55,884 nt of DNA from a virus, in IMG/VR virus record IMGVR_UViG_3300050821_008002, positions 1 to 55,884 of that record; one strand, given 5' to 3'. A program made the translations under genes and the position numbers. Positions within the stretch are counted from its first letter, which is position 1; each line of letters starts with the position of its first letter. This document shows positions 1 to 55,884 of the stretch, piece after piece. Below the pieces are notes generated by a model. It had not been told where the DNA came from. It saw only the letters and a list, made by a program, of their open reading frames with translations, and searched no databases.

Positions 1-97
1 GATCCGCCCAGTGGAGATGCGTGGAGCGTGAATACGGTAATTGTCGGCGGCGTGCGGCTTTCGTTGGATGAACGTGAATCGCTCGCGCGGCGTGATG
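1..97. repeat. 97-bp terminal direct repeat, left copy
   Basis: These 97 bases are identical to the last 97 bases of the window. The open reading frame that runs off the right end continues in phase here, so the repeat marks the closing overlap of a circular assembly and should be counted once. A 97-bp exact overlap is typical of a k-mer assembler joining a circular or circularly permuted genome; it is less likely to be a natural terminal repeat, because it lies inside a coding region. Confidence 0.97.
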
Positions 98-282
98 GCT
101 TTGAGAACTTCGCCGAGATGATGAAGTTCTGGGACGGGCGGCTTCCCTTTCGCGGGCACATCATCCACTGGCAATTTCCACCGAGTTCCGGGGGCGGGCA
201 GTTAGCCCCTATCGTCGAATTTAATTCCAGCGGATTGAGTTCGAGGGCAACAAGCCCGCCCCGGAAAGTGAGGAGTGCGTGA
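1..282 (+). CDS. ASCH-domain protein, C-terminal part (continues from 55485)
   Basis: This is the second half of the gene that begins at 55485; joined across the circular overlap it encodes about 194 residues. Base 1 is a codon boundary of that gene, and the frame is open from base 1 to the TGA at 280-282. The C-terminal part holds the aspartate/glutamate-rich helix and the final G-H-I-I-H-W-Q-F strand that normally close an ASCH beta-barrel. An internal GTG at 28 is not the true start. ASCH domains resemble PUA domains and are expected to bind RNA or modified nucleotides. The stop overlaps the next GTG start (GTGA), so translation is probably coupled. Confidence 0.85.
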   Translation, partial: DPPSGDAWSVNTVIVGGVRLSLDERESLARRDGFENFAEMMKFWDGRLPFRGHIIHWQFPPSSGGGQLAPIVEFNSSGLSSRATSPPRKVRSA

Positions 283-479
283 GCCGATTGCTGATGCACT
301 ACGCGATTCCGAGCGAAGGTCTTCCCGATCTGGCGAAGGTGGGGATTGCCTACGTCGCAATGTTCGCGTGGCGCTGCGGAGGTTGCAACGTGGACTTCCA
401 TCTCGACAAGAAGCCGACGTTCTGTCCAATCTGCGGGACGAAGTTCGATCGTGAAGAAAGATTCGGGAGGAGCGCATGA
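279..479 (+). CDS. small zinc-ribbon protein (66 aa)
   Basis: A GTG start overlaps the stop of the ASCH gene (GTGA), and its own stop overlaps the next ATG (ATGA). The second half contains C-G-G-C followed about 17 residues later by C-P-I-C-G, a rubredoxin-like zinc knuckle of the CxxC...CxxC type. No other domain is visible. Such ribbons are common in phage early operons; a nucleic-acid or protein adaptor role is possible but not shown. An ATG at 294 is an alternative start that would leave the zinc site intact. Confidence 0.7.
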   Translation: MSRLLMHYAIPSEGLPDLAKVGIAYVAMFAWRCGGCNVDFHLDKKPTFCPICGTKFDREERFGRSA

Positions 480-706
480 AAGCACGCGATGTGAAGGGCA
501 CGAGGTCAGACAGGATCGTCGAGCAGAAGGGTCGAGTCATGCCCCGGACGATCTATGCCAAGTACGAGATTTGGGACGCGAAAGACCCTTATCTCGAAGC
601 GGCGGAGACTATCGACAAACTGGTGGCTAAAGACCAGACCGTCTACGTCGGAGAGTACCGCCTAGTCACGGTTCGCAAAGCCAAACTGAATCTGGACGTG
701 CGATGA
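476..706 (+). CDS. hypothetical small protein (76 aa)
   Basis: Starts with ATG overlapping the previous stop and ends overlapping the next ATG at 703. The sequence is charged and soluble, with a short basic N-terminus followed by a mixed alpha/beta stretch ending in V-T-V-R-K-A-K-L-N-L. No family is recognised. The tight four-base overlaps on both sides are the main support that it is a real gene of the early operon. Confidence 0.6.
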   Translation: MKARDVKGTRSDRIVEQKGRVMPRTIYAKYEIWDAKDPYLEAAETIDKLVAKDQTVYVGEYRLVTVRKAKLNLDVR

Positions 707-1140
707 GTGCCGCCTTCACCCTCGACTTCTCCGGACCGGAGACTCCCTGCGACTTCCCCGGCTGCAGACTCAGTTCGTTCCATGAAGGAGACCACGAATT
801 CCTGAGCCAGCGGGAATTGAACGAACGCGCGGCAGCGGCAGTGACTTCTTATGGCGTCGGAACAACATCGTACAACTCCAGCGCCGAGAAGCGCGAGATG
901 GAACGCCAGAAAGAAATTGCCACGGCACGATACCTGAGCATGCCGCATCGGGAAATCTTGCAGCCTGTGACCTGCCCCTGCGCCCAGCGCCCCTATCCCC
1001 ACGAGCTGGGCGTGCACACCAAAGTCGGAGCGGAACGACCGGGAGCTTATCTCGGATACGGAGACGAACTGATTCGGTTCGCACCCAAGGGGATGAGATG
1101 GCCGTGGAGTCTGAAGTACGCGCCCAACATGGAGGCTTGA
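703..1140 (+). CDS. hypothetical protein with putative zinc site (145 aa)
   Basis: ATG overlaps the preceding stop. Near residue 17 there is a C-x4-C-x6-H-x3-H arrangement (CDFPGCRLSSFHEGDH) that could bind zinc, and a second C-P-C-x9-H cluster lies around residue 90. No known enzyme signature is visible. Its stop at 1138-1140 overlaps the ATG of the next small gene, keeping it inside the same co-translated string. Confidence 0.6.
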   Translation: MSAAFTLDFSGPETPCDFPGCRLSSFHEGDHEFLSQRELNERAAAAVTSYGVGTTSYNSSAEKREMERQKEIATARYLSMPHREILQPVTCPCAQRPYPHELGVHTKVGAERPGAYLGYGDELIRFAPKGMRWPWSLKYAPNMEA

Positions 1141-1289
1141 TGACGTTCAAACAGAAAACCGTGATTCGTATTTTGCTTCTCGTCGCACGGATGCTGAGCG
1201 ACGAACCTTGGACCGCAGAGATCGACGAACTCTGCACTCACATTCTGCACGGAGATCACGCACTCGGCTCAGAAAGGAAGCCCTCGTGA
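1140..1289 (+). CDS. hypothetical small protein (49 aa)
   Basis: ATG at 1140 shares its A with the preceding TGA. A longer in-frame start upstream (1098) lies inside the previous gene and is less likely. The product is a short amphipathic protein beginning MTFKQKTVIRILLLVARML, possibly one helix, followed by a Cys/His-containing tail. The stop overlaps the next GTG. No function can be assigned. Confidence 0.5.
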   Translation: MTFKQKTVIRILLLVARMLSDEPWTAEIDELCTHILHGDHALGSERKPS

Positions 1290-1723
1290 CACCCGAAGAG
1301 CACCAAGCCGAACACGTCCGACTACACCGCGCCCTTGATGAGCTGATGGCCTGCTATCTCAGCCAGCGGCAAACTCCGCGCACGTCGACCTATGACTCGA
1401 TTCTCTCCCTGATGAAGTGGGCGCACGACACCAGTCTCGTTCCGACTCCGCCTCCGGAAGATTTGGTTCAGCACGATCTCGGCAGCCAATTCCTCGTCGC
1501 GCAAAACGATGACCCGGAACTTCTGGAATGGCTGGCGAAAGCCGAACAGGACGGCGGCGGTTTCGTACAAGGGATTGCGAGTGCCGGACTCAGAGCAGAC
1601 CCGGAAAACTATGCGCTGATCCGCACGCTCCTGCTGGTGCTCCGAAGGAAATATCCGCAGTACGAGCCGAGCGATGCGGTCAAAGAAGAAATCCGGAATC
1701 GACCGAAGGAGCCCGCGCAGTGA
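1286..1723 (+). CDS. hypothetical protein (145 aa)
   Basis: I place the start at the GTG 1286 that overlaps the previous TGA, rather than the farther upstream ATG, because every neighbour uses a four-base overlap. The product looks largely helical, with an acidic D-D-P-E-L-L-E-W-L segment in the middle and a basic C-terminus. No domain recognised. Confidence 0.55.
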   Translation: MTPEEHQAEHVRLHRALDELMACYLSQRQTPRTSTYDSILSLMKWAHDTSLVPTPPPEDLVQHDLGSQFLVAQNDDPELLEWLAKAEQDGGGFVQGIASAGLRADPENYALIRTLLLVLRRKYPQYEPSDAVKEEIRNRPKEPAQ

Positions 1724-2037
1724 CACAAATTCTCTTGCATAAGCAAACGCTCAGCGTTGAGCAGATTGCGAAGTTGGCGACGGAGGGCGTAATCGCAATC
1801 CAGACGGATGCGCCGGAAGATTTTAAGTTCCTCGGTCTCGATGTTCCGCAAATCCCGATGGACGACATGGTTTGGGCGTGCCTCGATGCTCTGAATACCG
1901 ATGAGTCCTACAGCAAAGATTCGCGTCGTCAGTTCATTCGCAATCTCGCGACGCTGGCAACGGAAGGCCGGAAAAGGCGCACGCAAGACGGTGGGCAGGG
2001 ACCCGGAAGCCCCAAGCCCGAAGAGAGGAACACGTAG
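1720..2037 (+). CDS. hypothetical protein (105 aa) whose C-terminus is encoded by a repeat element
   Basis: GTG start overlaps the previous TGA. The first 85 residues look like an ordinary small soluble protein. The last about 15 residues (GPGSPKPEERNT and the residues before it) are encoded by a repeated GGGACCC-type element, and the stop codon is the TAG inside the element's GTAGA tail. The same thing happens at the gene ending at 12806, so the tail is probably a by-product of the element and not part of the original protein. Confidence 0.55.
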   Translation: MTQILLHKQTLSVEQIAKLATEGVIAIQTDAPEDFKFLGLDVPQIPMDDMVWACLDALNTDESYSKDSRRQFIRNLATLATEGRKRRTQDGGQGPGSPKPEERNT

Positions 2038-2042
2038 ACCCC
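1981..2042 (+). repeat. GGGACCC/GTAGA repeat element A
   Basis: Contains GTGGGCAGGGACCCGGAAGC then a purine-rich stretch and ACACGTAGAC, ending one base before the ATG at 2043. GGGC at the left of the core can pair with GCCC on the right, enclosing the GGGACCC core. Closest relative is the copy at 5441-5498. It straddles the end of one gene and the start of the next. Confidence 0.7.
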
Positions 2043-2450
2043 ATGACCCTCTCCGACATCCTCTCCGATCTCCCCCTTGGCCCCGGCGACTCCAGAGAAG
2101 CCTTACTCCAGTTCCGTCTCCAGATGGCCTACTTGGCCGATCACGTCTACTCGGCAGAATTAGCCGATGGCGGAAGAGTGCGAGACGCAATCGACTTCGC
2201 CCAATGGCTGCGCGACCTGGCCGATGAAACCCGGAAGCGTTTGCAAAATCCGGAAAGCACGAAGGTATCCCTTCGGCAGGAATTAAGCAGAGAGCCGAAG
2301 GTCGCCACTTGCCGGAATCCCCAGCCGCGCTACCAATCCGAATTCTGCAACATCTGTGGCCATGTGCATATCGACGATACCGAGTGCGGATTTCCCACTG
2401 GGGCGGGTGGGAGAGAACCGTGCCGGTGTGACAGGAAGGTGACGGCGTGA
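2043..2450 (+). CDS. hypothetical protein with C-terminal zinc site (135 aa)
   Basis: ATG lies a few bases after repeat element A. The N-terminal 80 residues are helical. The C-terminal part has C-N-I-C-G-H-V-H followed by C-G-F and C-R-C-D, six Cys plus two His, a plausible zinc cluster. Stop overlaps the next GTG start. No function assigned. Confidence 0.6.
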   Translation: MTLSDILSDLPLGPGDSREALLQFRLQMAYLADHVYSAELADGGRVRDAIDFAQWLRDLADETRKRLQNPESTKVSLRQELSREPKVATCRNPQPRYQSEFCNICGHVHIDDTECGFPTGAGGREPCRCDRKVTA

Positions 2451-2719
2451 GCGGGAAGATTTTAGTTCAGCGCGGGGACGAGAACACCGAATGGCCGAAA
2501 GACGTAGGTGAGGCTTTTCTCCGGTTCTGCGCTTTCGCGGATCAGCGCGGCTTCAACGTGATTTGTGCGGTGGGCTTCAATCTGCGCACCTCGACAAACG
2601 ATCAGGCCGCGCTCTCCACGATACTATCGCCGCGCGCGTCAAGGAATCCGCATCAAGCCGAAATGTTGGGTGACATCGCGGAACTCTTCAAGGCTTCGTT
2701 TGAACGGGTGCGACAATGA
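2447..2719 (+). CDS. hypothetical protein (90 aa)
   Basis: GTG start overlaps the previous TGA and the stop overlaps the next ATG. The product is a small alpha/beta protein with no recognised motif. Support is mainly its place in the overlapping gene string. Confidence 0.5.
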   Translation: MSGKILVQRGDENTEWPKDVGEAFLRFCAFADQRGFNVICAVGFNLRTSTNDQAALSTILSPRASRNPHQAEMLGDIAELFKASFERVRQ

Positions 2720-3036
2720 CCGTAGAACTCTACTCCGCCATCCTCTCTCCCTCCGGCCCGAACTACTCAAGCTGGCACGAGGTCCTCGGCTCCGATCGCG
2801 TTCCCCTGAAAAGCTCCGCATCGGTCAAGGCTGACTTCGGGCCGGAGAAAAACGTCGAAGCCTACTTCCTCGATCTCGGCGCACTCACCTTGCCCCAGCG
2901 TGCGCGGCTGCTGGCCATGCTGGCGCGGAAATTCAAAGCGCCCATCTATGAAGTGGAAGCGGAGATCACCAATGCCGGCTTCCCGATCCGCGCCGTGGAC
3001 GTGATTGTCAGGTTTGATGTGAGGGCGTTTGTATGA
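2716..3036 (+). CDS. hypothetical protein (106 aa)
   Basis: ATG overlaps the previous stop. The product has alternating strands and helices, including L-T-L-P-Q-R-A-R-L-L-A-M-L, and no Cys cluster. No family recognised. Stop overlaps the start of the zinc-ribbon gene at 3033. Confidence 0.5.
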   Translation: MTVELYSAILSPSGPNYSSWHEVLGSDRVPLKSSASVKADFGPEKNVEAYFLDLGALTLPQRARLLAMLARKFKAPIYEVEAEITNAGFPIRAVDVIVRFDVRAFV

Positions 3037-3317
3037 GCGCAGTTCCCACCTTTCGCCACGTCGAGTCCCGCTGTCCCCAGTGCGACTACAAGCTCGACGC
3101 ATCGAGTCACGTTCAGGGCGACGATCCGAGTCCGCCAGAGCCGGGGGATGCTTCGGTGTGTCTCAACTGCGGACAGGTGCTCACCTACGAAGAGGAAGGG
3201 CGACTGCGCAAGGCGACGGTGCGCGACATCGGCGAGTTGATGAGTGCGAATCCGGAAGACTGGGCCGTGATCGAGAAGGCGCAGATGTTCATCCGGCAGA
3301 GAGGGCGGTTCAAATGA
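3033..3317 (+). CDS. zinc-ribbon protein (94 aa)
   Basis: The N-terminal half carries C-P-Q-C-D at about residues 14-18 and C-L-N-C-G about 30 residues later, a two-knuckle zinc ribbon. The C-terminal half is a helical segment beginning R-D-I-G-E-L. Stop overlaps the ATG of the following ASCH gene. Many phage zinc-ribbon proteins of this size are transcription or replication accessory factors; here that is only a possibility. Confidence 0.65.
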   Translation: MSAVPTFRHVESRCPQCDYKLDASSHVQGDDPSPPEPGDASVCLNCGQVLTYEEEGRLRKATVRDIGELMSANPEDWAVIEKAQMFIRQRGRFK

Positions 3318-3910
3318 AGGCCCTAACCCTCTGGCAGCCGTGGGCAACTCTCGTGGCGATGGGAGAGAAGCGTATCGAGACGCGCAACTGGAGCACGAAG
3401 TATCGCGGCGAGTTGGCGATTCACGCGGCGGCGAAACTGCCTCCGAAGTGGCTGGGGGCTTCTTCTCGGACTGATCCGTTCCGTGATGAGCTAGCCGACT
3501 TGTTTGCTGTGCGTCGGGATCGTGACGACCGTGGCGGCAAGCACGTGGACGATCTTCTGCGCACTCTTCCTCTGGGGAAAGTCGTGTGTGTGGTCCGACT
3601 GATGGCGGTCGAAGAAATCAACGACATGCTGCGCGAAACGCTCTCGACCCGCGAACGACTCTTCGGCAATTACGAAGGAGGGCGCTACGCCTGGCATCTC
3701 GAAATGGTGGACGTGATCGAGCCACCAATCCCGGCGAAAGGCCAGCGTTTGCTCTGGAATTGGAATTCAACGACCGACTCTCACGAGCACACTGGGCCTC
3801 TTGGGCAGCGGACCCCGAATGCCCTCACCCCGGAGAGTGAACGCCGAGACCCAAAGATTTCTGATTTTTCGAGCCTCATCCCCCGAGGCAACTTCAACGG
3901 AGGGAACTAA
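3314..3910 (+). CDS. ASCH-domain protein (198 aa)
   Basis: Start at ATG 3314 overlaps the previous stop; the reading frame is open farther upstream but lies inside the neighbouring gene. The N-terminus M-K-A-L-T-L-W-Q-P-W-A and the R-x-E-T-R-N-W segment near residue 20 are hallmarks of the ASCH fold, followed by G-E-L-A-I-H-A-A, a V-V-C-V-V-R-L strand and a W-N-W close. ASCH proteins are PUA-like and thought to bind RNA or act on modified cytidines. This is the second ASCH gene in the genome (the other crosses the assembly joint), and the two are not close copies. The last 45 residues are poorly structured and partly encoded by repeat element B. Confidence 0.85.
   Translation: MKALTLWQPWATLVAMGEKRIETRNWSTKYRGELAIHAAAKLPPKWLGASSRTDPFRDELADLFAVRRDRDDRGGKHVDDLLRTLPLGKVVCVVRLMAVEEINDMLRETLSTRERLFGNYEGGRYAWHLEMVDVIEPPIPAKGQRLLWNWNSTTDSHEHTGPLGQRTPNALTPESERRDPKISDFSSLIPRGNFNGGN
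3784..3850 (+). repeat. GGGACCC repeat element B (divergent copy)
   Basis: The segment ACGAGCACACTGGGCCTC followed by TTGGGCAGCGGACCCCGAAT matches the leader and core of copies D, E and F at 12.7-14.8 kb. The GTAGA tail is not clear. It lies inside the 3' end of the ASCH gene, about 70 bases before the methyltransferase start. Confidence 0.5.
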
Positions 3911-3916
3911 CAACCC

Positions 3917-4828
3917 ATGAACACACAATCGCTGACCACCCAACCCATCACCACTGAGGAAGTCTTACTCAGGCAAACCACCATCACCCCGCTATCCCGC
4001 CCACCCCGAGCGCAACTGCTTCGCGTGCTCCGCGCCGAACTCGAGGCCTGCCACATCCCACTCGACCAGCAGGTCTTAATCGTCGGGGGCAGCGCCGAGG
4101 ACGAACAACTCCTCCGGCAAGCCGGGTTCCAGCGCATTGTGAACTCGAACCTGTCCACGGACATGGAACGACTGAATAGCGAAGAGACGAATGGCAGTCG
4201 CGAAGAAACCAAGCACCTGGCCCTCGATGCGGAGCAGATCGACCTGCCCTCCGATTCCCACGACCTGGTCTTCGCCTCGGAAGTTCTGCATCACTGCGCC
4301 TCGCCCCACAAAGCATTGTGCGAAATGCTGCGGGTGAGCCGGCGCTACGTCGTATTCATGGAGCCCAACGATTCCGCGGCCATGAACGCCTTAGTCCGGA
4401 TGAACTTCTCCTTCCCTTACGAGCTCCCGGCCGTGATCCACCACAACTATCAATCGGGAGGACTGCGCGACTCACAGATCCCGAACTTCATCTACCGCTG
4501 GAACCGGCACGAGGTCGAGAAAACGGTCGCTTCCTGCATTCCCGAGCGAATCTTTTCCGTGCGCGCCCATCCCTACTGGGACTTCGGCATCAGCCGGGAA
4601 GAACTCGACCGGAGGAAAGCGACGCGCATTGGCACCATCACATCGGCTCTCGGCGCCGGGAACTTCATCGCGCTGCTGCGGGTGGCGCAACTCGTCCTGA
4701 ACCGGATTCCTCTTCTCCGATCACAGGGGAACAAGTTTTTCTGCTGTATCGACAAAGGGGAGGAGTTGAAGCCGTGGATGGCGCGGCAGGGGAAGGAAAT
4801 CGTTTTCAACCGCGAGTATGGTCGCTGA
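3917..4828 (+). CDS. class I SAM-dependent methyltransferase (303 aa)
   Basis: The central part follows the class I methyltransferase pattern: a nucleotide-binding strand V-L-I-V-G-G-S at about residues 54-60, D-A-E-Q-I-D-L-P as the acidic/adenine-contact region, S-H-D-L-V-F-A-S-E-V-L-H-H-C as motif IV, and M-L-R-V-S-R-R-Y-V-V-F-M-E-P as motif V. It fits the Methyltransf_11 group, which acts on small molecules, lipids or sugars as often as on nucleic acid. The roughly 110-residue C-terminal extension probably sets substrate choice. No DPPY motif, so an adenine-specific DNA methylase is unlikely. Separated from its neighbours by non-overlapping gaps, which suggests later acquisition. Confidence 0.8.
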   Translation: MNTQSLTTQPITTEEVLLRQTTITPLSRPPRAQLLRVLRAELEACHIPLDQQVLIVGGSAEDEQLLRQAGFQRIVNSNLSTDMERLNSEETNGSREETKHLALDAEQIDLPSDSHDLVFASEVLHHCASPHKALCEMLRVSRRYVVFMEPNDSAAMNALVRMNFSFPYELPAVIHHNYQSGGLRDSQIPNFIYRWNRHEVEKTVASCIPERIFSVRAHPYWDFGISREELDRRKATRIGTITSALGAGNFIALLRVAQLVLNRIPLLRSQGNKFFCCIDKGEELKPWMARQGKEIVFNREYGR

Positions 4829-4842
4829 TCGCGAGGTGTTGT

Positions 4843-5049
4843 ATGAAAGTTCTCGCCGAGATCGTTGTGCTGGTCCTGGGGCTGGGTTTAATCGCGGCGA
4901 ACCTGGCCCTCGTGGCCTACCGGATCGGAGTGAAAGACGGATTCAAGGAAGGCTACGCCAAAGGACGGCGGGAAATTGATACCTGGTGGGTGGAGATGGA
5001 TAATCAGCTAGAGGAAGAGTGGCTGAAAATCTGGCGAGAAGAACGCTGA
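4843..5049 (+). CDS. single-span membrane protein (68 aa)
   Basis: ATG 4843 follows the methyltransferase stop by 14 bases. Residues 4-26 form one hydrophobic span (IVVLVLGLGLIAANLALVAY) followed by a charged helix rich in K, E and W, expected in the cytoplasm or periplasm. This is the plan of small phage membrane effectors and superinfection-exclusion proteins, but no family match is claimed. Confidence 0.6.
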   Translation: MKVLAEIVVLVLGLGLIAANLALVAYRIGVKDGFKEGYAKGRREIDTWWVEMDNQLEEEWLKIWREER

Positions 5050-5115
5050 GGGTCTACTAGGCGTCGCCTGAAAGAGAGCAAACCGGGGCCCTGCCCGGCA
5101 ATCAGAAGAGAGGTG
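5050..5115 (-). repeat. GGGACCC/GTAGA repeat element G (reverse orientation)
   Basis: On the minus strand this reads GCCGGGCAGGGCCCCGG, a spacer, then GCCTAGTAGACC, matching copies E, H and I. The core is GGGCCCC instead of GGGACCC. The plus-strand end of the element merges into the GAGAGGTGG Shine-Dalgarno-like stretch of the gene at 5113. Confidence 0.6.
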
Positions 5116-5454
5116 GTGAGAGTGGCGAGAGTCATCGGCAACGGCGAGATCAAGGGCGAGGTCACATTGGTGATGAGTGAGGCAGAAGCGAAAGCGCTCG
5201 ATGCCCTCGTTGGCTACGGCCCGGCGGAGTTTCTGAAGGTCTTTTACGAACATCTCGGCAAGGCGTATCTACAGCCGCACGAGCGAGGCTTGAGAGCACT
5301 GTTTGAGTCTGTTCGCAATGGGGAAGGATCGGTATCGAATTTCCTGAAGCGCGTCCACGATGCGCGAGACGTGTTCACCGGGAAAAAGCAGGCTTACGCA
5401 CCGCCCGTGTACACAGGCAAACCGACCACCAGCAAGCAAGAGGTTTCAGGGTAA
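5113..5454 (+). CDS. hypothetical protein (113 aa)
   Basis: Starts at GTG 5113 (another GTG follows at 5122), preceded by a purine-rich GAAGAGAG stretch. The product begins with an acidic beta hairpin (G-E-I-K-G-E-V-T-L-V-M) then an S-E-A-E-A-K-A-L-D-A-L helix and a longer helical region, ending in a proline-rich tail. It looks soluble and cytoplasmic. No domain assigned. Confidence 0.6.
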   Translation: MVRVARVIGNGEIKGEVTLVMSEAEAKALDALVGYGPAEFLKVFYEHLGKAYLQPHERGLRALFESVRNGEGSVSNFLKRVHDARDVFTGKKQAYAPPVYTGKPTTSKQEVSG

Positions 5455-5498
5455 GGGACCCGGAAGCCCCAAAGTTGGAAGAGGGACACGTAGAAAAA
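5441..5498 (+). repeat. GGGACCC/GTAGA repeat element C
   Basis: Reads GGGTAAGGGACCCGGAAGCC then a spacer and ACACGTAGAAAAA, ending at the base before the ATG at 5499. The block GGGACCCGGAAGCCCCAA is identical to that in copy A. It overlaps the stop of the preceding gene. Confidence 0.7.
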
Positions 5499-5705
5499 AT
5501 GAGCTACTCCGAAGAGAACGGATTCGTGGTACTCCGGATGACGCGAGAAGACTACGAATTCTTGATGTTTAATCTTGGAGCCTGTATCGCCGCTCAACAG
5601 ATTCATCGCGGAACGACCCTTCCCCGGCTGATAGGCATGTCGAACCGGCTCAACGAGGGCAACCCGCACTACACCCCGTACCAGGTGGGAGAGAAACAGC
5701 CGTGA
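5499..5705 (+). CDS. hypothetical protein (68 aa)
   Basis: ATG 5499 directly follows repeat element C; a TTG 24 bases earlier would put the start inside the element and is less likely. The product is a small soluble protein with a T-R-E-D-Y-E-F-L-M-F-N-L-G helix. Stop overlaps the following GTG start at 5702. Confidence 0.55.
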   Translation: MSYSEENGFVVLRMTREDYEFLMFNLGACIAAQQIHRGTTLPRLIGMSNRLNEGNPHYTPYQVGEKQP

Positions 5706-6094
5706 CCAGAAAACGCGGCGATTCCGTGACTGACTGGACCGAGTGGGAAGATGCTGTGTTGCGCGATCTATATCCGCGAAGAATGTATGGCGAAATCGCG
5801 AAACAGCTTCGTCGGTCTCCTGGAGCCATTGCTGCGCGTGCTCATAAGTTGCGTCTTCGTAAGAATCCGGGTGCTCGCAGATCGTGGAAACTCTGGACTA
5901 AATATGCCCTCGTTATCAGGCTGGGGCTTCGCACGCTGGAGAGAAGTTGCGAAGCTGCTGGGAATCGTGAAGGAGTGGAGAGGGTCAAGGAAGCGGTATG
6001 CGCGCTTTTCCCGGAAGAAGTTTCACCGACTAGCCTTTCTCCGAGTTGCACACCCAGTGCGCCGCCCCGTTCCAATCCTTCCCGTCCTTCGTGA
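5702..6094 (+). CDS. SANT/Myb-like or GcrA-like DNA-binding protein (130 aa)
   Basis: Residues about 11-52 form a three-helix domain beginning W-T-E-W-E-D-A-V-L-R-D-L-Y-P and continuing Y-G-E-I-A-K-Q-L-R-R-S-P-G-A-I-A-A-R-A-H-K-L. Tryptophan-capped helices with this spacing are typical of the SANT/Myb-type and GcrA-type helix-turn-helix domains found in phages, often beside HNH nucleases. It is the last gene of the rightward string and runs 65 bases into the 3' end of the leftward HNH gene. The last 30 residues are Ser/Pro-rich and may be read-through. Confidence 0.7.
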   Translation: MTRKRGDSVTDWTEWEDAVLRDLYPRRMYGEIAKQLRRSPGAIAARAHKLRLRKNPGARRSWKLWTKYALVIRLGLRTLERSCEAAGNREGVERVKEAVCALFPEEVSPTSLSPSCTPSAPPRSNPSRPS

Positions 6095-6389
6095 TTCGAT
6101 CGTCTCTCCACGCGGCTCCCATGCCCCTGCGTCGCTGATGTTCAAAAGTGGCAAGGCTCAGAGCCAATCGCTTCCCGCAGAGGCAGCAGCGGCCTCCCTG
6201 ACGCAAGAGCATGGCCTCCACGCGGCGCTTGTATTCCTTCCAACCTGCCGACGAATCCTGGCAGACTTCCCTTCCGTCCGGGTACACCCGCACGGCGCCA
6301 TTCAGGATCAGGGTGAAGCGGAGGGAGGACTCCTTGGGTTCCGGGTGCCAGTGGTAGTCCCCTCGGGGGATGGGGCGGCGGCGAATCAC
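6030..6389 (-). CDS. HNH endonuclease (119 aa)
   Basis: Start is the GTG at 6389 overlapping the upstream gene's TGA. The domain lies at the C-terminus: CCLCG at residues 68-72 as the first zinc knuckle, F-E-H with catalytic-type His84, Asn107, and H-W-V-C-N at 111-115 supplying the last His, Cys and Asn. This is a compact HNH fold without extra targeting domain; the N-terminal half has strands. HNH proteins in P22-like phages may assist packaging or act as free-standing nucleases; position at the end of the leftward early operon favours an early role. Its first nine residues, MIRRRPIPR, are nearly repeated in the next gene. Confidence 0.8.
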   Translation of the reverse strand: MIRRRPIPRGDYHWHPEPKESSLRFTLILNGAVRVYPDGREVCQDSSAGWKEYKRRVEAMLLRQGGRCCLCGKRLALSLATFEHQRRRGMGAAWRDDRITKDGKDWNGAAHWVCNSEKG

Positions 6390-6628
6390 GGCTTCGACTT
6401 CTCCTTCATCTCGTCGATGGATTCCTCCAGTTCCTTCACTCTGCGAATGTGCTTGAGAGCGACGGCGGTAAACCAGTGCGAACCGAGAGGAGCAAGGGCG
6501 AACATGGCCGCCGAATACCAGTTTCTCTGCCATGCCGAAAACAGCGCGTTGAACCAAAACACGGCGTACCAAATCAGCCGGATGCGGATGAGTGCGTGGG
6601 CGCGGGGGATGGGGCGGCGGCGGATCAT
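6386..6628 (-). CDS. membrane protein with two hydrophobic segments (80 aa)
   Basis: ATG 6628 overlaps the stop of the upstream gene. After the basic start MIRRRPIPR come two hydrophobic stretches (IWYAVFWFNALFSA and NWYSAAMFALAPLG region) and then a charged coiled-coil tail, V-K-E-L-E-E-S-I-D-E-M-K-E-K. The first about 24 coding bases are almost identical to those of the HNH gene next door, which points to local duplication. Function unknown. Confidence 0.6.
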   Translation of the reverse strand: MIRRRPIPRAHALIRIRLIWYAVFWFNALFSAWQRNWYSAAMFALAPLGSHWFTAVALKHIRRVKELEESIDEMKEKSKP

Positions 6629-6879
6629 CGACTCAAACTTTCGACTAGGACGCTTTTTGCCCGATTCATTGCGGCCTGATCTCCGACTTCGACGAGTTGC
6701 TTCAGGGCTTGGAATACCTCTACGGCCAGTCCCAGTTCGACGAACTGTTTGCAGGGGCAGTCCTCTTGGGCACGGAAGTGGCCGCCTAGGATGGTGTGCT
6801 GTCCTGCGACGACGGAGCATTGGTGCCCGAAGTGGACCTCTCGCGTGTGACCACAGATGCACAGATCAGCTAGATGCAT
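6625..6879 (-). CDS. zinc-binding small protein (84 aa)
   Basis: I choose ATG 6879 because a GAGAGGGG Shine-Dalgarno-like stretch lies six bases upstream; it overlaps the upstream gene by 14 bases. The protein has C-I-C-G-H-T-x2-V-H-F and a later C-P-C-K-Q-F, the arrangement seen in small phage and actinobacterial zinc proteins of the CxCGH type. The C-terminal half is one long helix. Confidence 0.6.
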   Translation of the reverse strand: MHLADLCICGHTREVHFGHQCSVVAGQHTILGGHFRAQEDCPCKQFVELGLAVEVFQALKQLVEVGDQAAMNRAKSVLVESLSR

Positions 6880-7069
6880 GGTGCCCCTCTCCATGCTTCT
6901 CTTCCCACTGTTCTCTGAAATCAGCGATCGCTTCTTCTTCGGTTCGTCCGTAGCCGACACACTGTGGTCCTGCGTCTAGAGCGCCGTCGTAAGAATCATC
7001 GTCGTAGGCGCACCAGTCGAATTGACGGAGGGGGATCGGAGGGTAGACGAAAGAGGTGGTGATCTTCAT
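6866..7069 (-). CDS. hypothetical protein, HicB-like fold possible (67 aa)
   Basis: ATG 7069 overlaps the upstream stop. The sequence has an acidic strand-turn (W-C-A-Y-D-D-D-S-Y-D-G) followed by G-Y-G-R-T-E-E-E-A-I-A-D-F-R-E-Q-W, which is the way partial RNase-H-like HicB domains end. No HicA toxin is adjacent, so a toxin-antitoxin role is not supported. Confidence 0.55.
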   Translation of the reverse strand: MKITTSFVYPPIPLRQFDWCAYDDDSYDGALDAGPQCVGYGRTEEEAIADFREQWEEKHGEGHHASS

Positions 7070-7323
7070 ACATTCTTCCAGCCTTCCTTTTTGCGGTGCC
7101 GCTCAAGCTCGATTGTGTAGAGCTTCTCGATGTCCGAGGGGCAGCCGTGGTAGGCGTTGCGCATGCAGGTCAGCGTGAATCGGCCAGTGGCGTGCGTGCC
7201 CATCCCAGCTCCGGAGGCTCCGCGTGTCTCAAATCTTCCCGGCGCGAAGCATTCCCGTCCTATACACTGGCGATCGATCATCCAGTAGCGGCCCTTCTCG
7301 CCTTTGCGTCGGACGTAGCTCAC
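7066..7323 (-). CDS. hypothetical Cys-containing protein (85 aa)
   Basis: GTG 7323 overlaps the upstream TGA; the stop overlaps the next ATG. Four cysteines are spread as C-x4-C ... C-x6-C, possibly a metal site. The centre is Gly-rich. No family recognised. Confidence 0.5.
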   Translation of the reverse strand: MSYVRRKGEKGRYWMIDRQCIGRECFAPGRFETRGASGAGMGTHATGRFTLTCMRNAYHGCPSDIEKLYTIELERHRKKEGWKNV

Positions 7324-7529
7324 GAGTTTGCACCTACAATTTCCGCGCAGCGAATCATCGGGCGTTCGCCGTCGCGTGAACGGTGGTGGACGTCATCGAA
7401 TTCAGAGACCGGATAGCAAGACAGGTACGATGCGCCGCACTTGGGACACTTTGGCGCGAAGGTCTGACGCCGCGATTTACAGCGGTCGCACTGGCAGTCG
7501 GTATCGTGCGGGCCGATTCCTAGGGTCAT
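7320..7529 (-). CDS. zinc-ribbon protein (69 aa)
   Basis: ATG 7529 overlaps the upstream TGA. C-Q-C-D-R-C followed by C-P-K-C-G gives a compact zinc ribbon. It is one of at least six small zinc-ribbon genes in this genome. No partner or substrate can be named. Confidence 0.6.
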   Translation of the reverse strand: MTLGIGPHDTDCQCDRCKSRRQTFAPKCPKCGASYLSCYPVSEFDDVHHRSRDGERPMIRCAEIVGANS

Positions 7530-7822
7530 GGCTTGGCCTTACGGATGACGGCGGCGATCTTCGCGCAGTGAGTCATCCCACACTTCATGCGATCCGGTTC
7601 TTTGGCGAACGTGTCATGCAGATCGTGCCACTTGCGGTGCAACTCTTCGAGGGTTTCCAGTAGTTCTCCGTTGACGCGGCACATGTGCTCGATTTTCTCG
7701 GTGCGATGCTTCAATCCTGACAACGCTGGGCGGCGTGCAAGAACTTCGTCGATGGTCTGGAGTTCCATGTTCGCCAGGTCGAGCTTCAGCGCCAGGTCTT
7801 GCACCATCTCGTCTTGTTCCAT
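7526..7822 (-). CDS. coiled-coil protein (98 aa)
   Basis: ATG 7822 is preceded by GAGGAGACC, a good ribosome-binding site. The product is almost entirely helical, with heptad-like leucines and a final C-G-M-T-H-C. It is the first gene after the hairpin at 7858-7894, separate from the upstream ATPase gene. Function unknown. Confidence 0.6.
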   Translation of the reverse strand: MEQDEMVQDLALKLDLANMELQTIDEVLARRPALSGLKHRTEKIEHMCRVNGELLETLEELHRKWHDLHDTFAKEPDRMKCGMTHCAKIAAVIRKAKP

Positions 7823-7857
7823 CTTGGTCTCCTCAGTGCGCGATTCTCTACGCGCAG

Positions 7858-7894
7858 ACCGGGACTACTACACATTTGTATAGCAGTCCCCGGT
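7858..7894 (-). terminator. stem-loop between the ATPase gene and the next leftward gene
   Basis: ACCGGGACT pairs with AGTCCC-C-GGT with one bulged base, and the loop holds a smaller TACACATTTGTA hairpin. It sits in the only sizeable gap of the leftward operon. There is no T-run, so it may be a processing site or attenuator and not a true rho-independent terminator. Confidence 0.45.
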
Positions 7895-7914
7895 TTCGAC
7901 CTGCGTTCCTCCTT

Positions 7915-9219
7915 TCAGTCCCCCGTGAGTTCCCTGTTTGGCCAATTGTCGAGTTGTGGGACGATGGGTTGCGGTCCTTTCGGCTTCACCGCGTCGACGC
8001 TCTTGACCAGCATCAACTCCATGAGGGTAACGCCGTGACCTGGGTTCGTGACGTCGTCGGTCGCGAGGTGGAGCAATCCGGCGAGCGAAGCCTGGTCGGT
8101 GATCTTCTCGCCGCCGTCGATCCGCGTCCGGAGCGCCTTCGCGATTAGCACGTTGCGGCGCAGGTTGATCGTCGGAACCTCTTCCTCCATCCTTGTCCAA
8201 GAGGAAAAGCCATTCAGGAATTCCAGCGTGAGGTTGCGGTTCATGGCGTCGATCTTCGAGCGTTTCTCGCCGCCGGGGAAGCAGTGGGAGAGTTCGTTGT
8301 CGAGCTCCTCCAGGAAGCACTTGCGCTGGATGTGGGCTTCGTGGGCGCTATGCTCGGAGTTCGACTGAAATAGAACCTCCGACTTCGGGCGACCCACGTC
8401 TTCGACGTTGTGCACGCCTCCGATGTTGATGGTCTGGAAGTGGGGATTGAAGCTTTCCGCCACGGCTTTGTAATAGCCAGGCTTGTACTCGGGTTGATCC
8501 TTCCAGGAGAACGCCTTCCCGTTCAGCGCCCACACGCGGCACTTTTTGATGGTGGCGACGTGCAGGGACTGGCTCTTGAAAGTCTTGCGTGCGCGGCCCT
8601 TGACCTTCTCGTATTGCAGGAAGTCGGGATCGCTGATCGAGGACATCTGAATTTCGAGGTCCGGTTCGTGGCCGAAGTCGCCCTCGCTCTTAATCTTCGT
8701 GTCGCCCTTTGAGAGTTCCTTCACGATCTCGCCGCGCTCGTTCTCGATCTCGTACTCTTCCCAGTCGAAGCCCAGCCGTCCCGTGACCAGGTAGTGAAGC
8801 GGAGAGTCCTGAAAATTCTGCGAGAACGGAGCCCACTCTTCCTTGATGCGCCCGATCCGCGCCAGTCGCGGCCCTCCGGCCTTCATCCCCGCAGTGAACA
8901 ATTCCTGCCAGAAGTGGGTGATGGAGTCTACGCCCACAGCGCAGCAGCCCTCCTTCTTTGCGTCTTGCGCCGCATTCCGCAAATCCACAAACGAACGTGA
9001 ACGGTTGAGGAGCAGCGGCACGCCTTCCGCCTTGAAGATGTCGAGCACGAAATCGACGCCCTTCTCCGACGCGAGCCAGGCAACCGGCGCGCAGTTGTGA
9101 AACGTCTTTGAAAGATGGATGAGGAGCATCGCGAGCAGCGTGGTCTTCCCCGTGCCCGGACGTCCGTAGATAGAACCCTTTGCGAATCCGACTTCCTTCA
9201 CTGCTGGTTTGAACGGCAT
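7915..9219 (-). CDS. AAA/RecA-like ATPase, phage nucleotide-binding protein (434 aa)
   Basis: A Walker A motif GRPGTGKTT lies at residues 19-27, and a Walker B-like strand C-A-V-G-V-D-S (Asp98) at about 93-99. The P-loop at the very N-terminus matches the AAA_24 phage ATPases, a group that includes Sak4-type RecA-like single-strand annealing/recombination proteins. The C-terminal 200 residues are unlike anything I recognise. It is the largest gene of the leftward operon and probably the main recombination or replication factor, since no polymerase or helicase gene is visible. Annealing activity is an inference from family and context. Confidence 0.75.
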   Translation of the reverse strand: MPFKPAVKEVGFAKGSIYGRPGTGKTTLLAMLLIHLSKTFHNCAPVAWLASEKGVDFVLDIFKAEGVPLLLNRSRSFVDLRNAAQDAKKEGCCAVGVDSITHFWQELFTAGMKAGGPRLARIGRIKEEWAPFSQNFQDSPLHYLVTGRLGFDWEEYEIENERGEIVKELSKGDTKIKSEGDFGHEPDLEIQMSSISDPDFLQYEKVKGRARKTFKSQSLHVATIKKCRVWALNGKAFSWKDQPEYKPGYYKAVAESFNPHFQTINIGGVHNVEDVGRPKSEVLFQSNSEHSAHEAHIQRKCFLEELDNELSHCFPGGEKRSKIDAMNRNLTLEFLNGFSSWTRMEEEVPTINLRRNVLIAKALRTRIDGGEKITDQASLAGLLHLATDDVTNPGHGVTLMELMLVKSVDAVKPKGPQPIVPQLDNWPNRELTGD

Positions 9220-9221
9220 GA

Positions 9222-9464
9222 TTAAGCGGCCTCCTTAGCCGCGGACTGCGAATTTTTCCTGACTTGGTTTCTGTGAAATCGTTCTACGGCTTCGGCTGCT
9301 AACTGGTAGGTGAGTACGGCTTCCTGCAAAGCAAGGTGGGCTTTGGGGACTTCGCCCAGGTTGAGAAATCCGACAGAGATGATGGCCGCTCCTGCGACTG
9401 CGTAAGCGGCACGGTCTCTGGCTTTGGTGAGTTCGGTGTATTCGGCGTGAGCGGCGTCGGTCAT
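9222..9464 (-). CDS. hypothetical helical protein (80 aa)
   Basis: ATG 9464 overlaps the upstream stop and the gene ends two bases before the ATPase start, so it is probably co-translated with it. The sequence has alternating Ala-rich helices (AAYAVAGAAIISVGFLNLG) that could be a weak membrane segment or a helical bundle. No family recognised. Confidence 0.55.
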   Translation of the reverse strand: MTDAAHAEYTELTKARDRAAYAVAGAAIISVGFLNLGEVPKAHLALQEAVLTYQLAAEAVERFHRNQVRKNSQSAAKEAA

Positions 9465-9706
9465 CGGGAAGCCCCTTTCTGCTTGGCAGATTTGTGATTG
9501 GAGAAAATCGCGTGCTGCCCCCGGATGAACTGGCAGACTTCCTCAATGTCCCGGCTTTCAAACACCTGATCCTCGACCGGGACGGCTGCGATGACGGTTC
9601 CCTGCTCTACATCGAGCGGCATCATGAGAGGACGACCGTCATGTAAGGAGACGAAGATCGAGTGGAAGGAAGTGTCGAAGTGGAGGACCACCTGGCGCTC
9701 AGCCAC
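9461..9706 (-). CDS. hypothetical protein (81 aa)
   Basis: GTG 9706 overlaps the end of the upstream gene; longer in-frame starts lie inside that gene. The product has a beta-rich centre (V-V-L-H-F-D-T-S-F-H-S-I-F-V) and a helical end. No known domain. Confidence 0.5.
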   Translation of the reverse strand: MAERQVVLHFDTSFHSIFVSLHDGRPLMMPLDVEQGTVIAAVPVEDQVFESRDIEEVCQFIRGQHAIFSNHKSAKQKGASR

Positions 9707-10403
9707 GGGGAGCCTCCAACTCGTCCTCGTCGCCCGGTTTGTCATAGACCGATCCTTGGTGGTCCGGATCGTTGTCAGGAACGAACACAGCGGTAATGCC
9801 ATTCTCTTCGCAGTCTTGGTGTTCGAGGGAATGACGGAGCGACTCCGGCAGAATCTTTTCGAGACGCTGAGGCCGCCACACCTTGAAGATGCCAGCGAGG
9901 AACTTGTGTCCCTTGCCGTCGCAGGCTTCACAGAGTTCACTTTGGCCCATCTCGCCGATGTAGCCTTTCGCCATGCACGCCGAGCAGCCCATGCGAATCG
10001 TTTTCGGATGCGCGAGTAGCACCCATGTCTCGCCAACCTTGAATCCGCGCGGGACGGCTTTAAGGCGCCGACTGACGCCAAGCTCCGCACTCTCTTTGTC
10101 GAAGTCTGCGGGTGTTTTATAGAAACGCTCGCCGATCCAGATGAGGCCAGCCTTTCCCATTTCGTCAGTCGCCATGCAAAGCGGACAAGGAAACTCATCT
10201 TCGCAATCACGATGAACGCCGCCGACGAGGCCATTGACATCGACCCATGTCCAGCCGCGCGTCTGTTTGAATCCGTGGGAGCAAACCGGGCAAACGTCCA
10301 GCGCGATCGGCAGCCGGTCACAAGCGATCCCAGCGCCATCGCTCACCAGGTACAAACCGCCGATCTTGCGATAACCGCAACCTCTCTTTTTTTCAACGGC
10401 CAT
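9699..10403 (-). CDS. multi-zinc-finger protein (234 aa)
   Basis: Three Cys clusters are visible: C-P-V-C near residue 38, H-R-D-C and C-P-L-C around 64-76, and C-S-A-C-M-A-K-G-Y ... C-E-A-C-D-G-K-G around 140-165. The last cluster resembles the CxxCxGxG zinc repeat of DnaJ, but with a single pair. The final 60 residues are acidic. It may be a protein-binding or nucleic-acid adaptor; a J-domain is not present here but is encoded separately at 52391. Confidence 0.65.
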   Translation of the reverse strand: MAVEKKRGCGYRKIGGLYLVSDGAGIACDRLPIALDVCPVCSHGFKQTRGWTWVDVNGLVGGVHRDCEDEFPCPLCMATDEMGKAGLIWIGERFYKTPADFDKESAELGVSRRLKAVPRGFKVGETWVLLAHPKTIRMGCSACMAKGYIGEMGQSELCEACDGKGHKFLAGIFKVWRPQRLEKILPESLRHSLEHQDCEENGITAVFVPDNDPDHQGSVYDKPGDEDELEAPRG

Positions 10404-10647
10404 TGGGCACCTCCCGATAGTGCAGCGCGCAGTAATCCATCTCGGTCGCCACGTCGTGCACTACGGCCACGCGGCGGCAAGGCTGCCCGTCACAAGCACC
10501 CCATGTCGTCTCGGGGTACTCGTAGCAGCAGACGGAAGAGGTTGGATTCGACGGGAAAGTCGGCGGCGTAACCAGGGAGCTAATTGCCGCCTTGAATACC
10601 TGTGGAAAAGATGGGTGGGTGAGAACGGGTATAGTCTTTGCAGCCAC
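10393..10647 (-). CDS. hypothetical zinc-site protein (84 aa)
   Basis: ATG 10647 has GAAGGAGG six bases upstream, a strong ribosome-binding site. The second half has C-C-Y-E-Y, C-D-G-Q-P-C and C-A-L-H, a likely metal site of the kind seen in phage proteins ending A-L-H-Y-R-E. Its end overlaps the next gene by 11 bases. Confidence 0.6.
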   Translation of the reverse strand: MAAKTIPVLTHPSFPQVFKAAISSLVTPPTFPSNPTSSVCCYEYPETTWGACDGQPCRRVAVVHDVATEMDYCALHYREVPNGR

Positions 10648-10680
10648 TGTGAGCCTCCTTCGTAGGCTTGCTGTTGGTTA

Positions 10681-10715
10681 GCCCCGCGCGCCTACTTGCA
10701 ATAGGCACGCGGGGC
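10681..10715. terminator. strong GC-rich stem-loop in the leftward operon
   Basis: GCCCCGCG pairs with CGCGGGGC, with an inner GCCTA/TAGGC stem and a short loop. It lies between the promoter-proximal gene ending at 10730 and the next gene starting at 10647. Without a following T-run it is best read as an attenuator or RNA-processing hairpin. The flank TTGCTGTTGG is shared with repeat copies H and I. Confidence 0.55.
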
Positions 10716-10729
10716 GGCTAAAGGTTTTG

Positions 10730-10939
10730 TTACTGAGGTTTCTTCCCTTCCAGATCGTCGAGGCGTTCGTCGTGGCTCAGGAGAATGTTGGCCACTTTGG
10801 TGAACCCGTTATTGACCGTATCCTCCAACCGCTGCAACGACTCTTCGGTTTTGATCTGCATTCCCGATAGTAATTCGACGTTCCGCGCAATCGAATCGAC
10901 GCGCTCAGTGAGTTTGTCTAGCCTTTCTTCCGGTGTCAT
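10730..10939 (-). CDS. coiled-coil protein, first gene of leftward operon (69 aa)
   Basis: ATG 10939 follows AACGGAGGGCAC, a clear ribosome-binding site; the in-frame start six codons upstream is less likely. The whole protein is a heptad-pattern coiled coil (E-R-L-D-K-L-T-E-R-V-D-S-I-A-R-N-V-E-L-L). It is transcribed first from the promoter at 10966-10992. A regulatory role is possible but there is no DNA-binding domain. Confidence 0.65.
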   Translation of the reverse strand: MTPEERLDKLTERVDSIARNVELLSGMQIKTEESLQRLEDTVNNGFTKVANILLSHDERLDDLEGKKPQ

Positions 10940-10965
10940 GTGCCCTCCGTTGAGCATGGGAATAC

Positions 10966-10992
10966 ATTATACGTAGCGCCACGTACTGTCAA
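10966..10992 (-). promoter_or_regulatory. leftward sigma70-type promoter
   Basis: On the minus strand TTGACA (10992-10987) and TATAAT (10971-10966) are perfect -35 and -10 boxes with a 15-bp spacer, two bases shorter than ideal. The spacer is filled by an operator-like sequence (10970-10985), so the short spacing may make the promoter regulator-dependent. It drives the leftward early operon. Confidence 0.75.
10970..10985 (-). promoter_or_regulatory. operator half 1 of divergent control region
   Basis: TACGTAGCGCCACGTA matches the reverse complement of the site at 11022-11037 at 14 of 16 positions and is itself near-palindromic (TACGT...ACGTA). It overlaps the -10 box of the leftward promoter. 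Confidence 0.65.
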
Positions 10993-11021
10993 GAACTTTA
11001 GTCGCCGCGTTTTCATGTAGT

Positions 11022-11041
11022 TACGTAACGCTACGTATAAA
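11022..11041 (+). promoter_or_regulatory. operator half 2 and rightward -10 box
   Basis: TACGTAACGCTACGTA (11022-11037) runs into TATAAA (11036-11041), a plausible -10 for the rightward gene at 11073. No good -35 is seen at 17 bp, so this direction may need an activator. The two operators are 52 bp apart centre to centre, about five helical turns, which would allow looping. Confidence 0.6.
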
Positions 11042-11072
11042 GCCTTGGAAGCGCATGGTAGAAATGTAGTCG

Positions 11073-11270
11073 ATGTCACCGAAGAATCCTGCCGCCGTCG
11101 CTTTAGGCCGGAAAGGCGGCCACGCCCGCGCCGCAAAGATGACCAAGGAGCAACGCTCCGAATCCGCCCGGAAAGCGGTTCGGGCGCGATGGGAGAAAAC
11201 CCTCGACAAGCTGGAGAAGAAAAGCGTGGCTCGTTTGCCCAAACTCAAGAAAGAGAAAGGAACCAAGTGA
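11073..11270 (+). CDS. small basic KGG-type protein (65 aa)
   Basis: The sequence G-R-K-G-G-H-A-R-A-A-K-M-T-K-E-Q-R-S-E-S followed by A-R-K-A-V-R-A-R-W is the conserved core of a widespread family of small, lysine/arginine-rich bacterial and phage proteins with a G-x-K-G-G motif, whose role is not established. It is the first rightward gene after the operator region, so a regulatory or DNA-binding role is a fair guess. Stop overlaps the next GTG. Confidence 0.65.
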   Translation: MSPKNPAAVALGRKGGHARAAKMTKEQRSESARKAVRARWEKTLDKLEKKSVARLPKLKKEKGTK

Positions 11271-11485
11271 GCATCGAAGAACGCCGTAGCTCCGTCACTG
11301 AATATCGTTTCAAGGGCAAGGGCACCATAGACTGGCCCGTGATTACTGCCGAACCCGGAGAGGTTCGGACCAGCATGTACACCTTCGAAAACACCGCGCA
11401 GCTTGAGGAATATATCGAAGCGCTGCGTAAAGCGGCAAAGGGAGCGAATTTGCCGGATGGCTCAGACCAGGCAAAATCCGCGTAA
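11267..11485 (+). CDS. hypothetical protein (72 aa)
   Basis: GTG 11267 overlaps the previous TGA. The product begins with charged strands (V-T-E-Y-R-F-K-G-K-G) and ends in an amphipathic helix. No family recognised. The upstream extension of this frame is a shadow of the preceding gene. Confidence 0.5.
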   Translation: MSIEERRSSVTEYRFKGKGTIDWPVITAEPGEVRTSMYTFENTAQLEEYIEALRKAAKGANLPDGSDQAKSA

Positions 11486-11627
11486 GCCCGCCGTAAAAAA
11501 GCCCGGCAAAAGTCCGATGCTCTGGGTAAGAACGGCTGAGATCGATGGCTTCCTCTTCATCGAAATCGTTCGCAACCGCCGCCCTGATACTCCTCAGCGT
11601 TCTTCTTTTGAGCGCAGGCACCGCTAA
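11457..11627 (+). CDS. possible small basic protein overlapping its neighbours (56 aa)
   Basis: An ATG inside the previous gene opens a frame that overlaps it by 29 bases and overlaps the secreted protein gene at 11545 by 83 bases in another frame. The product is highly basic (R-K-P-A-V-K-K-P-G-K). Ribosome-binding support is weak. It could be a real nested gene or a shadow; I lean to uncertain. Confidence 0.25.
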   Translation: MAQTRQNPRKPAVKKPGKSPMLWVRTAEIDGFLFIEIVRNRRPDTPQRSSFERRHR

Positions 11628-11856
11628 ACCGGAAAAGCCAGTCGAGCCGTATTCTGAATACGATGTTCGGAAGGCGCAAGACTGCACGACAAACGGCGAT
11701 CATCTCGAAGCCTGCATTCACGATCAGGGCGTGGGCCGTCCCTGCCGGTGCTGGCACCAAGAGGATTTGTCGAAGCTGGTGTGCTCTTCCGAGCAAACGG
11801 CCCACAGTTTCGTAGTTCGGCAGCCGATGCCTTTCTGGTGCGAGGAGAAACATTGA
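11545..11856 (+). CDS. secreted cysteine-containing protein (103 aa)
   Basis: The N-terminus has an ASSSSKS head, a hydrophobic stretch (TAALILLSVLLLSAGTA) and an A-x-A-like cleavage region near residue 27: a Sec signal peptide. The mature part of about 76 residues has six cysteines, including C-R-C-W-H, suggesting disulphides in the periplasm. No lipobox. Secreted Cys-rich phage proteins can be superinfection or lysis factors; the function here is unknown. Confidence 0.6.
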   Translation: MASSSSKSFATAALILLSVLLLSAGTAKPEKPVEPYSEYDVRKAQDCTTNGDHLEACIHDQGVGRPCRCWHQEDLSKLVCSSEQTAHSFVVRQPMPFWCEEKH

Positions 11857-11894
11857 TGGAGCGCTGGGTCAAGGCGGAGAAGGATAAAGCGTGA
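11856..11894 (+). CDS. 12-codon leader ORF
   Basis: ATG 11856 overlaps the previous TGA and its own TGA overlaps the GTG of the next gene at 11891. The coding bases include AAGGCGGAGAAGGA, which serves as ribosome-binding site for the next gene. It probably acts only to carry ribosomes across by translational coupling. Confidence 0.35.
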   Translation: MERWVKAEKDKA

Positions 11895-12115
11895 GGCTGA
11901 TCGTCGGCCTTGTCTGTGGCTGGTTGATCTGCGGTATCGCGGCGGTTTGGGTCATCATCGCCACTCGTGATTTGATGTGGACGAACCAGCCGCATTGGTT
12001 CGCTCTCGGTTGGGACGTGTTTCTCCTATTCGTGGCCTTTGCACTCCCCGTGAAGACGGTGATCTTAATCGACGCTTTGTCGAAGCTGACCACGAGCAAG
12101 CGTGACGGTGGGTAG
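11891..12115 (+). CDS. membrane protein, two transmembrane segments (74 aa)
   Basis: GTG 11891. Hydrophobic spans at about residues 2-22 (RLIVGLVCGWLICGIAAVWV region) and 40-60 (LGWDVFLLFVAFALPVKTVI region) with a short loop and a basic C-terminus (S-K-R-D). Two-span proteins of this size can be holins, antiholins or exclusion proteins; the location far from the lysozyme argues against the main holin. Confidence 0.6.
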   Translation: MRLIVGLVCGWLICGIAAVWVIIATRDLMWTNQPHWFALGWDVFLLFVAFALPVKTVILIDALSKLTTSKRDGG

Positions 12116-12177
12116 CTGGACCTGAACCACTCTCGCCACTCCCTGCTTCCTCCCTTCCTGCTCCACCATTCTCCTCA

Positions 12178-12345
12178 GTGACGACACATCGCATCCTCGG
12201 TCTTATCGTGCTCCTCCTGCCCTTCCTGTTTCTGTTTCGGATGATGGCGCAGACGGACGGAACTTGGCTGGCCCTCAAGAGCTTGGCGATAAGCCTTTTC
12301 GTCGTCGGGTGGATCGCGTTCGGGGCTTGGTTGCTCATCTCGTGA
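12178..12345 (+). CDS. membrane protein, two transmembrane segments (55 aa)
   Basis: GTG 12178 opens a 55-codon frame. Residues 6-22 (ILGLIVLLLPFLFLF region) and 34-54 (SLAISLFVVGWIAFGAWLLI) are strongly hydrophobic and a short polar loop separates them. It follows another two-span gene after a 62-base gap, so the pair may work together. The codon pattern and the two clean spans make it likely to be real. Confidence 0.55.
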   Translation: MTTHRILGLIVLLLPFLFLFRMMAQTDGTWLALKSLAISLFVVGWIAFGAWLLIS

Positions 12346-12362
12346 GGGGTTAAAATGCTGCC
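12327..12362 (+). promoter_or_regulatory. putative leaderless promoter for the gene at 12363
   Basis: TTGGTT (12327-12332), an 18-bp spacer, TAAAAT (12351-12356), then exactly six bases to the ATG. No Shine-Dalgarno fits in those six bases. Transcription would start at or next to the A of the ATG. The same TANNNT-N6-start spacing recurs in front of at least five other genes. Confidence 0.6.
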
Positions 12363-12806
12363 ATGAAACTGAGCGAAGCGATTCTTCTGGGAAGTACCCT
12401 GAGTCCGCAGGGAATGGGGATGTACGAGGACGCCGAGGGACGCCGTTGTGCGCTGGGCTCGGCCTTAGCGGCTGTCGGTGAAACGGTGCGGCCGCTCCCG
12501 GAGGATGAGAGCGACGAGACGATCCGAGTCGATAAACTACTCTCGAAACACTGGCCGCAGATTGACCTCCCGTTGTACGACGCGATGTGTCCCGACGACT
12601 GCGGCGGCCAATGTCTGGAACTCGGCTGTCTGATCGTCCACCTGAATGACGACCATCACTGGTCGCGAGAGAAGATCGCCTCCCACGTGGCGCAAATTGA
12701 GCCTCCGGAAGCTGTTGAAGTTGGCGTTCCCGACTCCCGCAACGCGCACACTGAGCTTTGTGGGCAGGGACCCCGAATCCTCTCGCTCGAAGCCCCAACT
12801 TCGTAG
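12363..12806 (+). CDS. hypothetical phage protein starting MKLSEAILLGS (147 aa)
   Basis: The N-terminus MKLSEAILLGSTLSPQGMGM followed by R-C-A-L-G-S-A-L and a C-P-D-D-C-G-G-Q-C cluster belongs to a type of small hypothetical proteins common in soil phages and prophages; function is not known. The final about 18 residues are encoded by repeat element D and the stop codon is the TAG of its GTAGA tail, so the native protein probably ended earlier. It is expressed from its own putative leaderless promoter. Confidence 0.65.
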   Translation: MKLSEAILLGSTLSPQGMGMYEDAEGRRCALGSALAAVGETVRPLPEDESDETIRVDKLLSKHWPQIDLPLYDAMCPDDCGGQCLELGCLIVHLNDDHHWSREKIASHVAQIEPPEAVEVGVPDSRNAHTELCGQGPRILSLEAPTS

Positions 12807-12808
12807 AC
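12740..12808 (+). repeat. GGGACCC/GTAGA repeat element D
   Basis: AACGCGCACACTGAGCTTT, then GTGGGCAGGGACCCCGAAT, a GCTC-containing spacer and AACTTCGTAGAC, followed at 12810 by ATG. Leader, core and tail match E and F closely. GAGC left of the core can pair with GCTC right of it. Confidence 0.75.
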
Positions 12809-12826
12809 GATGAAGATTTTGAAGTC

Positions 12827-13021
12827 TCAGGCGTGCTGACTCAGCACTTCTTCTCTAAGCACTGAGGTAACTTCTGGAACCCTCTGCGGCGGCTTTCGCT
12901 TCATCAACTTCTTCGAGTTCTCTTTGACCCACCGGCAGGCGCAGCAATCCCTTACCGGGTCAAACCCAGCCGATGCCGGTTGATGGCAGGAATGCGCGTA
13001 AGGTGAGAGAACGACTCGCAT
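12827..13021 (-). CDS. possible small leftward protein (64 aa)
   Basis: The minus-strand frame has a plausible protein sequence with C-C-A-C-R-W-V-K-E-N and a basic region, similar in style to small phage zinc proteins. There is no convincing ribosome-binding site and no TANNNT box at the right distance, and it would be a lone leftward gene in a rightward block. I rate it possible only. Confidence 0.3.
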   Translation of the reverse strand: MRVVLSPYAHSCHQPASAGFDPVRDCCACRWVKENSKKLMKRKPPQRVPEVTSVLREEVLSQHA

Positions 13022-13293
13022 ACTGGATGAGATGACGGTCTCATGGCTTTCACCTCAAGCCCTATCAGGGAATCCCCTGAGAAGCGACTTACGGAAGGCC
13101 AGGGGGGTACATGTCCGGTTGGAAGGGGTAACTGTACTTTGGTAACCTCCGCCCACTCGCGGGGAGCCGCTAGACTTCCTGAGACTGCTAGATTGAGTCC
13201 ATCCGAATACCCGGTCGACGTCCGGCGCTTTTTAAATGTCCTTCCTTTCTGGGGAGAAGTGCGTCCGCCCCCAGCGAATCCCTTCCATCCGAC
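13022..13293. other. gene-poor stretch, possible control region
   Basis: No convincing gene. It has a GAGATGACGGTCTC palindrome at about 13028-13041, repeated GGTAAC blocks (GGGGTAACTGTACTTTGGTAACC around 13125-13147) and an AT-rich TTTTTAAATG stretch near 13231. An 89-codon plus-strand frame here has a Pro-rich, atypical composition and I do not call it. The region may hold a promoter for the genes at 13294 onward. Confidence 0.35.
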
Positions 13294-13692
13294 ATGGCCG
13301 CCACCGATCTAGTTCCCTGCTTCTATACAGGGCAGAATTTCCGCTGGGAAAAACCCGCCGAATTCCGCGTGCGCGCCGAACTCCACCGGCTCAAGAAACT
13401 AAAGCTGGGCCGGTTCGATGACCACGGCAAAATCTTCCTCTTCTTCAAAGCCATCGCAGCGAAAGCGAAAACGCTCTGGGACGGTCCCCTCGGTCGCGGC
13501 CTCTTGGTTCCCTTCTCAAAACCCAAGAGCTACGGGGACAAGCTGCACTACGAGTGTGCGATGGCCGGAGATGGAAGCTGGCTGCGCGGCTATCGGCCAC
13601 GCCGGGAGATTGAAGTCTCCCCCCGCTCGAAGTTCTCCCAGCCTGGCATTCAGTGGCGTGGATATGTGCGCCAGGTAGAGGTGACGGCGTGA
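13294..13692 (+). CDS. hypothetical protein (132 aa)
   Basis: ATG 13294. The product is basic and beta-rich (F-R-V-R-A-E-L-H-R-L-K-K-L-K-L-G-R-F), and has no Cys clusters. No family recognised. Its stop overlaps the GTG of the LuxR-type regulator, so the two are probably co-translated and may act together. Confidence 0.55.
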   Translation: MAATDLVPCFYTGQNFRWEKPAEFRVRAELHRLKKLKLGRFDDHGKIFLFFKAIAAKAKTLWDGPLGRGLLVPFSKPKSYGDKLHYECAMAGDGSWLRGYRPRREIEVSPRSKFSQPGIQWRGYVRQVEVTA

Positions 13693-13946
13693 GCGCAGCC
13701 ACTCTGCCAATTCGAGAGGACTCCCTTCGTGATTCCATTGCCAGGCAGTATCCGCATTTGACGGCGCGCGAATTGGAAATCCTGCAGATGGCTGCGGACG
13801 GCGTAGACTGCGAAAACACCGCTCGGGAACTGGGGATTTGTCGCGGAAGCGTGAAGCGCTACCGGAATTTCGCGACTGTCAAATTGGGTGCCGACAACAT
13901 AACGCAGGCAGTAGCGATGGCTCTGCGACGCGGCCTGATCAAGTGA
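13689..13946 (+). CDS. LuxR/GerE-type helix-turn-helix regulator (85 aa)
   Basis: Residues about 23-84 match the LuxR C-terminal domain: L-T-A-R-E-L-E-I-L-Q-M-A-A-D-G, then N-T-A-R-E-L-G-I-C-R-G-S-V-K-R-Y as scaffold and recognition helices, and D-N-I-T-Q-A-V-A-M-A-L-R-R-G-L as the final helix. There is no receiver or ligand domain, so it is a free-standing DNA-binding module like GerE. A role in phage gene timing is the simplest reading. Confidence 0.85.
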   Translation: MSAATLPIREDSLRDSIARQYPHLTARELEILQMAADGVDCENTARELGICRGSVKRYRNFATVKLGADNITQAVAMALRRGLIK

Positions 13947-13964
13947 GATTTCAACCGCTCTCAG

Positions 13965-14040
13965 CAACGTGCACACTGAGCTTTATGGGCTTGGGACCCA
14001 TCCCAAAGCTCTCGCTCAGCGTACCCGCCTAGTAGAAAAC
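13965..14040 (+). repeat. GGGACCC/GTAGA repeat element E
   Basis: AACGTGCACACTGAGCTTT, then ATGGGCTTGGGACCCATCCC, AAAGCTC and a tail CCTAGTAGAAAAC that ends at the start codon of the next gene. GAGCTTT and AAAGCTC form a perfect seven-base-pair outer stem around the GGGACCC core. This is the best copy for deducing structure. Confidence 0.75.
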
Positions 14041-14042
14041 AT

Positions 14043-14264
14043 GTGCGTCTCTATTTGCTGGGATTCCTGGATTTCGACGACCTCGTGGAGCGAGCCTTTC
14101 ATCAAGCCTTACGATCGGACAAGAAGTTGAGTCCGGAGATGACCCAGCTATTAAGTCTGGTAGTGTTCCAGGGCTACGAATTGTTCCCGGCCAAGGTGTT
14201 CGGCGGCTGTGAATTGTTCCCTGCTAAGGGTGAGTCTGAAGGGAAGAGCAGGAAGCCGGCATGA
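14043..14264 (+). CDS. hypothetical protein with internal duplication (73 aa)
   Basis: Start at GTG 14043; an ATG at 14041 reads a different, shorter frame. The C-terminal half has two near copies of a seven-residue unit, G-Y-E-L-F-P-A-K and G-C-E-L-F-P-A-K, separated by V-F-G. Stop overlaps the next ATG. Function unknown. Confidence 0.5.
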   Translation: MRLYLLGFLDFDDLVERAFHQALRSDKKLSPEMTQLLSLVVFQGYELFPAKVFGGCELFPAKGESEGKSRKPA

Positions 14265-14491
14265 AGACAGGATTCTTCCACTCCGAGATGTATCGCCGCG
14301 AACGCGAGCTGGTCGAATCCGCCCTGGAGCAGCACCACTGGAACCGGCGCCAGGCTGCGAAGTTCTTAGGAGTCAGCTACCGGACCGTGTTCTACATGAT
14401 TGAGAAGCACAACCTGCTGTCCCCGAGAGAGCGAATGCGGATTCTGCGAAATGCGGAAAGGTTCGGACTGGCCAATCCGCAGTATGCGTGA
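14261..14491 (+). CDS. Fis/NtrC-type helix-turn-helix protein (76 aa)
   Basis: Residues about 12-50 read E-R-E-L-V-E-S-A-L-E-Q-H-H-W-N-R-R-Q-A-A then K-F-L-G-V-S-Y-R-T-V-F-Y-M-I-E-K-H, the HTH_8 domain of Fis and of the C-terminus of sigma54 activators. There is no AAA+ domain. It is the second small DNA-binding protein of this block after the LuxR-type one, and probably regulates transcription or DNA bending at the recombination region. Confidence 0.85.
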   Translation: MKTGFFHSEMYRRERELVESALEQHHWNRRQAAKFLGVSYRTVFYMIEKHNLLSPRERMRILRNAERFGLANPQYA

Positions 14492-14753
14492 CCCCGACCT
14501 CCAGCCAGCGATCGACCTCGGGCTATACACCCCCGGCGGCAAGCGAGAATTTGCGCGGGACTCTCCCGAGGGTTTGGTTAAATCGCTCAACAAGGCGCAC
14601 GACAACCAGGTCCGATCGGCGGCGCTCATCACCAAACTACAAACTCAGATATTAGGAATGCGCCGGGAGTACCGGATCAAGCTCTGGGTCCTGACCAGCG
14701 CGGTCGTGGGCATGGCGGCAATCCTAGGCTGGCTGATTGACTGGGTTCGATGA
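14484..14753 (+). CDS. C-tail-anchored membrane protein (89 aa)
   Basis: ATG 14484 overlaps the previous gene by eight bases. The first about 60 residues form a soluble helical region; residues about 66-86 (KLWVLTSAVVGMAAILGWLI) form a single C-terminal transmembrane span. The soluble part would face the cytoplasm. No family recognised. Confidence 0.6.
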   Translation: MRDPDLQPAIDLGLYTPGGKREFARDSPEGLVKSLNKAHDNQVRSAALITKLQTQILGMRREYRIKLWVLTSAVVGMAAILGWLIDWVR

Positions 14754-14767
14754 TTTCACCTGGCCTC

Positions 14768-14839
14768 GCGACGAGCACGCTGAGCTTGATGGGCACGGGA
14801 CCCGGTATAGCTCCGCTCAAAGCCACTGCTTCGTAGACT
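14768..14839 (+). repeat. GGGACCC/GTAGA repeat element F
   Basis: ACGAGCACGCTGAGCTTGA, then TGGGCACGGGACCCGGTAT, AGCTC and GCTTCGTAGACT, ending directly before the ATG at 14840. The outer stem is GAGCT/AGCTC. Nucleotide changes relative to E keep the pairing. Confidence 0.75.
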
Positions 14840-14992
14840 ATGAATCTCGCTCCCCACGCCCGTGTATCGACTCCCACGCCGGCTCCTCACCTCGAGTCGC
14901 ATCACTGCTCAACCGTAGGCCGGAAAGATTCCCAGGACCCAGTGCTTCGCCAAGAGATCCCGGACGATGACGACGGGGAAGCCCGGCAGTAA
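14840..14992 (+). CDS. small hypothetical protein upstream of the recombinase (50 aa)
   Basis: ATG 14840 follows repeat element F and the stop lies two bases before the recombinase ATG. The product has a His/Pro-rich first half and an acidic D-D-D-D-G-E end. It is not a recombinase N-terminal domain and is in another frame. Tight spacing supports coupling with the recombinase; composition alone is not convincing. Confidence 0.4.
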   Translation: MNLAPHARVSTPTPAPHLESHHCSTVGRKDSQDPVLRQEIPDDDDGEARQ

Positions 14993-14994
14993 AC

Positions 14995-15600
14995 ATGAAA
15001 CTCGGCATCGCACCCCGCGTCTCCGCAAGGAAGCGTCGCAGAAATCCGACGCCGGCGCCGATCGCGCTCAACCATGGCGAGCTGCGCGCGGTACTTCTGA
15101 AAGCGAGAGAGTTGGACTATCCGGTCTATGTCCTGATGCTGATCCAGTACCACCACGCCGGCCGGAACTCAGAAATGATCCACTTGCGACGGGCGAATTT
15201 TGCAGACGGATTCATCAGCTATAAGCGAGGCAAGGGTTCGGAGCCTTGCCGGCAGCGCCTGGTCGAATCGAAGGACAATCTACTCGATGAAACCAAAGTG
15301 GTCGTCGATTTCGTGCGCGACCTGAAGCCGAAAGACAGGCTCTATGCCCGGACGCGATGGACCTACTGGCGTCACCTGGTGAAACTCGCGCGTGCGGCTG
15401 GAATCCCGCGGCACAAAGCCAAGACCACCGTTTTGAAACATACGATTTGCACGGACGTGACCGAGAAGTTTGGGCTGCCGGCCGCGCAACGGCGAGCCGG
15501 ACATGTGAACGGAGCCAGCACATTGCGCTACACGAAGATGCGCGAGGACCAAGTGGATGATCTGATCGCGCTGGGAATGGGAAAACGTGCACCAAAATAG
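14995..15600 (+). CDS. short tyrosine recombinase/integrase with altered active site (201 aa)
   Basis: The protein is the catalytic half of a tyrosine recombinase and lacks the N-terminal core-binding domain. A-G-R-N-S-E-M-I-H-L-R-R supplies the first catalytic Arg57; the beta-hairpin lysine is in Y-K-R-G-K-G (77-81); G-H170 and R-Y179 are at the normal nine-residue spacing. The usual H-x-L-R-H-T box reads T145-V-L-K148-H-T, so the second catalytic Arg is Lys and the box His is Thr. Normal integrases are 300-400 residues. It may still work with help, or act as a recombination directionality or DNA-binding relic. Position next to the 15.6-15.86 kb repeat-rich gap suits an integrase beside attP. 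Confidence 0.75.
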   Translation: MKLGIAPRVSARKRRRNPTPAPIALNHGELRAVLLKARELDYPVYVLMLIQYHHAGRNSEMIHLRRANFADGFISYKRGKGSEPCRQRLVESKDNLLDETKVVVDFVRDLKPKDRLYARTRWTYWRHLVKLARAAGIPRHKAKTTVLKHTICTDVTEKFGLPAAQRRAGHVNGASTLRYTKMREDQVDDLIALGMGKRAPK

Positions 15601-15856
15601 CATATTGGTGCAGGCGGCTCTTTATGAACGACTTGCGGTCCTTTCCCGGTCTGAAAACCTGCAAACAATCAATCGGAAATCAACCAATTCCGCCGCAAAT
15701 CAATGGTTTTCAATCACTTAATTCAAACGATCGGCGCGCGAAATCAGGCGTCTCATTTTTCTAAGTCGTTGCAAATACTGGGACGAGTGCCGCTGCCTCC
15801 TTTGAAAAAGGTTCCGTTTCATTGATTTCGGTTGATTTATATAGACGAATTCAAAG
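15601..15856. promoter_or_regulatory. AT-rich gap with repeated AAATCAA sites; attP or late-promoter candidate
   Basis: No gene. The block GAAATCAA/AAATCAA recurs: AATCAATCGG (15667), GAAATCAACC (15676), AAATCAATGG (15697), AAATCAGGCG (15741), and inverted twice in ATTGATTTCGGTTGATTTA (15821-15839). Such clustered short sites beside a recombinase resemble integrase arm sites. TTTATATAG at 15836-15844 could be the -10 of the late promoter feeding the terminase genes. The gap is more AT-rich than its surroundings. Confidence 0.45.
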
Positions 15857-16414
15857 GTGAGTCCAGCCAAAAAGAAGGGTGCCGGGGGGAAGAGTGTCGG
15901 CGAAAAGAAGAAGGGTGGGGCGCGGCCAGGCGCCGGCCGGAAGAAGCGTGAGGCCCCGGTCGAGATCATCGACGGCCGCACCATCACCGGCAAAGACCAT
16001 GCGCAGACCCTCATCGATGAACTGAACGCGATCGATCCCCAGATCATGGCGGACCGGGATCTGAGAGTCAGCCCGGATCCAGTCGAGATCCCCGACGACC
16101 CGGACAAGGAAAAACGCAAGTACCTGGAGAAGCTCGAGGCGCAGCGCAAACACCTCCTCGAGATAAGAAATGCCGCCGATGCCAAGTTCAACGCACTCCG
16201 CTACGAAGTCCAGGGCTGGGCGCTGCTCTGGTTCGGTTCGCGCACGGCACTCGAAACCCGGAAGTATCTCTACGACCGCGCCAAGGGTAAGGCCGTGATC
16301 ACCGTGAACCACGTGCACGACAAGCCCATGGAATACAACGTCACCTTGAACCTGTCCGAGCGCTTCCGCATCGCCATGGAGAAAGCCCAGAAACGTGTCA
16401 GCGACCTCCGCTAA
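15857..16414 (+). CDS. terS: terminase small subunit (185 aa)
   Basis: GTG start at 15857. The Lys/Gly-rich N-terminus contains G-A-R-P-G-A-G-R-K-K, a motif typical of small terminase N-termini. A helical middle (residues 95-125) and a C-terminal segment with V-N-H-V-H-D-K-P-M-E-Y and L-N-L-S-E-R-F-R-I-A follow. Its gene overlaps the start of the large subunit by 20 bases. It should recognise the packaging site and recruit the motor. Sequence match to a named family is weaker than the context. Confidence 0.75.
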   Translation: MSPAKKKGAGGKSVGEKKKGGARPGAGRKKREAPVEIIDGRTITGKDHAQTLIDELNAIDPQIMADRDLRVSPDPVEIPDDPDKEKRKYLEKLEAQRKHLLEIRNAADAKFNALRYEVQGWALLWFGSRTALETRKYLYDRAKGKAVITVNHVHDKPMEYNVTLNLSERFRIAMEKAQKRVSDLR

Positions 16415-17966
16415 TTACGTGGACTACCGACAGGAGCTAGTGGAAAAGCTCTACGGCTTTCGCCACGATCCACTGGGCTACGTGCTTTACAACTACCCAT
16501 GGAAGGACGGCGAGCTCGTGAACTACAGCGGGCCGCGAGTTTTCCAGCGCGAAGTTCTGGATTACATCGGCAAGTGGTTCTCGAACTCGCTCACCGGTGC
16601 CGATCGCGCGCGCTTCGGCCAAGAGACACGGGACCGCGTCTGCCGTATCGCCATCAGCTCCGGCCAGGGACCAGGCAAAACCACACTGGGCGTCTGGGTC
16701 GCGAGCTGGGCCAAAGATACCTTCCTCGATGCCATGGTGCGCGTTACAGCGAATACCGATCGCCAGTTGACCACAGTGATGCAGCCAGAGTATGCGCGCT
16801 GGCACCGCCGCGCTCTGAATGCAGATGACTGGAGCGTGCATTCTCAGTCCATTAAGGCCGACGACCCGGCTCACGATGACACCTGGCGCATCGACCTGAT
16901 GCCTTGGTCGCAGGATAACCCTCAGGCGTTCGCCGGCAAACACAATGCCGGCAGGCGGATGGTCTTCATCATTGAGGAAGCCAGCGAAGTCTCTGACGAA
17001 ATCTTCCGAGTCGCCAACGGGGCGCTGACCGACGAGAATACCGAAAAGCTGTTCCTGATCATCTCGAATCCCACGCGGAACACTGGCTACTTTTACGAGG
17101 CCGTGTTTGGCGCGCAGCGTGATCGCTGGAAGTCCTGGGTGATCGACTCTCGCGATGTCGAAGGCTGCAACGTCGATGAGATCAACGGGTGGTTGGCTGA
17201 ATGCGAAGGGAATGATGATGCGGACTATTTCCGCGTGCGCGCCCGCGGACTCTTTCCCAAGGGGGCCTCGGGACAATTCATTGATCTGGATCTCATCCAC
17301 AAAGCACAGAGACGCGAAGCGGTCTGCTTATCGGATGACCCGGTCGTCGCCGGCTGCGATCTAGCCTGGGGCGGCTCCGACGACAACGTAATCCGCTTCC
17401 GCAAGGGCAACGACGCTCGCTCGATCCCCCCGATCCGCATCAAGGGAGAATTCACGCGGGATCCGGCCGTGATGATCGACAAGATCACGCGCGTGCTCTC
17501 CGAGACTTACAACGGCGAGAAGGTTTCGATGATGTTCTGTGACTCCGCCGGCATCGCGGGTTCCGTTGTCACACGAGTGCGCCAGTTGGGATTCCAGAAC
17601 ATCATGGAGGTGAACTTCGGCGCCGACTCGCCGGATCCCCACTGCGCCTATATGCGGGACTTCATGTGGAGCCAGATGCGCCAGGGCCTCATTGATGGTC
17701 TCGCGATCGACAACGATCCGGGCTTGGCTGCCGATCTTTCAAAGCCGATGCTGGTCTCCGATCTCAAGCAACGTACCAAACTGGAATCCAAAGAGATCAT
17801 GATGCGCCGGCTGTCGAAGCTGGGGATTGAATCCTCGTCACCGGATGATGGCGACGCTCTCGCGCTGACTTATCGCATGCCGGTACAGCAGACGAAGGTT
17901 ATTCGCTCGACCACCCCGCAAATCAGCGCCTGGGAGCGGTCTGGCGACGGCGGATGGATGGGCTAA
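16395..17966 (+). CDS. terL: terminase large subunit (523 aa)
   Basis: The ATPase domain has Walker A SSGQGPGKTT at residues 88-97, Walker B MVFIIEE at 189-195 with the catalytic Glu pair, and the coupling motif N-P-T-R at 225-228. The nuclease domain has D322 in G-C-D-L-A-W-G-G, D383 in F-C-D-S-A-G, and the final acidic patch S-P-D-D-G-D at 483-487: the RNase H-like triad. Length fits P22-like large subunits (about 500). It pumps DNA into the prohead and cuts it. GTG start overlaps the small-subunit gene. Confidence 0.95.
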   Translation: MSATSANYVDYRQELVEKLYGFRHDPLGYVLYNYPWKDGELVNYSGPRVFQREVLDYIGKWFSNSLTGADRARFGQETRDRVCRIAISSGQGPGKTTLGVWVASWAKDTFLDAMVRVTANTDRQLTTVMQPEYARWHRRALNADDWSVHSQSIKADDPAHDDTWRIDLMPWSQDNPQAFAGKHNAGRRMVFIIEEASEVSDEIFRVANGALTDENTEKLFLIISNPTRNTGYFYEAVFGAQRDRWKSWVIDSRDVEGCNVDEINGWLAECEGNDDADYFRVRARGLFPKGASGQFIDLDLIHKAQRREAVCLSDDPVVAGCDLAWGGSDDNVIRFRKGNDARSIPPIRIKGEFTRDPAVMIDKITRVLSETYNGEKVSMMFCDSAGIAGSVVTRVRQLGFQNIMEVNFGADSPDPHCAYMRDFMWSQMRQGLIDGLAIDNDPGLAADLSKPMLVSDLKQRTKLESKEIMMRRLSKLGIESSSPDDGDALALTYRMPVQQTKVIRSTTPQISAWERSGDGGWMG

Positions 17967-17970
17967 CTCC

Positions 17971-18249
17971 ATGGAACCGCTAGAGCCCCTCACCCGGCAG
18001 ATTTATTACAAAGGCGACGGCCTCGTCACCGAACCACTGGTCGTAAAGCCTGCGAATTGGACCCGCCGCCAGTGGCGCGAAGCCGTGAGGAAGGGAAAGC
18101 GCGTCGTGAAGCAACAGGCGAAAGCCGAAGCGCGCAAGCCGGAGTCGGTCAAGATCGATGATCGTCTCCACGCCGCCGGCCTGATCTCCCCGCGCGATGT
18201 AGCAGCCGTTCGCCCAGTTCATTTCGACACCACACTTTTAGGAGCATAA
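17971..18249 (+). CDS. hypothetical late protein (92 aa)
   Basis: ATG four bases after the terminase stop. The product is basic with a W-T-R-R-Q-W-R-E-A-V-R-K-G-K-R-V-V-K-Q-Q helix. It may be a packaging-associated protein; no family recognised. Confidence 0.55.
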   Translation: MEPLEPLTRQIYYKGDGLVTEPLVVKPANWTRRQWREAVRKGKRVVKQQAKAEARKPESVKIDDRLHAAGLISPRDVAAVRPVHFDTTLLGA

Positions 18250-18253
18250 GACC

Positions 18254-18544
18254 ATGACACCAGGAATCCAGGTAGCAGAAGCAAAGGAACGCACCAGGCC
18301 AAAAGTATTGGACCGGCTCGAAATTCGTCCGCAGCTCGGGGGCGGCCACATCGTCAACCACGTCTACGAGGGCTATCACCACGACCCGATGCCGGTGAAG
18401 TTCGACAAAGACGGCAAGCGCGAGGGCAAAGGCAGCGGCAATGGCGAGCATGTCGTCGCTCACCTGATCAAACATGCCGGACTTCCGCCCATGGAAGGCG
18501 CAGAAGGCGAAGGCGACGAGACTGCGAACGAAGAACCGGAATAG
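18254..18544 (+). CDS. hypothetical late protein (96 aa)
   Basis: ATG follows the AGGAGC ribosome-binding stretch. It has a His-rich centre (H-I-V-N-H-V-Y-E-G-Y-H-H-D-P-M-P) and a Lys/Gly-rich linker and ends with an acidic tail (E-G-E-G-D-E-T-A-N-E-E-P-E). A stem-loop terminator follows. No family recognised. Confidence 0.6.
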   Translation: MTPGIQVAEAKERTRPKVLDRLEIRPQLGGGHIVNHVYEGYHHDPMPVKFDKDGKREGKGSGNGEHVVAHLIKHAGLPPMEGAEGEGDETANEEPE

Positions 18545-18576
18545 ACCTTACACAAGATTTACCTGCACCCAGGGGA

Positions 18577-18618
18577 GGGCGGCTCAAGGAGCTCGACTCT
18601 CGATGCCGCCCATTTTTG
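18577..18618 (+). terminator. rho-independent-type terminator
   Basis: GGGCGGC (18577-18583) pairs with GCCGCCC (18605-18611), followed by ATTTTTG. It would stop or thin transcription from the terminase genes before the following string of small genes, unless an antiterminator acts. Confidence 0.65.
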
Positions 18619-18622
18619 CTTT

Positions 18623-18826
18623 ATGAACTTCGACGACGCGACGATTGAGCAGATTCTCAAGATGGCAGGCTGGCAGCAGACCGCGCCATTCACCAAGCTG
18701 TGGCATCGCGCCGGGCAAACCTCTTACATGAGTCTGGAAGACGCCCTCAAGAGCCAGATCGCACTTCCTGAAGCGCTCCGATTGCACACGCTGCCACAAG
18801 CCGATTTCTCAACTCGAAAGGACTAA
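18623..18826 (+). CDS. hypothetical late protein (67 aa)
   Basis: ATG lies five bases after the terminator T-run and has no ribosome-binding site. The product begins MNFDDATIEQILKMAGW and contains aromatic residues. Unknown function; possibly translated from a short or leaderless message. Confidence 0.5.
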   Translation: MNFDDATIEQILKMAGWQQTAPFTKLWHRAGQTSYMSLEDALKSQIALPEALRLHTLPQADFSTRKD

Positions 18827-18831
18827 ATCAG

Positions 18832-19026
18832 ATGACCACACGCACCTCCACCGGAAAAGGATTGTCGAAACCGCACAAGGCTGAGAAGCCCATGCCGGGA
18901 ATCGGCAGCAACCTGGCCAACGCCAAGAGCATCGGGAGCTCGGAGAAGCCAGCCAATAAGAAGATCGGTTCGGGCGGGTTGCCCTCGACCTACTTCGGCA
19001 ACTCCAAAGCCTGCAACGGCGAGTAA
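18832..19026 (+). CDS. small basic protein (64 aa)
   Basis: ATG five bases after the previous stop, AAGGA upstream. Composition is Lys/Ser/Gly-rich and probably disordered, with G-L-S-K-P-H-K-A-E-K-P-M-P-G-I-G. Unknown function. Confidence 0.5.
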   Translation: MTTRTSTGKGLSKPHKAEKPMPGIGSNLANAKSIGSSEKPANKKIGSGGLPSTYFGNSKACNGE

Positions 19027-19145
19027 GTTTGCCCCAACCGTGCGCTCCCGAAACTGGGATGCGCCATGGGCTGAGAGGGGAGCCGGGGCTCGCATCCGTC
19101 CCGGAGAATCTCGGCCCACAAATCTTCGTCCTGTAAGCCTACCGA

Positions 19146-19700
19146 ATGCCCGATGAGATACGCCCGGTTCTCTCCTTTCCCGTGGGGCCAGACGGCCTGT
19201 TCCGGGATACCGGCAAATACGACGAAGTCAAAGAAGAGCATGTCCGCCAAACCTTCTTCCAGATGTTTCAGTACACGGACCCCTTCTGTGGGAACCCGCG
19301 CATTTATGACGATGAAGGGGATTACGTTTGCGGAGACTGTAACAAGTTCGTTGAGGGCGGCTCGTGTCTCGCAGTGGAAGAGGCAATCAGTGGAGAACGC
19401 GGATCCTGCCGTCACTGGGAAAACAAAGACGCTGGAGACGCCGAGCTTAAATTCGCCAGGAAGATCAGCAAGGAGATGGCGGACTACGGCGAAACCCCGA
19501 AGACTGGCTTTGGCTGCCATCGCTGCGAATACCACGCCAAAGCAAAGTCAGAAGACTCGCAGGGCCGGGCGATGTTCTGCAAGCAGGGCGCGTTCCACGT
19601 CTTTAGCAACGCCTGCTGCGCGCTGAATGATACGCCGGGGATGAAAACGGATTTCAGTAAGAGGGGCGCGATCGTAGTCGAAGGCGGGAAACGGACCTAG
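19146..19700 (+). CDS. cysteine-rich late protein (184 aa)
   Basis: Ten cysteines are arranged in two groups: C-G-D-C near residue 56 with two further Cys in G-G-S-C and G-S-C-R-H-W, and F-G-C-H-R-C-E-Y-H near 124 followed by F-C-K and N-A-C-C. The first half resembles the high-potential iron-sulfur or zinc-cluster type of fold; this is a suggestion only. It lies between terminase and portal, a place where P22-like phages carry accessory genes. ATG start with no strong ribosome-binding site; the 119 bases upstream hold nothing I can call. Confidence 0.65.
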   Translation: MPDEIRPVLSFPVGPDGLFRDTGKYDEVKEEHVRQTFFQMFQYTDPFCGNPRIYDDEGDYVCGDCNKFVEGGSCLAVEEAISGERGSCRHWENKDAGDAELKFARKISKEMADYGETPKTGFGCHRCEYHAKAKSEDSQGRAMFCKQGAFHVFSNACCALNDTPGMKTDFSKRGAIVVEGGKRT

Positions 19701-19704
19701 CGCG

Positions 19705-19914
19705 ATGCCAGCCTTTCTCGAAGCCGAACTGAAGAAGTCCGCGGCAAAGAAGGGCTTTTCCGGCAAGAAGGCGGATCGGTACGTGTACGGCGCGATGAAC
19801 AACATGGGCGCGATGCGGGGCTCGAAGATCACACCCAAGGGGAGGCGCATGGAGCGTAAACATGCGTCGAAGCTGGGGCATGAGAAGATGCGGAAGTTGA
19901 GTGAGTTGGCATGA
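19705..19914 (+). CDS. small basic late protein (69 aa)
   Basis: ATG four bases after the previous stop. Lys-rich helical N-terminus (E-L-K-K-S-A-A-K-K-G-F-S-G-K-K-A) with Y-V-Y-G-A-M-N-N-M-G-A-M in the middle; this pattern recurs in small phage proteins near portal genes. Its first 16 coding bases equal those of the ejection-protein gene at 34286, probably by chance. Stop overlaps the next ATG. Confidence 0.6.
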   Translation: MPAFLEAELKKSAAKKGFSGKKADRYVYGAMNNMGAMRGSKITPKGRRMERKHASKLGHEKMRKLSELA

Positions 19915-20093
19915 AACGGCCATTTATTCTGAGCGTTGGGATCTCGGATGGCGAATATCAGGGACACGCCTACGCGCGGATCAGCGCAGAGGATATGCTG
20001 CTGCCCGAACAGGATTTCATTGAGCGATACCTGAAACCCGCATATATTCAGGCGGCGCGCGAGTTGGACGCGAGAACACAGCAACCGGCATGA
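19911..20093 (+). CDS. small late protein, paralog of 20305 gene (60 aa)
   Basis: ATG overlaps the previous stop. The C-terminal half, L-P-E-Q-D-F-I-E-R-Y-L-K-P-A-Y-I-Q-A-A-R-E, lines up with L-P-F-D-Q-F-A-E-R-Y-L-R-P-A-W-E-Q-A-K-A-E in the gene at 20305. The two genes probably arose by duplication, with the 20090 gene lying between them. Function unknown. Confidence 0.6.
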   Translation: MKRPFILSVGISDGEYQGHAYARISAEDMLLPEQDFIERYLKPAYIQAARELDARTQQPA

Positions 20094-20305
20094 AGACGCT
20101 CTTCGCATTTGTCTTCTGGATCACGAACCAAGCCCTCGACATCGCCGAGGACTACCGGGAGACTCGCTACCCTCATGGTGTCACATACACCGTGACGCTT
20201 CGGCCTCCACTCTTTGTCCGGCGCATAGAGTGCGACCATGCCGATCCGCAAGGGCATGTGCTCGCAGCTGGCTACTGTCTAGGCTGTGAGCAAATGGTTG
20301 ACTGA
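20090..20305 (+). CDS. hypothetical late protein (71 aa)
   Basis: ATG overlaps the previous stop and the last base of its TGA is the first base of the next ATG. The N-terminus is hydrophobic (LFAFVFWITNQAL); the C-terminus has C-D-H and C-L-G-C, a possible zinc site. Unknown function. Confidence 0.55.
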   Translation: MKTLFAFVFWITNQALDIAEDYRETRYPHGVTYTVTLRPPLFVRRIECDHADPQGHVLAAGYCLGCEQMVD

Positions 20306-20589
20306 TGAAGGTGACACACTACGAGTTCGCGCTGCAGCTTCTGAGCCGGGACGAGAGCGATGGTGGCTTCGTCGCGGAAGCGCACAGCATCGGCAAACTG
20401 ACGAAAGCCGATCTCGACTTACCCTTTGATCAATTCGCCGAGCGCTACCTGCGCCCAGCGTGGGAACAGGCGAAAGCTGAGCATGACTACCAGTTATCGC
20501 TCGTGGAAGAGGCGATGAAACTGAAACCCGGAGACAGGTTCACCATGGACTCCGTGAACCTCCTGAATACGAAGATCGGCAAAGCCTGA
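20305..20589 (+). CDS. small late protein, paralog of 19911 gene (94 aa)
   Basis: Shares with the 19911 protein a segment of about 20 residues ending in E-R-Y-L-[KR]-P-A. It is longer at both ends, with a strand-rich N-terminus (Y-E-F-A-L-Q-L-L-S-R-D-E-S-D-G-G-F-V). Stop and next start share one base (TGATG). Unknown function. Confidence 0.6.
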   Translation: MKVTHYEFALQLLSRDESDGGFVAEAHSIGKLTKADLDLPFDQFAERYLRPAWEQAKAEHDYQLSLVEEAMKLKPGDRFTMDSVNLLNTKIGKA

Positions 20590-21149
20590 TGCCCCAGACT
20601 CGCGAAGCCATCAAGCACGCCCCAGTCTCAAACGAAGTCTGGCGCAACAACCGGACGCAGGTCGGGGGACTCTGGTTCGACCCGCTGAAGATCAAACCAG
20701 TGGGGGATCACATTCTGGTGCTGCTGGACGACGAGACGCCGCCAAGTCAAGTCATCGCAGTCCCGGACATCGCCAAGAATCAGGAGATCGGCACGCGCGT
20801 GGGAACCGTCGTCGCCGTCGGGCCGGGCAAGTGGTATCAGAAACAATCCTCGCTGGAGAAAAACGGTCCGATCAGCTGGATTCTGAACAAGCTGATCTTC
20901 AAACCGACGACACTGAAGCCGGGAAACCGCGTGGCGATCGGCCACTACTCCGACTGGGAATCCTGGTCCGCAGATTTTGAAGGACGTGGAAGGAACGTAG
21001 TGCTGTGTCAGGAAGCGGACGTGCGGATTGTCATTGGGCAAGCTGTCGCTGACGCACCACCCGCTTGCAAACAGGCGCAGTGCGTAGAGCCAAGATCGAT
21101 TCGTCCTCGCTTGCAGGCGCCGCAACGCCACACACCGGGGCTCTCTTGA
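20589..21149 (+). CDS. GroES-like co-chaperonin (186 aa)
   Basis: Residues about 33-152 follow the Cpn10 fold: L-K-I-K-P-V-G-D-H-I-L-V-L-L-D (first strands), an I-A-V-P-D-I-A-K-N-Q stretch in the place of the mobile loop, G-T-V-V-A-V-G-P-G-K-W, then L-K-P-G-N-R-V-A-I-G and V-V-L-C-Q-E-A-D-V-R-I-V-I-G as closing strands. GroES is normally about 95 residues; an insertion of about 30 and a 30-residue N-terminal extension explain part of the excess. The C-terminal 36 residues overlap a leftward gene and may be read-through. Like T4 gp31, it probably replaces host GroES so that GroEL can fold the coat protein encoded 4.4 kb downstream. Confidence 0.85.
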   Translation: MPQTREAIKHAPVSNEVWRNNRTQVGGLWFDPLKIKPVGDHILVLLDDETPPSQVIAVPDIAKNQEIGTRVGTVVAVGPGKWYQKQSSLEKNGPISWILNKLIFKPTTLKPGNRVAIGHYSDWESWSADFEGRGRNVVLCQEADVRIVIGQAVADAPPACKQAQCVEPRSIRPRLQAPQRHTPGLS

Positions 21150-21286
21150 AGGCACAGGAAGAGGAGTAAGGCCGTCTCCTCACGAGTAGATTCTTCGAAC
21201 AAAGTGGTGACTCCCTGAACTACATCGGTGACTAGGTAAGTGTGCGGAACTTCAACCCCGATTTCGTAGAAAACAAACCTGGCCAT
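21008..21286 (-). CDS. leftward lone gene, zinc-site protein (92 aa)
   Basis: ATG 21286 is preceded by TAAAAT with six bases between, a leaderless-promoter pattern. The product has beta strands then W-R-C-G-A-C-K-R-G and H-C-A-C. It overlaps the 3' end of the GroES gene by 142 bases on the other strand, more than usual; the end of GroES may have been replaced when this unit arrived. Unknown function. Confidence 0.55.
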   Translation of the reverse strand: MARFVFYEIGVEVPHTYLVTDVVQGVTTLFEESTREETALLLFLCLQESPGVWRCGACKRGRIDLGSTHCACLQAGGASATACPMTIRTSAS

Positions 21287-21292
21287 GGGGCA

Positions 21293-21298
21293 ATTTTA
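21293..21298 (-). promoter_or_regulatory. TANNNT box, leaderless pattern, for gene 21286
   Basis: Minus strand TAAAAT, six bases (TGCCCC), ATG. No Shine-Dalgarno between. Confidence 0.55.
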
Positions 21299-21325
21299 GC
21301 TGAAGCATCTGATCGGACATAAACC

Positions 21326-21448
21326 ATGATCCTCTCCGAAGCGGCTAAAAAGAAAGTACCAACCTCGAAGCGCGGCGTCCCCGGCAAGAGCGGCACCGGC
21401 TCCTATCCCATGCCGGATAAGGCTCATGCCCGTAATTCTCGATGTTAG
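21326..21448 (+). CDS. small protein, probably truncated by insertion (40 aa)
   Basis: ATG 21326 opens MILSEAAKKKVPTSKRG and continues to S-Y-P-M-P-D-K-A-H-A-R-N-S-R-C, then stops. In related phage and prophage proteins the segment P-D-K-A-H-A-R-N is normally followed by A-L-A-R and more residues, so the gene looks cut short right at the first copy of a 19-bp direct repeat. The following leftward gene is the likely inserted DNA. Confidence 0.6.
   Translation: MILSEAAKKKVPTSKRGVPGKSGTGSYPMPDKAHARNSRC
21423..21441 (+). repeat. 19-bp direct repeat, copy 1
   Basis: CTCATGCCCGTAATTCTCG. Identical to 21758-21776. It lies at the end of the truncated gene and includes a copy of the portal start codon and its first codons. 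Confidence 0.9.
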
Positions 21449-21762
21449 GGTTGTTTCTCCTTTTTGTGGAAATGTAGTGCGGCTCGCCGGAGCCAGTGCA
21501 GATTTGGTTTAACTGGAATGTTCCGAAGATCAGACGGCAGCAATGACACTTTGGCTCGAATCAGTGTGATCAGTCCCTCATATTCTGCAATCAGCGCGAA
21601 GCGGCTGGCCGTAAATACATCTCGCGCTTTTTGGTTGCTCGCAAGTGCAGCCTCCAAGCCTGCAGCGCGTTTCGTCATCGCATCAAGAGCACATTGCGCG
21701 GCTTCGAGCCGTTCGTGCTCGGCGTCATAAGCCTGTTTCCAATCTGAATCCGTCAGACTCAT
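21445..21762 (-). CDS. inserted leftward coiled-coil protein, moron candidate (105 aa)
   Basis: ATG 21762 lies within copy 2 of the 19-bp repeat; its CAT and the portal ATG overlap as CATG. The product is helical (E-H-E-R-L-E-A-A-Q-C-A-L-D-A-M) throughout most of its length with a basic end. It runs against the late operon and is bounded by the direct repeats, the layout of a moron inserted by a duplication event. The upstream extension of the frame is inside the portal gene and is rejected. No TANNNT box is seen. Confidence 0.6.
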   Translation of the reverse strand: MSLTDSDWKQAYDAEHERLEAAQCALDAMTKRAAGLEAALASNQKARDVFTASRFALIAEYEGLITLIRAKVSLLPSDLRNIPVKPNLHWLRRAALHFHKKEKQP

Positions 21763-21776
21763 GCCCGTAATTCTCG
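21758..21776 (+). repeat. 19-bp direct repeat, copy 2, at the portal start
   Basis: Second copy of CTCATGCCCGTAATTCTCG, covering the portal ATG. The ribosome-binding AAGG that stands before copy 1 is absent here. Confidence 0.9.
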
Positions 21777-23944
21777 GCTCCAAATCGAAGAAACGCAACA
21801 AGCGATTGACAGACGCCGAAGAGCGGATCACCACTTCGCTCAAACGCTTCAAGATCACCGCCGAGTCGGAGTCGGAGTCCCGCCGTCAGGCTCTGGAAGA
21901 CCTGCGTTTTTCGATCGGCACCGGGCAATGGGACGAATCCGTCAAAGCCAACCGCGAAATCGAAGGCAAGCCCTGTCTGACCATCAACCGCGCCCCGGCA
22001 TTCTTGCGCCAGTACACCGGTGAAGAGCGCCAGCACCGCCCCGCCATGCTGGTGAGTCCAGTGGGGGACGGCGCGGACAAGGAAGCAGCGAAGATTCACC
22101 AGGGAGTGCTCCGGCATGTCGAAGTCGTCAGTGTGGCCGACGTCACCTACGACAACAGCTACGACATGATGATGCGGATTGGCTGGTGTCCGTGGCGCGT
22201 GAACACGGAATTCGTCTCAGAGACCAGCTTCAATCAGGAGCCGCGCATCGAGGCGATCGAGAATCCCTTCGCGGTCTATCTTTCCCCCGTCCGACGTCCG
22301 GACGGCACCGATCCCCTCTGGGGCCACGTCATCCGCGACTACTCGAAAGAGGAATACCGCTCCGAATTCGGAGAGACCGACACCGCGAAACTGAATTTCC
22401 CTGTCTCCCAGGGCGCAGCGGAGCCGGACTGGGTCACGAAAGACGGCGTAAGAGTCGCGGAATACTGGTGGATCGACCTGCAGCCGAAGGTCCTCTGCCT
22501 GCTCGATGACGGCACGACCAAACTCAAAGAGCTAATTCTCGACGACCTCACGAAAGCGCGCGTGGTGCAGGAGCGCGAGACCATCGTCCGGAAAGTCCAC
22601 TGCATCAAGCACGACGCGCTGACCATCATCAAGGAATACGACTGGCTGGGCCGCTATCTTCCCTTCCCGGAAGTCAACGGCGTGCGATTGAACGTGAACG
22701 GAAAGGTCTACCGCTCCGGGATGGTTAGAGATTACCGGGATGCCCAGCGAATCTACGACTTCATGGTGACACGCCAGGTGGAGCAGGTGGATCTCGTTTC
22801 AAAGGATCCGCTCTGGGTGCCGGTCGAGAACGCGCAGTTCGGCGAAGACTACCGGCAGATGAACCGGAAGAACTTCTCCCACCTGTTTTTCAAGGCTTAC
22901 AACGAGAATGGGCAGCAGCTCCCGCCTCCGCAGCGCGCTGGCCGCGAAGCCCCGATCCAGGCCATGGCCGAAGTCATCAAACAGGCCGATTACGACATGA
23001 AAGCCGTGATCGGAATCTACGGTCCTTCACTCGGTGAAGAATCCGGCAGTGCGCAGGAGTCCGGCTTTGCGATTCTAAGTAGACAGGAACAATCCGACAC
23101 CGGCGCCGTCGCCTGGCACGACAATTTGAACCGCGCCATCATGTGGCAGGGCAAAATACTGCTCGACCTCTGGCCGAAGCTGATCAACTCCGCGCGCGTG
23201 CAGCGCATCATCGACCCGGACGACAGCGTGCGGCATGCCGTCATCTTTAACTCCCAAAATCAAACCGACCAGGCCGACGCCGAGAAGCTGCTGAATGCGC
23301 AGATGGGGCTCAAGAAAGCCTATGACGTTGGTGTGGGTGATTACGATCTCGCGCTCTCCACTGGACCGATGTACAAGAGGGCCCGGCAAGAGGCATTCGC
23401 GGCGCTCACGGCAGTCATCAACGAGAACCCGGAAATGATGCTGCCGATCGTGGGCGACATCTGGGCCAAGAACGCCGACTTCCCCGACGCAGACGTGCTC
23501 TCCGAGCGCTTCAAGAAACTCCTGCCGCCGAATCTGCAGGATGGGGACTCGGGCGACCTGCAATCGAAGTATCTGGCGCTGCAGAGCCAGGTCCAGCAGA
23601 TGTCCGACATCCACAACGCCATGGTGCAGGAACTGAGCCGCGCCGACGACACCATCCGCACCAAGCGCCTTGATCTCGAAAGCCGCGAACGGATTGCGCT
23701 GATGAACAGCTGGACCCAGCTGATGGTGCAGCGACTGAAATCGCACGACGTAGCCGCGCAAGCCGCCATGGACGCCCAGCTCCAGGTGATCACGCACCGC
23801 ATGCAGCTGATGAATGAAGACCTGAGCATCGGAGCCGACGCCGGAGCGCCGCCGAACACGCCGGAACTGTCGCCCCAGGTTGAGCCGAAAGTTGTGCCCA
23901 TGACCCCCGCAGCGCCGACGCCGCGACCGCAACCGGTGCAGTAA
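21761..23944 (+). CDS. portal protein, P22 type (727 aa)
   Basis: Length equals the P22 portal (725). The N-terminal part has I-E-G-K-P-C-L-T-I-N-R-A-P-A-F-L-R-Q-Y and the segment I-E-A-I-E-N-P-F-A-V-Y-L-S-P, both typical of P22-family portals, and a long helical C-terminal barrel (residues about 600-690). Twelve copies form the DNA channel at one capsid vertex. The gene has lost an obvious ribosome-binding site because of the upstream insertion. The last 40 residues are Pro/Thr-rich. Confidence 0.88.
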   Translation: MPVILGSKSKKRNKRLTDAEERITTSLKRFKITAESESESRRQALEDLRFSIGTGQWDESVKANREIEGKPCLTINRAPAFLRQYTGEERQHRPAMLVSPVGDGADKEAAKIHQGVLRHVEVVSVADVTYDNSYDMMMRIGWCPWRVNTEFVSETSFNQEPRIEAIENPFAVYLSPVRRPDGTDPLWGHVIRDYSKEEYRSEFGETDTAKLNFPVSQGAAEPDWVTKDGVRVAEYWWIDLQPKVLCLLDDGTTKLKELILDDLTKARVVQERETIVRKVHCIKHDALTIIKEYDWLGRYLPFPEVNGVRLNVNGKVYRSGMVRDYRDAQRIYDFMVTRQVEQVDLVSKDPLWVPVENAQFGEDYRQMNRKNFSHLFFKAYNENGQQLPPPQRAGREAPIQAMAEVIKQADYDMKAVIGIYGPSLGEESGSAQESGFAILSRQEQSDTGAVAWHDNLNRAIMWQGKILLDLWPKLINSARVQRIIDPDDSVRHAVIFNSQNQTDQADAEKLLNAQMGLKKAYDVGVGDYDLALSTGPMYKRARQEAFAALTAVINENPEMMLPIVGDIWAKNADFPDADVLSERFKKLLPPNLQDGDSGDLQSKYLALQSQVQQMSDIHNAMVQELSRADDTIRTKRLDLESRERIALMNSWTQLMVQRLKSHDVAAQAAMDAQLQVITHRMQLMNEDLSIGADAGAPPNTPELSPQVEPKVVPMTPAAPTPRPQPVQ

Positions 23945-24120
23945 AGCTCCCCAACAATCCTATGAGTCGTCTTTCAGTCCCACTCTCGGTCAGTTTCGGG
24001 AGATTGCCTTGTCTCCTGTGCGCCCGAACGCATTTCACGCTCAGTATCGGTGGCCATCTAGCCACAATTCCCCACCTTAAACCTGGCTCCCTGCCTTCAG
24101 TATTTCGCAGTCTCCGAAGG

Positions 24121-24396
24121 ATGTTCCGTGACGCTCGAATCGAGCATTTTTTCAACGAGCGGCAGCGGGCTTATGAACGATGTGCCAAGTGGCGAGTGGA
24201 CTCCCCGGCCAGTTATAGAGCCTACGACTGCGACCTACAAGCGTTTGAACGGCTGGACCTGAAGTATCGCCAACTCGTGAAGCAGCGAGAGGTCCGTGAA
24301 CGCACGTGGAGTGAGAAACAAACTCGAAAACTGCTAGCCAAGGGATGGCGACAAGACGAACGCGGTACATGGAGCCGTCCAGAAGTCAGTCCGTAA
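24121..24396 (+). CDS. hypothetical protein between portal and scaffold (91 aa)
   Basis: The frame is open from ATG 23962, but the first 53 codons have unlikely composition; ATG 24121 gives a clean helical, charged protein (F-F-N-E-R-Q-R-A-Y-E-R-C, then R-K-L-L-A-K-G-W-R). GAAGG touches the start codon. The stretch 23945-24120 therefore holds nothing I can call. Possibly a DNA-binding or head-assembly accessory. Confidence 0.45.
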   Translation: MFRDARIEHFFNERQRAYERCAKWRVDSPASYRAYDCDLQAFERLDLKYRQLVKQREVRERTWSEKQTRKLLAKGWRQDERGTWSRPEVSP

Positions 24397-24442
24397 CTCA
24401 GCAAACGCCGATCCACACACCCTACAAATCTAGGAGGAAGTG

Positions 24443-25522
24443 ATGCCGCAAGGAATCATCATGCAATCGAGTTCGCACGGAGCCACCCCGGAGGCCATCG
24501 AGAAAGTTCTGGCCGAAAACGGTTACGAAGTCTCGAAGCCCGAAGAGTCCACCGAACCAGTCGAGCCGAAGCGCGAGGATTTTCCCTCACAGGAAGCCTA
24601 TGCCAAGGCCCACGACGAATTCAAAGCCAAGCAAACGCCCACCGAAGTCGAAGAGCAAGAGCTGACCGAGCCGAAGCGCGAAGACTTCAAGACGGATGAA
24701 GAGTTCGACGACGCGCACGAGGAATTTGAGACCGCCCAGGAAGAGGCGGAAGACAAAGCCGCCCAGGAAGAGGAAAAGAAACGCCTGGCTGCGCTCCCCA
24801 AGAAAACCCGCCGCCAGAAGGCCATTGAGAAGGCCACGAAGCCGCTGCAGTCGGAACTGAACAAACTTCGCGACGAGCTCGCCGCCCTGCAGGGCAAGAC
24901 CGCGAAACCTGCCGCGGAAGCCGAGACGAAGATCGAAACTCCCAAAGCTCCCAAACGCGAGGACTTCAAAACCGATGCCGAGTACGACGACGCGCTGTTT
25001 GATTACCGCTACCAGATGCGGCGCTCGAACGAGCAGAAGGAAGAGCAGAAAAAGGCATTCGAGAAGGCGCAGAAAGACTACCAGGCGCGCCTCGAACAGA
25101 ATTTCAAGAACTACCAGTCCCAAGTCGCTGCCTTCAAGGAAGAGCACGACGACTGGGATGAAGTTGTAAATCAGACTGACATTCCCATCCACGAGAGCGT
25201 GTACCTGGCGGTCCAGGAGCAGGAGAACGGTGCCCAAGTGACCTACTACCTTGGCAAACACCCTGACTACGCGCGCCGCCTCGCGGAACTGAGTCCATTG
25301 TCCGCCGTCATGGAGATCGGCAAGCTCGCCGAAAGGCTGAAGCCTGCCTCGTCCGAACCAGGCGCAAACGGCAGACCCGAAAAGAAACCCACGCCACGAC
25401 CGATTCCGGAGCCGGTTCGCCCGGTCTCGACCGCGGCCACATCTTCTACGCTCACCTCCCGCGAAGCCGCTAAGAATCGCGATTACAAAGCGTTCAAACA
25501 GGCCCAGCGCAAGGGTGCGTAG
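24443..25522 (+). CDS. scaffolding protein (359 aa)
   Basis: A perfect AGGAGGAAGTG ribosome-binding site precedes ATG 24443. The protein is charged and mostly helical, with coiled coils at about 95-145 and 190-235. Three tandem units begin P-K-R-E-D-F followed by an acidic/aromatic stretch such as K-T-D-E-E-F-D-D-A-H-E-E-F; this repeated unit is seen in other phage scaffolds. The C-terminus is basic (A-F-K-Q-A-Q-R-K-G-A), matching the coat-binding tail of P22 gp8. Position between portal and coat is standard. The protein should fill the prohead and leave before packaging. Confidence 0.8.
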   Translation: MPQGIIMQSSSHGATPEAIEKVLAENGYEVSKPEESTEPVEPKREDFPSQEAYAKAHDEFKAKQTPTEVEEQELTEPKREDFKTDEEFDDAHEEFETAQEEAEDKAAQEEEKKRLAALPKKTRRQKAIEKATKPLQSELNKLRDELAALQGKTAKPAAEAETKIETPKAPKREDFKTDAEYDDALFDYRYQMRRSNEQKEEQKKAFEKAQKDYQARLEQNFKNYQSQVAAFKEEHDDWDEVVNQTDIPIHESVYLAVQEQENGAQVTYYLGKHPDYARRLAELSPLSAVMEIGKLAERLKPASSEPGANGRPEKKPTPRPIPEPVRPVSTAATSSTLTSREAAKNRDYKAFKQAQRKGA

Positions 25523-25540
25523 CCCACAGGAGAGTTCACC

Positions 25541-26809
25541 TTGGCCAACGTAATCCTTACCAACCAGGAGATCAGCTTCAAGAACCTGATGGTGCTTGAA
25601 AACTCGATCTCCTTCACCAAAAAGGTCGTCCGCCGTTACGACGACAAATTCGGGCGCGCGGGCGCAAAGATCGGCTACATCCTGAATATCCGCAAACCCG
25701 CCCGCTCCGTCTCCACCGCGGGGCAAGGCATCCAGCTGCAGGACTACATCGAACGCTCGGTGCCTCTGGTCCTTAACAAGCAGTACCAACAGGCGTGCGC
25801 TTTCACTTCCAGCGATCTTTCGCTGTCCCTCGACGATTTTACCAACCGGGTGACGAAGCCGAAGATCGTGCAACTCGCGAACGACATCGACTACGACGGC
25901 CTGCAGCAGTTCGTGAACGTGCCGGCCGAAGTGGGGACGCCCGGAACGGTTCCGTCATCCGCGGACACGTACCTCAATGTGTTGCAGGTGCTCGCGGATG
26001 AAGCCTTCCCAGTCGATGACGAGGAAGGATTGAGCCTGCATATCTCCCCGAGAATGCAGCGCAGCATCTTCCCTGCCCTGCAAGGCTTGGTAGCAACCGG
26101 CTCCGGCACCGCGAGTTTCGCATTCCTGCGGAACCTGGCGAAGGGCGAAGGCGGCGGCGAGGACTTCTACAAAGGCCTGGTCGCAAAGGGTCTGGGCTTC
26201 GATTGGTTCATGACCCAGAATGCGCCGACCTTCACCACCGGCACTCAGGGCGGCACCCCGGTCGTCGACGGCGGAAGCCAGACTGGCAGCTCGATCCTGT
26301 CGAGTGGCTGGACCGCTTCCACGAACGTATTGAACCAGGGCGACATCATCACCTTCGCCGGAGTGCACCGCATCAACCCGCTGACCCGTCAGTCCACCGG
26401 CGATCTGCGGCCGTTTGTGGTGACTGCTGGGGTAACGTCGAATGGCTCGGGAGTTGCCACGATCCCAATTGCCTGCGTCGACGGAGACGGAATCACCCTG
26501 GCCGGTCCGTACCAGACGGTCGATGCTTCCCCGGCAGCGAACGCGGCCATCACGGTCTCGGGCGCCAGCGCAGTGACCAGCTACCGCGGCGTGGGTTTCC
26601 ATCCTGAGGCGTTCTGCTTCGGCTGCGCGGATCTCGAAATGTACGAGAACCAGCACATCATGGAAATGGCGGCCGACAAGGAACTGGGCCTCGCCATCCG
26701 CATGTGGGCCATGCCGGACATCAACACCGACCGGCTCCTGATGCGGTTGGACGTCCTCGGCGGCTGGCTGACCATGTATCCGCAGGCGGCGGTTCGAATC
26801 GCAAGCTAG
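25541..26809 (+). CDS. major capsid protein, P22 coat type (422 aa)
   Basis: TTG start preceded by CAGGAGAGTT. Length (422) is close to P22 gp5 (430). The HK97-like core is interrupted by a segment beginning N-Q-G-D-I-I-T-F-A-G-V-H-R-I-N-P at about residue 262, the position of the P22 insertion domain, which in P22 begins with a similar G-D-K-I-S-F-A-G-V. The C-terminus has L-A-I-R-M-W. It builds the icosahedral shell; the GroES-like protein upstream may help fold it. Confidence 0.88.
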   Translation: MANVILTNQEISFKNLMVLENSISFTKKVVRRYDDKFGRAGAKIGYILNIRKPARSVSTAGQGIQLQDYIERSVPLVLNKQYQQACAFTSSDLSLSLDDFTNRVTKPKIVQLANDIDYDGLQQFVNVPAEVGTPGTVPSSADTYLNVLQVLADEAFPVDDEEGLSLHISPRMQRSIFPALQGLVATGSGTASFAFLRNLAKGEGGGEDFYKGLVAKGLGFDWFMTQNAPTFTTGTQGGTPVVDGGSQTGSSILSSGWTASTNVLNQGDIITFAGVHRINPLTRQSTGDLRPFVVTAGVTSNGSGVATIPIACVDGDGITLAGPYQTVDASPAANAAITVSGASAVTSYRGVGFHPEAFCFGCADLEMYENQHIMEMAADKELGLAIRMWAMPDINTDRLLMRLDVLGGWLTMYPQAAVRIAS

Positions 26810-26816
26810 AACCTGG

Positions 26817-26840
26817 GGGTGTGATCTAGCGGTCACACCC
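26817..26840 (+). terminator. perfect stem-loop after the capsid gene
   Basis: GGGTGTGA pairs with TCACACCC around an eight-base loop. No T-run follows, so it may stabilise the 3' end of capsid mRNA instead of ending transcription. Confidence 0.55.
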
Positions 26841-26878
26841 ACTCCAAATTCCAACACAGAAAAGGAAAACTCATCACC

Positions 26879-27733
26879 ATGACCATCAGAAAAGTTGTAT
26901 CGCTCTTTCTTCTTCTGGCGGGTTTGGCTGTACTGGCAGTGGGCCAGCAGGGTCAGAACGCTTTAACCGCAACCAACCTCTCAAGCTCGATTTCGAGCGG
27001 AACCACGCAATTCTGCCTGTCTTCGGTCACGGGCATTAACGCTCCAGGGCCGTCGGCAACGCCGGTGAGCTGGATCTATGTGGATCGTGAAGCTATTGCG
27101 ATCATGGGAGTCAATACCAGTACCGGCTGCGTATCGGTGCGACGTGGGGATCTCGGAACTCGCGCCGGTGCGCATGCTGCTGGCCAGGTAGTCCTGATCT
27201 CGCAGGCCTACCAGACGCAGTTGGGACTCGGAGGCAATCCCGTAAACAACGGATTCGACGATCACGATCCATCGGTCGGCTCGTTGTGCTATTCAACGAG
27301 TTCGCCGCTGGTCAGTCTGCCGCCGGCGTATCCACTCCTCAATGTGCTGACCGGAGCGCAATGGCTGTGCTCGACACTCACCAACGAATGGGTGCCGGGC
27401 TTCCAGAACGCTCTGGCACCGGGGTCGGCTGCCCCCACCACGGCGGTTGCTTCAGCCGCCTCGATCACGCCGAGCGGTCCCTTGTTTCACATGACGGGAA
27501 CCACGCAGATCACACTCATCAACGTGCCTGTGGGCTTTGCCGCCAACGGCACTACGGCGAACGTTGGAGGAGGGCAGTTTTGCGTGATTCCGGATGCCGC
27601 CTACACCACGGCGACGGGCGGGACCGCCACCGCCACGGCTGTGCCTTTGAAGAAAGCCAGTACCGCCGTAGCCGGTCAGACCATGTGCTTTACCTACGAC
27701 CCGGTGAATAAGCTGTTCGACGCGTCGTACTAG
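26879..27733 (+). CDS. secreted late protein following the capsid gene (284 aa)
   Basis: A Sec signal peptide is clear: MTIRK, a hydrophobic run (VVSLFLLLAGLAVLAVG) and a cleavage region near residue 23. The mature part is Ser/Thr/Gly/Ala-rich and beta-like, with paired cysteines, as in secreted adhesin-type proteins. In P22-like phages this slot would hold a head or tail gene without a signal. It may be exported to coat the cell surface or capture matrix, or be a decoration protein carrying an unusual leader. GTG/ATG choice is clear (ATG with AAAAGGAAA upstream). Confidence 0.7.
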   Translation: MTIRKVVSLFLLLAGLAVLAVGQQGQNALTATNLSSSISSGTTQFCLSSVTGINAPGPSATPVSWIYVDREAIAIMGVNTSTGCVSVRRGDLGTRAGAHAAGQVVLISQAYQTQLGLGGNPVNNGFDDHDPSVGSLCYSTSSPLVSLPPAYPLLNVLTGAQWLCSTLTNEWVPGFQNALAPGSAAPTTAVASAASITPSGPLFHMTGTTQITLINVPVGFAANGTTANVGGGQFCVIPDAAYTTATGGTATATAVPLKKASTAVAGQTMCFTYDPVNKLFDASY

Positions 27734-27754
27734 GACCTGTCCGCACACACGCTT

Positions 27755-27779
27755 TGGGCGTTGAGCGCATCAGCGCCCA
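27755..27779 (+). terminator. stem-loop after the secreted protein gene
   Basis: TGGGCGTTGA pairs with TCAGCGCCCA around GCGCA with one G-U pair. A weak T-containing stretch follows (CTCATTTC). Possible partial terminator or mRNA stabiliser. Confidence 0.5.
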
Positions 27780-27812
27780 CTCATTTCAAAATCTCAGAAA
27801 AGGAAGATTCCC

Positions 27813-28094
27813 ATGGCATACGAAACCGAGGAGCAGAAACTCGACGGAAAAACACCCGTCAAACCCACACCCTTTGACGCGCACGAGCAAGCCACGCGCG
27901 GCACCCACGTCCCCACCAAAGCCGACGACACTCTGCCGCACGCCGGACAGGGCAAACCCTATCCGAAGGTCGTCGAACACAAGGAAGGCTCAGAAAAAGG
28001 CCAACTCGACGCCGCAGTCATCGTCAACTCGAAAGAAGAGGAAGACGCTTACTTGGCGAAGAAAGCGAAAGAGAAGGCCGAGAAGAGCGCCTAA
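27813..28094 (+). CDS. hypothetical charged late protein (93 aa)
   Basis: ATG preceded by AAAAGGAAGA. The product is Lys/Glu/Thr/Pro-rich and probably disordered, ending K-K-A-K-E-K-A-E-K-S-A. Its 3' end overlaps a leftward gene by four bases. Unknown function; possibly an accessory head protein. Confidence 0.6.
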   Translation: MAYETEEQKLDGKTPVKPTPFDAHEQATRGTHVPTKADDTLPHAGQGKPYPKVVEHKEGSEKGQLDAAVIVNSKEEEDAYLAKKAKEKAEKSA

Positions 28095-28273
28095 CCTCTC
28101 GGGTAGTCAGGCGGCAGGTCTGGAAACGGCTTTGGTGTGAAGTCTTTCACGCAGAAGCCGAGACACATTTTGCCGTCAGGCAGGCGGACGGCGACTTCGC
28201 ACAAAGCTCCCGGATTCTCCCGGAGCACTTTGATGCACGCTTCGCAGTAGTCGCCTATCCGCCACACTTTCAC
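28091..28273 (-). CDS. leftward lone gene (60 aa)
   Basis: GTG 28273 is preceded by TAAGAT with six bases between: leaderless pattern. The protein has C-E-A-C-I-K-V-L near residue 10 and two more Cys in C-E-V-A and C-L-G-F-C-V. Moron-like, running against the late operon. Unknown function. Confidence 0.55.
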   Translation of the reverse strand: MKVWRIGDYCEACIKVLRENPGALCEVAVRLPDGKMCLGFCVKDFTPKPFPDLPPDYPRG

Positions 28274-28279
28274 AAACGA

Positions 28280-28285
28280 ATCTTA
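28280..28285 (-). promoter_or_regulatory. TANNNT box, leaderless pattern, for gene 28273
   Basis: Minus strand TAAGAT, six bases (TCGTTT), GTG. Confidence 0.55.
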
Positions 28286-28299
28286 CCAAGGAGACTCTC

Positions 28300-28611
28300 A
28301 TGGCAACCGAAAACTACAATCTCGAAGACCCTGCCAAACAGGAAGAAATCCGCCGCGGTCATCACGAATACCTGCCCACCGCAGGCAAGCATGGCCGCTA
28401 CCAGAAAACACAGTGGATTCGCGGTCCCCAGAACGACTACCCGAAGATGATGAGCAAGACCCCAGCGCCGACGATGGCCGCCTTCAAGGGCCAGCCGGAC
28501 GCCCAGCAGCGCTTCGACCAGGCGATGAAAGATTGGGACACGCACATGACGTCCTCGATCGTCAAGGATAAGGCCGAAGAGCAGAAGTGGCTGAAGGCGA
28601 ACGCGAACTAG
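28300..28611 (+). CDS. hypothetical late protein (103 aa)
   Basis: ATG follows AAGGAGACTCTC, a strong ribosome-binding site. A charged, His/Gln-rich protein with Q-Q-R-F-D-Q-A-M-K-D-W and a helical C-terminus. Located between capsid and head-completion genes; possibly a minor head protein. Confidence 0.6.
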   Translation: MATENYNLEDPAKQEEIRRGHHEYLPTAGKHGRYQKTQWIRGPQNDYPKMMSKTPAPTMAAFKGQPDAQQRFDQAMKDWDTHMTSSIVKDKAEEQKWLKANAN

Positions 28612-28862
28612 ACTCGCTTCGCTGAAGGCTGGGACGCTCGGGTTGGCGTCATTAGACTCCCATCCTTCATCACAGCGCGGACGAAGCCAACACACTCCGC
28701 GCACAGCATCCAGTCCAGCACCCGGTCCCAGCCTTTCGGCGTCGGATAGAGCCATGCGGGATCGGGACTCTTGCGAATCTCGGCCTCTGCGGGAATTCCC
28801 AGAGTTGTGACCTGAACCTCTGGACTCTCTTTACGGCAACGGTCGCACCGGACGATGAACAT
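28608..28862 (-). CDS. leftward lone gene, zinc-ribbon protein (84 aa)
   Basis: ATG 28862 is preceded by TAAAAT and six bases. C-D-R-C at residues 6-9 and C-A-E-C near 54 form a zinc ribbon. Its 3' end overlaps the previous rightward gene by four bases. Moron candidate. Confidence 0.6.
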   Translation of the reverse strand: MFIVRCDRCRKESPEVQVTTLGIPAEAEIRKSPDPAWLYPTPKGWDRVLDWMLCAECVGFVRAVMKDGSLMTPTRASQPSAKRV

Positions 28863-28868
28863 GCGCCG

Positions 28869-28874
28869 ATTTTA
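28869..28874 (-). promoter_or_regulatory. TANNNT box, leaderless pattern, for gene 28862
   Basis: Minus strand TAAAAT, six bases (CGGCGC), ATG. The start of the next rightward gene (28879) lies five bases beyond the box. Confidence 0.55.
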
Positions 28875-28878
28875 ACCC

Positions 28879-28971
28879 ATGACCAACCGCGATTTCACGA
28901 TGATGCTGATCGGGGCCGGGGTTGCCGTTGTGTTCATGTGCCTTGCCATGTGGCTGCTGGGGTATTTCTAA
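28879..28971 (+). CDS. very small membrane protein (30 aa)
   Basis: ATG 28879 to TAA 28971, one base before the next ATG at 28973. Residues 9-28 (MLIGAGVAVVFMCLAMWLLG) are one hydrophobic span. Tight coupling to the head-completion gene supports it. Unknown function. Confidence 0.45.
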   Translation: MTNRDFTMMLIGAGVAVVFMCLAMWLLGYF

Positions 28972-28972
28972 C

Positions 28973-29785
28973 ATGCCAGTTCTTCCCGTAACGAATCCCT
29001 TAGCTCTCTCCGCGACGGACTTCATCAAGTCCGCCCTGCGGTTAGTCGGTGCCCTGCGCTCCGGCCTGACCCTCACCAACGACGAGTTGCGGGATTCGCT
29101 GATGGTTCTCAACTCGATGCTCGACTCCCTCTCGATCGAGCGGACGCAGATTCCGGCAGTCAGCATCGTCTCAACAAATACGGCACAGGTCCCGCTGGCG
29201 CTGGTTCCGAATCAGGCGTCGTACAAACTGGGAAACGCTTTAGGCACGGAAGACTTCCTCTTGCCCCGTCCCTCGCGTCTGGAGCGGGTTTCCATCATGT
29301 ACTCGGCCTCGCAATCCACTCCAGTCGAGTTGCCGATGGAGATGCTCGATAACCAGCAGTGGCAGGGCATCACCAACAAATCAACTCCTTCACTTCTGCC
29401 GCAGGTCTGCTTCGTGGATAAGTCGGAGAGCGTGTTCCCGGACATGCTGCTCTACTTCTGGCCGGTGCCGACGCAGGCGAATCCGGTGATTCTCTACCTG
29501 TGGCAATTACTTCAGCAGTTCACCAGCCTCACCGCGCAGTTCTTATTCCCGCCGGGTTATGCGGAGATGTTGCGCTATCAGCTGGCAGTCAGGCTCGCGG
29601 CGGAGTTTCCCTGCGACCTGGCGAAATTCCAGATCGTGCAGAAACTGGCGGCGGAGGCGAAGGAGCGGATCGCCGGGCTGAACGTGGAAGCGCAAGTCGC
29701 AGTGTGTGATGAAGCGATCGTTGGAAGTTACGGGAAGATGGGGAACATTTTCACCGGGACAGCGAATCGTAGTCTGAGGTACTGA
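28973..29785 (+). CDS. gp4-like head-completion protein (270 aa)
   Basis: The start L-S-A-T-D-F-I-K-S-A-L-R-L-V-G and the segment L-T-N-D-E-L-R-D-S-L-M-V-L-N-S-M-L-D-S-L resemble the P22 gp4 tail accessory factor family, whose longer homologues reach this size. The C-terminal half has repeated helices with F-P-P-G-Y-A-E-M-L-R-Y-Q-L-A. It probably seals the portal after packaging and bridges to the next tail component. Place between coat and gp10-like genes is as in P22. Confidence 0.75.
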   Translation: MPVLPVTNPLALSATDFIKSALRLVGALRSGLTLTNDELRDSLMVLNSMLDSLSIERTQIPAVSIVSTNTAQVPLALVPNQASYKLGNALGTEDFLLPRPSRLERVSIMYSASQSTPVELPMEMLDNQQWQGITNKSTPSLLPQVCFVDKSESVFPDMLLYFWPVPTQANPVILYLWQLLQQFTSLTAQFLFPPGYAEMLRYQLAVRLAAEFPCDLAKFQIVQKLAAEAKERIAGLNVEAQVAVCDEAIVGSYGKMGNIFTGTANRSLRY

Positions 29786-29954
29786 CCCACGGGGCGCGCT
29801 TCTCGATGCGGATTGCCTCGCCAATCTTAACGCGAGACCGATAATCCCGCTGGGAAATGTCACAGCGCGAGCAGTGGCGAATGTGGGTATAGACCGTGAA
29901 TTTCGACTCTGCCCACCCGGACCATTTGTGGCCGAACCATCGACACCAATTCAT
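29751..29954 (-). CDS. leftward operon gene 4, MNWCRWFGHKW-type zinc protein (67 aa)
   Basis: ATG 29954 overlaps the upstream stop. The start M-N-W-C-R-W-F-G-H-K-W with a later H-C-S-R-C is the signature of small phage zinc proteins (C, H, C-x2-C). Its end overlaps the head-completion gene by 35 bases. Function unknown. Confidence 0.6.
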   Translation of the reverse strand: MNWCRWFGHKWSGWAESKFTVYTHIRHCSRCDISQRDYRSRVKIGEAIRIEKRAPWVSTSDYDSLSR

Positions 29955-30205
29955 AAGCTGTCCTTCGCTAGTTTTGCGTTGATGGCGCAGGTGTGCGTCG
30001 TGGTGAGAGGAGTAGGATCATCCCAGTGACGATTCAGAAGGTCAACCATCTTGCGGATTTCGTCGTCGCGGGTGCAGTCAGATTCGCGGCACGGTACATC
30101 GTCGCAGGCAACTTCAATGCGTAGACCGTGCTTCCCGAAATCGGCGCTGATGCTGACGACCGGATCAGATGCTAGATACGGGCCGAGTTTGAAGTAGCGA
30201 GTCAT
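29951..30205 (-). CDS. leftward operon gene 3 (84 aa)
   Basis: ATG 30205 overlaps the upstream stop. The product has C-D-D-V-P-C-R-E-S-D-C, a possible metal site, then an acidic helix. Unknown function. Co-translated with its neighbours by four-base overlaps. Confidence 0.55.
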   Translation of the reverse strand: MTRYFKLGPYLASDPVVSISADFGKHGLRIEVACDDVPCRESDCTRDDEIRKMVDLLNRHWDDPTPLTTTHTCAINAKLAKDSL

Positions 30206-30582
30206 GTTGTGCGGCGGCGATACTCCCGCAACGCTCTCTTGATGTTCGGCGAGCTCTGGCTGAAGAAGTCGCGGTACTGGCTGATGCGCAAGGGCGGCGG
30301 CAAGGGCGCCAGAGCAAACCCGCCTTCGATAACTTCCGTGATTACAAATCGGTTCGGGGAAGGAGCAATGCTGATGATGTCGCCGATTTCTAATCTCGGG
30401 TCGCCTGCGGGTCGAAACGTAACCGCGCTAATGTCCACACCAGACGCAGGATCGAAGCCCACCCGACTGGGATTGATGATGTTTTTCGGGAAGCTCCACA
30501 CCCGGTTGAACGGAACCGCTTGCTCCAGCGCAATGCCAGCGACTCCGGCGGAAAGCAGCGAAAGAAAGTGGCGGCGGTTCAT
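30202..30582 (-). CDS. leftward operon gene 2, Tat-signal protein (126 aa)
   Basis: The N-terminus N-R-R-H-F-L-S-L-L followed by a hydrophobic S-A-G-V-A-G-I-A-L is a twin-arginine (Tat) signal, so the folded protein should be exported. The mature part of about 95 residues is beta-rich (D-I-S-A-V-T-F-R-P-A-G-D-P-R-L-E-I-G) with a basic tail. I recall similar Tat-signal proteins in soil phages but no function. ATG overlaps the stop of gene 1. A Tat protein on a phage is unusual. Confidence 0.65.
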   Translation of the reverse strand: MNRRHFLSLLSAGVAGIALEQAVPFNRVWSFPKNIINPSRVGFDPASGVDISAVTFRPAGDPRLEIGDIISIAPSPNRFVITEVIEGGFALAPLPPPLRISQYRDFFSQSSPNIKRALREYRRRTT

Positions 30583-30776
30583 AGCGGAACTGTTCCCTCA
30601 AACGACGGCTTACACGGGAGTGCTCGCTCCAATACTTCTAACCCTTCCTTCGTGAGATTGATTCCCATGACGGCGTCGCGCAAGCATCCGAACACGCACT
30701 CTTCCACTGAAATCTTTTTCTCTGCAGCCAGCTTCTTTAAGTCTCGAAGCAACGCTCCTTCAATGCTGATCTTCAT
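30579..30776 (-). CDS. leftward operon gene 1, small helical protein (65 aa)
   Basis: ATG 30776 is preceded by TAGACT and six bases, the leaderless pattern. The sequence I-S-I-E-G-A-L-L-R-D-L-K-K-L-A-A-E-K-K-I has a strand-helix-helix feel like a ribbon-helix-helix protein, which would make it a possible autoregulator. Heads the four-gene leftward operon that ends at 29751. Confidence 0.6.
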   Translation of the reverse strand: MKISIEGALLRDLKKLAAEKKISVEECVFGCLRDAVMGINLTKEGLEVLERALPCKPSFEGTVPL

Positions 30777-30782
30777 GGAGAC

Positions 30783-30788
30783 AGTCTA
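30783..30788 (-). promoter_or_regulatory. TANNNT box, leaderless pattern, for the four-gene leftward operon
   Basis: Minus strand TAGACT, six bases (GTCTCC), ATG at 30776. Confidence 0.5.
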
Positions 30789-30799
30789 GCAAATGAGAT

Positions 30800-30979
30800 T
30801 TACGAGAAAGGCGAATCGAAGTCTCCGGTGCTGAGATGAAGTGTAAGGCCGCCCTTGGTGGCCGTGGCAGCATACACGCGCTCACCGCAGCGGCAGGGGA
30901 TTAACAGTTCTTCACCCAGAGTGATGGCCATCGAAAAATCAAATGTGTGTTTCCCCGGCGAGCACGTCTCGTCGCCCAT
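30800..30979 (-). CDS. leftward lone gene, zinc-site protein (59 aa)
   Basis: A 60-codon frame from ATG 30979 to TAA 30800. Two clusters, C-S-P-G-K-H near the start and P-C-R-C-G-E, could bind zinc; the rest is beta-like with L-T-L-H-L-S-T-G. It is preceded by TAAAAT at nine bases. The gap to the rightward gp10-like gene is only 19 bases, so the two are divergent. Unknown function. Confidence 0.5.
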   Translation of the reverse strand: MGDETCSPGKHTFDFSMAITLGEELLIPCRCGERVYAATATKGGLTLHLSTGDFDSPFS

Positions 30980-30988
30980 GATGGAGCG

Positions 30989-30994
30989 ATTTTA
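30989..30994 (-). promoter_or_regulatory. TANNNT box for gene 30979
   Basis: Minus strand TAAAAT, nine bases, ATG. Confidence 0.45.
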
Positions 30995-30998
30995 ACTC

Positions 30999-32801
30999 AT
31001 GAGATTTGGCTTTGTCGGTCCCGCGTACTTATTCGCTTCCCCCTTGGTTGCCGCCGAGCAGCTGATCAACTGGCGTCCCATCAAGGCGGAATCCCCGAAT
31101 GCGCGGACCCAGTTTGCCCTCCTGCCTACTTCGGGACTGAGTCTCTTCGCCACACTCAAGGCCGGACTGCCTTCGGTGCGCGGGGAATGGACGGGAAACG
31201 GACGCGCCTTCTGCGTTGCGGGAACGCACCTGTTTGAACTGAATGCACTCGGCGGAGTGGCCGATTACGGCGATAACAGCGTTCCGAATAACAACATCGA
31301 GGATGATGGGCTGCCCGCGACAATGGTTGCCGGCGGAACCGTCGGGGGAGTGATTCTCGGCAACGCGCAGGCGATCAAGAGCGCCACGATCTCCAGTCCC
31401 ACCACGGCGGCGATTGTGGTCGCATCCGTCGCCGGATTCCAGGTCAACGCGAATGCCGTCATCGCCGGAATTACGAATCCGCTCTTCGCCCAACTCAACG
31501 GCACCTGGGTCGTCGCCTCGATCGTGGGGACGACGGTGAATCTCACAACCTCCGGACTCACCGTACAACCGATGACGGTCTTGGCCGCAGGGACGGCCAC
31601 GCCGAGTTCTACCGCAGCTGGGGCTTATCCTTCGCAACTGCTGATTTGCTCGGGTGGAAACCTCACCGTATTTTCCCTGAGCCAGAACGCCTTCCAGCCC
31701 ATGACCACCCCGCCGTCGGAAAACCTGATGGTGGATTTCATGGACGGCTACTTCATCGCGCTCCAGGCCAACAATACTTTCAGCGTTTCCAATCCCGAAG
31801 ACGCGACCACCTGGCCGGGATTGTCGATCTCCCAGGTGCAGGTGTTTTCCGATCAACTGCTTTCGATCATCGCAGCCAATCGCTTGCTCTGTGTCTTCGG
31901 CTCGAAGCGCGCCGTTTTCTATTACAACTCCGGAGCGCCGCTGTTTCCCTTCGACGTCGTCAGCGGCGGCTTCATGGAAGTGGGGATCGTCGCGCAATTC
32001 TCCGCCGCGCGCATCGCCACGCGCCAGGGCACGACGATTCTCTGGTTAGGGGGAGATGAACGCGGACAGGGCGTGGTCTATGCCGCCAATGGCTTCACTC
32101 CGCAACGAGTGTCGGATTCCGCTCTCGAATACTGGATGTCGCAACAAGCGACGATCTCCGATGCGGTCGGGATGGCGCGCCAGGAAGAAGGCCAGAACTT
32201 CTACGATCTCTGGTTCCCCTCGGCAAATGCAACCTGGACGCTCGACATCGATCTCGGCTGGTGGCACCGCCGCAGCTCCCTCGTCAATGGAATAGAAGCG
32301 GCCCACCTGCAGCGCTCCCACATGAATGCCTTCGGTTATCACCTGGTGGGAGACCGGACCAGCGGCAACGTGTACCGGCTGAGCACGAACTTCCCGACTG
32401 ACAACGGCGTGCCGATTCTGCGGACGCGAGTCGGCCCCACGATTGAGAACGAAGGCGGCCAGATCACGGTCCCGATCAACGAATTCCAGGTGGACTTCGA
32501 AACCGGCTTAGGACCCATTCCGCCACTGACCGATGGCTTCGGCAACCCGCGCGATCCCTATGCGATGTTCTCCTACTCGGAAGACTACGGAAAGACCTGG
32601 ACTCCGGAGCGACAGATTGCCTGCGGCCAGGGCGGAAACTCGAAAGTCGTGGCCATCGATCGGAGGCTGGGCAGCTGGCGCAGCTGGACGCCTCGCGTAA
32701 GGGTCTCCGACCCGATTCCCTGGCGCATTGCAGATGCCTATGTGAACGGAACACAAGATCAGAAACAGCGGCTCTCGAAGCAATTGGCGGCAATCAGCTA
32801 A
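30999..32801 (+). CDS. gp10-like tail hub / DNA-stabilisation protein (600 aa)
   Basis: The order of segments fits the P22 gp10 family: an N-terminal region with repeated beta blades, F-L-V-A-related strands such as Y-F-I-A-L-Q, then L-L-C-V-F-G-S-K-R-A-V-F-Y (compare F-I-V-C-F-G-S in P22), G-I-V-A-Q-F-S-A-A-R-I, and a C-terminal domain with Y-S-E-D-Y-G-K-T-W. It is 128 residues longer than P22 gp10 (472), mostly in an insert near residues 100-215. It closes the portal-gp4 complex and leads to the tail needle. Confidence 0.85.
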   Translation: MRFGFVGPAYLFASPLVAAEQLINWRPIKAESPNARTQFALLPTSGLSLFATLKAGLPSVRGEWTGNGRAFCVAGTHLFELNALGGVADYGDNSVPNNNIEDDGLPATMVAGGTVGGVILGNAQAIKSATISSPTTAAIVVASVAGFQVNANAVIAGITNPLFAQLNGTWVVASIVGTTVNLTTSGLTVQPMTVLAAGTATPSSTAAGAYPSQLLICSGGNLTVFSLSQNAFQPMTTPPSENLMVDFMDGYFIALQANNTFSVSNPEDATTWPGLSISQVQVFSDQLLSIIAANRLLCVFGSKRAVFYYNSGAPLFPFDVVSGGFMEVGIVAQFSAARIATRQGTTILWLGGDERGQGVVYAANGFTPQRVSDSALEYWMSQQATISDAVGMARQEEGQNFYDLWFPSANATWTLDIDLGWWHRRSSLVNGIEAAHLQRSHMNAFGYHLVGDRTSGNVYRLSTNFPTDNGVPILRTRVGPTIENEGGQITVPINEFQVDFETGLGPIPPLTDGFGNPRDPYAMFSYSEDYGKTWTPERQIACGQGGNSKVVAIDRRLGSWRSWTPRVRVSDPIPWRIADAYVNGTQDQKQRLSKQLAAIS

Positions 32802-32942
32802 ATGGTAGTTCTTCAAGACAACCAGAACAAAGCTACAAACCTGAGACAACAAGCTCACGCCGCGCGGACCCGTGAGCCCCTCAGCCGCCTCGAATCCAAT
32901 TGCCCCATTCGGGGAACTACCAAGCCTCGCAGGCTATTTTAG
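32802..32942 (+). CDS. small late protein (46 aa)
   Basis: ATG follows the gp10-like stop with no gap, and its own TAG is followed directly by the next ATG at 32943, so the frame fills the space exactly. The product is basic and polar (R-E-P-L-S-R-L-E-S-N-C). A GCTCAC/GTGAGC hairpin lies inside. Could be coding or a spacer; the exact fit favours coding. Confidence 0.45.
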   Translation: MVVLQDNQNKATNLRQQAHAARTREPLSRLESNCPIRGTTKPRRLF

Positions 32943-33503
32943 ATGACCCAGACTCCCACCCGCGAACTGCTCGACACGATTGTCCCGGCCGACTGGGACA
33001 GCCAGAAGCCGGGACCGAATACTGGCTTTCAGCGCACCCGCTGGCTGCAGGGCATCAGTGACCTGGTGAAGCGGCCGGTCGCGAATCGCGGGACAGCGAC
33101 GACGTCGGCGACGGCCGTCAACACAACTGGAGCGCCAGTCTCCAGCGGAATCGGCTGTGGACCGCTACAACCCAAGCGCTATGCGGAATTCACGGTCAAG
33201 GCACGTGTCACCTACAACATCGGCGCCTCAGTCCCGGCTTACCTCTCGGTCTATCGCACCTTGGGAGCGATTCCCGCCAATGGCGCGCCTCCGAACGCGG
33301 GAGACGTGATCGTCGGAGGCGACGCTTTCGCCGGCGGAGCCACTCCCGGCGCCGGCGTCAATCAGATCGGCACGTTCTCCTTCCTCGACACGGGGTTGAG
33401 TGTGAACGACAAGTATCGCTATTACCTGGTGGTGGAAGCTCCGAACGGAAACGTGGTGAATCTCGTCAACTCTTCGCAGGTTCTCGTCATGGAGCGAAGT
33501 TAG
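32943..33503 (+). CDS. hypothetical tail-module protein (186 aa)
   Basis: ATG directly follows the previous stop. A beta-rich protein with an immunoglobulin-like look in the second half: Y-A-E-F-T-V-K-A-R-V-T-Y-N, then D-K-Y-R-Y-Y-L-V-V-E-A-P-N-G. It stands where P22 has gp26 (needle) but has no coiled coil, so it is not an obvious needle. Possibly a minor tail or surface protein. Stop overlaps the next GTG. Confidence 0.6.
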   Translation: MTQTPTRELLDTIVPADWDSQKPGPNTGFQRTRWLQGISDLVKRPVANRGTATTSATAVNTTGAPVSSGIGCGPLQPKRYAEFTVKARVTYNIGASVPAYLSVYRTLGAIPANGAPPNAGDVIVGGDAFAGGATPGAGVNQIGTFSFLDTGLSVNDKYRYYLVVEAPNGNVVNLVNSSQVLVMERS

Positions 33504-34078
33504 TGATCACCGTCGTCTCCGGGATTCCCCGCTCCGGCACTTCGATGATGATGCAGATGCTCGCGGCCGGCGGGATGCCGATTCTCTGTGATGCCGAGCG
33601 AAAAGCGGACACGGACAATCCCAAGGGCTATTTCGAATGGGATCCAGTCAAGCAACTCGCTGAGAATCCGAACTTGATCGATGAGGCCCAAGACAAAGCA
33701 GTGAAGGTGTTCTCGCCCTTCATCCCGTTTCTCGCGGCAGAGCACGAGTACCGCGTCCTCTTCATGCACCGCCCGCTGCTCGAAGTCCTGAAGTCGCAAC
33801 AGGAAATGCTGCGCCGGCGGCTGGACAAGAAAGACTCCACCGTGGATCCACGCGCGCTCGAAGAGGCTTTCCGCTGGCACTTGACCGCCGTCGACGACTG
33901 GCAGGCAGTTCGGTCGAACATGCGCGTGCTGCGAATGGATTACCACGCCGTGCTCCGCGAACCGGAAGTGGCCGCGCGGGAGATCGTTGTGTTCTTGGAG
34001 ATTCCGCTCAAGATTGAGGCGATGGCGGAGCAAGTGGATCGAGACCTTCACCACATTCGGATGGAGCAAGCGTCGTAA
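33503..34078 (+). CDS. sulfotransferase-family P-loop protein (191 aa)
   Basis: The N-terminus I-T-V-V-S-G-I-P-R-S-G-T-S-M-M-M-Q-M-L has the 5' phosphosulfate-binding loop P-R-S-G-T-S (residues 9-14) of PAPS-dependent sulfotransferases. Later R-V-L-F-M-H-R-P-L-L-E-V-L-K-S-Q supplies the usual R-H-P or R-R-P 3'-phosphate contact, and L-R-M-D-Y closes the domain. It should transfer sulfate from PAPS to a sugar or protein acceptor. GTG start overlaps the previous stop. A sulfotransferase between tail genes is unusual: it may modify virion or cell-surface glycans. Confidence 0.75.
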   Translation: MITVVSGIPRSGTSMMMQMLAAGGMPILCDAERKADTDNPKGYFEWDPVKQLAENPNLIDEAQDKAVKVFSPFIPFLAAEHEYRVLFMHRPLLEVLKSQQEMLRRRLDKKDSTVDPRALEEAFRWHLTAVDDWQAVRSNMRVLRMDYHAVLREPEVAAREIVVFLEIPLKIEAMAEQVDRDLHHIRMEQAS

Positions 34079-34275
34079 TGCCAGATCCGGCCCAGGAGCG
34101 CTTTTCTCAACTGGTCGACCGGCACGTCGGCTTCGAATTGTTCGACCCGGAACGAGCGAAATTGCTACCGAAGAAAACTTACGTCGCCATCTCTGGAAAG
34201 TATGTGCTCCTCGGCTTTGACGAGACCGAGCAGGCCAAAGAGTTTTTCACCAGCGCAATCGTCGCAACTTTATAG
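34078..34275 (+). CDS. hypothetical protein (65 aa)
   Basis: ATG overlaps the last base of the sulfotransferase stop (TAATG). Small alpha/beta protein with T-Y-V-A-I-S-G-K-Y-V-L-L-G-F-D-E and a helical end. May be a partner of the sulfotransferase, given coupling. Unknown function. Confidence 0.55.
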   Translation: MPDPAQERFSQLVDRHVGFELFDPERAKLLPKKTYVAISGKYVLLGFDETEQAKEFFTSAIVATL

Positions 34276-34285
34276 GAAACCTTTC

Positions 34286-35176
34286 ATGCCAGCCTTTCTC
34301 GCAATCGGCGCAGTCGGAGCGGGCACTTCCCTGCTTGGGGGCTTGTTCGGATCGAGTGCTGCTTCGAACGCAGCCAAGGAGCAGGAACAAGCCGAACAGA
34401 AGGGGATCAACTTCCTCGAAAACGAGCAGTCGACGGGGATGGCGAATTATCAGCCCTACCTCACTGCCGGCGGCACCGCCACCAACACGCTCGCGGATCT
34501 GTTGGGAACGCCAGGCCAAGGACTCCTCACACCCTGGACCCAGCAATTCACCGCACCGACGGCCGCACAAGCCGCGCAGACTCCTGGCTACCAATTTCAA
34601 CTCCAGCAGGGCCTGAATGCCGCCCAGAATTCCGCGGCTGGCCAGGGATCCCTGCTCTCCGGTCGAACCCTCGCAAGCCTCAACAACTACGCGCAGGGCA
34701 CGGCGTCGACCAACTATCAGAACACGTTCAATAACGACCTCACCAGCTACCAGTCTGCCTACAACACCTTCCTCAACAATCAGAACAATCAATATGCGCG
34801 GCTGATGGGCCTGTCCGGAGAAGGCTTAACAGCGGCACAGGGCGCGGGCAGCCTGCTAGCGAATCTCGGCGGGGACACAGCCTCGCTATTCGCTGGACAG
34901 GGCGCGGCCGCGGCCGCAGGCACCATCGGATCCGCCAATGCCTGGAGCGGAGCACTCGGCGGAGCGACAAATTCACTCGCAAATGGCTTGACTCTGCAGT
35001 CCCTGCTTGGAAACGGCGGCATGCCGTCGGCCGATACCGCCAGCTTCAACCCGAACATCTGGATGAGCGGCGGAGGGACGGGTATCCCAGGAAGCGGTCC
35101 AGCACCCACTGCGCCGTATAGCCCGTTTAATCTGCCGCCAGGCTCCTTCGGCTCGCTCTCCAGTTTGAACGTTTAA
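34286..35176 (+). CDS. gp7-like ejection protein (296 aa)
   Basis: ATG 34286 after TAGGAAACC. The protein starts with A-I-G-A-V-G-A-G-T-S-L-L-G-G-L-F-G-S-S, a Gly/Ala-rich hydrophobic segment typical of podovirus DNA-transfer (ejection) proteins of the P22 gp7 kind, followed by Gln/Ala/Asn-rich helices. In P22, gp7, gp20 and gp16 form a trans-envelope channel. Place after the gp10-like gene agrees. Sequence identity to gp7 is low, so the name rests on features and order. Confidence 0.65.
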   Translation: MPAFLAIGAVGAGTSLLGGLFGSSAASNAAKEQEQAEQKGINFLENEQSTGMANYQPYLTAGGTATNTLADLLGTPGQGLLTPWTQQFTAPTAAQAAQTPGYQFQLQQGLNAAQNSAAGQGSLLSGRTLASLNNYAQGTASTNYQNTFNNDLTSYQSAYNTFLNNQNNQYARLMGLSGEGLTAAQGAGSLLANLGGDTASLFAGQGAAAAAGTIGSANAWSGALGGATNSLANGLTLQSLLGNGGMPSADTASFNPNIWMSGGGTGIPGSGPAPTAPYSPFNLPPGSFGSLSSLNV

Positions 35177-35184
35177 CCCTCACT

Positions 35185-35610
35185 ATGTACCCACTCAGCT
35201 CACTTGGTGGTTTCGGCGGTCCGATGCCGTTCGGGGGGAATCCCACCCCATGGAGTCCGATCCTGCGCGCCAACCCGGTAGGAACTCCCTCGCCTTGGGA
35301 TCCACAGTCGCCGATCGCGAGGCCTGGACCAGTCCCCTTTCAACCCCAGCCGGTGAGTCCCGCGCCGGCGGATCCGGGTGGGTTCGGAGGGCGGCCGCCG
35401 ATCGTACAGAATCCGGTTCAGTTCGGACCTGGGGGGCAAGCGCCAGTCGTCAATCCCGCGCAGCCCGTGGGCGGACCAGCGCCGTACCAGCCCATGCCCA
35501 GTCAGCCCATGCCAAATCCCTTCGGTCTGGGTGGAGGAGGCGGAGGCTACTTCGGACGCCCAAGCTACCCACTTTCCGCGCTCAGTGGCGGGGGAGCGAG
35601 GTTCTTCTAA
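35185..35610 (+). CDS. Pro/Gly-rich virion protein (141 aa)
   Basis: ATG nine bases after the previous stop. Composition is Pro, Gly, Gln, Asn and Phe, with no charged core: probably an extended or disordered ejection-module protein (N-P-F-G-L-G-G-G-G-G-G-Y-F-G). Stop is directly followed by the next ATG. Confidence 0.6.
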   Translation: MYPLSSLGGFGGPMPFGGNPTPWSPILRANPVGTPSPWDPQSPIARPGPVPFQPQPVSPAPADPGGFGGRPPIVQNPVQFGPGGQAPVVNPAQPVGGPAPYQPMPSQPMPNPFGLGGGGGGYFGRPSYPLSALSGGGARFF

Positions 35611-37173
35611 ATGCCGATCTCGATTCCATCGATGCCGAACTACAACGTGGCGCCTCCGGCGGTGCGGTCGCCTTTAGAGCAGTACGGGAAGATGCTGCAA
35701 CTGAGAGCGCTGTCGGGACAGGTGCAGCAGCAGCAGCAGATGCAACCGCTGCAGGTTCAGGAAGCGCAACAGGACGTGCAGTCGAAGACGCTGGAGAACC
35801 AGAAGCAGCAAATGGCTCTCGACTCCCAGCAGGCACTGATCAAGGCCGTAGGGTCCGGGTTCCTTACGAAATACGCCGGGAAAGATGCGGGCAACGACGC
35901 CGGTTTCGACGCGAACGGAGCCTTCAATGACCTGGTGAAACCAGTGGCGCAGGGCGGATATGGAGTGTTGCCCGACCAGGCGAGCGCGGTGGTGGACTCG
36001 CTGCTGAAACGATCGCAGACCATGGCGGAGACGGCCAAAACCATCGCGCAGGGCGGCGAAGCGGTTGCCAACAGCCGGGCAAAAGGCTTCGACATGCTGC
36101 ACGATCGGGTTGCCGACGTGGTTCAGAATCCGAAGAGCGCCGCGCCACTGCTCTATGACATCGTGCACAATCCGCAAATCTTCGCGGGAGTTCCGCCCGA
36201 TGATCTGCAACACGTCCGCGACGCGCTGGTCGCCCAGGACGCGGATAAATTGAAGGCGGTGGGTGGGGCACTGGACGTCGATAAGAAACTCGCCGACTTC
36301 CACAAATCACAGACAGAAGAGACCATCGCTCAACAGAAAGTGATTCCTGCAGGCGGCGGGATGTCGCCCGATACGCAGCAGCAAGTGAAGAAGGACGTCG
36401 CCGTCGCCACGAACCCGGCAATTCAGGCGGGGAAGGTCCAGGTCGAAACCGAGAAAGCGAAAGCGGAACAACTCATCAAGGGCCTGGCCGAACCGGGCTA
36501 CGCTTTCAATCCGCAAACCGGCGCGACCCAGCTTACCGACAAAACGGCTTATCTGCAGGCGGGCGGGACTCTTCAGGGATTCCGTCCAGTGGGTGAAAAA
36601 GATATTCGCGAAGACACGATGCTCACCAACCGCCTCGCGGACGTGCATCAGAAAATCGCAGAGTACGATCAAGCTCTACAAAAGCCGGTCAGCGCCAAAG
36701 ATCAGGGCAACATGGCGGCGCTTCTCGGAACCGAGGGCGTGAAACTGGGTGCATTTGGCACCGAAATCCCGATGGACCGCGTCAACGCCGCGCTCAACAA
36801 GGAAAATCTCAAGGGTCTCAGCCCCGAGGCGCGTGACCAGCTCATCGCCTACAAGAATGCGCGCGAGGCGATGCTCGGCTATAAAACCGTCCTCTCTGGT
36901 AGCGCACGCGGCTCCGACAAGAGTATGGACCTCCTCACTCAGGCTCTGCCCGATCCATCGACGACCGACCCAGATTTCTCCCGGCGCTCGATTGACGCCT
37001 TCCACCAGAATCTGCGTGTCGTCGGACAAGGATTGCCCGACCTGCCGGGGATCAAGTCGCCGCGTGAGATTGAGGCCGAAGTCTGGGGCAACAAGGGCAC
37101 GGAGAAGAAGACCCCAACCGGGCCGACTGCCACGAACAGCAAAGCGGCGAAATACGGAGTTCCGATTCCGTGA
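35611..37173 (+). CDS. internal/ejection protein 2 (520 aa)
   Basis: The N-terminus P-L-E-Q-Y-G-K-M-L-Q-L-R-A-L and a Gln-rich helix (residues 25-75) fit phage internal virion proteins that unfold during ejection. Long helices continue to the C-terminus. It stands where gp20 stands in P22. No lysozyme motif is seen. Stop overlaps the next GTG. Confidence 0.6.
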   Translation: MPISIPSMPNYNVAPPAVRSPLEQYGKMLQLRALSGQVQQQQQMQPLQVQEAQQDVQSKTLENQKQQMALDSQQALIKAVGSGFLTKYAGKDAGNDAGFDANGAFNDLVKPVAQGGYGVLPDQASAVVDSLLKRSQTMAETAKTIAQGGEAVANSRAKGFDMLHDRVADVVQNPKSAAPLLYDIVHNPQIFAGVPPDDLQHVRDALVAQDADKLKAVGGALDVDKKLADFHKSQTEETIAQQKVIPAGGGMSPDTQQQVKKDVAVATNPAIQAGKVQVETEKAKAEQLIKGLAEPGYAFNPQTGATQLTDKTAYLQAGGTLQGFRPVGEKDIREDTMLTNRLADVHQKIAEYDQALQKPVSAKDQGNMAALLGTEGVKLGAFGTEIPMDRVNAALNKENLKGLSPEARDQLIAYKNAREAMLGYKTVLSGSARGSDKSMDLLTQALPDPSTTDPDFSRRSIDAFHQNLRVVGQGLPDLPGIKSPREIEAEVWGNKGTEKKTPTGPTATNSKAAKYGVPIP

Positions 37174-38240
37174 GCACACCCACGCCAGTAATCTTTGACG
37201 ATGGATCGAAAGCGCTGGTCCCCCCAGGGAAGCTGTCGGACGCGCTGAAAGACGGGGGCAAGGTCGCGCAGGCGATGCACTTCGATGATGGCTCGAAAGC
37301 CTACGTCACGCTCGACCGTGTGCACGATGCGATTCACGATGGCGGTCAACTGATGGGCATCGCGCCGCAACTTCCGGTTCCGGCCATGGAGAAGTCACCG
37401 TTGTCTCCTACCGAGCAAGTTGGCGCACATCTCGCCGGAAAGGTCGCGTCGATGGCGACTCACGCGGCGGACGCAGGCAAGGGCCTCGCCGATGATGTGT
37501 ATGACGTTTCCACGCCGAACATCGCGACGCAGCTCTATCGCCACGCGCAGGGACTTCCGAATACTCTCAACAAAATACCCCTGAAAGCGGTTACTGCTTT
37601 TTTCACGGCTGCCGGATTGCCCGAAAGCGAACTCGCGGAAGCCGCGCCCGCCGCGGAAGCCGCCTCGAAAGCGGCACCAGCAGCCGCAGACGCCGCTCCA
37701 GCGGCGGCCAAGGTGGCAGAAACAGCGGAAGCGAAGACGCCTTCCACCTCGGTGAATCTTGACGCCCCCCGCACCCTTTCCGGGGAAGCCGCGCTCCGCC
37801 AGGTGCTCACGGGCCAGGACACCGACAACCTGATGAAGATTGCGAAGTCGCGCGGCATCAACGTCACCCAGGAATCGCAACTCAGGTCCGGCATCGCCGG
37901 TCCGAAGCTGATCAATAAGATCATCGACGATTTCTCGGATGACGAACTCGACAACTTGCGCTCGACCTACATCGAGAACACGCGCATGGGAAAACATGAC
38001 TTCGGTGAGATCGGTCCGGAGGCGTGGAAGACGATGGGCTTGCAGACCTATTTCCCGGACGTGAAGATTCCACAGGCGCAACTGGATCGGGTCGCGAAGT
38101 CGATCGCGAAGAGTGGAGCGAACAGAGCGGTCAGTGCTACACCAGCGCCGGGAGATGATCTTTCGGGGATTTTGCAGGAATCGTTAAAACACGCGGTGGC
38201 TAAGAAGACCCTCGCGAACCTGGCGGGCGGCGCGCCATAG
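37170..38240 (+). CDS. internal/ejection protein 3 (356 aa)
   Basis: GTG start overlaps the previous stop. Two copies of a V-x-F-D-D-G-S-K-A motif are seen near residues 5 and 32, each opening a similar unit, so the N-terminus is a tandem duplication. An Ala-rich membrane-like helix lies at about 135-190. It stands where gp16 stands in P22. C-terminal 40 bases overlap a leftward gene. Confidence 0.6.
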   Translation: MSTPTPVIFDDGSKALVPPGKLSDALKDGGKVAQAMHFDDGSKAYVTLDRVHDAIHDGGQLMGIAPQLPVPAMEKSPLSPTEQVGAHLAGKVASMATHAADAGKGLADDVYDVSTPNIATQLYRHAQGLPNTLNKIPLKAVTAFFTAAGLPESELAEAAPAAEAASKAAPAAADAAPAAAKVAETAEAKTPSTSVNLDAPRTLSGEAALRQVLTGQDTDNLMKIAKSRGINVTQESQLRSGIAGPKLINKIIDDFSDDELDNLRSTYIENTRMGKHDFGEIGPEAWKTMGLQTYFPDVKIPQAQLDRVAKSIAKSGANRAVSATPAPGDDLSGILQESLKHAVAKKTLANLAGGAP

Positions 38241-38448
38241 CGTTGTTCATGTGCAGGTCGAATTCGGCATTCTCGTCGCCGGGATCGCGCTCGTGAATTT
38301 CCTGTTGAGTAAAGCCGTTTTCCCGTCGAGTCTGCGGGCGTGAGGTCCGTTTGAAGATTTTCGTCAGCAGGAAAATGCCGCCGAAGATGCAGCCGAGAGC
38401 GACGGCAAATACCAGTAAGTGATCCGGACCCAGTAGTCCATCGAACAT
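38200..38448 (-). CDS. leftward lone gene, single-span membrane protein (82 aa)
   Basis: ATG 38448 is preceded by TAAAGT with eight bases between. Residues 9-30 (HLLVFAVALGCIFGGIFLL) form one transmembrane span, followed by a basic and acidic cytoplasmic or periplasmic tail. It overlaps the end of the ejection gene by 41 bases. Membrane moron candidate, possibly superinfection exclusion. Confidence 0.6.
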   Translation of the reverse strand: MFDGLLGPDHLLVFAVALGCIFGGIFLLTKIFKRTSRPQTRRENGFTQQEIHERDPGDENAEFDLHMNNAMARRPPGSRGSS

Positions 38449-38456
38449 AGCCCCAC

Positions 38457-38462
38457 ACTTTA
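38457..38462 (-). promoter_or_regulatory. TANNNT box, leaderless pattern, for gene 38448
   Basis: Minus strand TAAAGT, eight bases, ATG. Confidence 0.45.
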
Positions 38463-38475
38463 CCACCTTTCCGCC

Positions 38476-39975
38476 ATGAAGCCCAAAACCTTAATTCACA
38501 GCCTCGTATTCGCCGCGGTACTCCTCGCCTGCGCTTGTCTCCCTTCGAGCGCCCAGACCGTCTCCCCCTTCATGGGCTTAGGGAACTACCAGGTCTTCGA
38601 TAACAATGGCGCCCTCTGCACTGCCTGCGTCGTTTACAGCTATCAGGCAGGAACCACCACTCAGCAGGCGACCTACACCGACTACACCGGCTCCTTTACG
38701 AATCCGGATCCCATTCCCTTCTCCAGTGGCGCACGAGTCGCAATCTGGCTGACCTCGACCGCCTCTTACAAATTCGTTCTCTGCCTGCAGAACGACGGGG
38801 CCGCATGCGCTCCTTCGGATGTCTTGTTCTCGATGGACCACGTTCCAGGCTGTGCCGGCTGCTCGACTGGTGGAAACACTTTCACGGGAACATTTATCTC
38901 AGGCACGCCGAACCCCGCGACCACCGGCATTCTTGAGCTTGCCACCACGGATTCCATCTGCTGGCGCAACACGGCGAACAATGCAAACTTGTGTATCTCG
39001 AAAGACGCGAGCGATGTGCTGACCTGGACGGGATCAACGATCAAGCTCCCGGAAACTTCCTGCACCGTCGGCGGCGCATCGCAGGACTATCTCTGTCCGA
39101 ACAGCGCCACGCACCACATGAGCCTCAACAATAACAACGGAGGCTATGGGTCGATTGCCACAGTGGCCACGCCTGGAGTTGCCGGGGATCTCGCAGGCTT
39201 CGCGGCGAACGGGATTGACCTACTGGATTCCGGCGCCACACCTCCCGCTTCGGCCGCAGTCACTTTCTCCACGACCCCCACCTTTACCGCGACGTCCCAG
39301 AATCAATTGTTCACGATGACGCTGACCGGGAATGTCAGCGGCTCAACCCTGGTGATGACGGGGCTTCCGACTCCCTCTCTCGTGGCATTCAAGTTGACGC
39401 AGGATGCGACCGGAGGCCGAACTTTTACCTGGCCGCCGAATGTCCTGGGCGCGGCCGTGCCGAGCCCGGTGGCGAATGCGGTGACTATGCAGCAGTTCGT
39501 CTGGGACGGAACGAATGCGCGCGCGCTCGTGGTATCGACAGCGGCATCCTTTAATGCCCCCCAGCGCGTCGTGCTCGGAACGAATGTCTCGATGACGGCG
39601 AACGTGAACACCACGATCATCACCGAAACCGTGACCTTCCCCTCGGCCGCCGGAACCTACCGCGCCGACATGCGCTACGGCCTCTATATCACGGCGGGAT
39701 CCAATGTCTGCGTCGCCGGCGTGGTGGATGCGACAAATTCGGTCAGCTATGCCGTCAGCGGCCAGAATGCGAACGGCAGCGGCGCGATTGCTCTGGCGGG
39801 CTCGGAACTTTCAAGCGCCACTTACGCGCCATCCGCGACGGTGACTTTCAACCTGCAGGCAGTCTGCAACAACGGCGCCGGCGGACTCAGTGGAGCAACC
39901 GTCTCAGCTCCCATCGTCGGATTGAGTCCGGCAGAGAGCAGCTACCTCGAAGTCACGCCGGTGCTGAGCAACTAG
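38476..39975 (+). CDS. large secreted beta-rich protein 1 (499 aa)
   Basis: Starts MKPKTLIHSLVFAAVLLACA and has A-Q-T just after: a Sec signal peptide with cleavage near residue 27. The N-terminal mature region has Y-Q-V-F-D-N-N-G-A-L-C-T-A-C-V-V-Y-S-Y-Q-A-G-T-T-type strands, which look like a carbohydrate-active or fibre N-terminal domain with a paired-Cys loop. The rest is Thr/Ser/Gly-rich. It takes the position of tail-fibre or spike genes, but the signal peptide argues for export. Confidence 0.7.
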   Translation: MKPKTLIHSLVFAAVLLACACLPSSAQTVSPFMGLGNYQVFDNNGALCTACVVYSYQAGTTTQQATYTDYTGSFTNPDPIPFSSGARVAIWLTSTASYKFVLCLQNDGAACAPSDVLFSMDHVPGCAGCSTGGNTFTGTFISGTPNPATTGILELATTDSICWRNTANNANLCISKDASDVLTWTGSTIKLPETSCTVGGASQDYLCPNSATHHMSLNNNNGGYGSIATVATPGVAGDLAGFAANGIDLLDSGATPPASAAVTFSTTPTFTATSQNQLFTMTLTGNVSGSTLVMTGLPTPSLVAFKLTQDATGGRTFTWPPNVLGAAVPSPVANAVTMQQFVWDGTNARALVVSTAASFNAPQRVVLGTNVSMTANVNTTIITETVTFPSAAGTYRADMRYGLYITAGSNVCVAGVVDATNSVSYAVSGQNANGSGAIALAGSELSSATYAPSATVTFNLQAVCNNGAGGLSGATVSAPIVGLSPAESSYLEVTPVLSN

Positions 39976-39988
39976 GAATTTGATTCCC

Positions 39989-41560
39989 ATGAAACGACTT
40001 GCCCTCTTTTTTGCGCTTCTCTTTTCCCCGCTACTTCTCGCGCCGGCAGCCCTGTTCGCACAGGGTGTCTTCATCCCTCCGCAGACGGCCTTCAAGAATA
40101 TCAATGGCATCGTGATGCCGATCGCAAATGCAACCATCACCGTCTGCGCGGCGAATGCCGGCGGAATTCCCTGCACGCCAGTCCTGACCAACACCATCTA
40201 CAAAGACGGCGCTTTAACGCAGCATCTCTCAAACCCATTCACCAGCGACGCAAACGGCAATTACCAATTCGCAGTCGCGGCAACCGCTGCGACCTATACG
40301 GTGACGGTCACCTCTCCCGGTTATGGGGGATCGTCGTACCAAGTCTCCGTGGCAACAGGAGGCGGCTCTGGAATCTCAGACTTCTTCGGCAATACCCCCG
40401 GCCCAACGCTTTCTTCCCTCGTTGACCCAACGACGATAGTAGATTTGGCGGGTAATAACATCGCGTTCTCGGGTCCAGGCGTTGGGAAAGGGTTGTCTTG
40501 GCTAGACTCCTCAGGTGACGGTTGCTCTGGTTCGGATGGCAACTTGAACTGCCAAGACGCCAATGGGGATTTTTTCAGCGCGTCCGACGGGGTAGTTAAA
40601 GTGGGAGCGGTAAGTGGGCCACTTTTTGAGATTTTGGGAGATTCGTACTCAATCAATGACGGCACCGCGACTACGATCAGCAGCACCGGTGGGGCGTTAA
40701 CTTTCGCTAATCATGTAACACTCACGGGATGCGCGGGTGGGACATATGTCAAAGCAGACGGCTCTGGGTGCGGAATACCAGGGAACGGCCTGCCCTCCTC
40801 TCCGCAGACTGGCGATACCATCGCCTACAACGCTTACGGCTCCTCGACATGGAACGCGGTGCTCGGCGGACCGCGGCAATTCGCAACGATTTTTCAATCC
40901 ATCGATAATGGGGCCCCGACTGCCTATGGAGTTATCAGTGGCGTCAACCATTCTGGCAATATTGCCAATGTGTTTGCTAGCGCCACGGATGGGGCCGGAC
41001 AGACTTTTTCCGCGGCCGCAACGGCCTCGACCAGTACGGTGATCGGCGAAGACGCAGGAGAAGGGGCGAATTATACCCAGTTCGGCTTTGGCAGTTTTTA
41101 CCGCTGGTCCAACAGATTCGCCGCGGGCAACACGACGAATGTCCGCTACTGGATGGGGCTGACGAATTACAACACCGCACTCACGGGCTGCGCGGCTCAG
41201 TCCGTTCGCGGCAACACCTGCTTTGCGGCGGATTATCCCAGCACCTTCAGCATCGCCTTCCGATTCTCCGCCGGCACGGACACGCACTGGCAAGCGGTCA
41301 CGCAGACTCAGACTGCCCAAACCGTCGTGGATACCGGCGTTGCGATCGACACCAATTCGCATCTTTTTGAATTCACCAACTCGGGCAGCGCAGTGAATTA
41401 CTTCATCGACGGGACCCTGGTCGCGACGATCACCACGAACATTCCCTCTTCGGTGGGATCGGCCGGCTACACCCCGGCGATGTTCTGGGTTGGTGATAAC
41501 AAGAACACCGCGACCGCCATTTCCGCGAACGAATACTGGATGACGATGACCCTGAAGTAG
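39989..41560 (+). CDS. large secreted protein with C-terminal lectin-like domain (523 aa)
   Basis: I choose ATG 39989 (a TTG three codons upstream is possible). Signal peptide: MKRLALFFALLFSPLLLAPA with A-L-F-A-Q cleavage. An N-terminal domain resembles that of its neighbour (Y-K-D-G-A-L-T-Q-H-L-S-N-P-F-T). The C-terminal about 180 residues have beta strands like a concanavalin-type domain (A-F-R-F-S-A-G, W-M-T-M-T-L-K). The first half may anchor, the second bind sugars. Acts outside the cell. Confidence 0.7.
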   Translation: MKRLALFFALLFSPLLLAPAALFAQGVFIPPQTAFKNINGIVMPIANATITVCAANAGGIPCTPVLTNTIYKDGALTQHLSNPFTSDANGNYQFAVAATAATYTVTVTSPGYGGSSYQVSVATGGGSGISDFFGNTPGPTLSSLVDPTTIVDLAGNNIAFSGPGVGKGLSWLDSSGDGCSGSDGNLNCQDANGDFFSASDGVVKVGAVSGPLFEILGDSYSINDGTATTISSTGGALTFANHVTLTGCAGGTYVKADGSGCGIPGNGLPSSPQTGDTIAYNAYGSSTWNAVLGGPRQFATIFQSIDNGAPTAYGVISGVNHSGNIANVFASATDGAGQTFSAAATASTSTVIGEDAGEGANYTQFGFGSFYRWSNRFAAGNTTNVRYWMGLTNYNTALTGCAAQSVRGNTCFAADYPSTFSIAFRFSAGTDTHWQAVTQTQTAQTVVDTGVAIDTNSHLFEFTNSGSAVNYFIDGTLVATITTNIPSSVGSAGYTPAMFWVGDNKNTATAISANEYWMTMTLK

Positions 41561-41670
41561 CTTCCCCGGCGAATCCCGTCCGCCCTGCACGTCCTAAAAG
41601 CCTCTCGATTTCAGAAACTCGCAATCCCAAAACTCTCCATTTCCACAACTCAGACATGAAAGGAACTCTC

Positions 41671-44600
41671 ATGTACTTACGGCGATTCCTATTGCTGCTC
41701 TTCGCCTGCTGCGCGGTCGGTCCGCCGGCGCTGATGAGCCAAGCGAGCGGCACCATCACCACAACCTCCACCTCGACCAACTGCCCCGGCATCGACGCTT
41801 CGAGAATGGCTACCGTTGCCATTCAGGTGACCGGCACCTGGACGGGCACATTGACGCCGGGAATTTCGGTCGCGGGACAGCCCGCCCAACCGATCCAGGT
41901 CACGCCCGCCAATTCCCAGACGCCGCAGACCACGATCACCGCGAATAATGTCTACTATGCCGCGGGGGGAGGCATCATTTCCGTCTGCGGACCGACGTCG
42001 AGCGGGACGGCGAACATTTACTTTCAGCCGGTGCCTGGAACCGCGCGCGGTGCACCTGGCGGTGGGAGCGGGGGCGGATTTACCGCCGCCCTCGACCTCA
42101 CGGGTACGCCCAGTTCCCAGAAAGTCGTCGGCCTGCACTTCAGCACCAACGCTTTCAGTCTCTGTTCCACCGACCCCACGGCGGGACAATTCCTTTTTGC
42201 CTCCTCGAGCAGCGCGATCTGCCCGAACAGCCTGCTCATCGACAGCGGCACTGTGTTCAGCTACGCCGGAACCGGAGGCATCACCGCACCCGTCCTGGGC
42301 GCCACCGGCTCCGGAGCTGGCCTTAACTACTTCACCCAGGGCGCGGATAACAGCGCCTCCTGTCCAGCCAATTCCGACTGCGAAGAAGCTCCGGCTTCGA
42401 TCAGCACTTCGTTTACGCGAGTCAGGGAATCGGCGGGACCGTCGGTAACTTCGGTGGAGCAATATGCCCCGCTGTCGGGCGGGAAGACGGCGAAAAGTTT
42501 CGTGAACACGCTGGGCGCGGGGAATTTTCTGGCGTGCGGCCCCGGCCCCTGGATCGATGTCACCTGCTATGGAGCGAAGGGGGACGGGCTCTACAACAAC
42601 ACGGGCGGCACCTCCACCACCAGTGGAACCACGACGGTGACCACCTCATCGGGAGCCACGCTCTTCGCCGCGACCGATTGCAGTGGCGGATCGGGCTGCA
42701 CGGGGACCGTGAACAAGTTAATCGCTTTTCCCGCAGGCGGCCTGGCAACTCCCACGCTCGGGACAGTATCGACGGCGGCCGGTTCCTTGACGCTGCCTCA
42801 TGCCTGCTTCTTTATCACGGCGATTCAGGACAATGCCACGCTGCCGATCACGAGCGGCGCGCCCAGCATCAACGGCGAGTCGTTGCCAACCGCAGAAAGC
42901 TGCACGGCGCTGACCGCGCAAAATCTCACCATGACCGCGCCCACCCTGCCGACCAATGCAACCGGCTATCGGGTGTACTTCGCGGATGAAGCCAGCGCCA
43001 CAGTGGGGCACGTGACTAGCGGAATGGTAGAAGTCAGTCAGATCATCCCCGGAACCGCCTACGCCGGATGTACACAGACCGCCAATAGCAGCCGGAATGT
43101 TCGGGACGGCGCCTGCGATCCCGGCTCGACGCTAACCATCAGCGCTTACACCTACATCGGTTTCCTGCCGCCCCAAAAAGCGGGATGGTTGAGCACGATT
43201 GCGAGTTTTGTGAGCACAACATCGGTCACCATTACCGATGCAATCCCCTCTGACATTGGAGGCCACACGACGGAAGTGGCTTGGGGGACCGCCAACGACG
43301 CGGCATACGCGAGCGCGCTAGCGGCGTGCCCCAACAATGCCGGCATCGCCATCCTGAAGGGAAACGGGTGCACGCTCTTTTTCCCGCCGGTCGGAACGCA
43401 AGCGAGTCCAGCAACTTTCACGGGCCGCTATGCGAGCCAGAACGGAATCACGGTGCTGCAGGATGGCGTCATCCTAAAGACGCCCGGCTCGGTCGACGCG
43501 CTGCCAAATTCCGGCAACTCCACGCTATACAACAACTGGGGAACGACTTCGCTCTGGGTCATGGGCAGGAGTTATGGGCTGCAGTGGGGAAGCTCCGCTG
43601 CCAGCTACCAGGGGGGCGGGACGGAGCAAGCCAACATCGAAGACATGAGCGGAGTTGGTTACGGGGCACTGTTCGTGACCGCGCCCGCGGGAGGCGCGAC
43701 CAGCGACCACCTACAGTTCCGCAGGCTCTATGGCACAAACTTTTTCTCCGGGACCTGCATCACGCTCGGCAACGTGCAGATTCTAGAGTTCGACCATTTT
43801 GGCTGCCTCTCCGAAGCCGGAATCATGGGGGAGGACTTCGTCAGCAACAACCAATTTAGTAATGGGGACCTGGTGGGCGCGATCAACAGCTACACCGGCG
43901 CGGGCTGGGGCGTGCTGCTCGAATCGAACCCCGCGACTACGCAAATCACTGGCGGTAACCAGTTTCACGACATGAAGATTCGGGATTTCTATCAAGGCCA
44001 TTACCGCCTGAAAAACGCCCAAACCACGCAGGTGTTCGAGTCAAAAGATGAAAACATCGCCATGAGCGGGGGCGCCAGTTGCTCCGGGGGCACGGCCTGC
44101 TACGGAACCATGATCCAGATGGATGACGTGACGAACTCTGGCCGATCTTTCCTGAACCAGTTCGTAGGGGGAACCTGGGCACGCGCTGTCAGCTTCTTCA
44201 ATATTGGCGTTAACTCCTTCAATAACACAATCCTCGAAACCGGAGCGGAGATCATCTCTGGCACGGTCTGCACCGACAATGGAACGAACGACGACATCCT
44301 CGTGGGTGGAAGCCTCAGCGTCAACTGCGTCAACAAATTTAACGGTTCGCTCTCGACCCTGCCGGGAACGCAGCGCCTCGTCGCCGATAGTTCTCCGATC
44401 ACAGCTACCACCGCAGGGACGGCGGTCGCAATATTTACGTTCGGGAGTTTTGCCGCAAACGCAGCCTACAGCTTCCATTGTTCGGGCACGACCACGCAAG
44501 CGACAGCAGGAGCTGGCATTGGGATCGCCTTCAAGGCCAACGCGACCGCCCCGACGAACATGGAAGCGCATGCGCTGGTCAACACCTCGGCCACGGCCAT

Positions 44601-44817
44601 CAATGGGCAATCGAGCGGCAACGTCACTTCGACCACCATCACCGCGATTTACACCGGAGTGACCGGCACGGTGACGACGCAGCTTCCTTGGTACGTGGAC
44701 GGTTCCATTGAAACCGGATCGACCGCACCGACCGCGCTGACGATTAACTTCTTCTCCATCAGTTCGTCGGATGCAGTCACCGTGAAGCGGGATAGCTTCT
44801 GCACCATCGGCCTGTGA
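41671..44817 (+). CDS. secreted beta-helix spike-like protein (1048 aa)
   Basis: ATG 41671 has GAAAGGA six bases upstream; a start at 41656 would add five residues and lacks a ribosome-binding site. Signal peptide: MYLRRFLLLLFACCAVG. Near residue 290 the segment W-I-D-V-T-C-Y-G-A-K-G-D-G is the entry motif of pectate-lyase-type beta-helices in tailspikes and depolymerases (usually V-x-D-Y-G-A-K-G-D-G). The helix runs to about residue 900 and ends in a strand-rich cap. It probably degrades or binds extracellular polysaccharide. Confidence 0.75.
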   Translation: MYLRRFLLLLFACCAVGPPALMSQASGTITTTSTSTNCPGIDASRMATVAIQVTGTWTGTLTPGISVAGQPAQPIQVTPANSQTPQTTITANNVYYAAGGGIISVCGPTSSGTANIYFQPVPGTARGAPGGGSGGGFTAALDLTGTPSSQKVVGLHFSTNAFSLCSTDPTAGQFLFASSSSAICPNSLLIDSGTVFSYAGTGGITAPVLGATGSGAGLNYFTQGADNSASCPANSDCEEAPASISTSFTRVRESAGPSVTSVEQYAPLSGGKTAKSFVNTLGAGNFLACGPGPWIDVTCYGAKGDGLYNNTGGTSTTSGTTTVTTSSGATLFAATDCSGGSGCTGTVNKLIAFPAGGLATPTLGTVSTAAGSLTLPHACFFITAIQDNATLPITSGAPSINGESLPTAESCTALTAQNLTMTAPTLPTNATGYRVYFADEASATVGHVTSGMVEVSQIIPGTAYAGCTQTANSSRNVRDGACDPGSTLTISAYTYIGFLPPQKAGWLSTIASFVSTTSVTITDAIPSDIGGHTTEVAWGTANDAAYASALAACPNNAGIAILKGNGCTLFFPPVGTQASPATFTGRYASQNGITVLQDGVILKTPGSVDALPNSGNSTLYNNWGTTSLWVMGRSYGLQWGSSAASYQGGGTEQANIEDMSGVGYGALFVTAPAGGATSDHLQFRRLYGTNFFSGTCITLGNVQILEFDHFGCLSEAGIMGEDFVSNNQFSNGDLVGAINSYTGAGWGVLLESNPATTQITGGNQFHDMKIRDFYQGHYRLKNAQTTQVFESKDENIAMSGGASCSGGTACYGTMIQMDDVTNSGRSFLNQFVGGTWARAVSFFNIGVNSFNNTILETGAEIISGTVCTDNGTNDDILVGGSLSVNCVNKFNGSLSTLPGTQRLVADSSPITATTAGTAVAIFTFGSFAANAAYSFHCSGTTTQATAGAGIGIAFKANATAPTNMEAHALVNTSATAINGQSSGNVTSTTITAIYTGVTGTVTTQLPWYVDGSIETGSTAPTALTINFFSISSSDAVTVKRDSFCTIGL

Positions 44818-46907
44818 AGCGATTGCCTTTTCAGATGCGCTGGGTTTGGACCATTCCGTTGCTGTGCTCGATGGCCTTTTGTTCGCTGGCCTTTGGGACG
44901 ACGCGCTACGTTGCCGCGAGTGCTGGAACCTTCAGTGGAGGGGCCAGCGTCATCACCGGCTCAGTTGCCAACCTAACATTCTCGGCGGCAGAAACGGTAA
45001 CGCAAGCCACGTCGGGCGCGACTGCGACGTTTTCCAGCATCACCGTGGGCGGATCGGTTCCGGGTTCGATGATCGTGACCAGCGTGTCGGGAACTCCGGA
45101 CAGCTCTCACGTCTGGACTGGCGGCACAAGCGGCGCGACGTTCACGCCAACAGCCACTCCTCTCTCCCGTTGCAATGGGCAGACCGCGATCACGGTTGCC
45201 ACTTGGAACTCCGTTAATGCCAGCGGCGATCAAGGAATTCTTTGTGGCACCGTCTCAGCCCCCGCAGGTTCGACCAATTACATTCAGTTCAACGCCAGCG
45301 GCACGTCGGGTGCGCCCACTCAAATCGTCTTCGACGCCGGAGCGGTTCTAACGGCGACCTACTGGTCAGGAGCGGCCATCCTGATCGGCCATAACAACTA
45401 CATCACGATCAACGGAGGACCGAACGGCACAATTCAGGCGACGGCAAACGGGACGGGACTCGCCAACCAGCAGGACAACGGCATCGGCGTGGACTGCGGG
45501 TCGGTGAACCCGTGCTCAAACATCATTGTCGAGTATCTGACGGTTGCGAATCTATACGTCCATTCCTGCACGACGGTCATCGCGAGCTGCACCGACGAGG
45601 GCGGCGGGAACGTGGAAGGCATCCGCATCTTCGGAGGCTCGAACGACACCGTGACCGGGAACACGGTTCACGACACGCATTGGGGCATCACGATGCTCTA
45701 TGGCAGCTTGGCCGCGAACTCCACGAACCTGCTGGTGTACGGCAATACCGTCTCGAACAATGACCACGGAGTCATCTTCGGGGATCAGGGTGCGAATTCG
45801 ACCGCGACAGGCAGCAACTGCTCGAACGCGATTTACGATAACGACATAAGCAATTTCCAGCCCTGGGACGATGCCGGGGACGACTTTCACCACGACGGCG
45901 TCCACGCCTGGGCGAACAATGCTCCCGGCTCGAACTACTACGTCTGTGTGTACTCCAACTCCCTGCACGGCGATGGCGGCTACAACTTCAATTCGTTCAT
46001 TTTCATGGAATCGGCATCGCAAAGTTCGGCGGTGTTCAACAACATCCTGAACCTAACAGCGAATGGGCAGCACGGTAGCAGCCAATGCACGGGAACCGGC
46101 ATCCTTGGCCCCGCAACCGGCTCGGGCACAAACGGGATCAGTCTCGGCGTTTATAACAACACGGTCCAGGGGTGGAGCACGAGCGACTGCGAAGCCATCG
46201 GAATTCAAGAACAGACCAGCCCGACGATCGAAAACAATATCGCGCTCACGGCGAACGCCGCCACCTATGTTGCCAGCAACTCGGGAACCGTCGCATGGGA
46301 TTACAACACCTATTTCAACATCGGCAGCGGGGCGTGGCACTTCACCACTTTTTCTGCTTGGCAGACGGCGGGAAACGACGTGCACGGACAAAATGCGAAC
46401 CCTAACCTGACTGCCAGTTTCACGCTGAATAGCGGTTCTCCGGCGATCGGAGCGGCAACTAATTTAACTTCTCTCGGGATCACGGCCCTCGACTCTGGCG
46501 CACCTCAGACTTTTGGCGCGAGCGGATCATGTGGAACGGGGTGTCTGGCGCGGCCTTCGACGGGAGCGTGGGACGCGGGCGCTTATCCATTCTCCAGCGC
46601 TAACACCTACACCATCGCCATCTCCTCGATCGTCGGCCACGGCACCGTAACCAGCTCGGATTCAGTCCTCAACTGCACCACAGGCACCACAGGCACCTGC
46701 AGCGATCCCGGCGCCAGCGGCACCGTAACCCTGACATTTACCCCGGCAGGCGGATATTCGCTGTCCTCGGTGACCGGCTGCACGCTGTCGGGAAATACCT
46801 GCTCCCTGACTGCGGCGGCGACCATCACGGCGACATTCACGGCAAACGGTGCTGCCGGCGGCCTGTTGGGAAAATCGGGCATGCTCGGGCAGGCGGGAGT
46901 GAAGTAA
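44814..46907 (+). CDS. secreted right-handed beta-helix protein (697 aa)
   Basis: GTG overlaps the previous stop (GTGA). A Sec signal peptide follows MKRLPFQM (W-V-W-T-I-P-L-L-C-S-M-A-F-C-S-L-A-F-G). Residues about 190-500 have repeated N-x-V-x-x-N and H-x-G-I units (V-H-D-T-H-W-G-I, V-S-N-N-D-H-G-V, I-S-N-F-Q) of a parallel beta-helix like pectate lyase. The last about 90 residues hold a V-T-S-S-D-x(n)-C...G-G-Y-S-L bacterial repeat, seen in secreted cell-wall proteins. Candidate capsule depolymerase. Confidence 0.75.
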   Translation: MKRLPFQMRWVWTIPLLCSMAFCSLAFGTTRYVAASAGTFSGGASVITGSVANLTFSAAETVTQATSGATATFSSITVGGSVPGSMIVTSVSGTPDSSHVWTGGTSGATFTPTATPLSRCNGQTAITVATWNSVNASGDQGILCGTVSAPAGSTNYIQFNASGTSGAPTQIVFDAGAVLTATYWSGAAILIGHNNYITINGGPNGTIQATANGTGLANQQDNGIGVDCGSVNPCSNIIVEYLTVANLYVHSCTTVIASCTDEGGGNVEGIRIFGGSNDTVTGNTVHDTHWGITMLYGSLAANSTNLLVYGNTVSNNDHGVIFGDQGANSTATGSNCSNAIYDNDISNFQPWDDAGDDFHHDGVHAWANNAPGSNYYVCVYSNSLHGDGGYNFNSFIFMESASQSSAVFNNILNLTANGQHGSSQCTGTGILGPATGSGTNGISLGVYNNTVQGWSTSDCEAIGIQEQTSPTIENNIALTANAATYVASNSGTVAWDYNTYFNIGSGAWHFTTFSAWQTAGNDVHGQNANPNLTASFTLNSGSPAIGAATNLTSLGITALDSGAPQTFGASGSCGTGCLARPSTGAWDAGAYPFSSANTYTIAISSIVGHGTVTSSDSVLNCTTGTTGTCSDPGASGTVTLTFTPAGGYSLSSVTGCTLSGNTCSLTAAATITATFTANGAAGGLLGKSGMLGQAGVK

Positions 46908-46926
46908 GCCCTGATTCGATAACGCC

Positions 46927-47376
46927 GTGCCTCCGATGATCACCAACATTAAGGACCAACTTATCCGGGATGAAGGCGTGCGCCTCCAAAAGTACCCGGA
47001 CTCGCGCGGCTTCGACACCATCGGAGTGGGGCACAACCTGGACGCCAATCCCCTTCCCTTCGACATCTCCGAAGGCGTCACGTTCGCACAGGCATCGCAG
47101 ATTTTAGATGACGATCTCGCGCGGGTTACCTCGAAGCTATTCGCGGATTTGCCCTGGCTGAAGAATCTCGACACGGTCCGGCAAGGCGTCTTCCTGAATA
47201 TGGCCTTCAACATGGGAGAGGGCGGCATCCTCGAATTCCATCACGACCTGGCGGACACCCAGGCTGGAAACTACGTGAAAGCCGCGGCGGACATGAAAGC
47301 CTCGGAGTGGTACACGCAAGTGGGAGCTCGGGCGCAGCGGCTTTGCCAACAGATGATTTCAGGTGAGTGGCAGTAG
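46927..47376 (+). CDS. lysozyme, GH24 / T4 type (149 aa)
   Basis: Catalytic triad spacing is exact: E16, D25 and T31 (nine and six residues apart, as in T4 E11, D20, T26), within D-E-G-V-R-L-Q-K-Y-P-D-S-R-G-F-D-T-I-G-V-G-H. The C-terminus N-M-A-F-N-M-G and W-Y-x-Q-V-G-A-R-A-Q-R completes the fold. It cuts murein in the periplasm. It has no signal peptide, so it needs the holin. GTG start at 46927. Confidence 0.92.
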   Translation: MPPMITNIKDQLIRDEGVRLQKYPDSRGFDTIGVGHNLDANPLPFDISEGVTFAQASQILDDDLARVTSKLFADLPWLKNLDTVRQGVFLNMAFNMGEGGILEFHHDLADTQAGNYVKAAADMKASEWYTQVGARAQRLCQQMISGEWQ

Positions 47377-47395
47377 GTAGAAAAGGACAATATCT

Positions 47396-47692
47396 ATGAG
47401 CAAACTGATTGCAGCCATTAAACGATTCTGGTCTTCCCTGCCCCACCCAGCGCAGGCGTTGATCCTCCTATTCGCCACCACGGCCGGCACAACCCTCGGG
47501 AAAGAACTGCAAGAACTTTTTCTCGGCAATGAAGCCTTCACCTGGTCCGTGCTGAAACACGATCTCATCGTCGCCATTTTCGCTGGAGCTGCGGTGGTGC
47601 GCGCGTTCTACATGCTGCCGAACCAGAGTGGGAAGCAGTTGCAGGCTGTCGCGAATTCACAGTCCCCCACTCCGCAACCACCCGCGCAATGA
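47396..47692 (+). CDS. holin candidate (98 aa)
   Basis: ATG 20 bases after the lysozyme stop. Two hydrophobic segments (AQALILLFATTAGTTLG and KHDLIVAIFAGAAVVRAFYM region) with a polar loop and a Pro/Gln tail: class II holin-like plan. Neighbouring the lysozyme supports a holin role. Stop overlaps the next ATG. Confidence 0.65.
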   Translation: MSKLIAAIKRFWSSLPHPAQALILLFATTAGTTLGKELQELFLGNEAFTWSVLKHDLIVAIFAGAAVVRAFYMLPNQSGKQLQAVANSQSPTPQPPAQ

Positions 47693-47880
47693 AGCTGATC
47701 ACGCTGCACGATCTCAACAATCCATCGCAGGAGATCGGCATCGATGCCGACGATTTTTCTCTTGCGGTGCCGTTCGGCTCGGGCTCGTCCGTGCGAGTCA
47801 AGAGTTCCGATCAGCCGATCGCGGTGCATGAATCCCCGGAGCGCGTGCTGGAGATCGTCCGGGATGCAGAAGGGGCGTAG
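47689..47880 (+). CDS. hypothetical protein of the lysis module (63 aa)
   Basis: ATG overlaps the previous stop. Acidic beta protein with L-T-L-type strands (K-L-I-T-L-H-D-L-N-N). Unknown function. Co-translated with the holin candidate. Confidence 0.5.
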   Translation: MKLITLHDLNNPSQEIGIDADDFSLAVPFGSGSSVRVKSSDQPIAVHESPERVLEIVRDAEGA

Positions 47881-47964
47881 GTGCGACGAATCCGCGCAGT
47901 CCTCCGGGGTTTCGCGGCCTTGATTCTGTATTGGCTGCGTCTCGGAAGAAAAGGAAAGTGGTGA
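47881..47964 (+). CDS. very small basic protein (27 aa)
   Basis: GTG follows the previous stop directly. MRRIRAVLRGFAALILYWLR is basic and amphipathic/hydrophobic, possibly a membrane-active peptide or a small spanin piece. Spacing supports coding. Confidence 0.4.
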   Translation: MRRIRAVLRGFAALILYWLRLGRKGKW

Positions 47965-47970
47965 ATAGCT

Positions 47971-48282
47971 ATGGGCTTAGTCGATTTTCCTGATCCGGTC
48001 TCGATGTTCGAGGGGGCGAAGACTGCCGGCCTCGAACGCGAAGTAATCAACGCCCTGATGAGCGCGGCCTACAGCGCATGGATCACGTTCCTGTGGGAAA
48101 CCGGCGATGCGAAGTGGATCGACTGGGCAGGCGAAGGACAGGCGCTGAAGAAGGCCGCCACGACTGCCTATCTCTCGCTCGCAGCACTCCAAGAAAAAAA
48201 GTTTCTTACTCTCACCGTGCCGAAGGACTTGCTCGACGCGGACAACCTCAGCCAGTTCCAAACTCAGGAGAAAACGAAATGA
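47971..48282 (+). CDS. hypothetical late protein (103 aa)
   Basis: ATG 47971 after AAGGAAAGTGG. A helical protein with aromatic segments (Y-S-A-W-I-T-F-L-W-E-T-G), possibly peripheral to the membrane. Stop overlaps the next ATG. Unknown function; a lysis accessory is possible. Confidence 0.5.
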   Translation: MGLVDFPDPVSMFEGAKTAGLEREVINALMSAAYSAWITFLWETGDAKWIDWAGEGQALKKAATTAYLSLAALQEKKFLTLTVPKDLLDADNLSQFQTQEKTK

Positions 48283-48599
48283 GCTTCAAAGGTGTCATTG
48301 CCAAAGTAGTGGCCGATGCGGAGAAGGTGAAGTCCGCTGTGGCCAAGGCCGCGTCCGAAGTGGATGCGGAACTTCCCAAACTCGAAGCCGACGCGCCTGA
48401 AGTCGAAGCCGTCGCAAACGCCATCCTGCCTGGCGCTTCCACCTACATGAATCTGGGGATCAGTGTGCTCGAAAGCCTCGCCGACATTCTCGATTCAGGG
48501 AACGCGGCGGCCGAAGCGAACCTGGTCAACGCCGGGCTCGACACTGCGCTGATCGCAGAGATCAAGACGCAGATCGCAAACCTGAAAAAGCTGGTCTGA
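48279..48599 (+). CDS. helical late protein (106 aa)
   Basis: ATG 48279 overlaps the previous stop and follows CAGGAG. Entirely helical and Ala/Glu/Val-rich (V-A-D-A-E-K-V-K-S-A-V-A-K-A-A), with one semi-hydrophobic region (I-S-V-L-E-S-L-A-D-I-L). Similar small proteins follow holin genes in several soil phages, by memory. Unknown function. Confidence 0.55.
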   Translation: MSFKGVIAKVVADAEKVKSAVAKAASEVDAELPKLEADAPEVEAVANAILPGASTYMNLGISVLESLADILDSGNAAAEANLVNAGLDTALIAEIKTQIANLKKLV

Positions 48600-48601
48600 G
48601 C

Positions 48602-48799
48602 GTGACCCACTGCTCGGACTGCGGTTCCTGGGGACATCGTGCCAGTAGTCCACGGTGTCCCTACCGCGAAGCATTGAAGCGGCAGGATCCGTTCGGACTG
48701 AATCCGCCCAGACCACTATTCGAGGTGGAGTCTCGGATCAGTGACCCGGCCGTCCGGGATGCGACGGAGAGCACGGTGTTTCTGCCGAGGGCCAGTTAG
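48602..48799 (+). CDS. small zinc-site protein, last late gene (65 aa)
   Basis: GTG 48602, two bases after the previous stop. C-S-D-C-G-S-W-G-H at residues 4-12 and C-P-Y near 20 form a zinc knuckle. Ends four bases into the convergent leftward gene, where late transcription meets the opposite direction. Confidence 0.55.
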   Translation: MTHCSDCGSWGHRASSPRCPYREALKRQDPFGLNPPRPLFEVESRISDPAVRDATESTVFLPRAS

Positions 48800-49206
48800 C
48801 TTACCTCCTGCAGGCGTTTCGGCGGCGAGATCACAACTCCTTGCCCGAGGCTTCGTGGCAAATTCACACGTGGGAGTTCTAGTCGCCCGCGCAATTCCTG
48901 CCACGCGCTGATGATGATGGCCGGGTTTTTGGCGACCATGCGCGACATGATTTCGTAGGCGAGGATGTAGAGCGGTTGCGTCGGCGGCGGAATTTTTCCC
49001 ATCGCAAAATCGACGCAGCACTCGATGCACATGTAAACCTGCCCTGATTCGGATTTCGGCGGATCGGGAATCCCGAAGGCTTCGTAAAGCTGCGGCATTT
49101 CAGGAACTCCTACGAGGCGGCCCATCAGCGTGAACGTGGACCCAGCCTCTGAAATCTCAAGGGTTTGGCGGCACAGGATACAAGGAGCGGACTGGCGAGC
49201 TGGCAT
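48796..49206 (-). CDS. leftward gene, zinc-ribbon protein (136 aa)
   Basis: ATG 49206 has CGGAGGAACC upstream, an ideal ribosome-binding site; a longer frame from 49227 starts inside the operator. C-I-L-C near residue 10 and C-I-E-C-C near 60 make a zinc ribbon; the C-terminus is helical with a basic end. It is divergent from the anti-CBASS-like gene with paired GTTGTACAAC palindromes between. Candidate repressor or regulator, but no HTH is visible. Confidence 0.6.
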   Translation of the reverse strand: MPARQSAPCILCRQTLEISEAGSTFTLMGRLVGVPEMPQLYEAFGIPDPPKSESGQVYMCIECCVDFAMGKIPPPTQPLYILAYEIMSRMVAKNPAIIISAWQELRGRLELPRVNLPRSLGQGVVISPPKRLQEVS

Positions 49207-49218
49207 CGGTTCCTCCGG

Positions 49219-49239
49219 GTTGTACAACGGTTGTACAAC
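49219..49239. promoter_or_regulatory. tandem GTTGTACAAC palindromes (operator)
   Basis: Two perfect 10-bp palindromes at 49219-49228 and 49230-49239, 11 bp centre to centre, one helical turn apart on the same face. The left copy begins 12 bases upstream of the ATG of the leftward gene. A dimeric regulator probably binds both sites; autoregulation of the leftward gene or control of the rightward early genes are both possible. Confidence 0.7.
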
Positions 49240-49318
49240 GCACCCAGTGTCGCACTGCCGTCAAGCTCAGGCTGTGGAAGTTACCTTGGGTATCTAGTCA
49301 GTAAACTCAGCACGAAAG

Positions 49319-49330
49319 TACAGTGGCCGC
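49319..49330 (+). promoter_or_regulatory. TANNNT box, leaderless pattern, for the anti-CBASS-like gene
   Basis: TACAGT (49319-49324), six bases (GGCCGC), ATG 49331. No Shine-Dalgarno is present. No clear -35 box. Confidence 0.5.
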
Positions 49331-49639
49331 ATGTGCTACGACACCGAGAAAAACACCGCTGAAAAGATGCGCGCCGATATTCCACGAATGCCCGGCGGAA
49401 CAGAGCAAATCCGCCCGATGACTGAGGAGGAGCGCGTCAACGAACTCTTCACCCACAAATTTCCGACGCATCTGACCGGTCCGAAGTTCGAGACCATCCG
49501 CGAGACCGCGCGTCACATGGCGAAAGTCATTCTGATGAACGTCCCGTCCGGCGCGGACCGCTACATCGCAATCCAGAAACTCCGGGAAGTTGTGATGGTC
49601 GCGAACGCCGGGATCGCGAACGATGGACTGACGTTGTAA
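49331..49639 (+). CDS. Acb2/Tad1-hairpin-like protein, anti-CBASS candidate (102 aa)
   Basis: Residues about 39-100 match the pattern of the Acb2/Tad1 hairpin family: F-x-H-K-F-P, then P-K-F-E-T-I-R-E-T-A-R-H-M-A-K-V-I, a short N-V-P-S-G loop and R-Y-I-A-I-Q-K-L-R-E-V-V-M-V-A-N-A-G-I-A. The A-[IL]-x-K-L-x-E-[AV]-V-M-x-A-N-A-x-I-A end is the most telling part. Acb2 proteins are hexameric sponges that bind CBASS and Thoeris cyclic-nucleotide messengers. It is the first gene of the rightward early string and has a leaderless-type promoter, as suits a defence inhibitor needed at once. The assignment is by pattern memory. Confidence 0.7.
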   Translation: MCYDTEKNTAEKMRADIPRMPGGTEQIRPMTEEERVNELFTHKFPTHLTGPKFETIRETARHMAKVILMNVPSGADRYIAIQKLREVVMVANAGIANDGLTL

Positions 49640-49642
49640 TCT

Positions 49643-50047
49643 ATGCCGACCGCCGCCGCCAAACAGGCTCTCGTTGTCACCAAAGACGAGCTCGCGCAGA
49701 TCGCCAAGCGCCAGCGGGCCATCACTGAGTTTTTCGATAATTTGTCGATCGCTGAAATTTACGACGGATTGGTCCGGGCCTGGGCGAAGCAGCCGCGCTC
49801 GACCGTCGCAGACCTGTACAACGCGCACGAGACCATCCGCGAGCAAGCGAAGGGTCTTTACGATCACGCGGATCTCGCGCTGAAGAAACTCGTCCGCGTT
49901 TGGAAAAAAGGGAAGCGGGCTCCGATCGACGCCCAGCACTACCTTGAAATCGAAGACGCCTTCCGGGGCCAGGTGAAAGCCTTCGCGCCCGGCTTCGCGC
50001 ACCGCTACAAACTGAAACTCCGCACGACAGCTCCCGAATCCGAGTAG
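49643..50047 (+). CDS. hypothetical helical protein (134 aa)
   Basis: ATG three bases after the previous stop. Mostly helical (V-T-K-D-E-L-A-Q-I-A-K-R-Q-R-A-I), basic C-terminus. Coupled to the anti-CBASS-like gene. Unknown function; possible co-acting defence factor. Confidence 0.55.
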   Translation: MPTAAAKQALVVTKDELAQIAKRQRAITEFFDNLSIAEIYDGLVRAWAKQPRSTVADLYNAHETIREQAKGLYDHADLALKKLVRVWKKGKRAPIDAQHYLEIEDAFRGQVKAFAPGFAHRYKLKLRTTAPESE

Positions 50048-50392
50048 TTTCTCCGTCGTCTTTCCCGCCCGCTTTTCTGAATTTTCCCATGTGTCGAGTT
50101 TGGCCCTGGGGTTGCTTCGCCGCTTCGACAGGCGGGTTTTGGGGTTGGGGTTGTTCGTCCAAAAAACGCTTTCTTGATCCCGCGCAGAGGTGACGAGTGT
50201 GGTTCCTCGGAAGCTTGAGCGCGGCGCCGCGTTGCCCCTGTTTTCTTCGTTTTTTTCTTCGTCGTTTTTGTGGTTGTAGTAAAGGGTTTTGTTTTTGTTG
50301 TTGTTGTTGGTTTTGTTGTTGTGGTTTTTGTCGTTGTGCCTCCAAAATTTTTTCGCGAACCGACTTTTGCACAGTTTTCCCAGAAAATAGGC
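50048..50392. other. low-complexity G+T-rich non-coding stretch
   Basis: A 345-bp gap with strong strand bias: plus-strand runs such as GTTGTTGTTGTTGGTTTTG and TTTTTTTCTTCGTCG, and almost no A or C between about 50265 and 50335. No good rightward ORF; the leftward frames here encode only poly-Gln/poly-Asn and are rejected. Such skewed, unwinding-prone DNA can be an origin or a recombination start site. Confidence 0.6.
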
Positions 50393-50421
50393 TTGACTTT
50401 GTAAATGTTCGCATTTACATT
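50393..50421 (+). promoter_or_regulatory. sigma70-type promoter with palindromic operator
   Basis: TTGACT (50393-50398), a 17-bp spacer and TACATT (50416-50421). The spacer contains TGTAAATG-N4-CATTTACA (50400-50419), a perfect eight-base inverted repeat overlapping the -10 box: an ideal repressor site. The ATG at 50430 is eight bases beyond the box, so this message too may be leaderless. Confidence 0.8.
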
Positions 50422-50429
50422 GCGATGGC

Positions 50430-50813
50430 ATGAGCCTCAAAGCCTGCGCAGCCGACAAGTGCAACAATCGCTTCGAGCCCTACTCCATCGACCAGATTTA
50501 TTGCAGCCCCCGGTGTCGCACTCGTATGGGCGTCCGCGCCTTTCGGAATCGCCTCAAACATGGCGGTGACGACGACGGAGGCGGAGGCAGGCAGCGCCGG
50601 TTGTTTCCGAAGCCAGCGTTGCTCAAGTCTAAGCCCCCGAAAGCCGCGCCAGTTGCCGAACCCACGCTGTTCGAAACGGATTTGCTCGCCCAGGCTTGGC
50701 GGGGCCGTCGAGTAAGGGCAAAACGCGCGCAGCGTCCGATAATTCCAGGTATTATGTCAACTCCGCGCAAACCCTCTGTGCGCATCCAGTCGGGGGCCAA
50801 GCATGTCGCCTAG
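50430..50813 (+). CDS. zinc-site protein, possible regulator (127 aa)
   Basis: The N-terminus has C-A-A-D-K-C-N-N-R-F then I-Y-C-S-P-R-C-R-T-R, a zinc finger of the C-x4-C-x14-C-x3-C type found in phage and bacterial proteins resembling CGNR or FCS fingers. A basic, disordered C-terminus (R-R-V-R-A-K-R-A-Q-R) could bind DNA. First gene after the strong operator-controlled promoter. Confidence 0.65.
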   Translation: MSLKACAADKCNNRFEPYSIDQIYCSPRCRTRMGVRAFRNRLKHGGDDDGGGGRQRRLFPKPALLKSKPPKAAPVAEPTLFETDLLAQAWRGRRVRAKRAQRPIIPGIMSTPRKPSVRIQSGAKHVA

Positions 50814-50929
50814 CGCCCCTCTCACCCTCCGCGCGTTTTTCCTGTTGGTCGCAGTTCTCGTTGTCGCGATATCGCTCGCGGGTGCGTCCAATGCTCGGGT
50901 TATAGGCGCTTCCCCCCAGGAAAGCCTAC

Positions 50930-51307
50930 ATGCCAGCCACTCGTCTCTTCGCGCGCATTCTCCTGCGCCTGGAGCAAGCCGAACTCTGCGAACAGAAACC
51001 CCACTTCCGGGACGATTATCGAATCGCCTGGATCACCGTTTTGAAAGCCTGGCGCGGCGAGCCCGAGCCCCACGTGCAAGCGACGTACCGCGTGCTAGGC
51101 GTTCACCCGAATCGCGTCTGGGATTCGCTGGTCGCGAGACGGCAGAGTTTGCTCGGCGCCGAGTACCCGGTCTGGTACGACGAGCGCGGCAACTACAAGA
51201 TCGAGCCGCTGGTGATGGCGAGCTCGCCGCGGAAGCCGGTGCAATCGGAGAGACGGCTGCAGGCACGGCTGGAGTTTGGTCCGAAAAGCGACGATCGCGC
51301 AGCCTGA
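50930..51307 (+). CDS. hypothetical basic protein (125 aa)
   Basis: ATG 50930 after CAGGAAAGCCTAC. Helical, Arg-rich (R-L-F-A-R-I-L-L-R-L-E-Q-A) with a C-terminal basic patch. The gap 50814-50929 contains a membrane-like frame starting at 50803 that I do not accept. May bind nucleic acid. Confidence 0.55.
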   Translation: MPATRLFARILLRLEQAELCEQKPHFRDDYRIAWITVLKAWRGEPEPHVQATYRVLGVHPNRVWDSLVARRQSLLGAEYPVWYDERGNYKIEPLVMASSPRKPVQSERRLQARLEFGPKSDDRAA

Positions 51308-51388
51308 AAAGTGTGACGTAAAAAACAATCGGCGCGGGTTCATAGGCCGCGCCGACACAAAATCAAGTCGCCCTTCGACGGAGACTCA

Positions 51389-51796
51389 GTGAGAGCATTC
51401 CACAATTCGCCTGCCGATTCAAGCGAAAAATCTGCGGAAAACTCCGCCCTTTCTGTGGATTCTCCCCGCGCCGTCGCGCTCAAGCTGGCGGCTGATCTAG
51501 CCCGTCAATTGGGAATGGTTCGCACCTGGCCGAACGTCCAGGCCATCCGGCTGGCGATTGAGACAGAGGCGGAATATTCCCAGATTTCCGTAGGGAACGC
51601 CGCCGCGCTCATCGTCTGTGCCGCCTTGGATTTCACCATCGTTAGCCCGGAGCACTACAGCTTTCAGGCTGCGACCATTCTCCGTAAATCGAACAACGTC
51701 AACCGATTCTGGTTCGAGGACTGTCTTTGGCGTCACAAGGATGCCTACAAAAAAATGCTTTACCAACTCCAGCAACGGTCCGAGGTTTCCACGTGA
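51389..51796 (+). CDS. hypothetical helical protein (135 aa)
   Basis: GTG start at 51389, 10 bases after CGACGGAG. Contains helical elements (A-V-A-L-K-L-A-A-D-L-A-R-Q-L) and an aromatic F-W-F-E-D-C-L-W-R-H. Looks like a replication-initiation accessory in style only. Stop overlaps the cold-shock gene. Confidence 0.55.
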   Translation: MRAFHNSPADSSEKSAENSALSVDSPRAVALKLAADLARQLGMVRTWPNVQAIRLAIETEAEYSQISVGNAAALIVCAALDFTIVSPEHYSFQAATILRKSNNVNRFWFEDCLWRHKDAYKKMLYQLQQRSEVST

Positions 51797-52023
51797 TGGG
51801 AGTCGTCAAGTTTTTCGATCCGGTGGCAGGTTACGGCTTCATCATCCCGGAAGGTGGGGGGAAAGATGTTTTCTTTCACCAAACCGCGTTGCAGGAGACG
51901 ACCCGGGTGAGCACCGGGCATGAGGTCGAATACTCACTGTTTCAAGTGTTTGGGAAGGACAAGCCGCGCGCACTCAGTGTGCGGTTGCTGAACAAACGGA
52001 GCCTATCGTATGCCGCGGATTGA
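51796..52023 (+). CDS. cold-shock-domain protein (75 aa)
   Basis: Residues 1-66 are a cold-shock domain: V-K-F-F-D-P-V-A-G-Y-G-F-I with RNP1-like G-Y-G-F-I at 12-16, and D-V-F-F-H (RNP2) at 24-28, then E-V-E-Y and P-R-A-L-S-V. It binds single-stranded RNA or DNA and could unfold phage mRNAs or protect ssDNA. ATG overlaps the previous stop. Phage-encoded Csps are known but not common. Confidence 0.9.
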   Translation: MGVVKFFDPVAGYGFIIPEGGGKDVFFHQTALQETTRVSTGHEVEYSLFQVFGKDKPRALSVRLLNKRSLSYAAD

Positions 52024-52071
52024 GTTCTGGGGCTACACGGTCGAGACGGAGGGAGAAAGTTTGTGAGCCTG

Positions 52072-52139
52072 GGTCTACAGAGTTTTGCTGTTGGTGAATT
52101 CGTTGGGATGGGGCCCTACCCCCGATCTGAGAGGAGCTG
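52072..52139 (-). repeat. GGGACCC/GTAGA repeat element H (reverse orientation)
   Basis: Minus strand: GGGGGTAGGGCCCCATCCC, a spacer with CCAACAGCAAAAC and CTGTAGACC. Close to copy I. It ends at the GTG start of the gene at 52140 on the other strand. Confidence 0.65.
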
Positions 52140-52391
52140 GTGAGCGCGGTGAAACGTAAACCTCAAACCGTCTGGGACGAACCGGCGCTGCTCCATGCGG
52201 TGAAGGACGAGAAGGGGCGTGTCATCGCCTTTGGTCGCACGAAGTTGGGACATGCCGTGTACGACGTGATTTTTTCTTCGATGTCCGCGAAGAAGGCAGC
52301 CAAGAAGCATCACGTCTCGCGGGAATTTGTTTTGCAGAAGCGCCGCGAGTGGCGCGAGAAGAAACGCAGCAAATCGAAAGGGGCAGCCTGA
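52140..52391 (+). CDS. hypothetical basic protein, possible HTH (83 aa)
   Basis: GTG 52140 after GAGAGGAGCTG. The middle has S-A-K-K-A-A-K-K-H-H-V-S-R-E-F-V-L-Q-K-R, which looks like the recognition part of a simple helix-turn-helix followed by a basic helix. Stop shares bases with the next ATG. Unknown function. Confidence 0.55.
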   Translation: MSAVKRKPQTVWDEPALLHAVKDEKGRVIAFGRTKLGHAVYDVIFSSMSAKKAAKKHHVSREFVLQKRREWREKKRSKSKGAA

Positions 52392-53038
52392 TGGCAAAGC
52401 AGGAAAGCAAAATCCGCGTCAATGAGAAATCCCCGCTGAAATGGGCCGACGGCTGGGACCGAATCCCGATCGGCGATCGCAAGGACATGAAGGCGTGGAA
52501 GAAACCTTTCGCCTACTACCGGGATGCACTCGTGCAGCAGCTCGAACGACTGGGCGCGAACGAAGTCGTGATCTCGTTCAACACCGGCGATGATGCGCGG
52601 CGCGATCCCGGCGTGACCGTGTATTTCTCAAAGCCAGTGAAGGCCGACTATAGCTGGCAAATGGGCCTCGGGATCGACAACCCCGCACCCACCATCATCG
52701 AGATCGACGAGGCTTATCGAAAGAAAGCCTTGCTCAACCATCCCGATCGTGGCGGCGATGTCGAGATTTTCAAAAAGCTCGGCAAGTATCGCGAAGCCGC
52801 GAAAGCCTGGGTCCTGGGCAAACAAGGGACCGACTTCGAGTTCGCGCTTCCCTGCGATCGCTTTTCCGAGCCGCGCTGGAACATCAACGCGCTGCGCCTC
52901 GGCGTCGCCGCTCTGCGTCGGCTCGAAGAGTACGGCCTGCCGGGAATGCTCGAACGTACATTCCGCGGATTCCGCGTAGCTCTGGCCGCGCACGCCAGTT
53001 CGGAGGAAGGCAATGTCGACAAAGCCGTTAACTCTTAA
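52391..53038 (+). CDS. J-domain protein (215 aa)
   Basis: The central segment, residues about 100-140, is a J-domain: I-D-E-A-Y-R-K-K-A-L-L-N-H-P-D-R-G-G-D, with the diagnostic H-P-D at 117-119, then a third helix I-F-K-K-L-G-K-Y. The flanking N-terminal 95 residues include a strand-rich region; there is no zinc-repeat part. J-proteins stimulate DnaK ATPase. As in phage lambda replication, it could steer host DnaK to a phage replication or assembly complex. Overlaps the next gene by 26 bases. Confidence 0.85.
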   Translation: MAKQESKIRVNEKSPLKWADGWDRIPIGDRKDMKAWKKPFAYYRDALVQQLERLGANEVVISFNTGDDARRDPGVTVYFSKPVKADYSWQMGLGIDNPAPTIIEIDEAYRKKALLNHPDRGGDVEIFKKLGKYREAAKAWVLGKQGTDFEFALPCDRFSEPRWNINALRLGVAALRRLEEYGLPGMLERTFRGFRVALAAHASSEEGNVDKAVNS

Positions 53039-53540
53039 AGGCGTCATCGATGTCGAAGATGAAAACGAGGAGTTGCTGCGTCAGTGGCGCAGAGAGAAGC
53101 AGCAACTCGAAGACGAAGCCCGCGCTCTTCGGACCGAACTGGAGAACGAGAGAGCGGAACGGGAAAAGCTGCAACGGTCGATTGTGATTCTCCGGCGGCA
53201 ACTGGGTCCGCTCCATCACGCACTGCGCGCCGTGTTTGGGGAGATCGAGATAGCGGTCGGGGAAGAAGAGCCTATGCCCGCGCGAACTGCCGGAAGTCCG
53301 GCACAATCAAGTAACAGCACGAATCCTGATCGATGGAACGCGATCAAGGGACGCCTCACGAAAAAGCAGTCGGAGTTGGTCGACGTGCTCCTGCTCCAGG
53401 GAGGAATGAATCGCACACAATGCGCGAAGGCAATCAAGTCCGACTACACCTTCTGCCGCAAATCCGTCATTGCACCCCTTCTCGCGCAAGGGCTGCTGAT
53501 CGAGGGCGGGGATGGTCTTTTGGAGTTGAAACAGCTATGA
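53013..53540 (+). CDS. coiled-coil plus winged-helix-like protein (175 aa)
   Basis: Residues 16-65 are a coiled coil (E-L-L-R-Q-W-R-R-E-K-Q-Q-L-E-D-E-A-R). Residues about 110-172 form a small helical domain: L-T-K-K-Q-S-E-L-V-D-V-L-L-L-Q-G-G, then T-Q-C-A-K-A-I-K-S-D and a wing, consistent with winged-helix DNA binding. A dimeric DNA-binding role is likely. ATG 53013 lies within the J-domain gene. Confidence 0.65.
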   Translation: MSTKPLTLKGVIDVEDENEELLRQWRREKQQLEDEARALRTELENERAEREKLQRSIVILRRQLGPLHHALRAVFGEIEIAVGEEEPMPARTAGSPAQSSNSTNPDRWNAIKGRLTKKQSELVDVLLLQGGMNRTQCAKAIKSDYTFCRKSVIAPLLAQGLLIEGGDGLLELKQL

Positions 53541-53839
53541 CCTCCCTCATCACCCCCACCATCCTCGAAGAACTAGAGCGGGAGCGCCTCCAGTCGATCG
53601 ATCCCGGCGAGAAGTGCCGATTCTGCGGCTGCTCCCAATTGAATCCCTGCAGGATTCTCTTCGCCCAGTCTGGTTCGCTCATACGACTTGTGTTCGACGA
53701 AGCAGAAGCAGATTTCATGCAAGGCTGCTCCTGGTTTCTTCCCGGAGTGTGCAATGCGCCGGAGTGCGTAGAGAAGCTGCTGATTGAAGCAAGGGGAAGA
53801 GCAGTGCTCTTTGATGCTCAGGGACGAAGGACTGGGTAA
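53537..53839 (+). CDS. zinc-site protein (100 aa)
   Basis: ATG overlaps the previous stop. C-R-F-C-G-C near residue 27 with C-R-I, then C-S-W and C-N-A-P-E-C near 65-77 form two metal sites, a plan seen in other phage zinc-ribbon proteins. Unknown function. Confidence 0.6.
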   Translation: MTSLITPTILEELERERLQSIDPGEKCRFCGCSQLNPCRILFAQSGSLIRLVFDEAEADFMQGCSWFLPGVCNAPECVEKLLIEARGRAVLFDAQGRRTG

Positions 53840-53849
53840 GAAAGCTTTT

Positions 53850-53922
53850 TGTCTACGAAGTTTTGCTGTTGGAGAAAGCGGATCGGGTCCCTACCCCCAA
53901 GCGTAGGAGAAGGTGGTGAGAG
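53850..53922 (-). repeat. GGGACCC/GTAGA repeat element I (reverse orientation)
   Basis: Minus strand: TTGGGGGTAGGGACCCGAT, then CTTTCTCCAACAGCAAAAC and TTCGTAGAC. It has the exact GGGACCC core and CGTAGAC tail of D and F. The gene at 53923 starts directly after its plus-strand end. Confidence 0.7.
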
Positions 53923-54189
53923 ATGAGTTGGAGCGTCACTGCAATCGGCAAGTCGTCGGCAGTTCGTGCCTCAATCGCAAAACAATTCGCAACCGGAAGC
54001 AAGTGCGCCGAGCCCGAAGAAACGATTCGGCAGGCCGTTGCTGTAGTTATCGATAAAGCGCTCGAAGCACAAGCAGAAGCGACCGCCGTCAAGGTTAGCG
54101 CCAGCGGTTCGCAGAGCAGTTCCGGCGGTGTGGTCACGAACAATTCCCTGTCGATCATCGTCGATCCGATGTGGGGTTTTGTTGAATAA
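53923..54189 (+). CDS. hypothetical protein (88 aa)
   Basis: ATG 53923 with GGAGAAGGTGG upstream. Ala/Ser/Val-rich, a helix followed by a Ser/Gly linker and strands (N-N-S-L-S-I-I-V-D-P-M-W-G). No family recognised. Confidence 0.55.
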   Translation: MSWSVTAIGKSSAVRASIAKQFATGSKCAEPEETIRQAVAVVIDKALEAQAEATAVKVSASGSQSSSGGVVTNNSLSIIVDPMWGFVE

Positions 54190-54191
54190 CT

Positions 54192-54250
54192 CTGGCCAGC
54201 CCTCCTGACGATGGAGGGCCGGGACCCGGCCTGGTCAAAGTTCGGAGACG
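54192..54250 (+). repeat. possible GGGACCC repeat element J
   Basis: CCCTCC-N7-GGAGGG forms one hairpin and CCGGGACCCGG a second, with CCAG/CTGG outside: a three-way-junction look. The GGGACCCGG core equals that of A and C, but the tail is missing. Membership is uncertain. Confidence 0.4.
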
Positions 54251-54276
54251 TGCTGTTTAGAAAGTGAGGATCTTTT

Positions 54277-54465
54277 ATGAGTGCTGCTTCTACTTCAACT
54301 CCGGTTTCGGCAGTCACTTCCATGCCGAAAAAGACCATGACCTACGAGGAGAGGATTCTGCTCTCCCACACCCTGAGCAACTTGTGCGCGCTCGGTTTGG
54401 TGAAGCGCGTGGTGGACGGGATCGGCGTGGTCCGCTACCAGCTCACGGATCGAAGGCGGGCATGA
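54277..54465 (+). CDS. small winged-helix-like protein (62 aa)
   Basis: ATG 54277 after GTGAGGATC. The second half, I-L-L-S-H-T-L-S-N-L-C-A-L-G-L-V-K-R-V-V, then a short strand pair (G-V-V-R-Y-Q-L-T), is the plan of a small winged helix or DNA-binding fold. Stop overlaps the next ATG. Confidence 0.5.
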   Translation: MSAASTSTPVSAVTSMPKKTMTYEERILLSHTLSNLCALGLVKRVVDGIGVVRYQLTDRRRA

Positions 54466-54713
54466 CTTTGCTGACTGAGCACACCGACCGCATTCCTTCC
54501 TCAGTTGGCAAAGAGGGCGGCGACAACCTCGGGGGAGGCTTCGCCGTCCTCGACCCTGAGATTTACCGGGATATGCGCTGGTGCGCCAACTGCGGAGGAG
54601 AGCAGACGTTTGTTCCGGTGTACGAGATGGAGTGCGGGCGGCTCGGCTACTGCCTGGGGTGTGGGGAAGAAAAAGTGGTGCCGTTTACACGGACGAATTC
54701 GGAGGCGGCGTGA
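54462..54713 (+). CDS. zinc-ribbon protein (83 aa)
   Basis: ATG overlaps the previous stop. C-A-N-C-G near residue 42 and C-L-G-C-G near 65 form a zinc ribbon. Stop overlaps the GTG of the PAPS-reductase-like gene, so it may be a partner of that protein. Confidence 0.6.
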   Translation: MTLLTEHTDRIPSSVGKEGGDNLGGGFAVLDPEIYRDMRWCANCGGEQTFVPVYEMECGRLGYCLGCGEEKVVPFTRTNSEAA

Positions 54714-55483
54714 AAGCGATCAGAACAGTTGTGCGGTTCTCTTGTGGAGCGGCGTCTGCTGTGGCGGCTAAGTTGATTCTGGCCGAGACGCCCGCCGAGC
54801 AAGTGTTGATCGTTAACGCCTACGTACTTCGGGAGCATGAGGATAATCGGCGGTTTCTGGCCGACTGTGAAAAGTGGTTCGCTCACACCGTGGCCGTCGT
54901 TTATTCCGAAAAGTACGGCGCGGACCCCTACGAAGTGTGGCTGCAAAAGCGCTTCATGAAGAACCGTTTTACCGCGCCGTGCTCGGAAGAATTGAAGCGC
55001 AAGGTTATCGCGCCGCTAATGCGCCCCGACGATCTTACGGTCATTGGATACACGGCGGACAAGCGCGATTACGACCGAGCGCAACGACTTGAAAAGATGT
55101 TCCCGGATGAAGACTTTCGGTTTCCCCTGATCGAGCGCGGTTTGTGTCACGCGGATTGCTTGGCAATGGTGGAGCGCGCTGGAATCGCCCTGCCGCTGAT
55201 GTATCGCCTTGGCTACCAGAACGCGAACTGCATCGGGTGCGTAAAGGGCGGCGAAGGCTACTGGAATAAAATCCGCCGCGACTTCCCAGAGCAATTCATT
55301 CAGATCGCCAACATTCAGGAATCGCTCGGCCCAGGTGCAAACCTCTTCCGCAATCGGGAAACTGGCGTCCGCTACTCGCTGCGCGAACTCCCGCCTGACC
55401 GTGGGCGATACGAAGACGAACCGGAAATATCGTGCGGCTTCGTATGCGCGATGGCTGAAAACGAAATTGCGGAGGCTTCCTGA
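54710..55483 (+). CDS. PAPS-reductase-like PP-loop protein (257 aa)
   Basis: Starts with F-S-C-G-A-A-S-A, the PP-loop (usual S-G-G-x-D-S) with altered residues 11-16. Y-T-A-D-K-R-D and N-A-N-C-I-G-C-V-K-G-G-E-G-Y-W-N-K (C174, C177) are typical of the phage branch of the PAPS-reductase/adenine-nucleotide hydrolase family. These proteins activate a substrate with ATP; some phage relatives help modify DNA or tRNA. Start is the GTG overlapping the previous stop. Stop precedes the ASCH gene by one base. Confidence 0.75.
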   Translation: MKAIRTVVRFSCGAASAVAAKLILAETPAEQVLIVNAYVLREHEDNRRFLADCEKWFAHTVAVVYSEKYGADPYEVWLQKRFMKNRFTAPCSEELKRKVIAPLMRPDDLTVIGYTADKRDYDRAQRLEKMFPDEDFRFPLIERGLCHADCLAMVERAGIALPLMYRLGYQNANCIGCVKGGEGYWNKIRRDFPEQFIQIANIQESLGPGANLFRNRETGVRYSLRELPPDRGRYEDEPEISCGFVCAMAENEIAEAS

Positions 55484-55484
55484 C

Positions 55485-55884
55485 ATGCGCTCCGAACTCT
55501 ACAACTTCTCTCTCTTCGCCCACTGCATCGCCAGAGTCGCGCTGCTCACCGGGTTGGGGCCGGGAATCGCGGTTCTCGGTCTCTACAACTTCCAGCGTCG
55601 ATTTGTGCCGAAGATTTTGTCGGGCGATAAGACGCACACGATTCGCGGACTGCGGGCGCATCCTGACAAGCCGGGCAACCTCTTGCATCTCTACACAGGG
55701 CTGCGTCAGAAAGGCGCGAGGCTCCTGATGCGGGTGCCGTGCCTGCGGGTCGAAGAGATCGAGATTCGCCGTGAGATCGCGCTTGTTGATCCGCCCAGTG
55801 GAGATGCGTGGAGCGTGAATACGGTAATTGTCGGCGGCGTGCGGCTTTCGTTGGATGAACGTGAATCGCTCGCGCGGCGTGATG
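55485..55884 (+). CDS. ASCH-domain protein, N-terminal part (continues at base 1)
   Basis: ATG 55485 follows the previous stop by one base. The protein reads L-Y-N-F-Q-R-R-F-V-P-K-I-L-S-G-D-K-T-H-T-I-R, the ASCH motif in which F-x-P-x-I-x-x-G-x-K-x-x-T-I-R lines the binding groove, then L-H-L-Y-T-G-L-R and an L-R-V-E-E-I-E-I strand. The gene continues at base 1 (see that entry) for a total of about 194 residues. The break is only an artefact of linearisation. Confidence 0.88.
   Translation, partial: MRSELYNFSLFAHCIARVALLTGLGPGIAVLGLYNFQRRFVPKILSGDKTHTIRGLRAHPDKPGNLLHLYTGLRQKGARLLMRVPCLRVEEIEIRREIALVDPPSGDAWSVNTVIVGGVRLSLDERESLARRD
55788..55884. repeat. 97-bp terminal direct repeat, right copy
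   Basis: Identical to bases 1-97 and in phase inside one gene; shows that the contig closes into a circle. Confidence 0.97.

Follow-up and report, generated by a model that had tools for sequence, protein, structure and literature searches.

PeSLs of T4-like phages are mobile regulatory cassettes made of a promoter and a stem-loop, which are dispersed between genes and have been proposed to aid modular shuffling. Transposon-like MICs and pdif modules hold passenger genes between inverted sites and have no enzyme of their own, and in mycobacteriophage L5 the stoperators, asymmetric sites in short intergenic gaps near stop or start codons, are bound by the phage repressor. Gene cassettes of integrons, with their attC sites, have been reported from phage genomes too; each is a small unit of one gene whose recombination site lies at the end of that gene (PMC9892861). 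The passages on SAS and ESAS in a study of cluster K mycobacteriophages describe many short asymmetric copies at the boundaries of genes of differing families, with SAS, GGGATAGGAGCCC, lying immediately upstream of start codons and rarely in the other orientation (PMC3203893). The element reported here is undescribed so far, is carried by many uncultured phages and lies at the edges of small genes; it touches the open question of how phages gain and lose many small accessory genes.

The window (the whole 55,884-nucleotide stretch analysed, IMG/VR virus record IMGVR_UViG_3300050821_008002) contains ten copies of the element, seven on the plus and three on the minus strand. The first-pass annotation had already placed copies on both strands, and all that it named were found to be present, including copy J, which it had listed as possible. 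The copies and the genes that they bracket are as follows:

1965..2043, plus strand: copy A, gene-end type, 47.7 bits; core at 1993-2004; the upstream ORF stops at the TAG of the copy's CGTAGA tail (2035-2037)
3772..3856, plus strand: copy B, gene-end type, 48.2 bits; within the 3' end of ORF 3029-3910; tail degenerate (CGAGAC)
5047..5124, minus strand: copy G, gene-start type, antisense, 39.1 bits; upstream of the gene ending at 5454
5122..5454, plus strand: short gene between G and C, which are inverted with tails outward; start at 5122 or 5113
5419..5500, plus strand: copy C, gene-end type, 41.1 bits; its core (GGGTAAGGGACCC) contains the TAA stop of the gene bracketed by G and C
12735..12813, plus strand: copy D, gene-end type, 59.8 bits; the TAG of its tail (12804-12806) is the stop of ORF 12363-12806
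13960..14041, plus strand: copy E, 41.9 bits; follows the ORF ending at 13946; ATCCC after the core, with longer spacing
14767..14843, plus strand: copy F, 58.0 bits; upstream of short ORF 14840-14992 and also of a Phage_integrase-family gene, 14995-15600
52069..52149, minus strand: copy H, gene-start type, antisense, 29.3 bits; upstream of ORF 52140-52391
53845..53923, minus strand: copy I, gene-start type, antisense, 43.5 bits; gene 53923-54189 starts 26 bases from the core
53923..54189, plus strand: short gene between I and J, which are inverted with tails outward
54184..54268, plus strand: copy J, gene-end type, 39.9 bits; gene 53923-54189 stops 26 bases before the core

The repeats form a genuine family. 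With a model built from 19 copies, the window copies score 29-60 bits and the next-best window site 5 bits; as the ten window copies are among the 19 used for training, this gap measures separation and is not an independent test. The shared core that had been noticed was recovered as the pattern GGGYAN{0,1}GGGMCCC (7 matches in the window, compared with 0 for the reversed pattern used as a control), and GGACCC alone was not enriched (25 found, 34 expected). A search of phage metagenome contigs, as the first-pass annotation had suggested, was made with a model built from the ten window copies only, and gave 63 matches (E ≤ 1e-3) in 40 of 45 other IMG/VR contigs, of which 43 had been picked by core-plus-tail patterns and 38 of those 43 also by a match to a first model. 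The same 45 contigs reversed, and one shuffled set, each gave 0 matches. Chance alignment at the core is not what is seen. The late operon is free of copies, as had been observed. The distance from core to GTAGA was measured as 27-35 bases, not as a spacer of 20-25, and an end close to a start codon, which had been ascribed to nearly all copies, was found for five of the ten (A, C, D, E and F) and not for the rest. Copy D is counted as near a start codon only through a 9-codon ORF. Copies G, H and I adjoin genes of the other strand on both sides, being minus-strand copies between plus-strand genes.

The 95 copies gathered from 44 contigs show an element of about 85 bp made up of a leader, a core (GGGYAGGGACCC) and a tail (CGTAGAnnAnAAG) that mostly lies 27-29 bases beyond the core. 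Among the 81 copies with a GTAGA tail, the spacing from core to GTAGA is 27-29 in 63 and 31-35 in 18, with ATCCC or GTCCC directly after the core in 15 of the latter 18. The set was derived from 98 matches, of which 97 were extracted (the second copy in G003 being omitted) and two tailless copies were dropped (G009 6457 and G026 28391); the 95 copies are not independent, since identical or near-identical copies occur in G024 and G032 and in G029 and G040. Three pattern-matched stretches judged by eye to be unrelated were left out, as was a stretch with leader and core without a tail (L035 and L036, the same sequence). Of 85 new pattern-matched stretches, 35 had no model match at E ≤ 1, and six more were weak and left aside. 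Single pattern matches in Streptomyces orinoci and Clostridium magnum, from a scan of genome contigs, were taken as unrelated. In INPHARED the first 25 kb of the window, the product of the D gene and copy F were all without a match, and the literature search returned nothing recognised as this element, the core strings occurring in papers unrelated by title.

The first-pass annotation had read the family as structured repeats in front of genes whose stems change in a paired way, which would make them a structured cis-acting RNA (riboswitch-like, a leader or a processing hairpin). Pairing is conceivable between the GGG and the CCC of the core and, in some start-side copies, between leader and core, and one copy in G007 (AGGTAGGTACCT) retains core pairing through a change on both sides. 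However, RNAalifold returned three invariant GGG:CCC pairs and no covariation from 19 copies, and the same three pairs from 95. Swapping leaders, cores and middles between copies left folding no worse than in the native elements (12 tests, lowest p 0.04, uncorrected), and mean folding z for the whole element was -0.11 and -0.14 on the two strands against -0.06 for flanking controls, with sub-regions ranging from -0.25 to +0.29. Paired stem changes are thus unsupported, and the lack of significant covariation in RNAalifold and the swap tests is an outcome that the annotation had itself named as counting against its idea. Its remark that no named riboswitch or ncRNA matches was borne out, as Rfam at gathering thresholds gave 0 matches in the window and none in L010 and L013; a permissive scan of 12700-14900 gave a single match, to a human lncRNA family, whose 17 bits fall short of the threshold of 40. 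The element is antisense before gene starts and sense at gene ends, thus in both orientations relative to transcription, which speaks for a DNA element. The overall impression is of a gene-boundary element at the level of DNA and not of a folded RNA; a structured RNA is strongly disfavoured and, in our judgement, very improbable. We give almost no credence to the idea that the repeats encode a C-terminal peptide (GQGP...) common to several phage proteins: GQGP is indeed in frame in copies A and D and in a copy in G005, and the TAG that ends all three is the same, but the reading frame of the core varies between copies, and in gene-start copies the core is upstream of the gene and outside it, and this explanation was rejected.

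By the gene calls of this analysis, 19 of 32 gene-start copies have the start codon 25-28 bases from their core, and 22 of 41 gene-end copies have the stop codon near the tail or inside the core, 9 of them at +6 and 13 at +42 to +52. Neighbouring copies less than 650 bp apart are inverted (-,+) with tails outward in 16 of 16 cases, where 1 in 4 would be expected (p 2e-10), and so have inverted repeats at both unit ends in the manner of transposon- or MITE-like units; among neighbours less than 900 bp apart, 17 of 22 are (-,+). The stretch between inverted copies is short and mostly one gene, and the genes enclosed differ from each other, while 61 of the 95 copies are unpaired within 900 bp. 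Pair members are no more alike than copies from different pairs (p 0.14), and no target-site duplication common to the pairs was found, one pair (in G044) having a 9-base repeat.

These data suggest that uncultured phages carry a dispersed boundary element, about 85 bp long, at the level of DNA; its conserved boxes and near-fixed spacing would most simply be a binding site for one or more proteins. Inverted copies, tails outward, flank short genes. The start-side copy stops just before the start codon, where its AGGGAGAAAGG-like complement may serve as the ribosome-binding site, and the end-side copy extends into the gene end and often contains the stop codon. We tentatively favour a reading in which each copy marks one end of a single-gene cassette that responds to a trans-acting factor, the pairs being moved or exchanged by this putative factor, encoded by the phage or the host, and the unpaired copies being ends whose partner would have been lost or exchanged. 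That they form an undescribed class of phage gene cassette, in which inverted, tail-outward 85-bp ends enclose a short single gene and extend on one side to the ribosome-binding region and on the other to the stop codon, and which a trans-acting enzyme spreads between phages, is rather unlikely. A close rival, possible if somewhat doubtful, is a regulatory DNA-protein site, in which a phage or host protein would bind the copies at gene boundaries and, through the inverted pairs, would be able to loop or isolate one accessory gene, in a layout like that of L5 stoperators. The near-fixed distance of start-side copies from the start codon, the near-fixed spacing of core and tail, the position of the window copies outside the late operon and the little sign of mobility are consistent with such a site, but operators are usually at gene starts and not accompanied by inverted copies at gene ends. 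The element is also sporadic at homologous gene ends, being present in 24 of 170 homologous pairs (10 of 71 for the leader-side gene, 14 of 99 for the tail-side gene), and no protein family is common to all carriers (the widest by blastp is in 11 of 26 long contigs, which may be incomplete).

Direct signs of mobility are weak. The near-fixed spacing and codon distances, the tail-outward pairing and the variety of enclosed genes favour the cassette reading, as do the following comparisons. Gene families 269 and 270 were each seen in two contigs, where the copy stays on the same side of the gene but the neighbours differ; in G012, though, family 270 has no start-side copy, and two called genes lie within the pair of family 269. 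Genes of families f160 and f4 overlap by four bases in G010 and are parted in G042 by a block holding copy, gene and copy; f81 and f20, overlapping by four bases in G011, are parted likewise in the window, the inserted blocks in both cases exceeding copy-gene-copy in size. Between phages about 95% alike in the compared stretch, a copy was present in one and absent from the other at one gene end. Homology ends at the core edge for families 269 (start side), 270 (end side) and 124 (G000 and G025), and between G045 and G000 it continues past the core; since conservation of the core is general, a crossover cannot be placed from a break at its edge. Nor are breaks confined to the core: among one-sided homologies extending into the element, two stop at +12 or +13 and three at +50 to +62, and those on the tail side start anywhere between -41 and +24. 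At 80% identity or more, the element was present in 4 of 7 leader-side and 3 of 4 tail-side homologous pairs. That the element is tied to its gene was rejected, the leader side showing this no more than the tail side. This result counts against the cassette reading, as do the lack of a target-site duplication common to the pairs, the lack of extra likeness within pairs, the many unpaired copies, the unenriched homology ends and the lack of a recombinase common to all carriers.

A passive linker resembling PeSLs, a short boundary sequence at which homologous or illegitimate recombination swaps neighbouring genes, would fit those related phages that share one side of the element and not the other, with the change falling inside it. 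Homology ends are, however, not concentrated in the element relative to other gene boundaries (it holds 18 of 748 local ends, where random positions would give 18.9 and random gene boundaries 28.0), and a linker of this kind leaves the start-codon distance and the tail-outward pairing unexplained; we consider it improbable. A recombination hot spot was rejected as well, since single cases looked convincing but homology ends are unenriched in the element across contigs.

No recombinase was found in common among the carriers, the tyrosine recombinase family (PF00589) being in 27 of 46 records, two of these without the element. The short tyrosine recombinase 3' of copy F is also near the terminase in G001 and G002, where the model has no hit, and is therefore probably unrelated to the element. 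Genes named from their sequence as serine-recombinase-like and HNH-like follow one copy in G003 and one in G007, respectively. The window's terminase, portal and capsid families were absent by blastp from 17 of 26 contigs of at least 38 kb, which may be incomplete; G021 is without these families and yet is a close relative of G023, which has them, and we therefore do not claim unrelated virions.

A specific element at both edges of small accessory genes, common to many uncultured phages, would predict where units begin and end and could be used as a handle to seek the protein acting on it; should its role be regulatory, single phage genes would be bracketed in an unusual manner. Compared with the passages describing SAS and ESAS, the element is outwardly similar, GGGATAGGAGCCC resembling GGGTAGGGACCC and both types being many, asymmetric and at gene boundaries, but it differs in its tail 27-35 bases away, in the common use of both orientations and in its use of gene ends. 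It does not show GGGATAGGAGCCC immediately upstream of starts in mostly one orientation; TM4 10000-52797 contains 11 near-matches to SAS, all on the plus strand, and no hit to the element model (best 8.9 bits, E 0.06). Integron cassettes reported in phages are similar in that each small unit holds one gene and has its recombination site where the gene ends. The attC boxes were not recovered as a feature of the element (GTTRRRY in 0 of 95 tails, RYYYAAC in 4 of 95 leaders), which unlike attC has no folding excess and has copies inverted at the two ends of a gene. Dispersal at gene boundaries and a proposed role in shuffling are shared with PeSLs, which, unlike the element with its lack of folding excess, have a stem-loop. 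MICs and pdif modules resemble it in having passenger genes between inverted sites and no enzyme of their own, but its pairs have no target duplication, its arms are unpaired and its carriers have no common recombinase. The L5 stoperators are similarly asymmetric sites in short gaps near stop and start codons, whereas the element is about 85 bp long, has three parts and occurs in both orientations relative to transcription.

The element is a DNA-sequence element occurring in both orientations with sporadic presence. All ten repeats reported by the first-pass annotation (A to F and J on the forward strand, G, H and I on the reverse strand) were found in the window, where GGGYAN{0,1}GGGMCCC gave 7 matches versus 0 for the reversed control pattern; GGACCC by itself was not enriched there. 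Scanning viral contigs with a strict core-plus-tail pattern identified five further contigs, a slightly looser pattern returned the same five, and two looser patterns fetched 29 and 66 stretches. A sequence-only model of 19 copies matched 50 of 85 new stretches at E<=1. The contigs of most matching stretches, together with the first five contigs and the window, formed 44 records, selected for matching, which held 98 element matches when searched whole. A control model built from the ten window copies only hit 40 of 45 other contigs, with 63 matches at E<=1e-3, and found nothing in reversed versions of the 45 or in a single shuffled set, showing that the whole element recurs and saying nothing on its frequency.

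The window, an IMG/VR virus record of 55,884 bases, has identical first and last 97 bases (1-97 and 55788-55884), so it is possibly a complete genome, either circular or terminally redundant. Its terminase, portal and capsid matched PHROG families, and terminase relatives occurred in 149 INPHARED phage records, including Salmonella phage epsilon15, all below 60% identity. A phosphoadenosine phosphosulfate reductase family gene (phrog_424; 54581-55483) is a possible auxiliary metabolic gene, and two adjacent 33-base repeats, 79% alike, lie at 14163-14228 inside ORF 14043-14264. After copy F comes a short ORF, MNLAPHARVST... (14840-14992), an apparent remnant of the serine-recombinase-like gene behind the matching copy in contig G003. 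A short Phage_integrase-family gene lies at 14995-15600, upstream of the terminase genes, and belongs to a blastp family that occurs in 17 contigs, also in G001 and G002, which were fetched by terminase only and gave no element match.

Across 95 copies, the leader carries CCAC about 20 bases before the core and GAT a few bases before it. The core is GGGCAGGGACCC or GGGTAGGGACCC, plus variants, and is followed by a variable stretch and the tail, CGTAGAnnAnAAG. GTAGA was found in 81 of the 95, at 27-29 from the core in 63 copies and 31-35 in 18, with ATCCC or GTCCC behind the core in 15 of these 18. G003 has two near-identical copies near its two ends (from 2596 and from 71200), each with a methyltransferase-like gene behind it, the two proteins differing slightly. 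A GC-rich inverted repeat in AT-rich Clostridium magnum DNA (including GGGCAGGGACCC, then GGCGTAGACGC; fetched stretch L038, 7738-7830) is probably unrelated to the element.

The annotation had read these repeats as structured; RNAalifold, exchange and folding-z tests indicated that the element is not a folded RNA. RNAalifold on 19 copies returned only three invariant GGG:CCC pairs, with the same outcome for 95, in which the strongest mutual-information pairs were mostly not base pairs. Exchanging leader, core or middle between copies did not weaken folding (12 tests, lowest uncorrected p 0.04), and the folding z was about zero on both strands, like the flanks. In a single, isolated G007 copy, a change on both sides preserves the GGG:CCC pairing.

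Using a simple purpose-made gene caller, some of whose calls are ambiguous, we sorted the 95 copies into 41 gene-end, 32 gene-start (G, H and I in the window) and 22 in neither class. A certain distance to the start of a gene is favoured: in the gene-start class, copies lie antisense to the leader-side gene, and its start codon is 25-28 bases from the core in 19/32. Gene-end copies are in sense orientation, with the stop codon at +6, in the core, in 9/41, at +42 to +52 in 13/41 and elsewhere in the remainder; the stop is the TAG of the tail for A and D and the TAA in the core for C. The element also brackets short stretches as inverted copies. All 16 neighbouring copies less than 650 bp apart are (-,+) with tails outward, as are 17 of 22 below 900 bp, the remainder comprising three (+,+), one (-,-) and one (+,-). 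Between the two copies of most pairs lies a single plausible short gene, which differs from pair to pair (a pair in G012 encloses two called genes).

Bracketed genes in the window
Copy G (reverse strand), gene to 5454, copy C (forward strand)
Copy I (reverse strand), gene 53923-54189, copy J (forward strand)

A protein presumably binds the element. That it forms cassette ends is a possible, tentative reading. Counting for mobility, gene families 269 and 270, in two contigs each, have different neighbours and retain a copy on the same side; genes overlapping in one phage lie on either side of a block containing copy-gene-copy in another (the G042 block opens with a 33-codon ORF, read by eye); and phages about 95% alike differ in whether a particular gene end carries a copy. 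Counting against it, the separating blocks exceed copy-gene-copy in size, no target duplication common to pairs and no recombinase common to all records was found, and similarity between the arms of a pair is no higher than between arms taken from different pairs (p 0.14). Homology ends are not enriched in the element (18/748 versus 18.9 expected at random and 28.0 from gene boundaries), and some comparisons place the homology break at the core, others elsewhere within the element or close to it. Leader-side and tail-side links are equally loose, the element being present in 10/71 and 14/99 homologous pairs respectively. Action as a regulatory site is an only slightly less likely alternative.

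SAS (PMC3203893) resembles the core, and the element fails as an SAS on position, orientation and model score; it fails as an attC (PMC9892861) on the attC boxes. The element is assigned to no known family. Other comparison systems are PeSLs, stoperators, MICs and pdif modules.

Follow-up and report, generated by a model that had tools for sequence, protein, structure and literature searches.

The locus analysed here lies between a GroES-like gene and the portal gene of a phage; the whole stretch of DNA that was analysed, 55,884 nt in length, is called the window below. The features on which the argument turns are listed by position and strand.

20589–21149, plus strand: GroES/Cpn10-like gene (Pfam Cpn10, E 2.8e-6).
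21008–21286, minus strand: leftward ORF 1, 92 aa, a possible first cargo, taken from the ORF list.
21326–21448, plus strand: truncated small gene, its product ending in GTGSYPMPDKAHARNSRC before the stop (phrog_16160, E 4.5e-5).
21423–21441, plus strand: copy 1 of a 19-bp repeat, most likely a portal-start stub (−3 to +16) in the wrong place.
21441–21461, plus strand: relic of the 3′ end of a GroES-like gene, beginning GATGTTAGGGTTGTTT, placed by a match to the relative L004 and by alignment.
21445–21762, minus strand: leftward gene, 105 aa, second cargo of the slot and moron-like, with a homolog in L004.
21758–21776, plus strand: copy 2 of the repeat, the native portal start, whose CATG is common to the leftward ATG.
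21761–23944, plus strand: portal protein gene (Pfam PF16510, P22_portal, E 6.9e-118; phrog_156).

Downstream of the portal gene lie a scaffold-like and then a major-head-like gene, as assigned with PHROGs. Elsewhere in the window there is an integrase-family gene (14995–15600, Pfam E 1.8e-8), which suggests from its sequence that the phage may be temperate, and a sulfotransferase-like gene stands among the late genes (33503–34078, E 3e-9).

Relatives were collected in one scan, which gave 39 loci with portal homologs at 56–88% identity in the best segment. Four further usable loci came from a profile scan and a genome scan; one of them is a contig of a Bryobacterales MAG, which suggests an acidobacterial host. 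The portal start is visible in 36 loci, the window included. This set leaves out loci without the portal start (e.g. L017, L022, L027, L031–L034 and L037), duplicates of the same contigs (most of L042–L083) and the distant relatives L084–L090 and L096–L099; in four of its pairs the initial 480 nt of the portal gene agree to more than 95%. The phages collection gave no match to the window by DNA, and the 97 records that it gave by protein, all below 60% identity, were not used further. A portal match was also present in 5 of 399 genomes of the class of G001, among them G001 itself, and the other four (25–40% identity) were likewise set aside.

An earlier note on this DNA had described a 19-bp direct repeat on either side of a leftward gene, and this description withstands closer inspection. 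The sequence CTCATGCCCGTAATTCTCG is present twice in the window, both times exactly, at 21423–21441 and 21758–21776, with a start-to-start distance of 335 nt. No third place was found in the 55,884 nt when up to three mismatches were allowed, and two 19-mer matches arose by chance in none of 100 dinucleotide shuffles of the window. The ORF flanked by the copies has its ATG at 21762–21760 and its stop at 21447–21445, which gives 105 aa. The portal start lies in copy 2, as had been proposed, with the portal ATG at 21761 inside the CATG that also holds the leftward ATG. Copy 2 corresponds to the conserved portal N-terminus (MPV.L.SKSKKR). The portal start of the relative L020 has the identical 19-mer, next to a leftward ORF unrelated to that of the window, and this single occurrence is the only exact one elsewhere in the viral collection, in a search from which the window's own record was possibly excluded. 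When the 3 kb before the portal gene, or whatever the contig held (262 nt for L018), was scanned in 31 relatives, none had a second portal-start-like stretch to match the window's; the best upstream score among them was 13 (L035), as against 19.5 in the window. Most likely, then, copy 1 is a displaced duplicate of the start of the portal gene that marks a seam.

One proposed signal did not hold up. An AAGG before copy 1 had been read as a ribosome-binding site, which is unconvincing at a distance of only 3 nt from the ATG, and these bases form part of the D-K-A codons of the small gene. Any of four 4-nt Shine-Dalgarno cores occurs between −20 and −4 at only 3 of the 36 portal starts (window counted), so the missing core at the portal start is normal in this group.

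Truncation of the small gene at copy 1, also claimed earlier, is evident from the comparison with relatives: homologs found by motif in 18 relatives all continue past the point at which the window's gene stops (L036, with a divergent 56-aa small gene without the motif, was left out of this count). The window's gene matches the L020 homolog at 92% of amino acids over residues 1–36, then departs from it and ends four residues further on. This nearest match, in L020, sits upstream of the GroES-like gene.

The leftward gene between the copies has a homolog in L004 at 60% identity, in the same place and with the same shared CATG, without the repeat; the portal genes of the two are 82% identical. 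Over 98 codons the two leftward genes differ at 27, 26 and 60 first, second and third codon positions, respectively, with dN 0.33 and dS 2.69, the latter near saturation. Because of this distribution and of dN/dS, the leftward gene is taken to be a protein gene under constraint, and judged from the comparison it is real and constrained on its protein sequence. The dicodon score is slightly negative, unlike that of the portal gene, and a dicodon gene finder run on the window did not call the gene; as codon use alone gives no support, the case for the gene is the comparison with L004. By tblastn the gene is present in the window and L004 only among the compared loci. Searched by itself against viral contigs it found no homolog, and the two-row alignment with L004 found only L004's own contig there and nothing in 398 genomes of G001's class, a negative of little weight, since no genome is known to carry the gene. 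The 105-aa product has no Pfam match up to E 1, and its PHROG matches are weak and of unknown function only (best E 0.064). An AlphaFold model built from the two-row alignment consists of one long helix over residues 5–73 (mean pLDDT 85.4, pTM 0.44), and the product is probably, on this prediction, a small coiled-coil protein.

To the left, the conserved 3′ end of the GroES-like gene, LCQEADVR, is at about 21003–21026, and past it the window's gene runs into the antisense of leftward ORF 1. In both the window and L020 the GroES-like gene thus overruns its normal end and enters sequence antisense to a leftward ORF, and in L036 it is the leftward ORF that extends into the 3′ end of GroES; these tail-to-tail overlaps were apparently made by changes in the slot. 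Leftward ORF 1 matched only itself by tblastn against the compared loci. A viral-scan match of 17 residues, inside a rightward gene of L095, was rejected as a homolog, and because no homolog was accepted the ORF is treated as a candidate gene only.

The structure of the region becomes apparent when it is aligned with L004. In a blastn comparison, window positions 20561–21960 match L004 in two blocks, 20584–21031 (the GroES-like gene) and 21441–21960, the second of which comprises a GroES-end relic, the leftward gene and the 5′ part of the portal gene, and begins at the last base of copy 1. The L004 stretch from −335 to −322, which lies in its GroES end, is matched twice in the window, once in each block. 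At 21441, GATGTTAGGGTTGTTT agrees with L004's GroES end in 15 of 16 bases, the best match for these 16 bases on either strand of the whole window (the next best is 12 of 16), and the window's own GroES-like gene lies 0.3–0.85 kb upstream. The relic is short, about 16–21 nt, and in the window it extends over the final codons of the leftward gene. It does not do so in L004, where the corresponding bases lie beyond the stop of the leftward gene (−313). Because homology is unbroken from 21441 into the portal gene, the sequence in which the window departs from L004 is to be found left of 21441; and because this homology crosses the supposed left boundary of an insert, copy 1 is not a target-site duplication.

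A portal-start stub (copy 1) and a GroES-end stub thus adjoin in the reverse of the usual gene order. About 1–2 nt are shared across the joint at 21441/21442, as counted by eye, and a portal start is here joined to a GroES end without extended homology. A portal start beside a GroES end is the outcome expected if one GroES–portal interval has its right end joined to the left end of a second. Our preferred reading, to which we assign a probability of roughly three in four, is that the interval between the GroES-like and portal genes is a swappable cargo slot and that the window stacks two versions of it head to tail. Version 1 would comprise the GroES end, leftward ORF 1, the 5′ part of the small gene and the portal-start stub (copy 1), and version 2 the GroES-end stub, the leftward gene and the real portal start (copy 2). 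The two versions would meet at 21441/21442 in an illegitimate joint, and a second joint would connect the small gene to the portal-start stub. Such an arrangement could have arisen in one or two steps by unequal recombination or template switching, either between two relatives that infected the same cell or inside DNA undergoing replication. The ancestral parts would be copy 2 and its joint with the leftward gene, because L004 has the order GroES, leftward gene, portal with the shared CATG; that placement is drawn from one relative, L004. The order proposed for version 1 (GroES, leftward ORF 1, small gene, portal) was seen in none of the relatives. The nearest relatives on the two sides of the joint are L020 for the GroES-like gene (86.6% over 424 nt) and L001 (84.0%) and L020 (81.6%) for the 5′ part of the portal gene. 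There is no clear switch of nearest relative across the joint, and this counts against stacked slots, as do the missing version 1 parent, the want of an accepted homolog for leftward ORF 1, the different position of the small gene in L020, the shortness of the relic, the single relative behind the ancestral joint and the single contig that shows the seam.

At the second joint, the change from the small gene to the portal stub falls at a short resemblance between the KAH codons, GCTCA.GC in L020, and the portal's CTCATGC. Copy 1 could instead consist largely of the small gene's native HAR codons, with only its last bases contributed by recombination; the HAR motif of L006 natively reads CATGCCCGT, so that the native part of copy 1 could reach about 11 nt. 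We consider this unlikely, given that the nearest homolog, in L020, has GCTCACGCGAAAGCC at that point, that the residue corresponding to the window's S is A in all 15 relatives with an HA motif, and that the other 8 bases of copy 1 would still need a source. The proposal concerns the second joint only and is compatible with stacked slots.

A further alternative is that two co-existing strains from one sample were joined during assembly. The seam has been seen in one contig, a metagenome virus record and thus a single observation, and the two versions of the slot do resemble the slots of two strains. The word lengths that assemblers usually employ exceed both the 1–2 nt of overlap at the seam and the 19-nt repeat, which argues against such a chimera, and we regard it as improbable.

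The earlier note had interpreted the region as a moron at the portal start, recently inserted there with duplication of a 19-bp target and interruption of the small gene. The exact direct repeats flanking the gene and the truncation of the small gene right at copy 1 are what such an event would leave. Target-site duplication by a transposable element places direct repeats at both ends of an insert that they bound exactly, and the empty site has one copy. The window resembles this pattern in having a direct repeat at each end of the leftward gene and differs from it in that the right copy exists in relatives without this insert and the left copy abuts a relic of a GroES end that separates it from the leftward gene. 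In addition, L004 has the homolog in place, with the same CATG and without the left copy, and this is the one relative in which the same arrangement was found without the repeat, an observation that the note itself had named as speaking against its reading. At a dS of about 2.7 from L004, the gene is not recent at this position unless it arrived twice. The 105-aa product has no transposase-like match in Pfam or PHROGs. Recent insertion is therefore very improbable. What stands of the moron claim is that a small cargo gene occupies the portal start and that the locus records a rearrangement; a recent insertion that made the repeat does not stand. Finally, a functional role that would maintain both copies of the repeat, be it as operator, recombinase site or regulatory start, is hardly credible. 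In its favour, the sequence of copy 2 is conserved, though as codons for the N-terminus of the portal protein; against it, the 31 scanned relatives have no second upstream copy, and the one other viral stretch with the exact 19-mer has it once, at a portal start.

That the interval changes its contents can be seen among the relatives, and this speaks for stacked slots. The distance from GroES stop to portal start, measurable in 34 of the 36 loci, ranges from −10 to 974 nt. The portal genes of L011 and L012 are 99.8% identical over 2100 nt, and there are 6 differences in 2677 bases downstream and 2 in the aligned stretch on the GroES side. Between the last GroES codons and the portal CATG their contents are unrelated: L011 has a 32-nt spacer, and L012 has 152 nt with a leftward ORF. 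These two segments (L011:3766–4611 and L012:1–966), which come from different metagenome records, offer a natural comparison of a slot with and without a Cys-rich leftward ORF.

By our own sorting, eight loci have a leftward ORF that fills the slot; minus-strand ORFs antisense to a rightward gene (e.g. in L006, L016, L019, L028–L030 and L057) were, in our judgement, not to be counted. Seven of the eight (window, L001, L004, L007, L010, L012 and L020) share CATG with the portal start, and that of L036 starts 19 nt away from it. Among the eight as tblastn queries, only the window/L004 pair is homologous. The Cys-rich leftward ORFs of L007 and L012 may be distantly related (E 9e-4 in a single BLASTP comparison), and those of L012 and L020, searched in viral contigs, found their own contigs only. 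For seven leftward proteins, Pfam returned nothing above its curated cut-off and PHROGs nothing better than E 0.023. Taken one by one, the lengths of seven of the ORFs are only weakly beyond those in shuffles (P 0.022 to 0.22).

Eighteen of the 36 portal starts, as we sorted them, abut or overlap a stop triplet, 12 are an ATG after C, and 6 are of other kinds. Among non-abutting portal ATG starts, C precedes 12 of 14, the exceptions being the duplicates L057 and L075 (preceded by A), compared with 47 of 104 other non-abutting starts; as the sequences are related, and the 12 include the near-identical L011 and L012, this comparison is no clean test. The CATG opens no counted leftward gene in five of the 12 (L005, L006, L011, L036 and L038), where it is possibly a remnant of lost genes. 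We considered the shared CATG as strong evidence of mechanism and rejected it as such, since C before ATG is common anyway (47/104). A more speculative idea, which we consider unlikely, makes the start codon of the portal gene a permanent docking site, where unrelated leftward genes have repeatedly been joined through the shared palindrome CATG. Genes docked in this way would perhaps use the antisense of the conserved N-terminal portal codons as a source of promoter or start signals. A literature search, limited in library and terms, returned nothing on shared divergent start codons in phages, nor on this phage group.

The cargo genes of the slot are probably dispensable and moron-like. Morons have been described as segments that one genome carries and a related genome lacks, typically with the order promoter, ORF, terminator (PMC3029335). 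The slot genes resemble them in being small and on the opposite strand, in occurring in some relatives but not in others between one and the same pair of genes, and in a lower G+C content, of 0.48–0.54 (the window's ORF and five other CATG-sharing ORFs) versus 0.60 for the GroES-like and portal genes. For the slot, presence and absence are displayed by L011 and L012. The window's own leftward gene, which is on the opposite strand and has a G+C content of 0.525 (GroES-like gene 0.597, portal gene 0.603), has a homolog, among the compared loci, only in L004 and no near-identical pair with and without it. A simple scan of 20900–22000 found no sigma-70-like promoters and no intrinsic terminators (0.4 and 1.5 in shuffles, respectively), in a host whose promoters may not fit the model. 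The window's gene differs from morons in that its start shares CATG with the start of the next gene. In the rightward late region the dicodon gene finder called two further leftward ORFs (29951–30582), possibly moron-like genes as well; one of them (30202–30582) had no Pfam match at E 0.01.

The event is a known kind of phage mosaicism. Blocks have been described that were gained by homeologous recombination at one of their junctions and by illegitimate recombination at the other (PMC2327257). The window is like the cases described there in having the conserved GroES end on one side and an illegitimate seam on the other, and differs from them in that both versions of the slot are kept in tandem and none has been replaced.

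The seam illustrates that the cargo slot of a phage can grow when one version is stacked on another and does not replace it, and the L011/L012 pair indicates that fast turnover is possible in this slot next to an essential head gene. Should the CATG pattern hold, it would become testable how small antisense genes settle harmlessly beside essential genes.

What the first reader, a model, noticed from the sequence alone, without database searches (positions are those of the whole stretch)
26879..46907. Late proteins with Sec signal peptides in virion-gene positions
The genes at 26879, 38476, 39989, 41671 and 44814 all begin with clear Sec signal peptides, although virion proteins are normally assembled in the cytoplasm. 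Two of them are beta-helix proteins resembling depolymerases. Exported spikes could clear capsule or matrix around the infected cell before lysis, act as soluble decoys, or be attached to the virion from outside after lysis.
Basis: partly seen in the sequence, partly recalled or inferred. Interest (0 to 1): 0.75.

Follow-up and report, generated by a model that had tools for sequence, protein, structure and literature searches.

The report
Phage spikes exported before virion assembly
A large group of soil bacterial viruses puts export signals on exactly the proteins that would sit on the outside of the virus particle, and the cysteines of those proteins come almost only in even numbers once the signal is removed, so these parts are probably folded outside the cytoplasm and joined to the particle at or after cell lysis, which is not how tailed phages are thought to be built.

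Summary
All five genes begin with Sec-type signal peptides (SPs) by a simple scorer calibrated on E. coli (20/21 exported, 0/59 cytoplasmic proteins). The window is a P22-like podovirus; relatives sit in Acidobacteriota genomes.

The SPs are conserved by position: the gene after the major capsid gene (52/52 non-redundant intact copies) and the spike genes. No portal, scaffold, capsid, gp4-like, gp10 or ejection protein has one at its true start.

Three tests indicate real export. (1) SP sequences diverge, but a small-x-small|Q cleavage site sits exactly before the conserved domain (19/19 in spike 1); about half of the SPs on an Acidobacteriota chromosome show that site, against 2/33 in E. coli. 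(2) Mature proteins have even cysteine counts (48/48 post-capsid, 17/18 and 9/10 spikes); counting SP cysteines, only 35/48; capsid protein 25/48. (3) Sister podoviruses carry the same spike domain starting at Met, without SP or cysteine pair.

The mature domain of spike 38476 matches virion tailspike head-binding domains. I favour export, oxidative folding, then docking on virions at or after lysis. Export is well supported; docking is inferred. A purely secreted role (as for WceF) remains possible. The beta-helix claim is weakly supported.

The parts
25541..26809 (+). major capsid protein, P22-coat type; no signal peptide; cytoplasmic control for cysteine parity
   Evidence: phrog_283 E 4.5e-57; 80-98% identity in relatives; Cys parity 25/48 even
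26879..27733 (+). post-capsid exported protein, 284 aa; signal peptide about 26879-26944, mature 262 aa with 6 Cys
   Evidence: SP score 7.27; SP in 52/52 non-redundant intact relatives, 50/50 of those with an MCP in the locus lie directly after it; mature Cys even 48/48; phrog_1101 tail protein E 4.6e-7, 12/13 members
28922..29785 (+). gp4-like tail accessory protein (true start probably downstream of 28922); no SP
   Evidence: phrog_12985; 0/24 relatives with SP; naming as gp4-like is by position and resemblance
30999..32801 (+). gp10 / packaged-DNA stabilisation (head closure Hc3); no SP at its start
   Evidence: phrog_578 E 2.8e-70; tblastn to podophages annotated packaged DNA stabilization protein
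34202..38240 (+). three putative ejection proteins (34202, 35611, 37170) of P22-type position; no SP at their starts, almost no Cys
38476..39975 (+). spike 1: signal peptide 38476-38553, then a tailspike head-binding domain (about residues 27-125), variable C-terminus; 12 mature Cys
   Evidence: SP score 6.66; -3/-1 rule and +1 Q in 19/19 of the family; PDB tailspike head-binding domains 9vyg E 7.7e-8, 7eeq E 8.5e-5; 17/18 even mature Cys
39989..41560 (+). spike 2: signal peptide 39989-40060, conserved N-domain weakly like CarboxypepD_reg, variable C-terminus; 8 mature Cys
   Evidence: SP score 6.9; family in 10+ relatives; 9/10 even mature Cys; Pfam CarbopepD_reg_2 below cut-off
41656..44817 (+). 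spike 3, 1053 aa (alternative start 41671): signal peptide of about 28-30 aa, DVTCYGAKGDG stretch of tailspike/pectate-lyase look, 24 mature Cys
   Evidence: SP score 6.7; distant relatives L020:12458 and L017:17829; no family hit
44814..46907 (+). spike 4, 697 aa: weak but plausible signal peptide of 26-28 aa; probable parallel beta-helix; 16 mature Cys; overlaps the stop of spike 3
   Evidence: SP score 5.33 (borderline); TIGR03804 E 0.017 and NF041518 E 0.022, both below curated cut-off
46927..47692 (+). endolysin (46927-47376) and holin-like protein (47396-47692) directly after the spikes
   Evidence: phrog_7 endolysin E 2e-12; holin-like by position, one hydrophobic segment

Best explanation
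In this P22-like podovirus lineage the surface parts of the virion are made as Sec precursors: a capsid-adjacent protein (26879) and all the tailspikes (38476-46907). They are exported late in infection, cleaved by host signal peptidase I at a small-x-small|Q site, folded with disulfides in the periplasm of an Acidobacteriota host, and held there. When holin and endolysin open the cell, virions made in the cytoplasm without spikes meet the mature spikes. [quoted passage not shown] Shown by sequence: signal peptides, their positional conservation, the cleavage site at the domain boundary, paired cysteines only in the mature part, and a head-binding domain. Inferred: periplasmic retention, docking at or after lysis, and a capsid-surface place for 26879.
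For: SPs conserved in the post-capsid gene and the spikes, absent from cytoplasmic virion genes. SP sequence less conserved than the mature start (0.39 vs 0.66 mean identity for spike 1, 44/45 pairs), -3/-1 rule 19/19. Mature Cys even in 48/48 post-capsid proteins (17/17 at 60% identity) but 35/48 if SP Cys are counted; MCP 25/48. The five mature proteins carry 6, 12, 8, 24 and 16 Cys, 2.26% of residues against 0.56% in cytoplasmic virion proteins. Mature N-domain of spike 1 matches solved virion tailspike head-binding domains. Sister podoviruses have the same domain starting at Met, next to gp4/gp10 genes, without SP and without the Cys pair. A +1 Q-type site occurs in 18/39 SPs on Acidobacteriota chromosome G242 against 2/33 in E. 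coli, p 1.5e-4. Those hosts encode VKOR and DsbA-type thioredoxin proteins. P22 tailspikes can join heads in vitro (own knowledge of Israel et al. 1967 PNAS 57:284; a reference with that doi is in the list of PMC3741392).
Against: No proteomics and no phage isolate. WceF of Pantoea stewartii is an exported, non-virion protein that keeps a P22-type head domain (PMC7949094), so the domain alone does not prove virion attachment. Inefficient export with cytoplasmic assembly cannot be excluded. The 26879 protein has no solved relative and its model is weak (pLDDT 69), so a capsid-surface role is positional inference. An Acidobacteriota-assigned podovirus-like prophage (G194) has a head-binding-type protein without SP, so the host does not require the arrangement.
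Confidence: 0.57

Rival explanations
1. Exported non-virion enzymes: the proteins are secreted to remodel or clear exopolysaccharide or to act as soluble decoys, and the head-binding domain is kept only for trimer stability, as in WceF.
For: WceF has a Tat signal, a P22-type head domain and a trimeric beta-helix, and works outside virions (PMC7949094). C-termini are highly variable, and up to six SP spike genes lie in a row in L017.
Against: No SP-less spike candidate remains in the window to act as receptor-binding protein. The capsid-adjacent gene is exported too. The SP-less sister phages carry the same domain next to their tail genes. The domain next to the cleavage site is the most conserved part of spike 1, as expected for a docking domain.
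Confidence: 0.2
2. Dual fate: the signal peptides work only partly; one fraction is exported and acts as depolymerase, another stays in the cytoplasm and is built into virions in the normal way.
For: It would keep ordinary cytoplasmic assembly and still give export; several start codons are possible in 41656/41671.
Against: Even cysteine numbers across the families suggest that the functional form is oxidised. SPs are strong and universally kept, with no lineage of this group seen to lose them.
Confidence: 0.13
3. The hydrophobic N-termini are not cleaved signals but membrane or virion anchors.
For: They are hydrophobic N-terminal helices; 38476 also has a loose LLAC lipobox-like run.
Against: Small-x-small|Q sites at exactly the domain boundary (19/19), SP divergence, and cysteine parity that is restored only when the SP is removed.
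Confidence: 0.05
4. Lysogenic conversion or superinfection exclusion: the exported proteins are made by the prophage and coat or modify the lysogen's surface.
For: A tyrosine-recombinase-like gene (14995) and chromosomal remnants in Acidobacteriota (L087) suggest temperate members.
Against: The genes lie inside the late region on the late strand, between capsid and lysis genes; promoter- and terminator-like sites in the region are no more than chance.
Confidence: 0.05

Closest known systems
P22-type tailspike (gp9) with head-binding domain and its podovirus relatives (PDB 9vyg/9vyh, 7eeq)
   Same: Position in the late region of a P22-like podovirus; N-terminal head-binding domain matched by sequence profile; variable C-terminus.
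   Different: Here the domain follows a Sec signal peptide and carries cysteine pairs; the known spikes are cytoplasmic proteins (own knowledge).
WceF of Pantoea stewartii (PMC7949094)
   Same: Exported protein with a P22-type head domain and tailspike-like beta-helix.
   Different: Cellular gene in an exopolysaccharide cluster, Tat signal, not part of a virion; here a whole set of phage late genes carries Sec signals.
Porphyromonas gingivalis phages with Q-rule signal peptides (PMC10367356)
   Same: Phage genes with signal peptides whose cleavage exposes Q, matching the host's signal peptidase habit.
   Different: There the Q-rule genes are of unknown function, and the SP-like ends of capsid proteins are thought to be cut by the prohead protease; no spike families, cysteine parity or SP-less sister comparison were reported in the passages read.
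Filamentous phage coat proteins (pIII, pVIII)
   Same: Virion proteins made as Sec precursors (own knowledge).
   Different: Those are inserted in the membrane and the virion is extruded; here a tailed dsDNA phage with an icosahedral head and lysis genes.

Membership tests
P22-like podovirus (late region) | P22-type portal, coat, gp10 and gp4-like genes in P22 order | tested here: met
   phrog_156 portal, phrog_283 MCP, phrog_578 Hc3, in order portal-scaffold-MCP-gp4-gp10-ejection
P22-like podovirus (late region) | short tail seen on virions | not testable with these tools
   no isolate
Podovirus tailspike (spike 38476) | N-terminal head-binding domain related to solved virion tailspikes | tested here: met
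   9vyg/9vyh E 7.7e-8 to 6.7e-7, 7eeq E 8.5e-5
Podovirus tailspike (spike 38476) | attachment to the virion | not testable with these tools
   needs virion proteomics or cryo-EM
Podovirus tailspike (spike 38476) | begins directly with the docking domain, no export signal | tested here: not met
   signal peptide in 19/19 of this group; absent in 10/10 SP-less sisters
Sec/SPase I exported protein | positive n-region, hydrophobic h-region, -3/-1 rule | tested here: met
   44814 borderline
Sec/SPase I exported protein | cleavage in the cell | not testable with these tools
   indirectly supported by cysteine parity
Beta-helix depolymerase (41656, 44814) | parallel beta-helix fold | tested here: inconclusive
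   44814 sub-threshold TIGR03804; 41656 none
Beta-helix depolymerase (41656, 44814) | polysaccharide cleavage | not testable with these tools
   needs enzyme assay

The most novel reading that the evidence does not exclude
Two-compartment virion assembly in a tailed phage: DNA-filled heads and tail body are made in the cytoplasm, all surface proteins (capsid-adjacent protein and spikes) are made, oxidised and stored in the periplasm, and infectious particles are completed only at or after lysis.
Probability: 0.5. Interest if true: 0.92.

Novelty: new variant of a known kind. Interest (0 to 1): 0.8.

Why it matters
Tailed phages are taken to be finished inside the cytoplasm, and absence of signal peptides has been used as a sign that a surface protein is of phage origin (PMC6199706). 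Here a widespread podovirus lineage appears to route its whole outer surface through the Sec system and the oxidising periplasm. That would allow disulfide-stabilised spikes for harsh soils, would mean that spikes are shared among all particles (and phages) of a burst, so that a particle's receptor-binding protein need not match its genome, and would make virion completion depend on lysis. It also warns that annotation pipelines using signal peptides as a host marker will misfile such genes. It is directly testable with one isolate.

Tried and rejected
Near-DNA and tblastn searches of GenBank phages gave nothing useful for the spikes (one weak tail-fibre hit). A scan with spike 3 in viral contigs found no relative. 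AlphaFold models of spike 1 (pLDDT 62) and of 26879 (pLDDT 69) were too weak, and their Foldseek hits (Pgp3, birnavirus VP2, ATP synthase barrels) were not used. The A5 search over Acidobacteriota mostly hit short stretches of long proteins that look like TonB-dependent receptors with carboxypeptidase-regulatory domains; treated as fold-level similarity only. SP hits inside gp10 and 34202 came from internal start codons and were rejected. A host-wide explanation was rejected: other prophages in Acidobacteriota genomes (G356, G204, G194, G290) have no SP on their tail genes. Promoter and terminator scans were at chance level.
Full report
What the window is. The record is a 55,884-base virus contig. 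Its late region has P22-type genes in P22 order: TerS/TerL, portal (phrog_156), scaffold, major capsid protein (phrog_283), gp4-like, gp10/Hc3 (phrog_578), three ejection-type proteins, then spikes, endolysin and holin-like protein. GenBank phages hold only distant gp10 relatives.

The five signal peptides. All five named ORFs exist. SignalP was not available, so I wrote a simple scorer (n-region charge, h-region hydropathy, -3/-1 rule). At threshold 5.3 it finds 20 of 21 known exported E. coli proteins and none of 59 cytoplasmic ones. The five genes score 7.3, 6.7, 6.9, 6.7 and 5.3; the last (44814) is borderline.

Conservation by position. Relatives found through gp10, which is unbiased with respect to SPs, carry signal peptides on the gene after the capsid gene (15 of 15 with an intact 5' end) and on the spike genes. 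None of the portal, scaffold, MCP, gp4-like, 32943-type or ejection proteins carries one at its real start; the gp10 and 34202 entries that pass the threshold use internal starts. A wider scan with the post-capsid family gave 52 non-redundant intact copies. Of these, 51 pass the scorer and the remaining one (L141) is plainly an SP by eye; 50 of 50 with an MCP in the locus lie directly after it. One of the two search patterns in that scan includes the cleavage-site residues, so this count alone is partly biased; the gp10-based count is not. L017 carries six consecutive SP spike genes. L013 has an extra SP gene between portal and scaffold. A more distant podovirus group (L038-L044) shows SPs on its spikes and, in L038, on the post-capsid gene.

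The SP is cleaved at a domain boundary. In 19 of 19 spike-1 relatives small residues stand at -3 and -1 (one Leu at -3) and Q at +1, immediately before the conserved domain. SP sequences are less alike than the first 75 mature residues (0.39 against 0.66 for spike 1, 0.48 against 0.71 for spike 2, 0.54 against 0.64 for the post-capsid protein). On an Acidobacteriota chromosome that itself carries a prophage remnant with ejection genes and three SP spikes (G242, L087), 18 of 39 predicted SPs contain a small-x-small|Q site, against 2 of 33 in E. coli (p = 1.5e-4). The phage signals therefore look like host signals.

Cysteine parity. The clearest test is independent of any SP predictor. In 48 non-redundant post-capsid proteins the mature part always has an even number of cysteines (2, 4, 6 or 8); at 60% identity it is 17 of 17. 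Thirteen SPs carry a single cysteine, so if the SP is counted only 35 of 48 are even. The cytoplasmic MCPs of the same phages are even in 25 of 48, as chance expects. Spike 1 is even in 17 of 18 and spike 2 in 9 of 10. The five mature window proteins have 6, 12, 8, 24 and 16 cysteines, 2.26% of residues against 0.56% for cytoplasmic virion proteins. Relatedness means these are not independent draws, but the counts change in twos. That is expected of disulfide-bonded proteins and is hard to explain if they functioned in a reducing cytoplasm. The two Acidobacteriota genomes encode VKOR and DsbA-type proteins.

A natural control. Other podoviruses (L027-L037, L045-L049) carry the same spike-1 domain, but it starts at Met (MTTPIVNLSPFAGAGAQFFDNNG...), and they lack both SP and cysteines in the domain (10 of 10). 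In them the gene lies next to gp4- and gp10-type genes. On an unrooted tree of the domain one change of the SP label suffices, so this is one or few evolutionary events, not many. The arrangement is not dictated by the host phylum: other prophages in Acidobacteriota-assigned genomes show no SP on tail genes.

What the exported proteins are. The mature start of spike 1 matches the head-binding domains of virion tailspikes in the PDB (9vyg/9vyh, 7eeq). Spike 2 begins with a conserved domain weakly like CarboxypepD_reg. Spike 3 has no family hit; spike 4 has sub-threshold beta-helix support. The post-capsid protein shares a small domain with phrog_1101 'tail protein' (12 of 13 members) and has no solved relative. 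Both AlphaFold models were weak and I draw nothing from their fold searches.

How it most likely works. The proteins are exported by Sec, cleaved and oxidised (well supported, about 0.9). Because no spike candidate without SP was found, and because cleavage exposes a head-binding domain, I infer that the mature spikes dock on virions at or after lysis (about 0.57). P22 offers a mechanical precedent, since its tailspikes can join finished heads in vitro (own knowledge; the reference with doi 10.1073/pnas.57.2.284 is listed in PMC3741392). The main rival is a purely secreted role: WceF is an exported bacterial protein that keeps a P22-type head domain (PMC7949094).

Literature. In the open library I found no report of Sec-exported tailspikes. 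A study of DGR-carrying phages treats lack of SPs as supporting phage origin (PMC6199706). P. gingivalis phages carry Q-rule SP genes of unknown function (PMC10367356). Subscription papers were not searchable.

Limits. The contigs are metagenomic. The host link rests on a phage contig binned with a Bryobacterales MAG and on chromosomal remnants in genomes of the same phylum. There is no proteomic evidence.

Noticed in passing
33503-34078: Sulfotransferase-like gene (PF13469 and PF00685 above cut-off) inside the late region between gp10 and the ejection genes, kept in L004, L005/L017 and L009; unusual place for such an enzyme.
   Followed up: no
L090:17506-18009, L021:15480-16004, L019:16238-16996: A further SP protein after the lysis genes (NLYAAGVSFN...), looks all-beta, possibly an outer-membrane protein; no family hit.
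   Followed up: partly
L013:2533-4647: Extra 704-aa Cys-rich SP gene between portal and scaffold genes, a place where no spike is expected.
   Followed up: no
L023:13946-15736 (minus): 596-aa SP protein with HEMGHLIGL zinc-metallopeptidase-like motif on the opposite strand of a relative.
   Followed up: no
G194:C402, L105/L106 (reverse complement 13470-26081): 4203-aa ORF in an Acidobacteriota-assigned podovirus-like prophage directly before an SP-less head-binding-type protein.
   Followed up: no
14995-15600: Tyrosine-recombinase-like protein (by eye), similar-looking ORF in L050:1573-2109; hints that the phage may be temperate.
   Followed up: no
54581-55483: PAPS-reductase/ATP-pyrophosphatase-like protein (by eye) near the right end of the contig.
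   Followed up: no
11545-11856: Short ORF with SP-like N-terminus and Cys-rich tail outside the late region.
   Followed up: no
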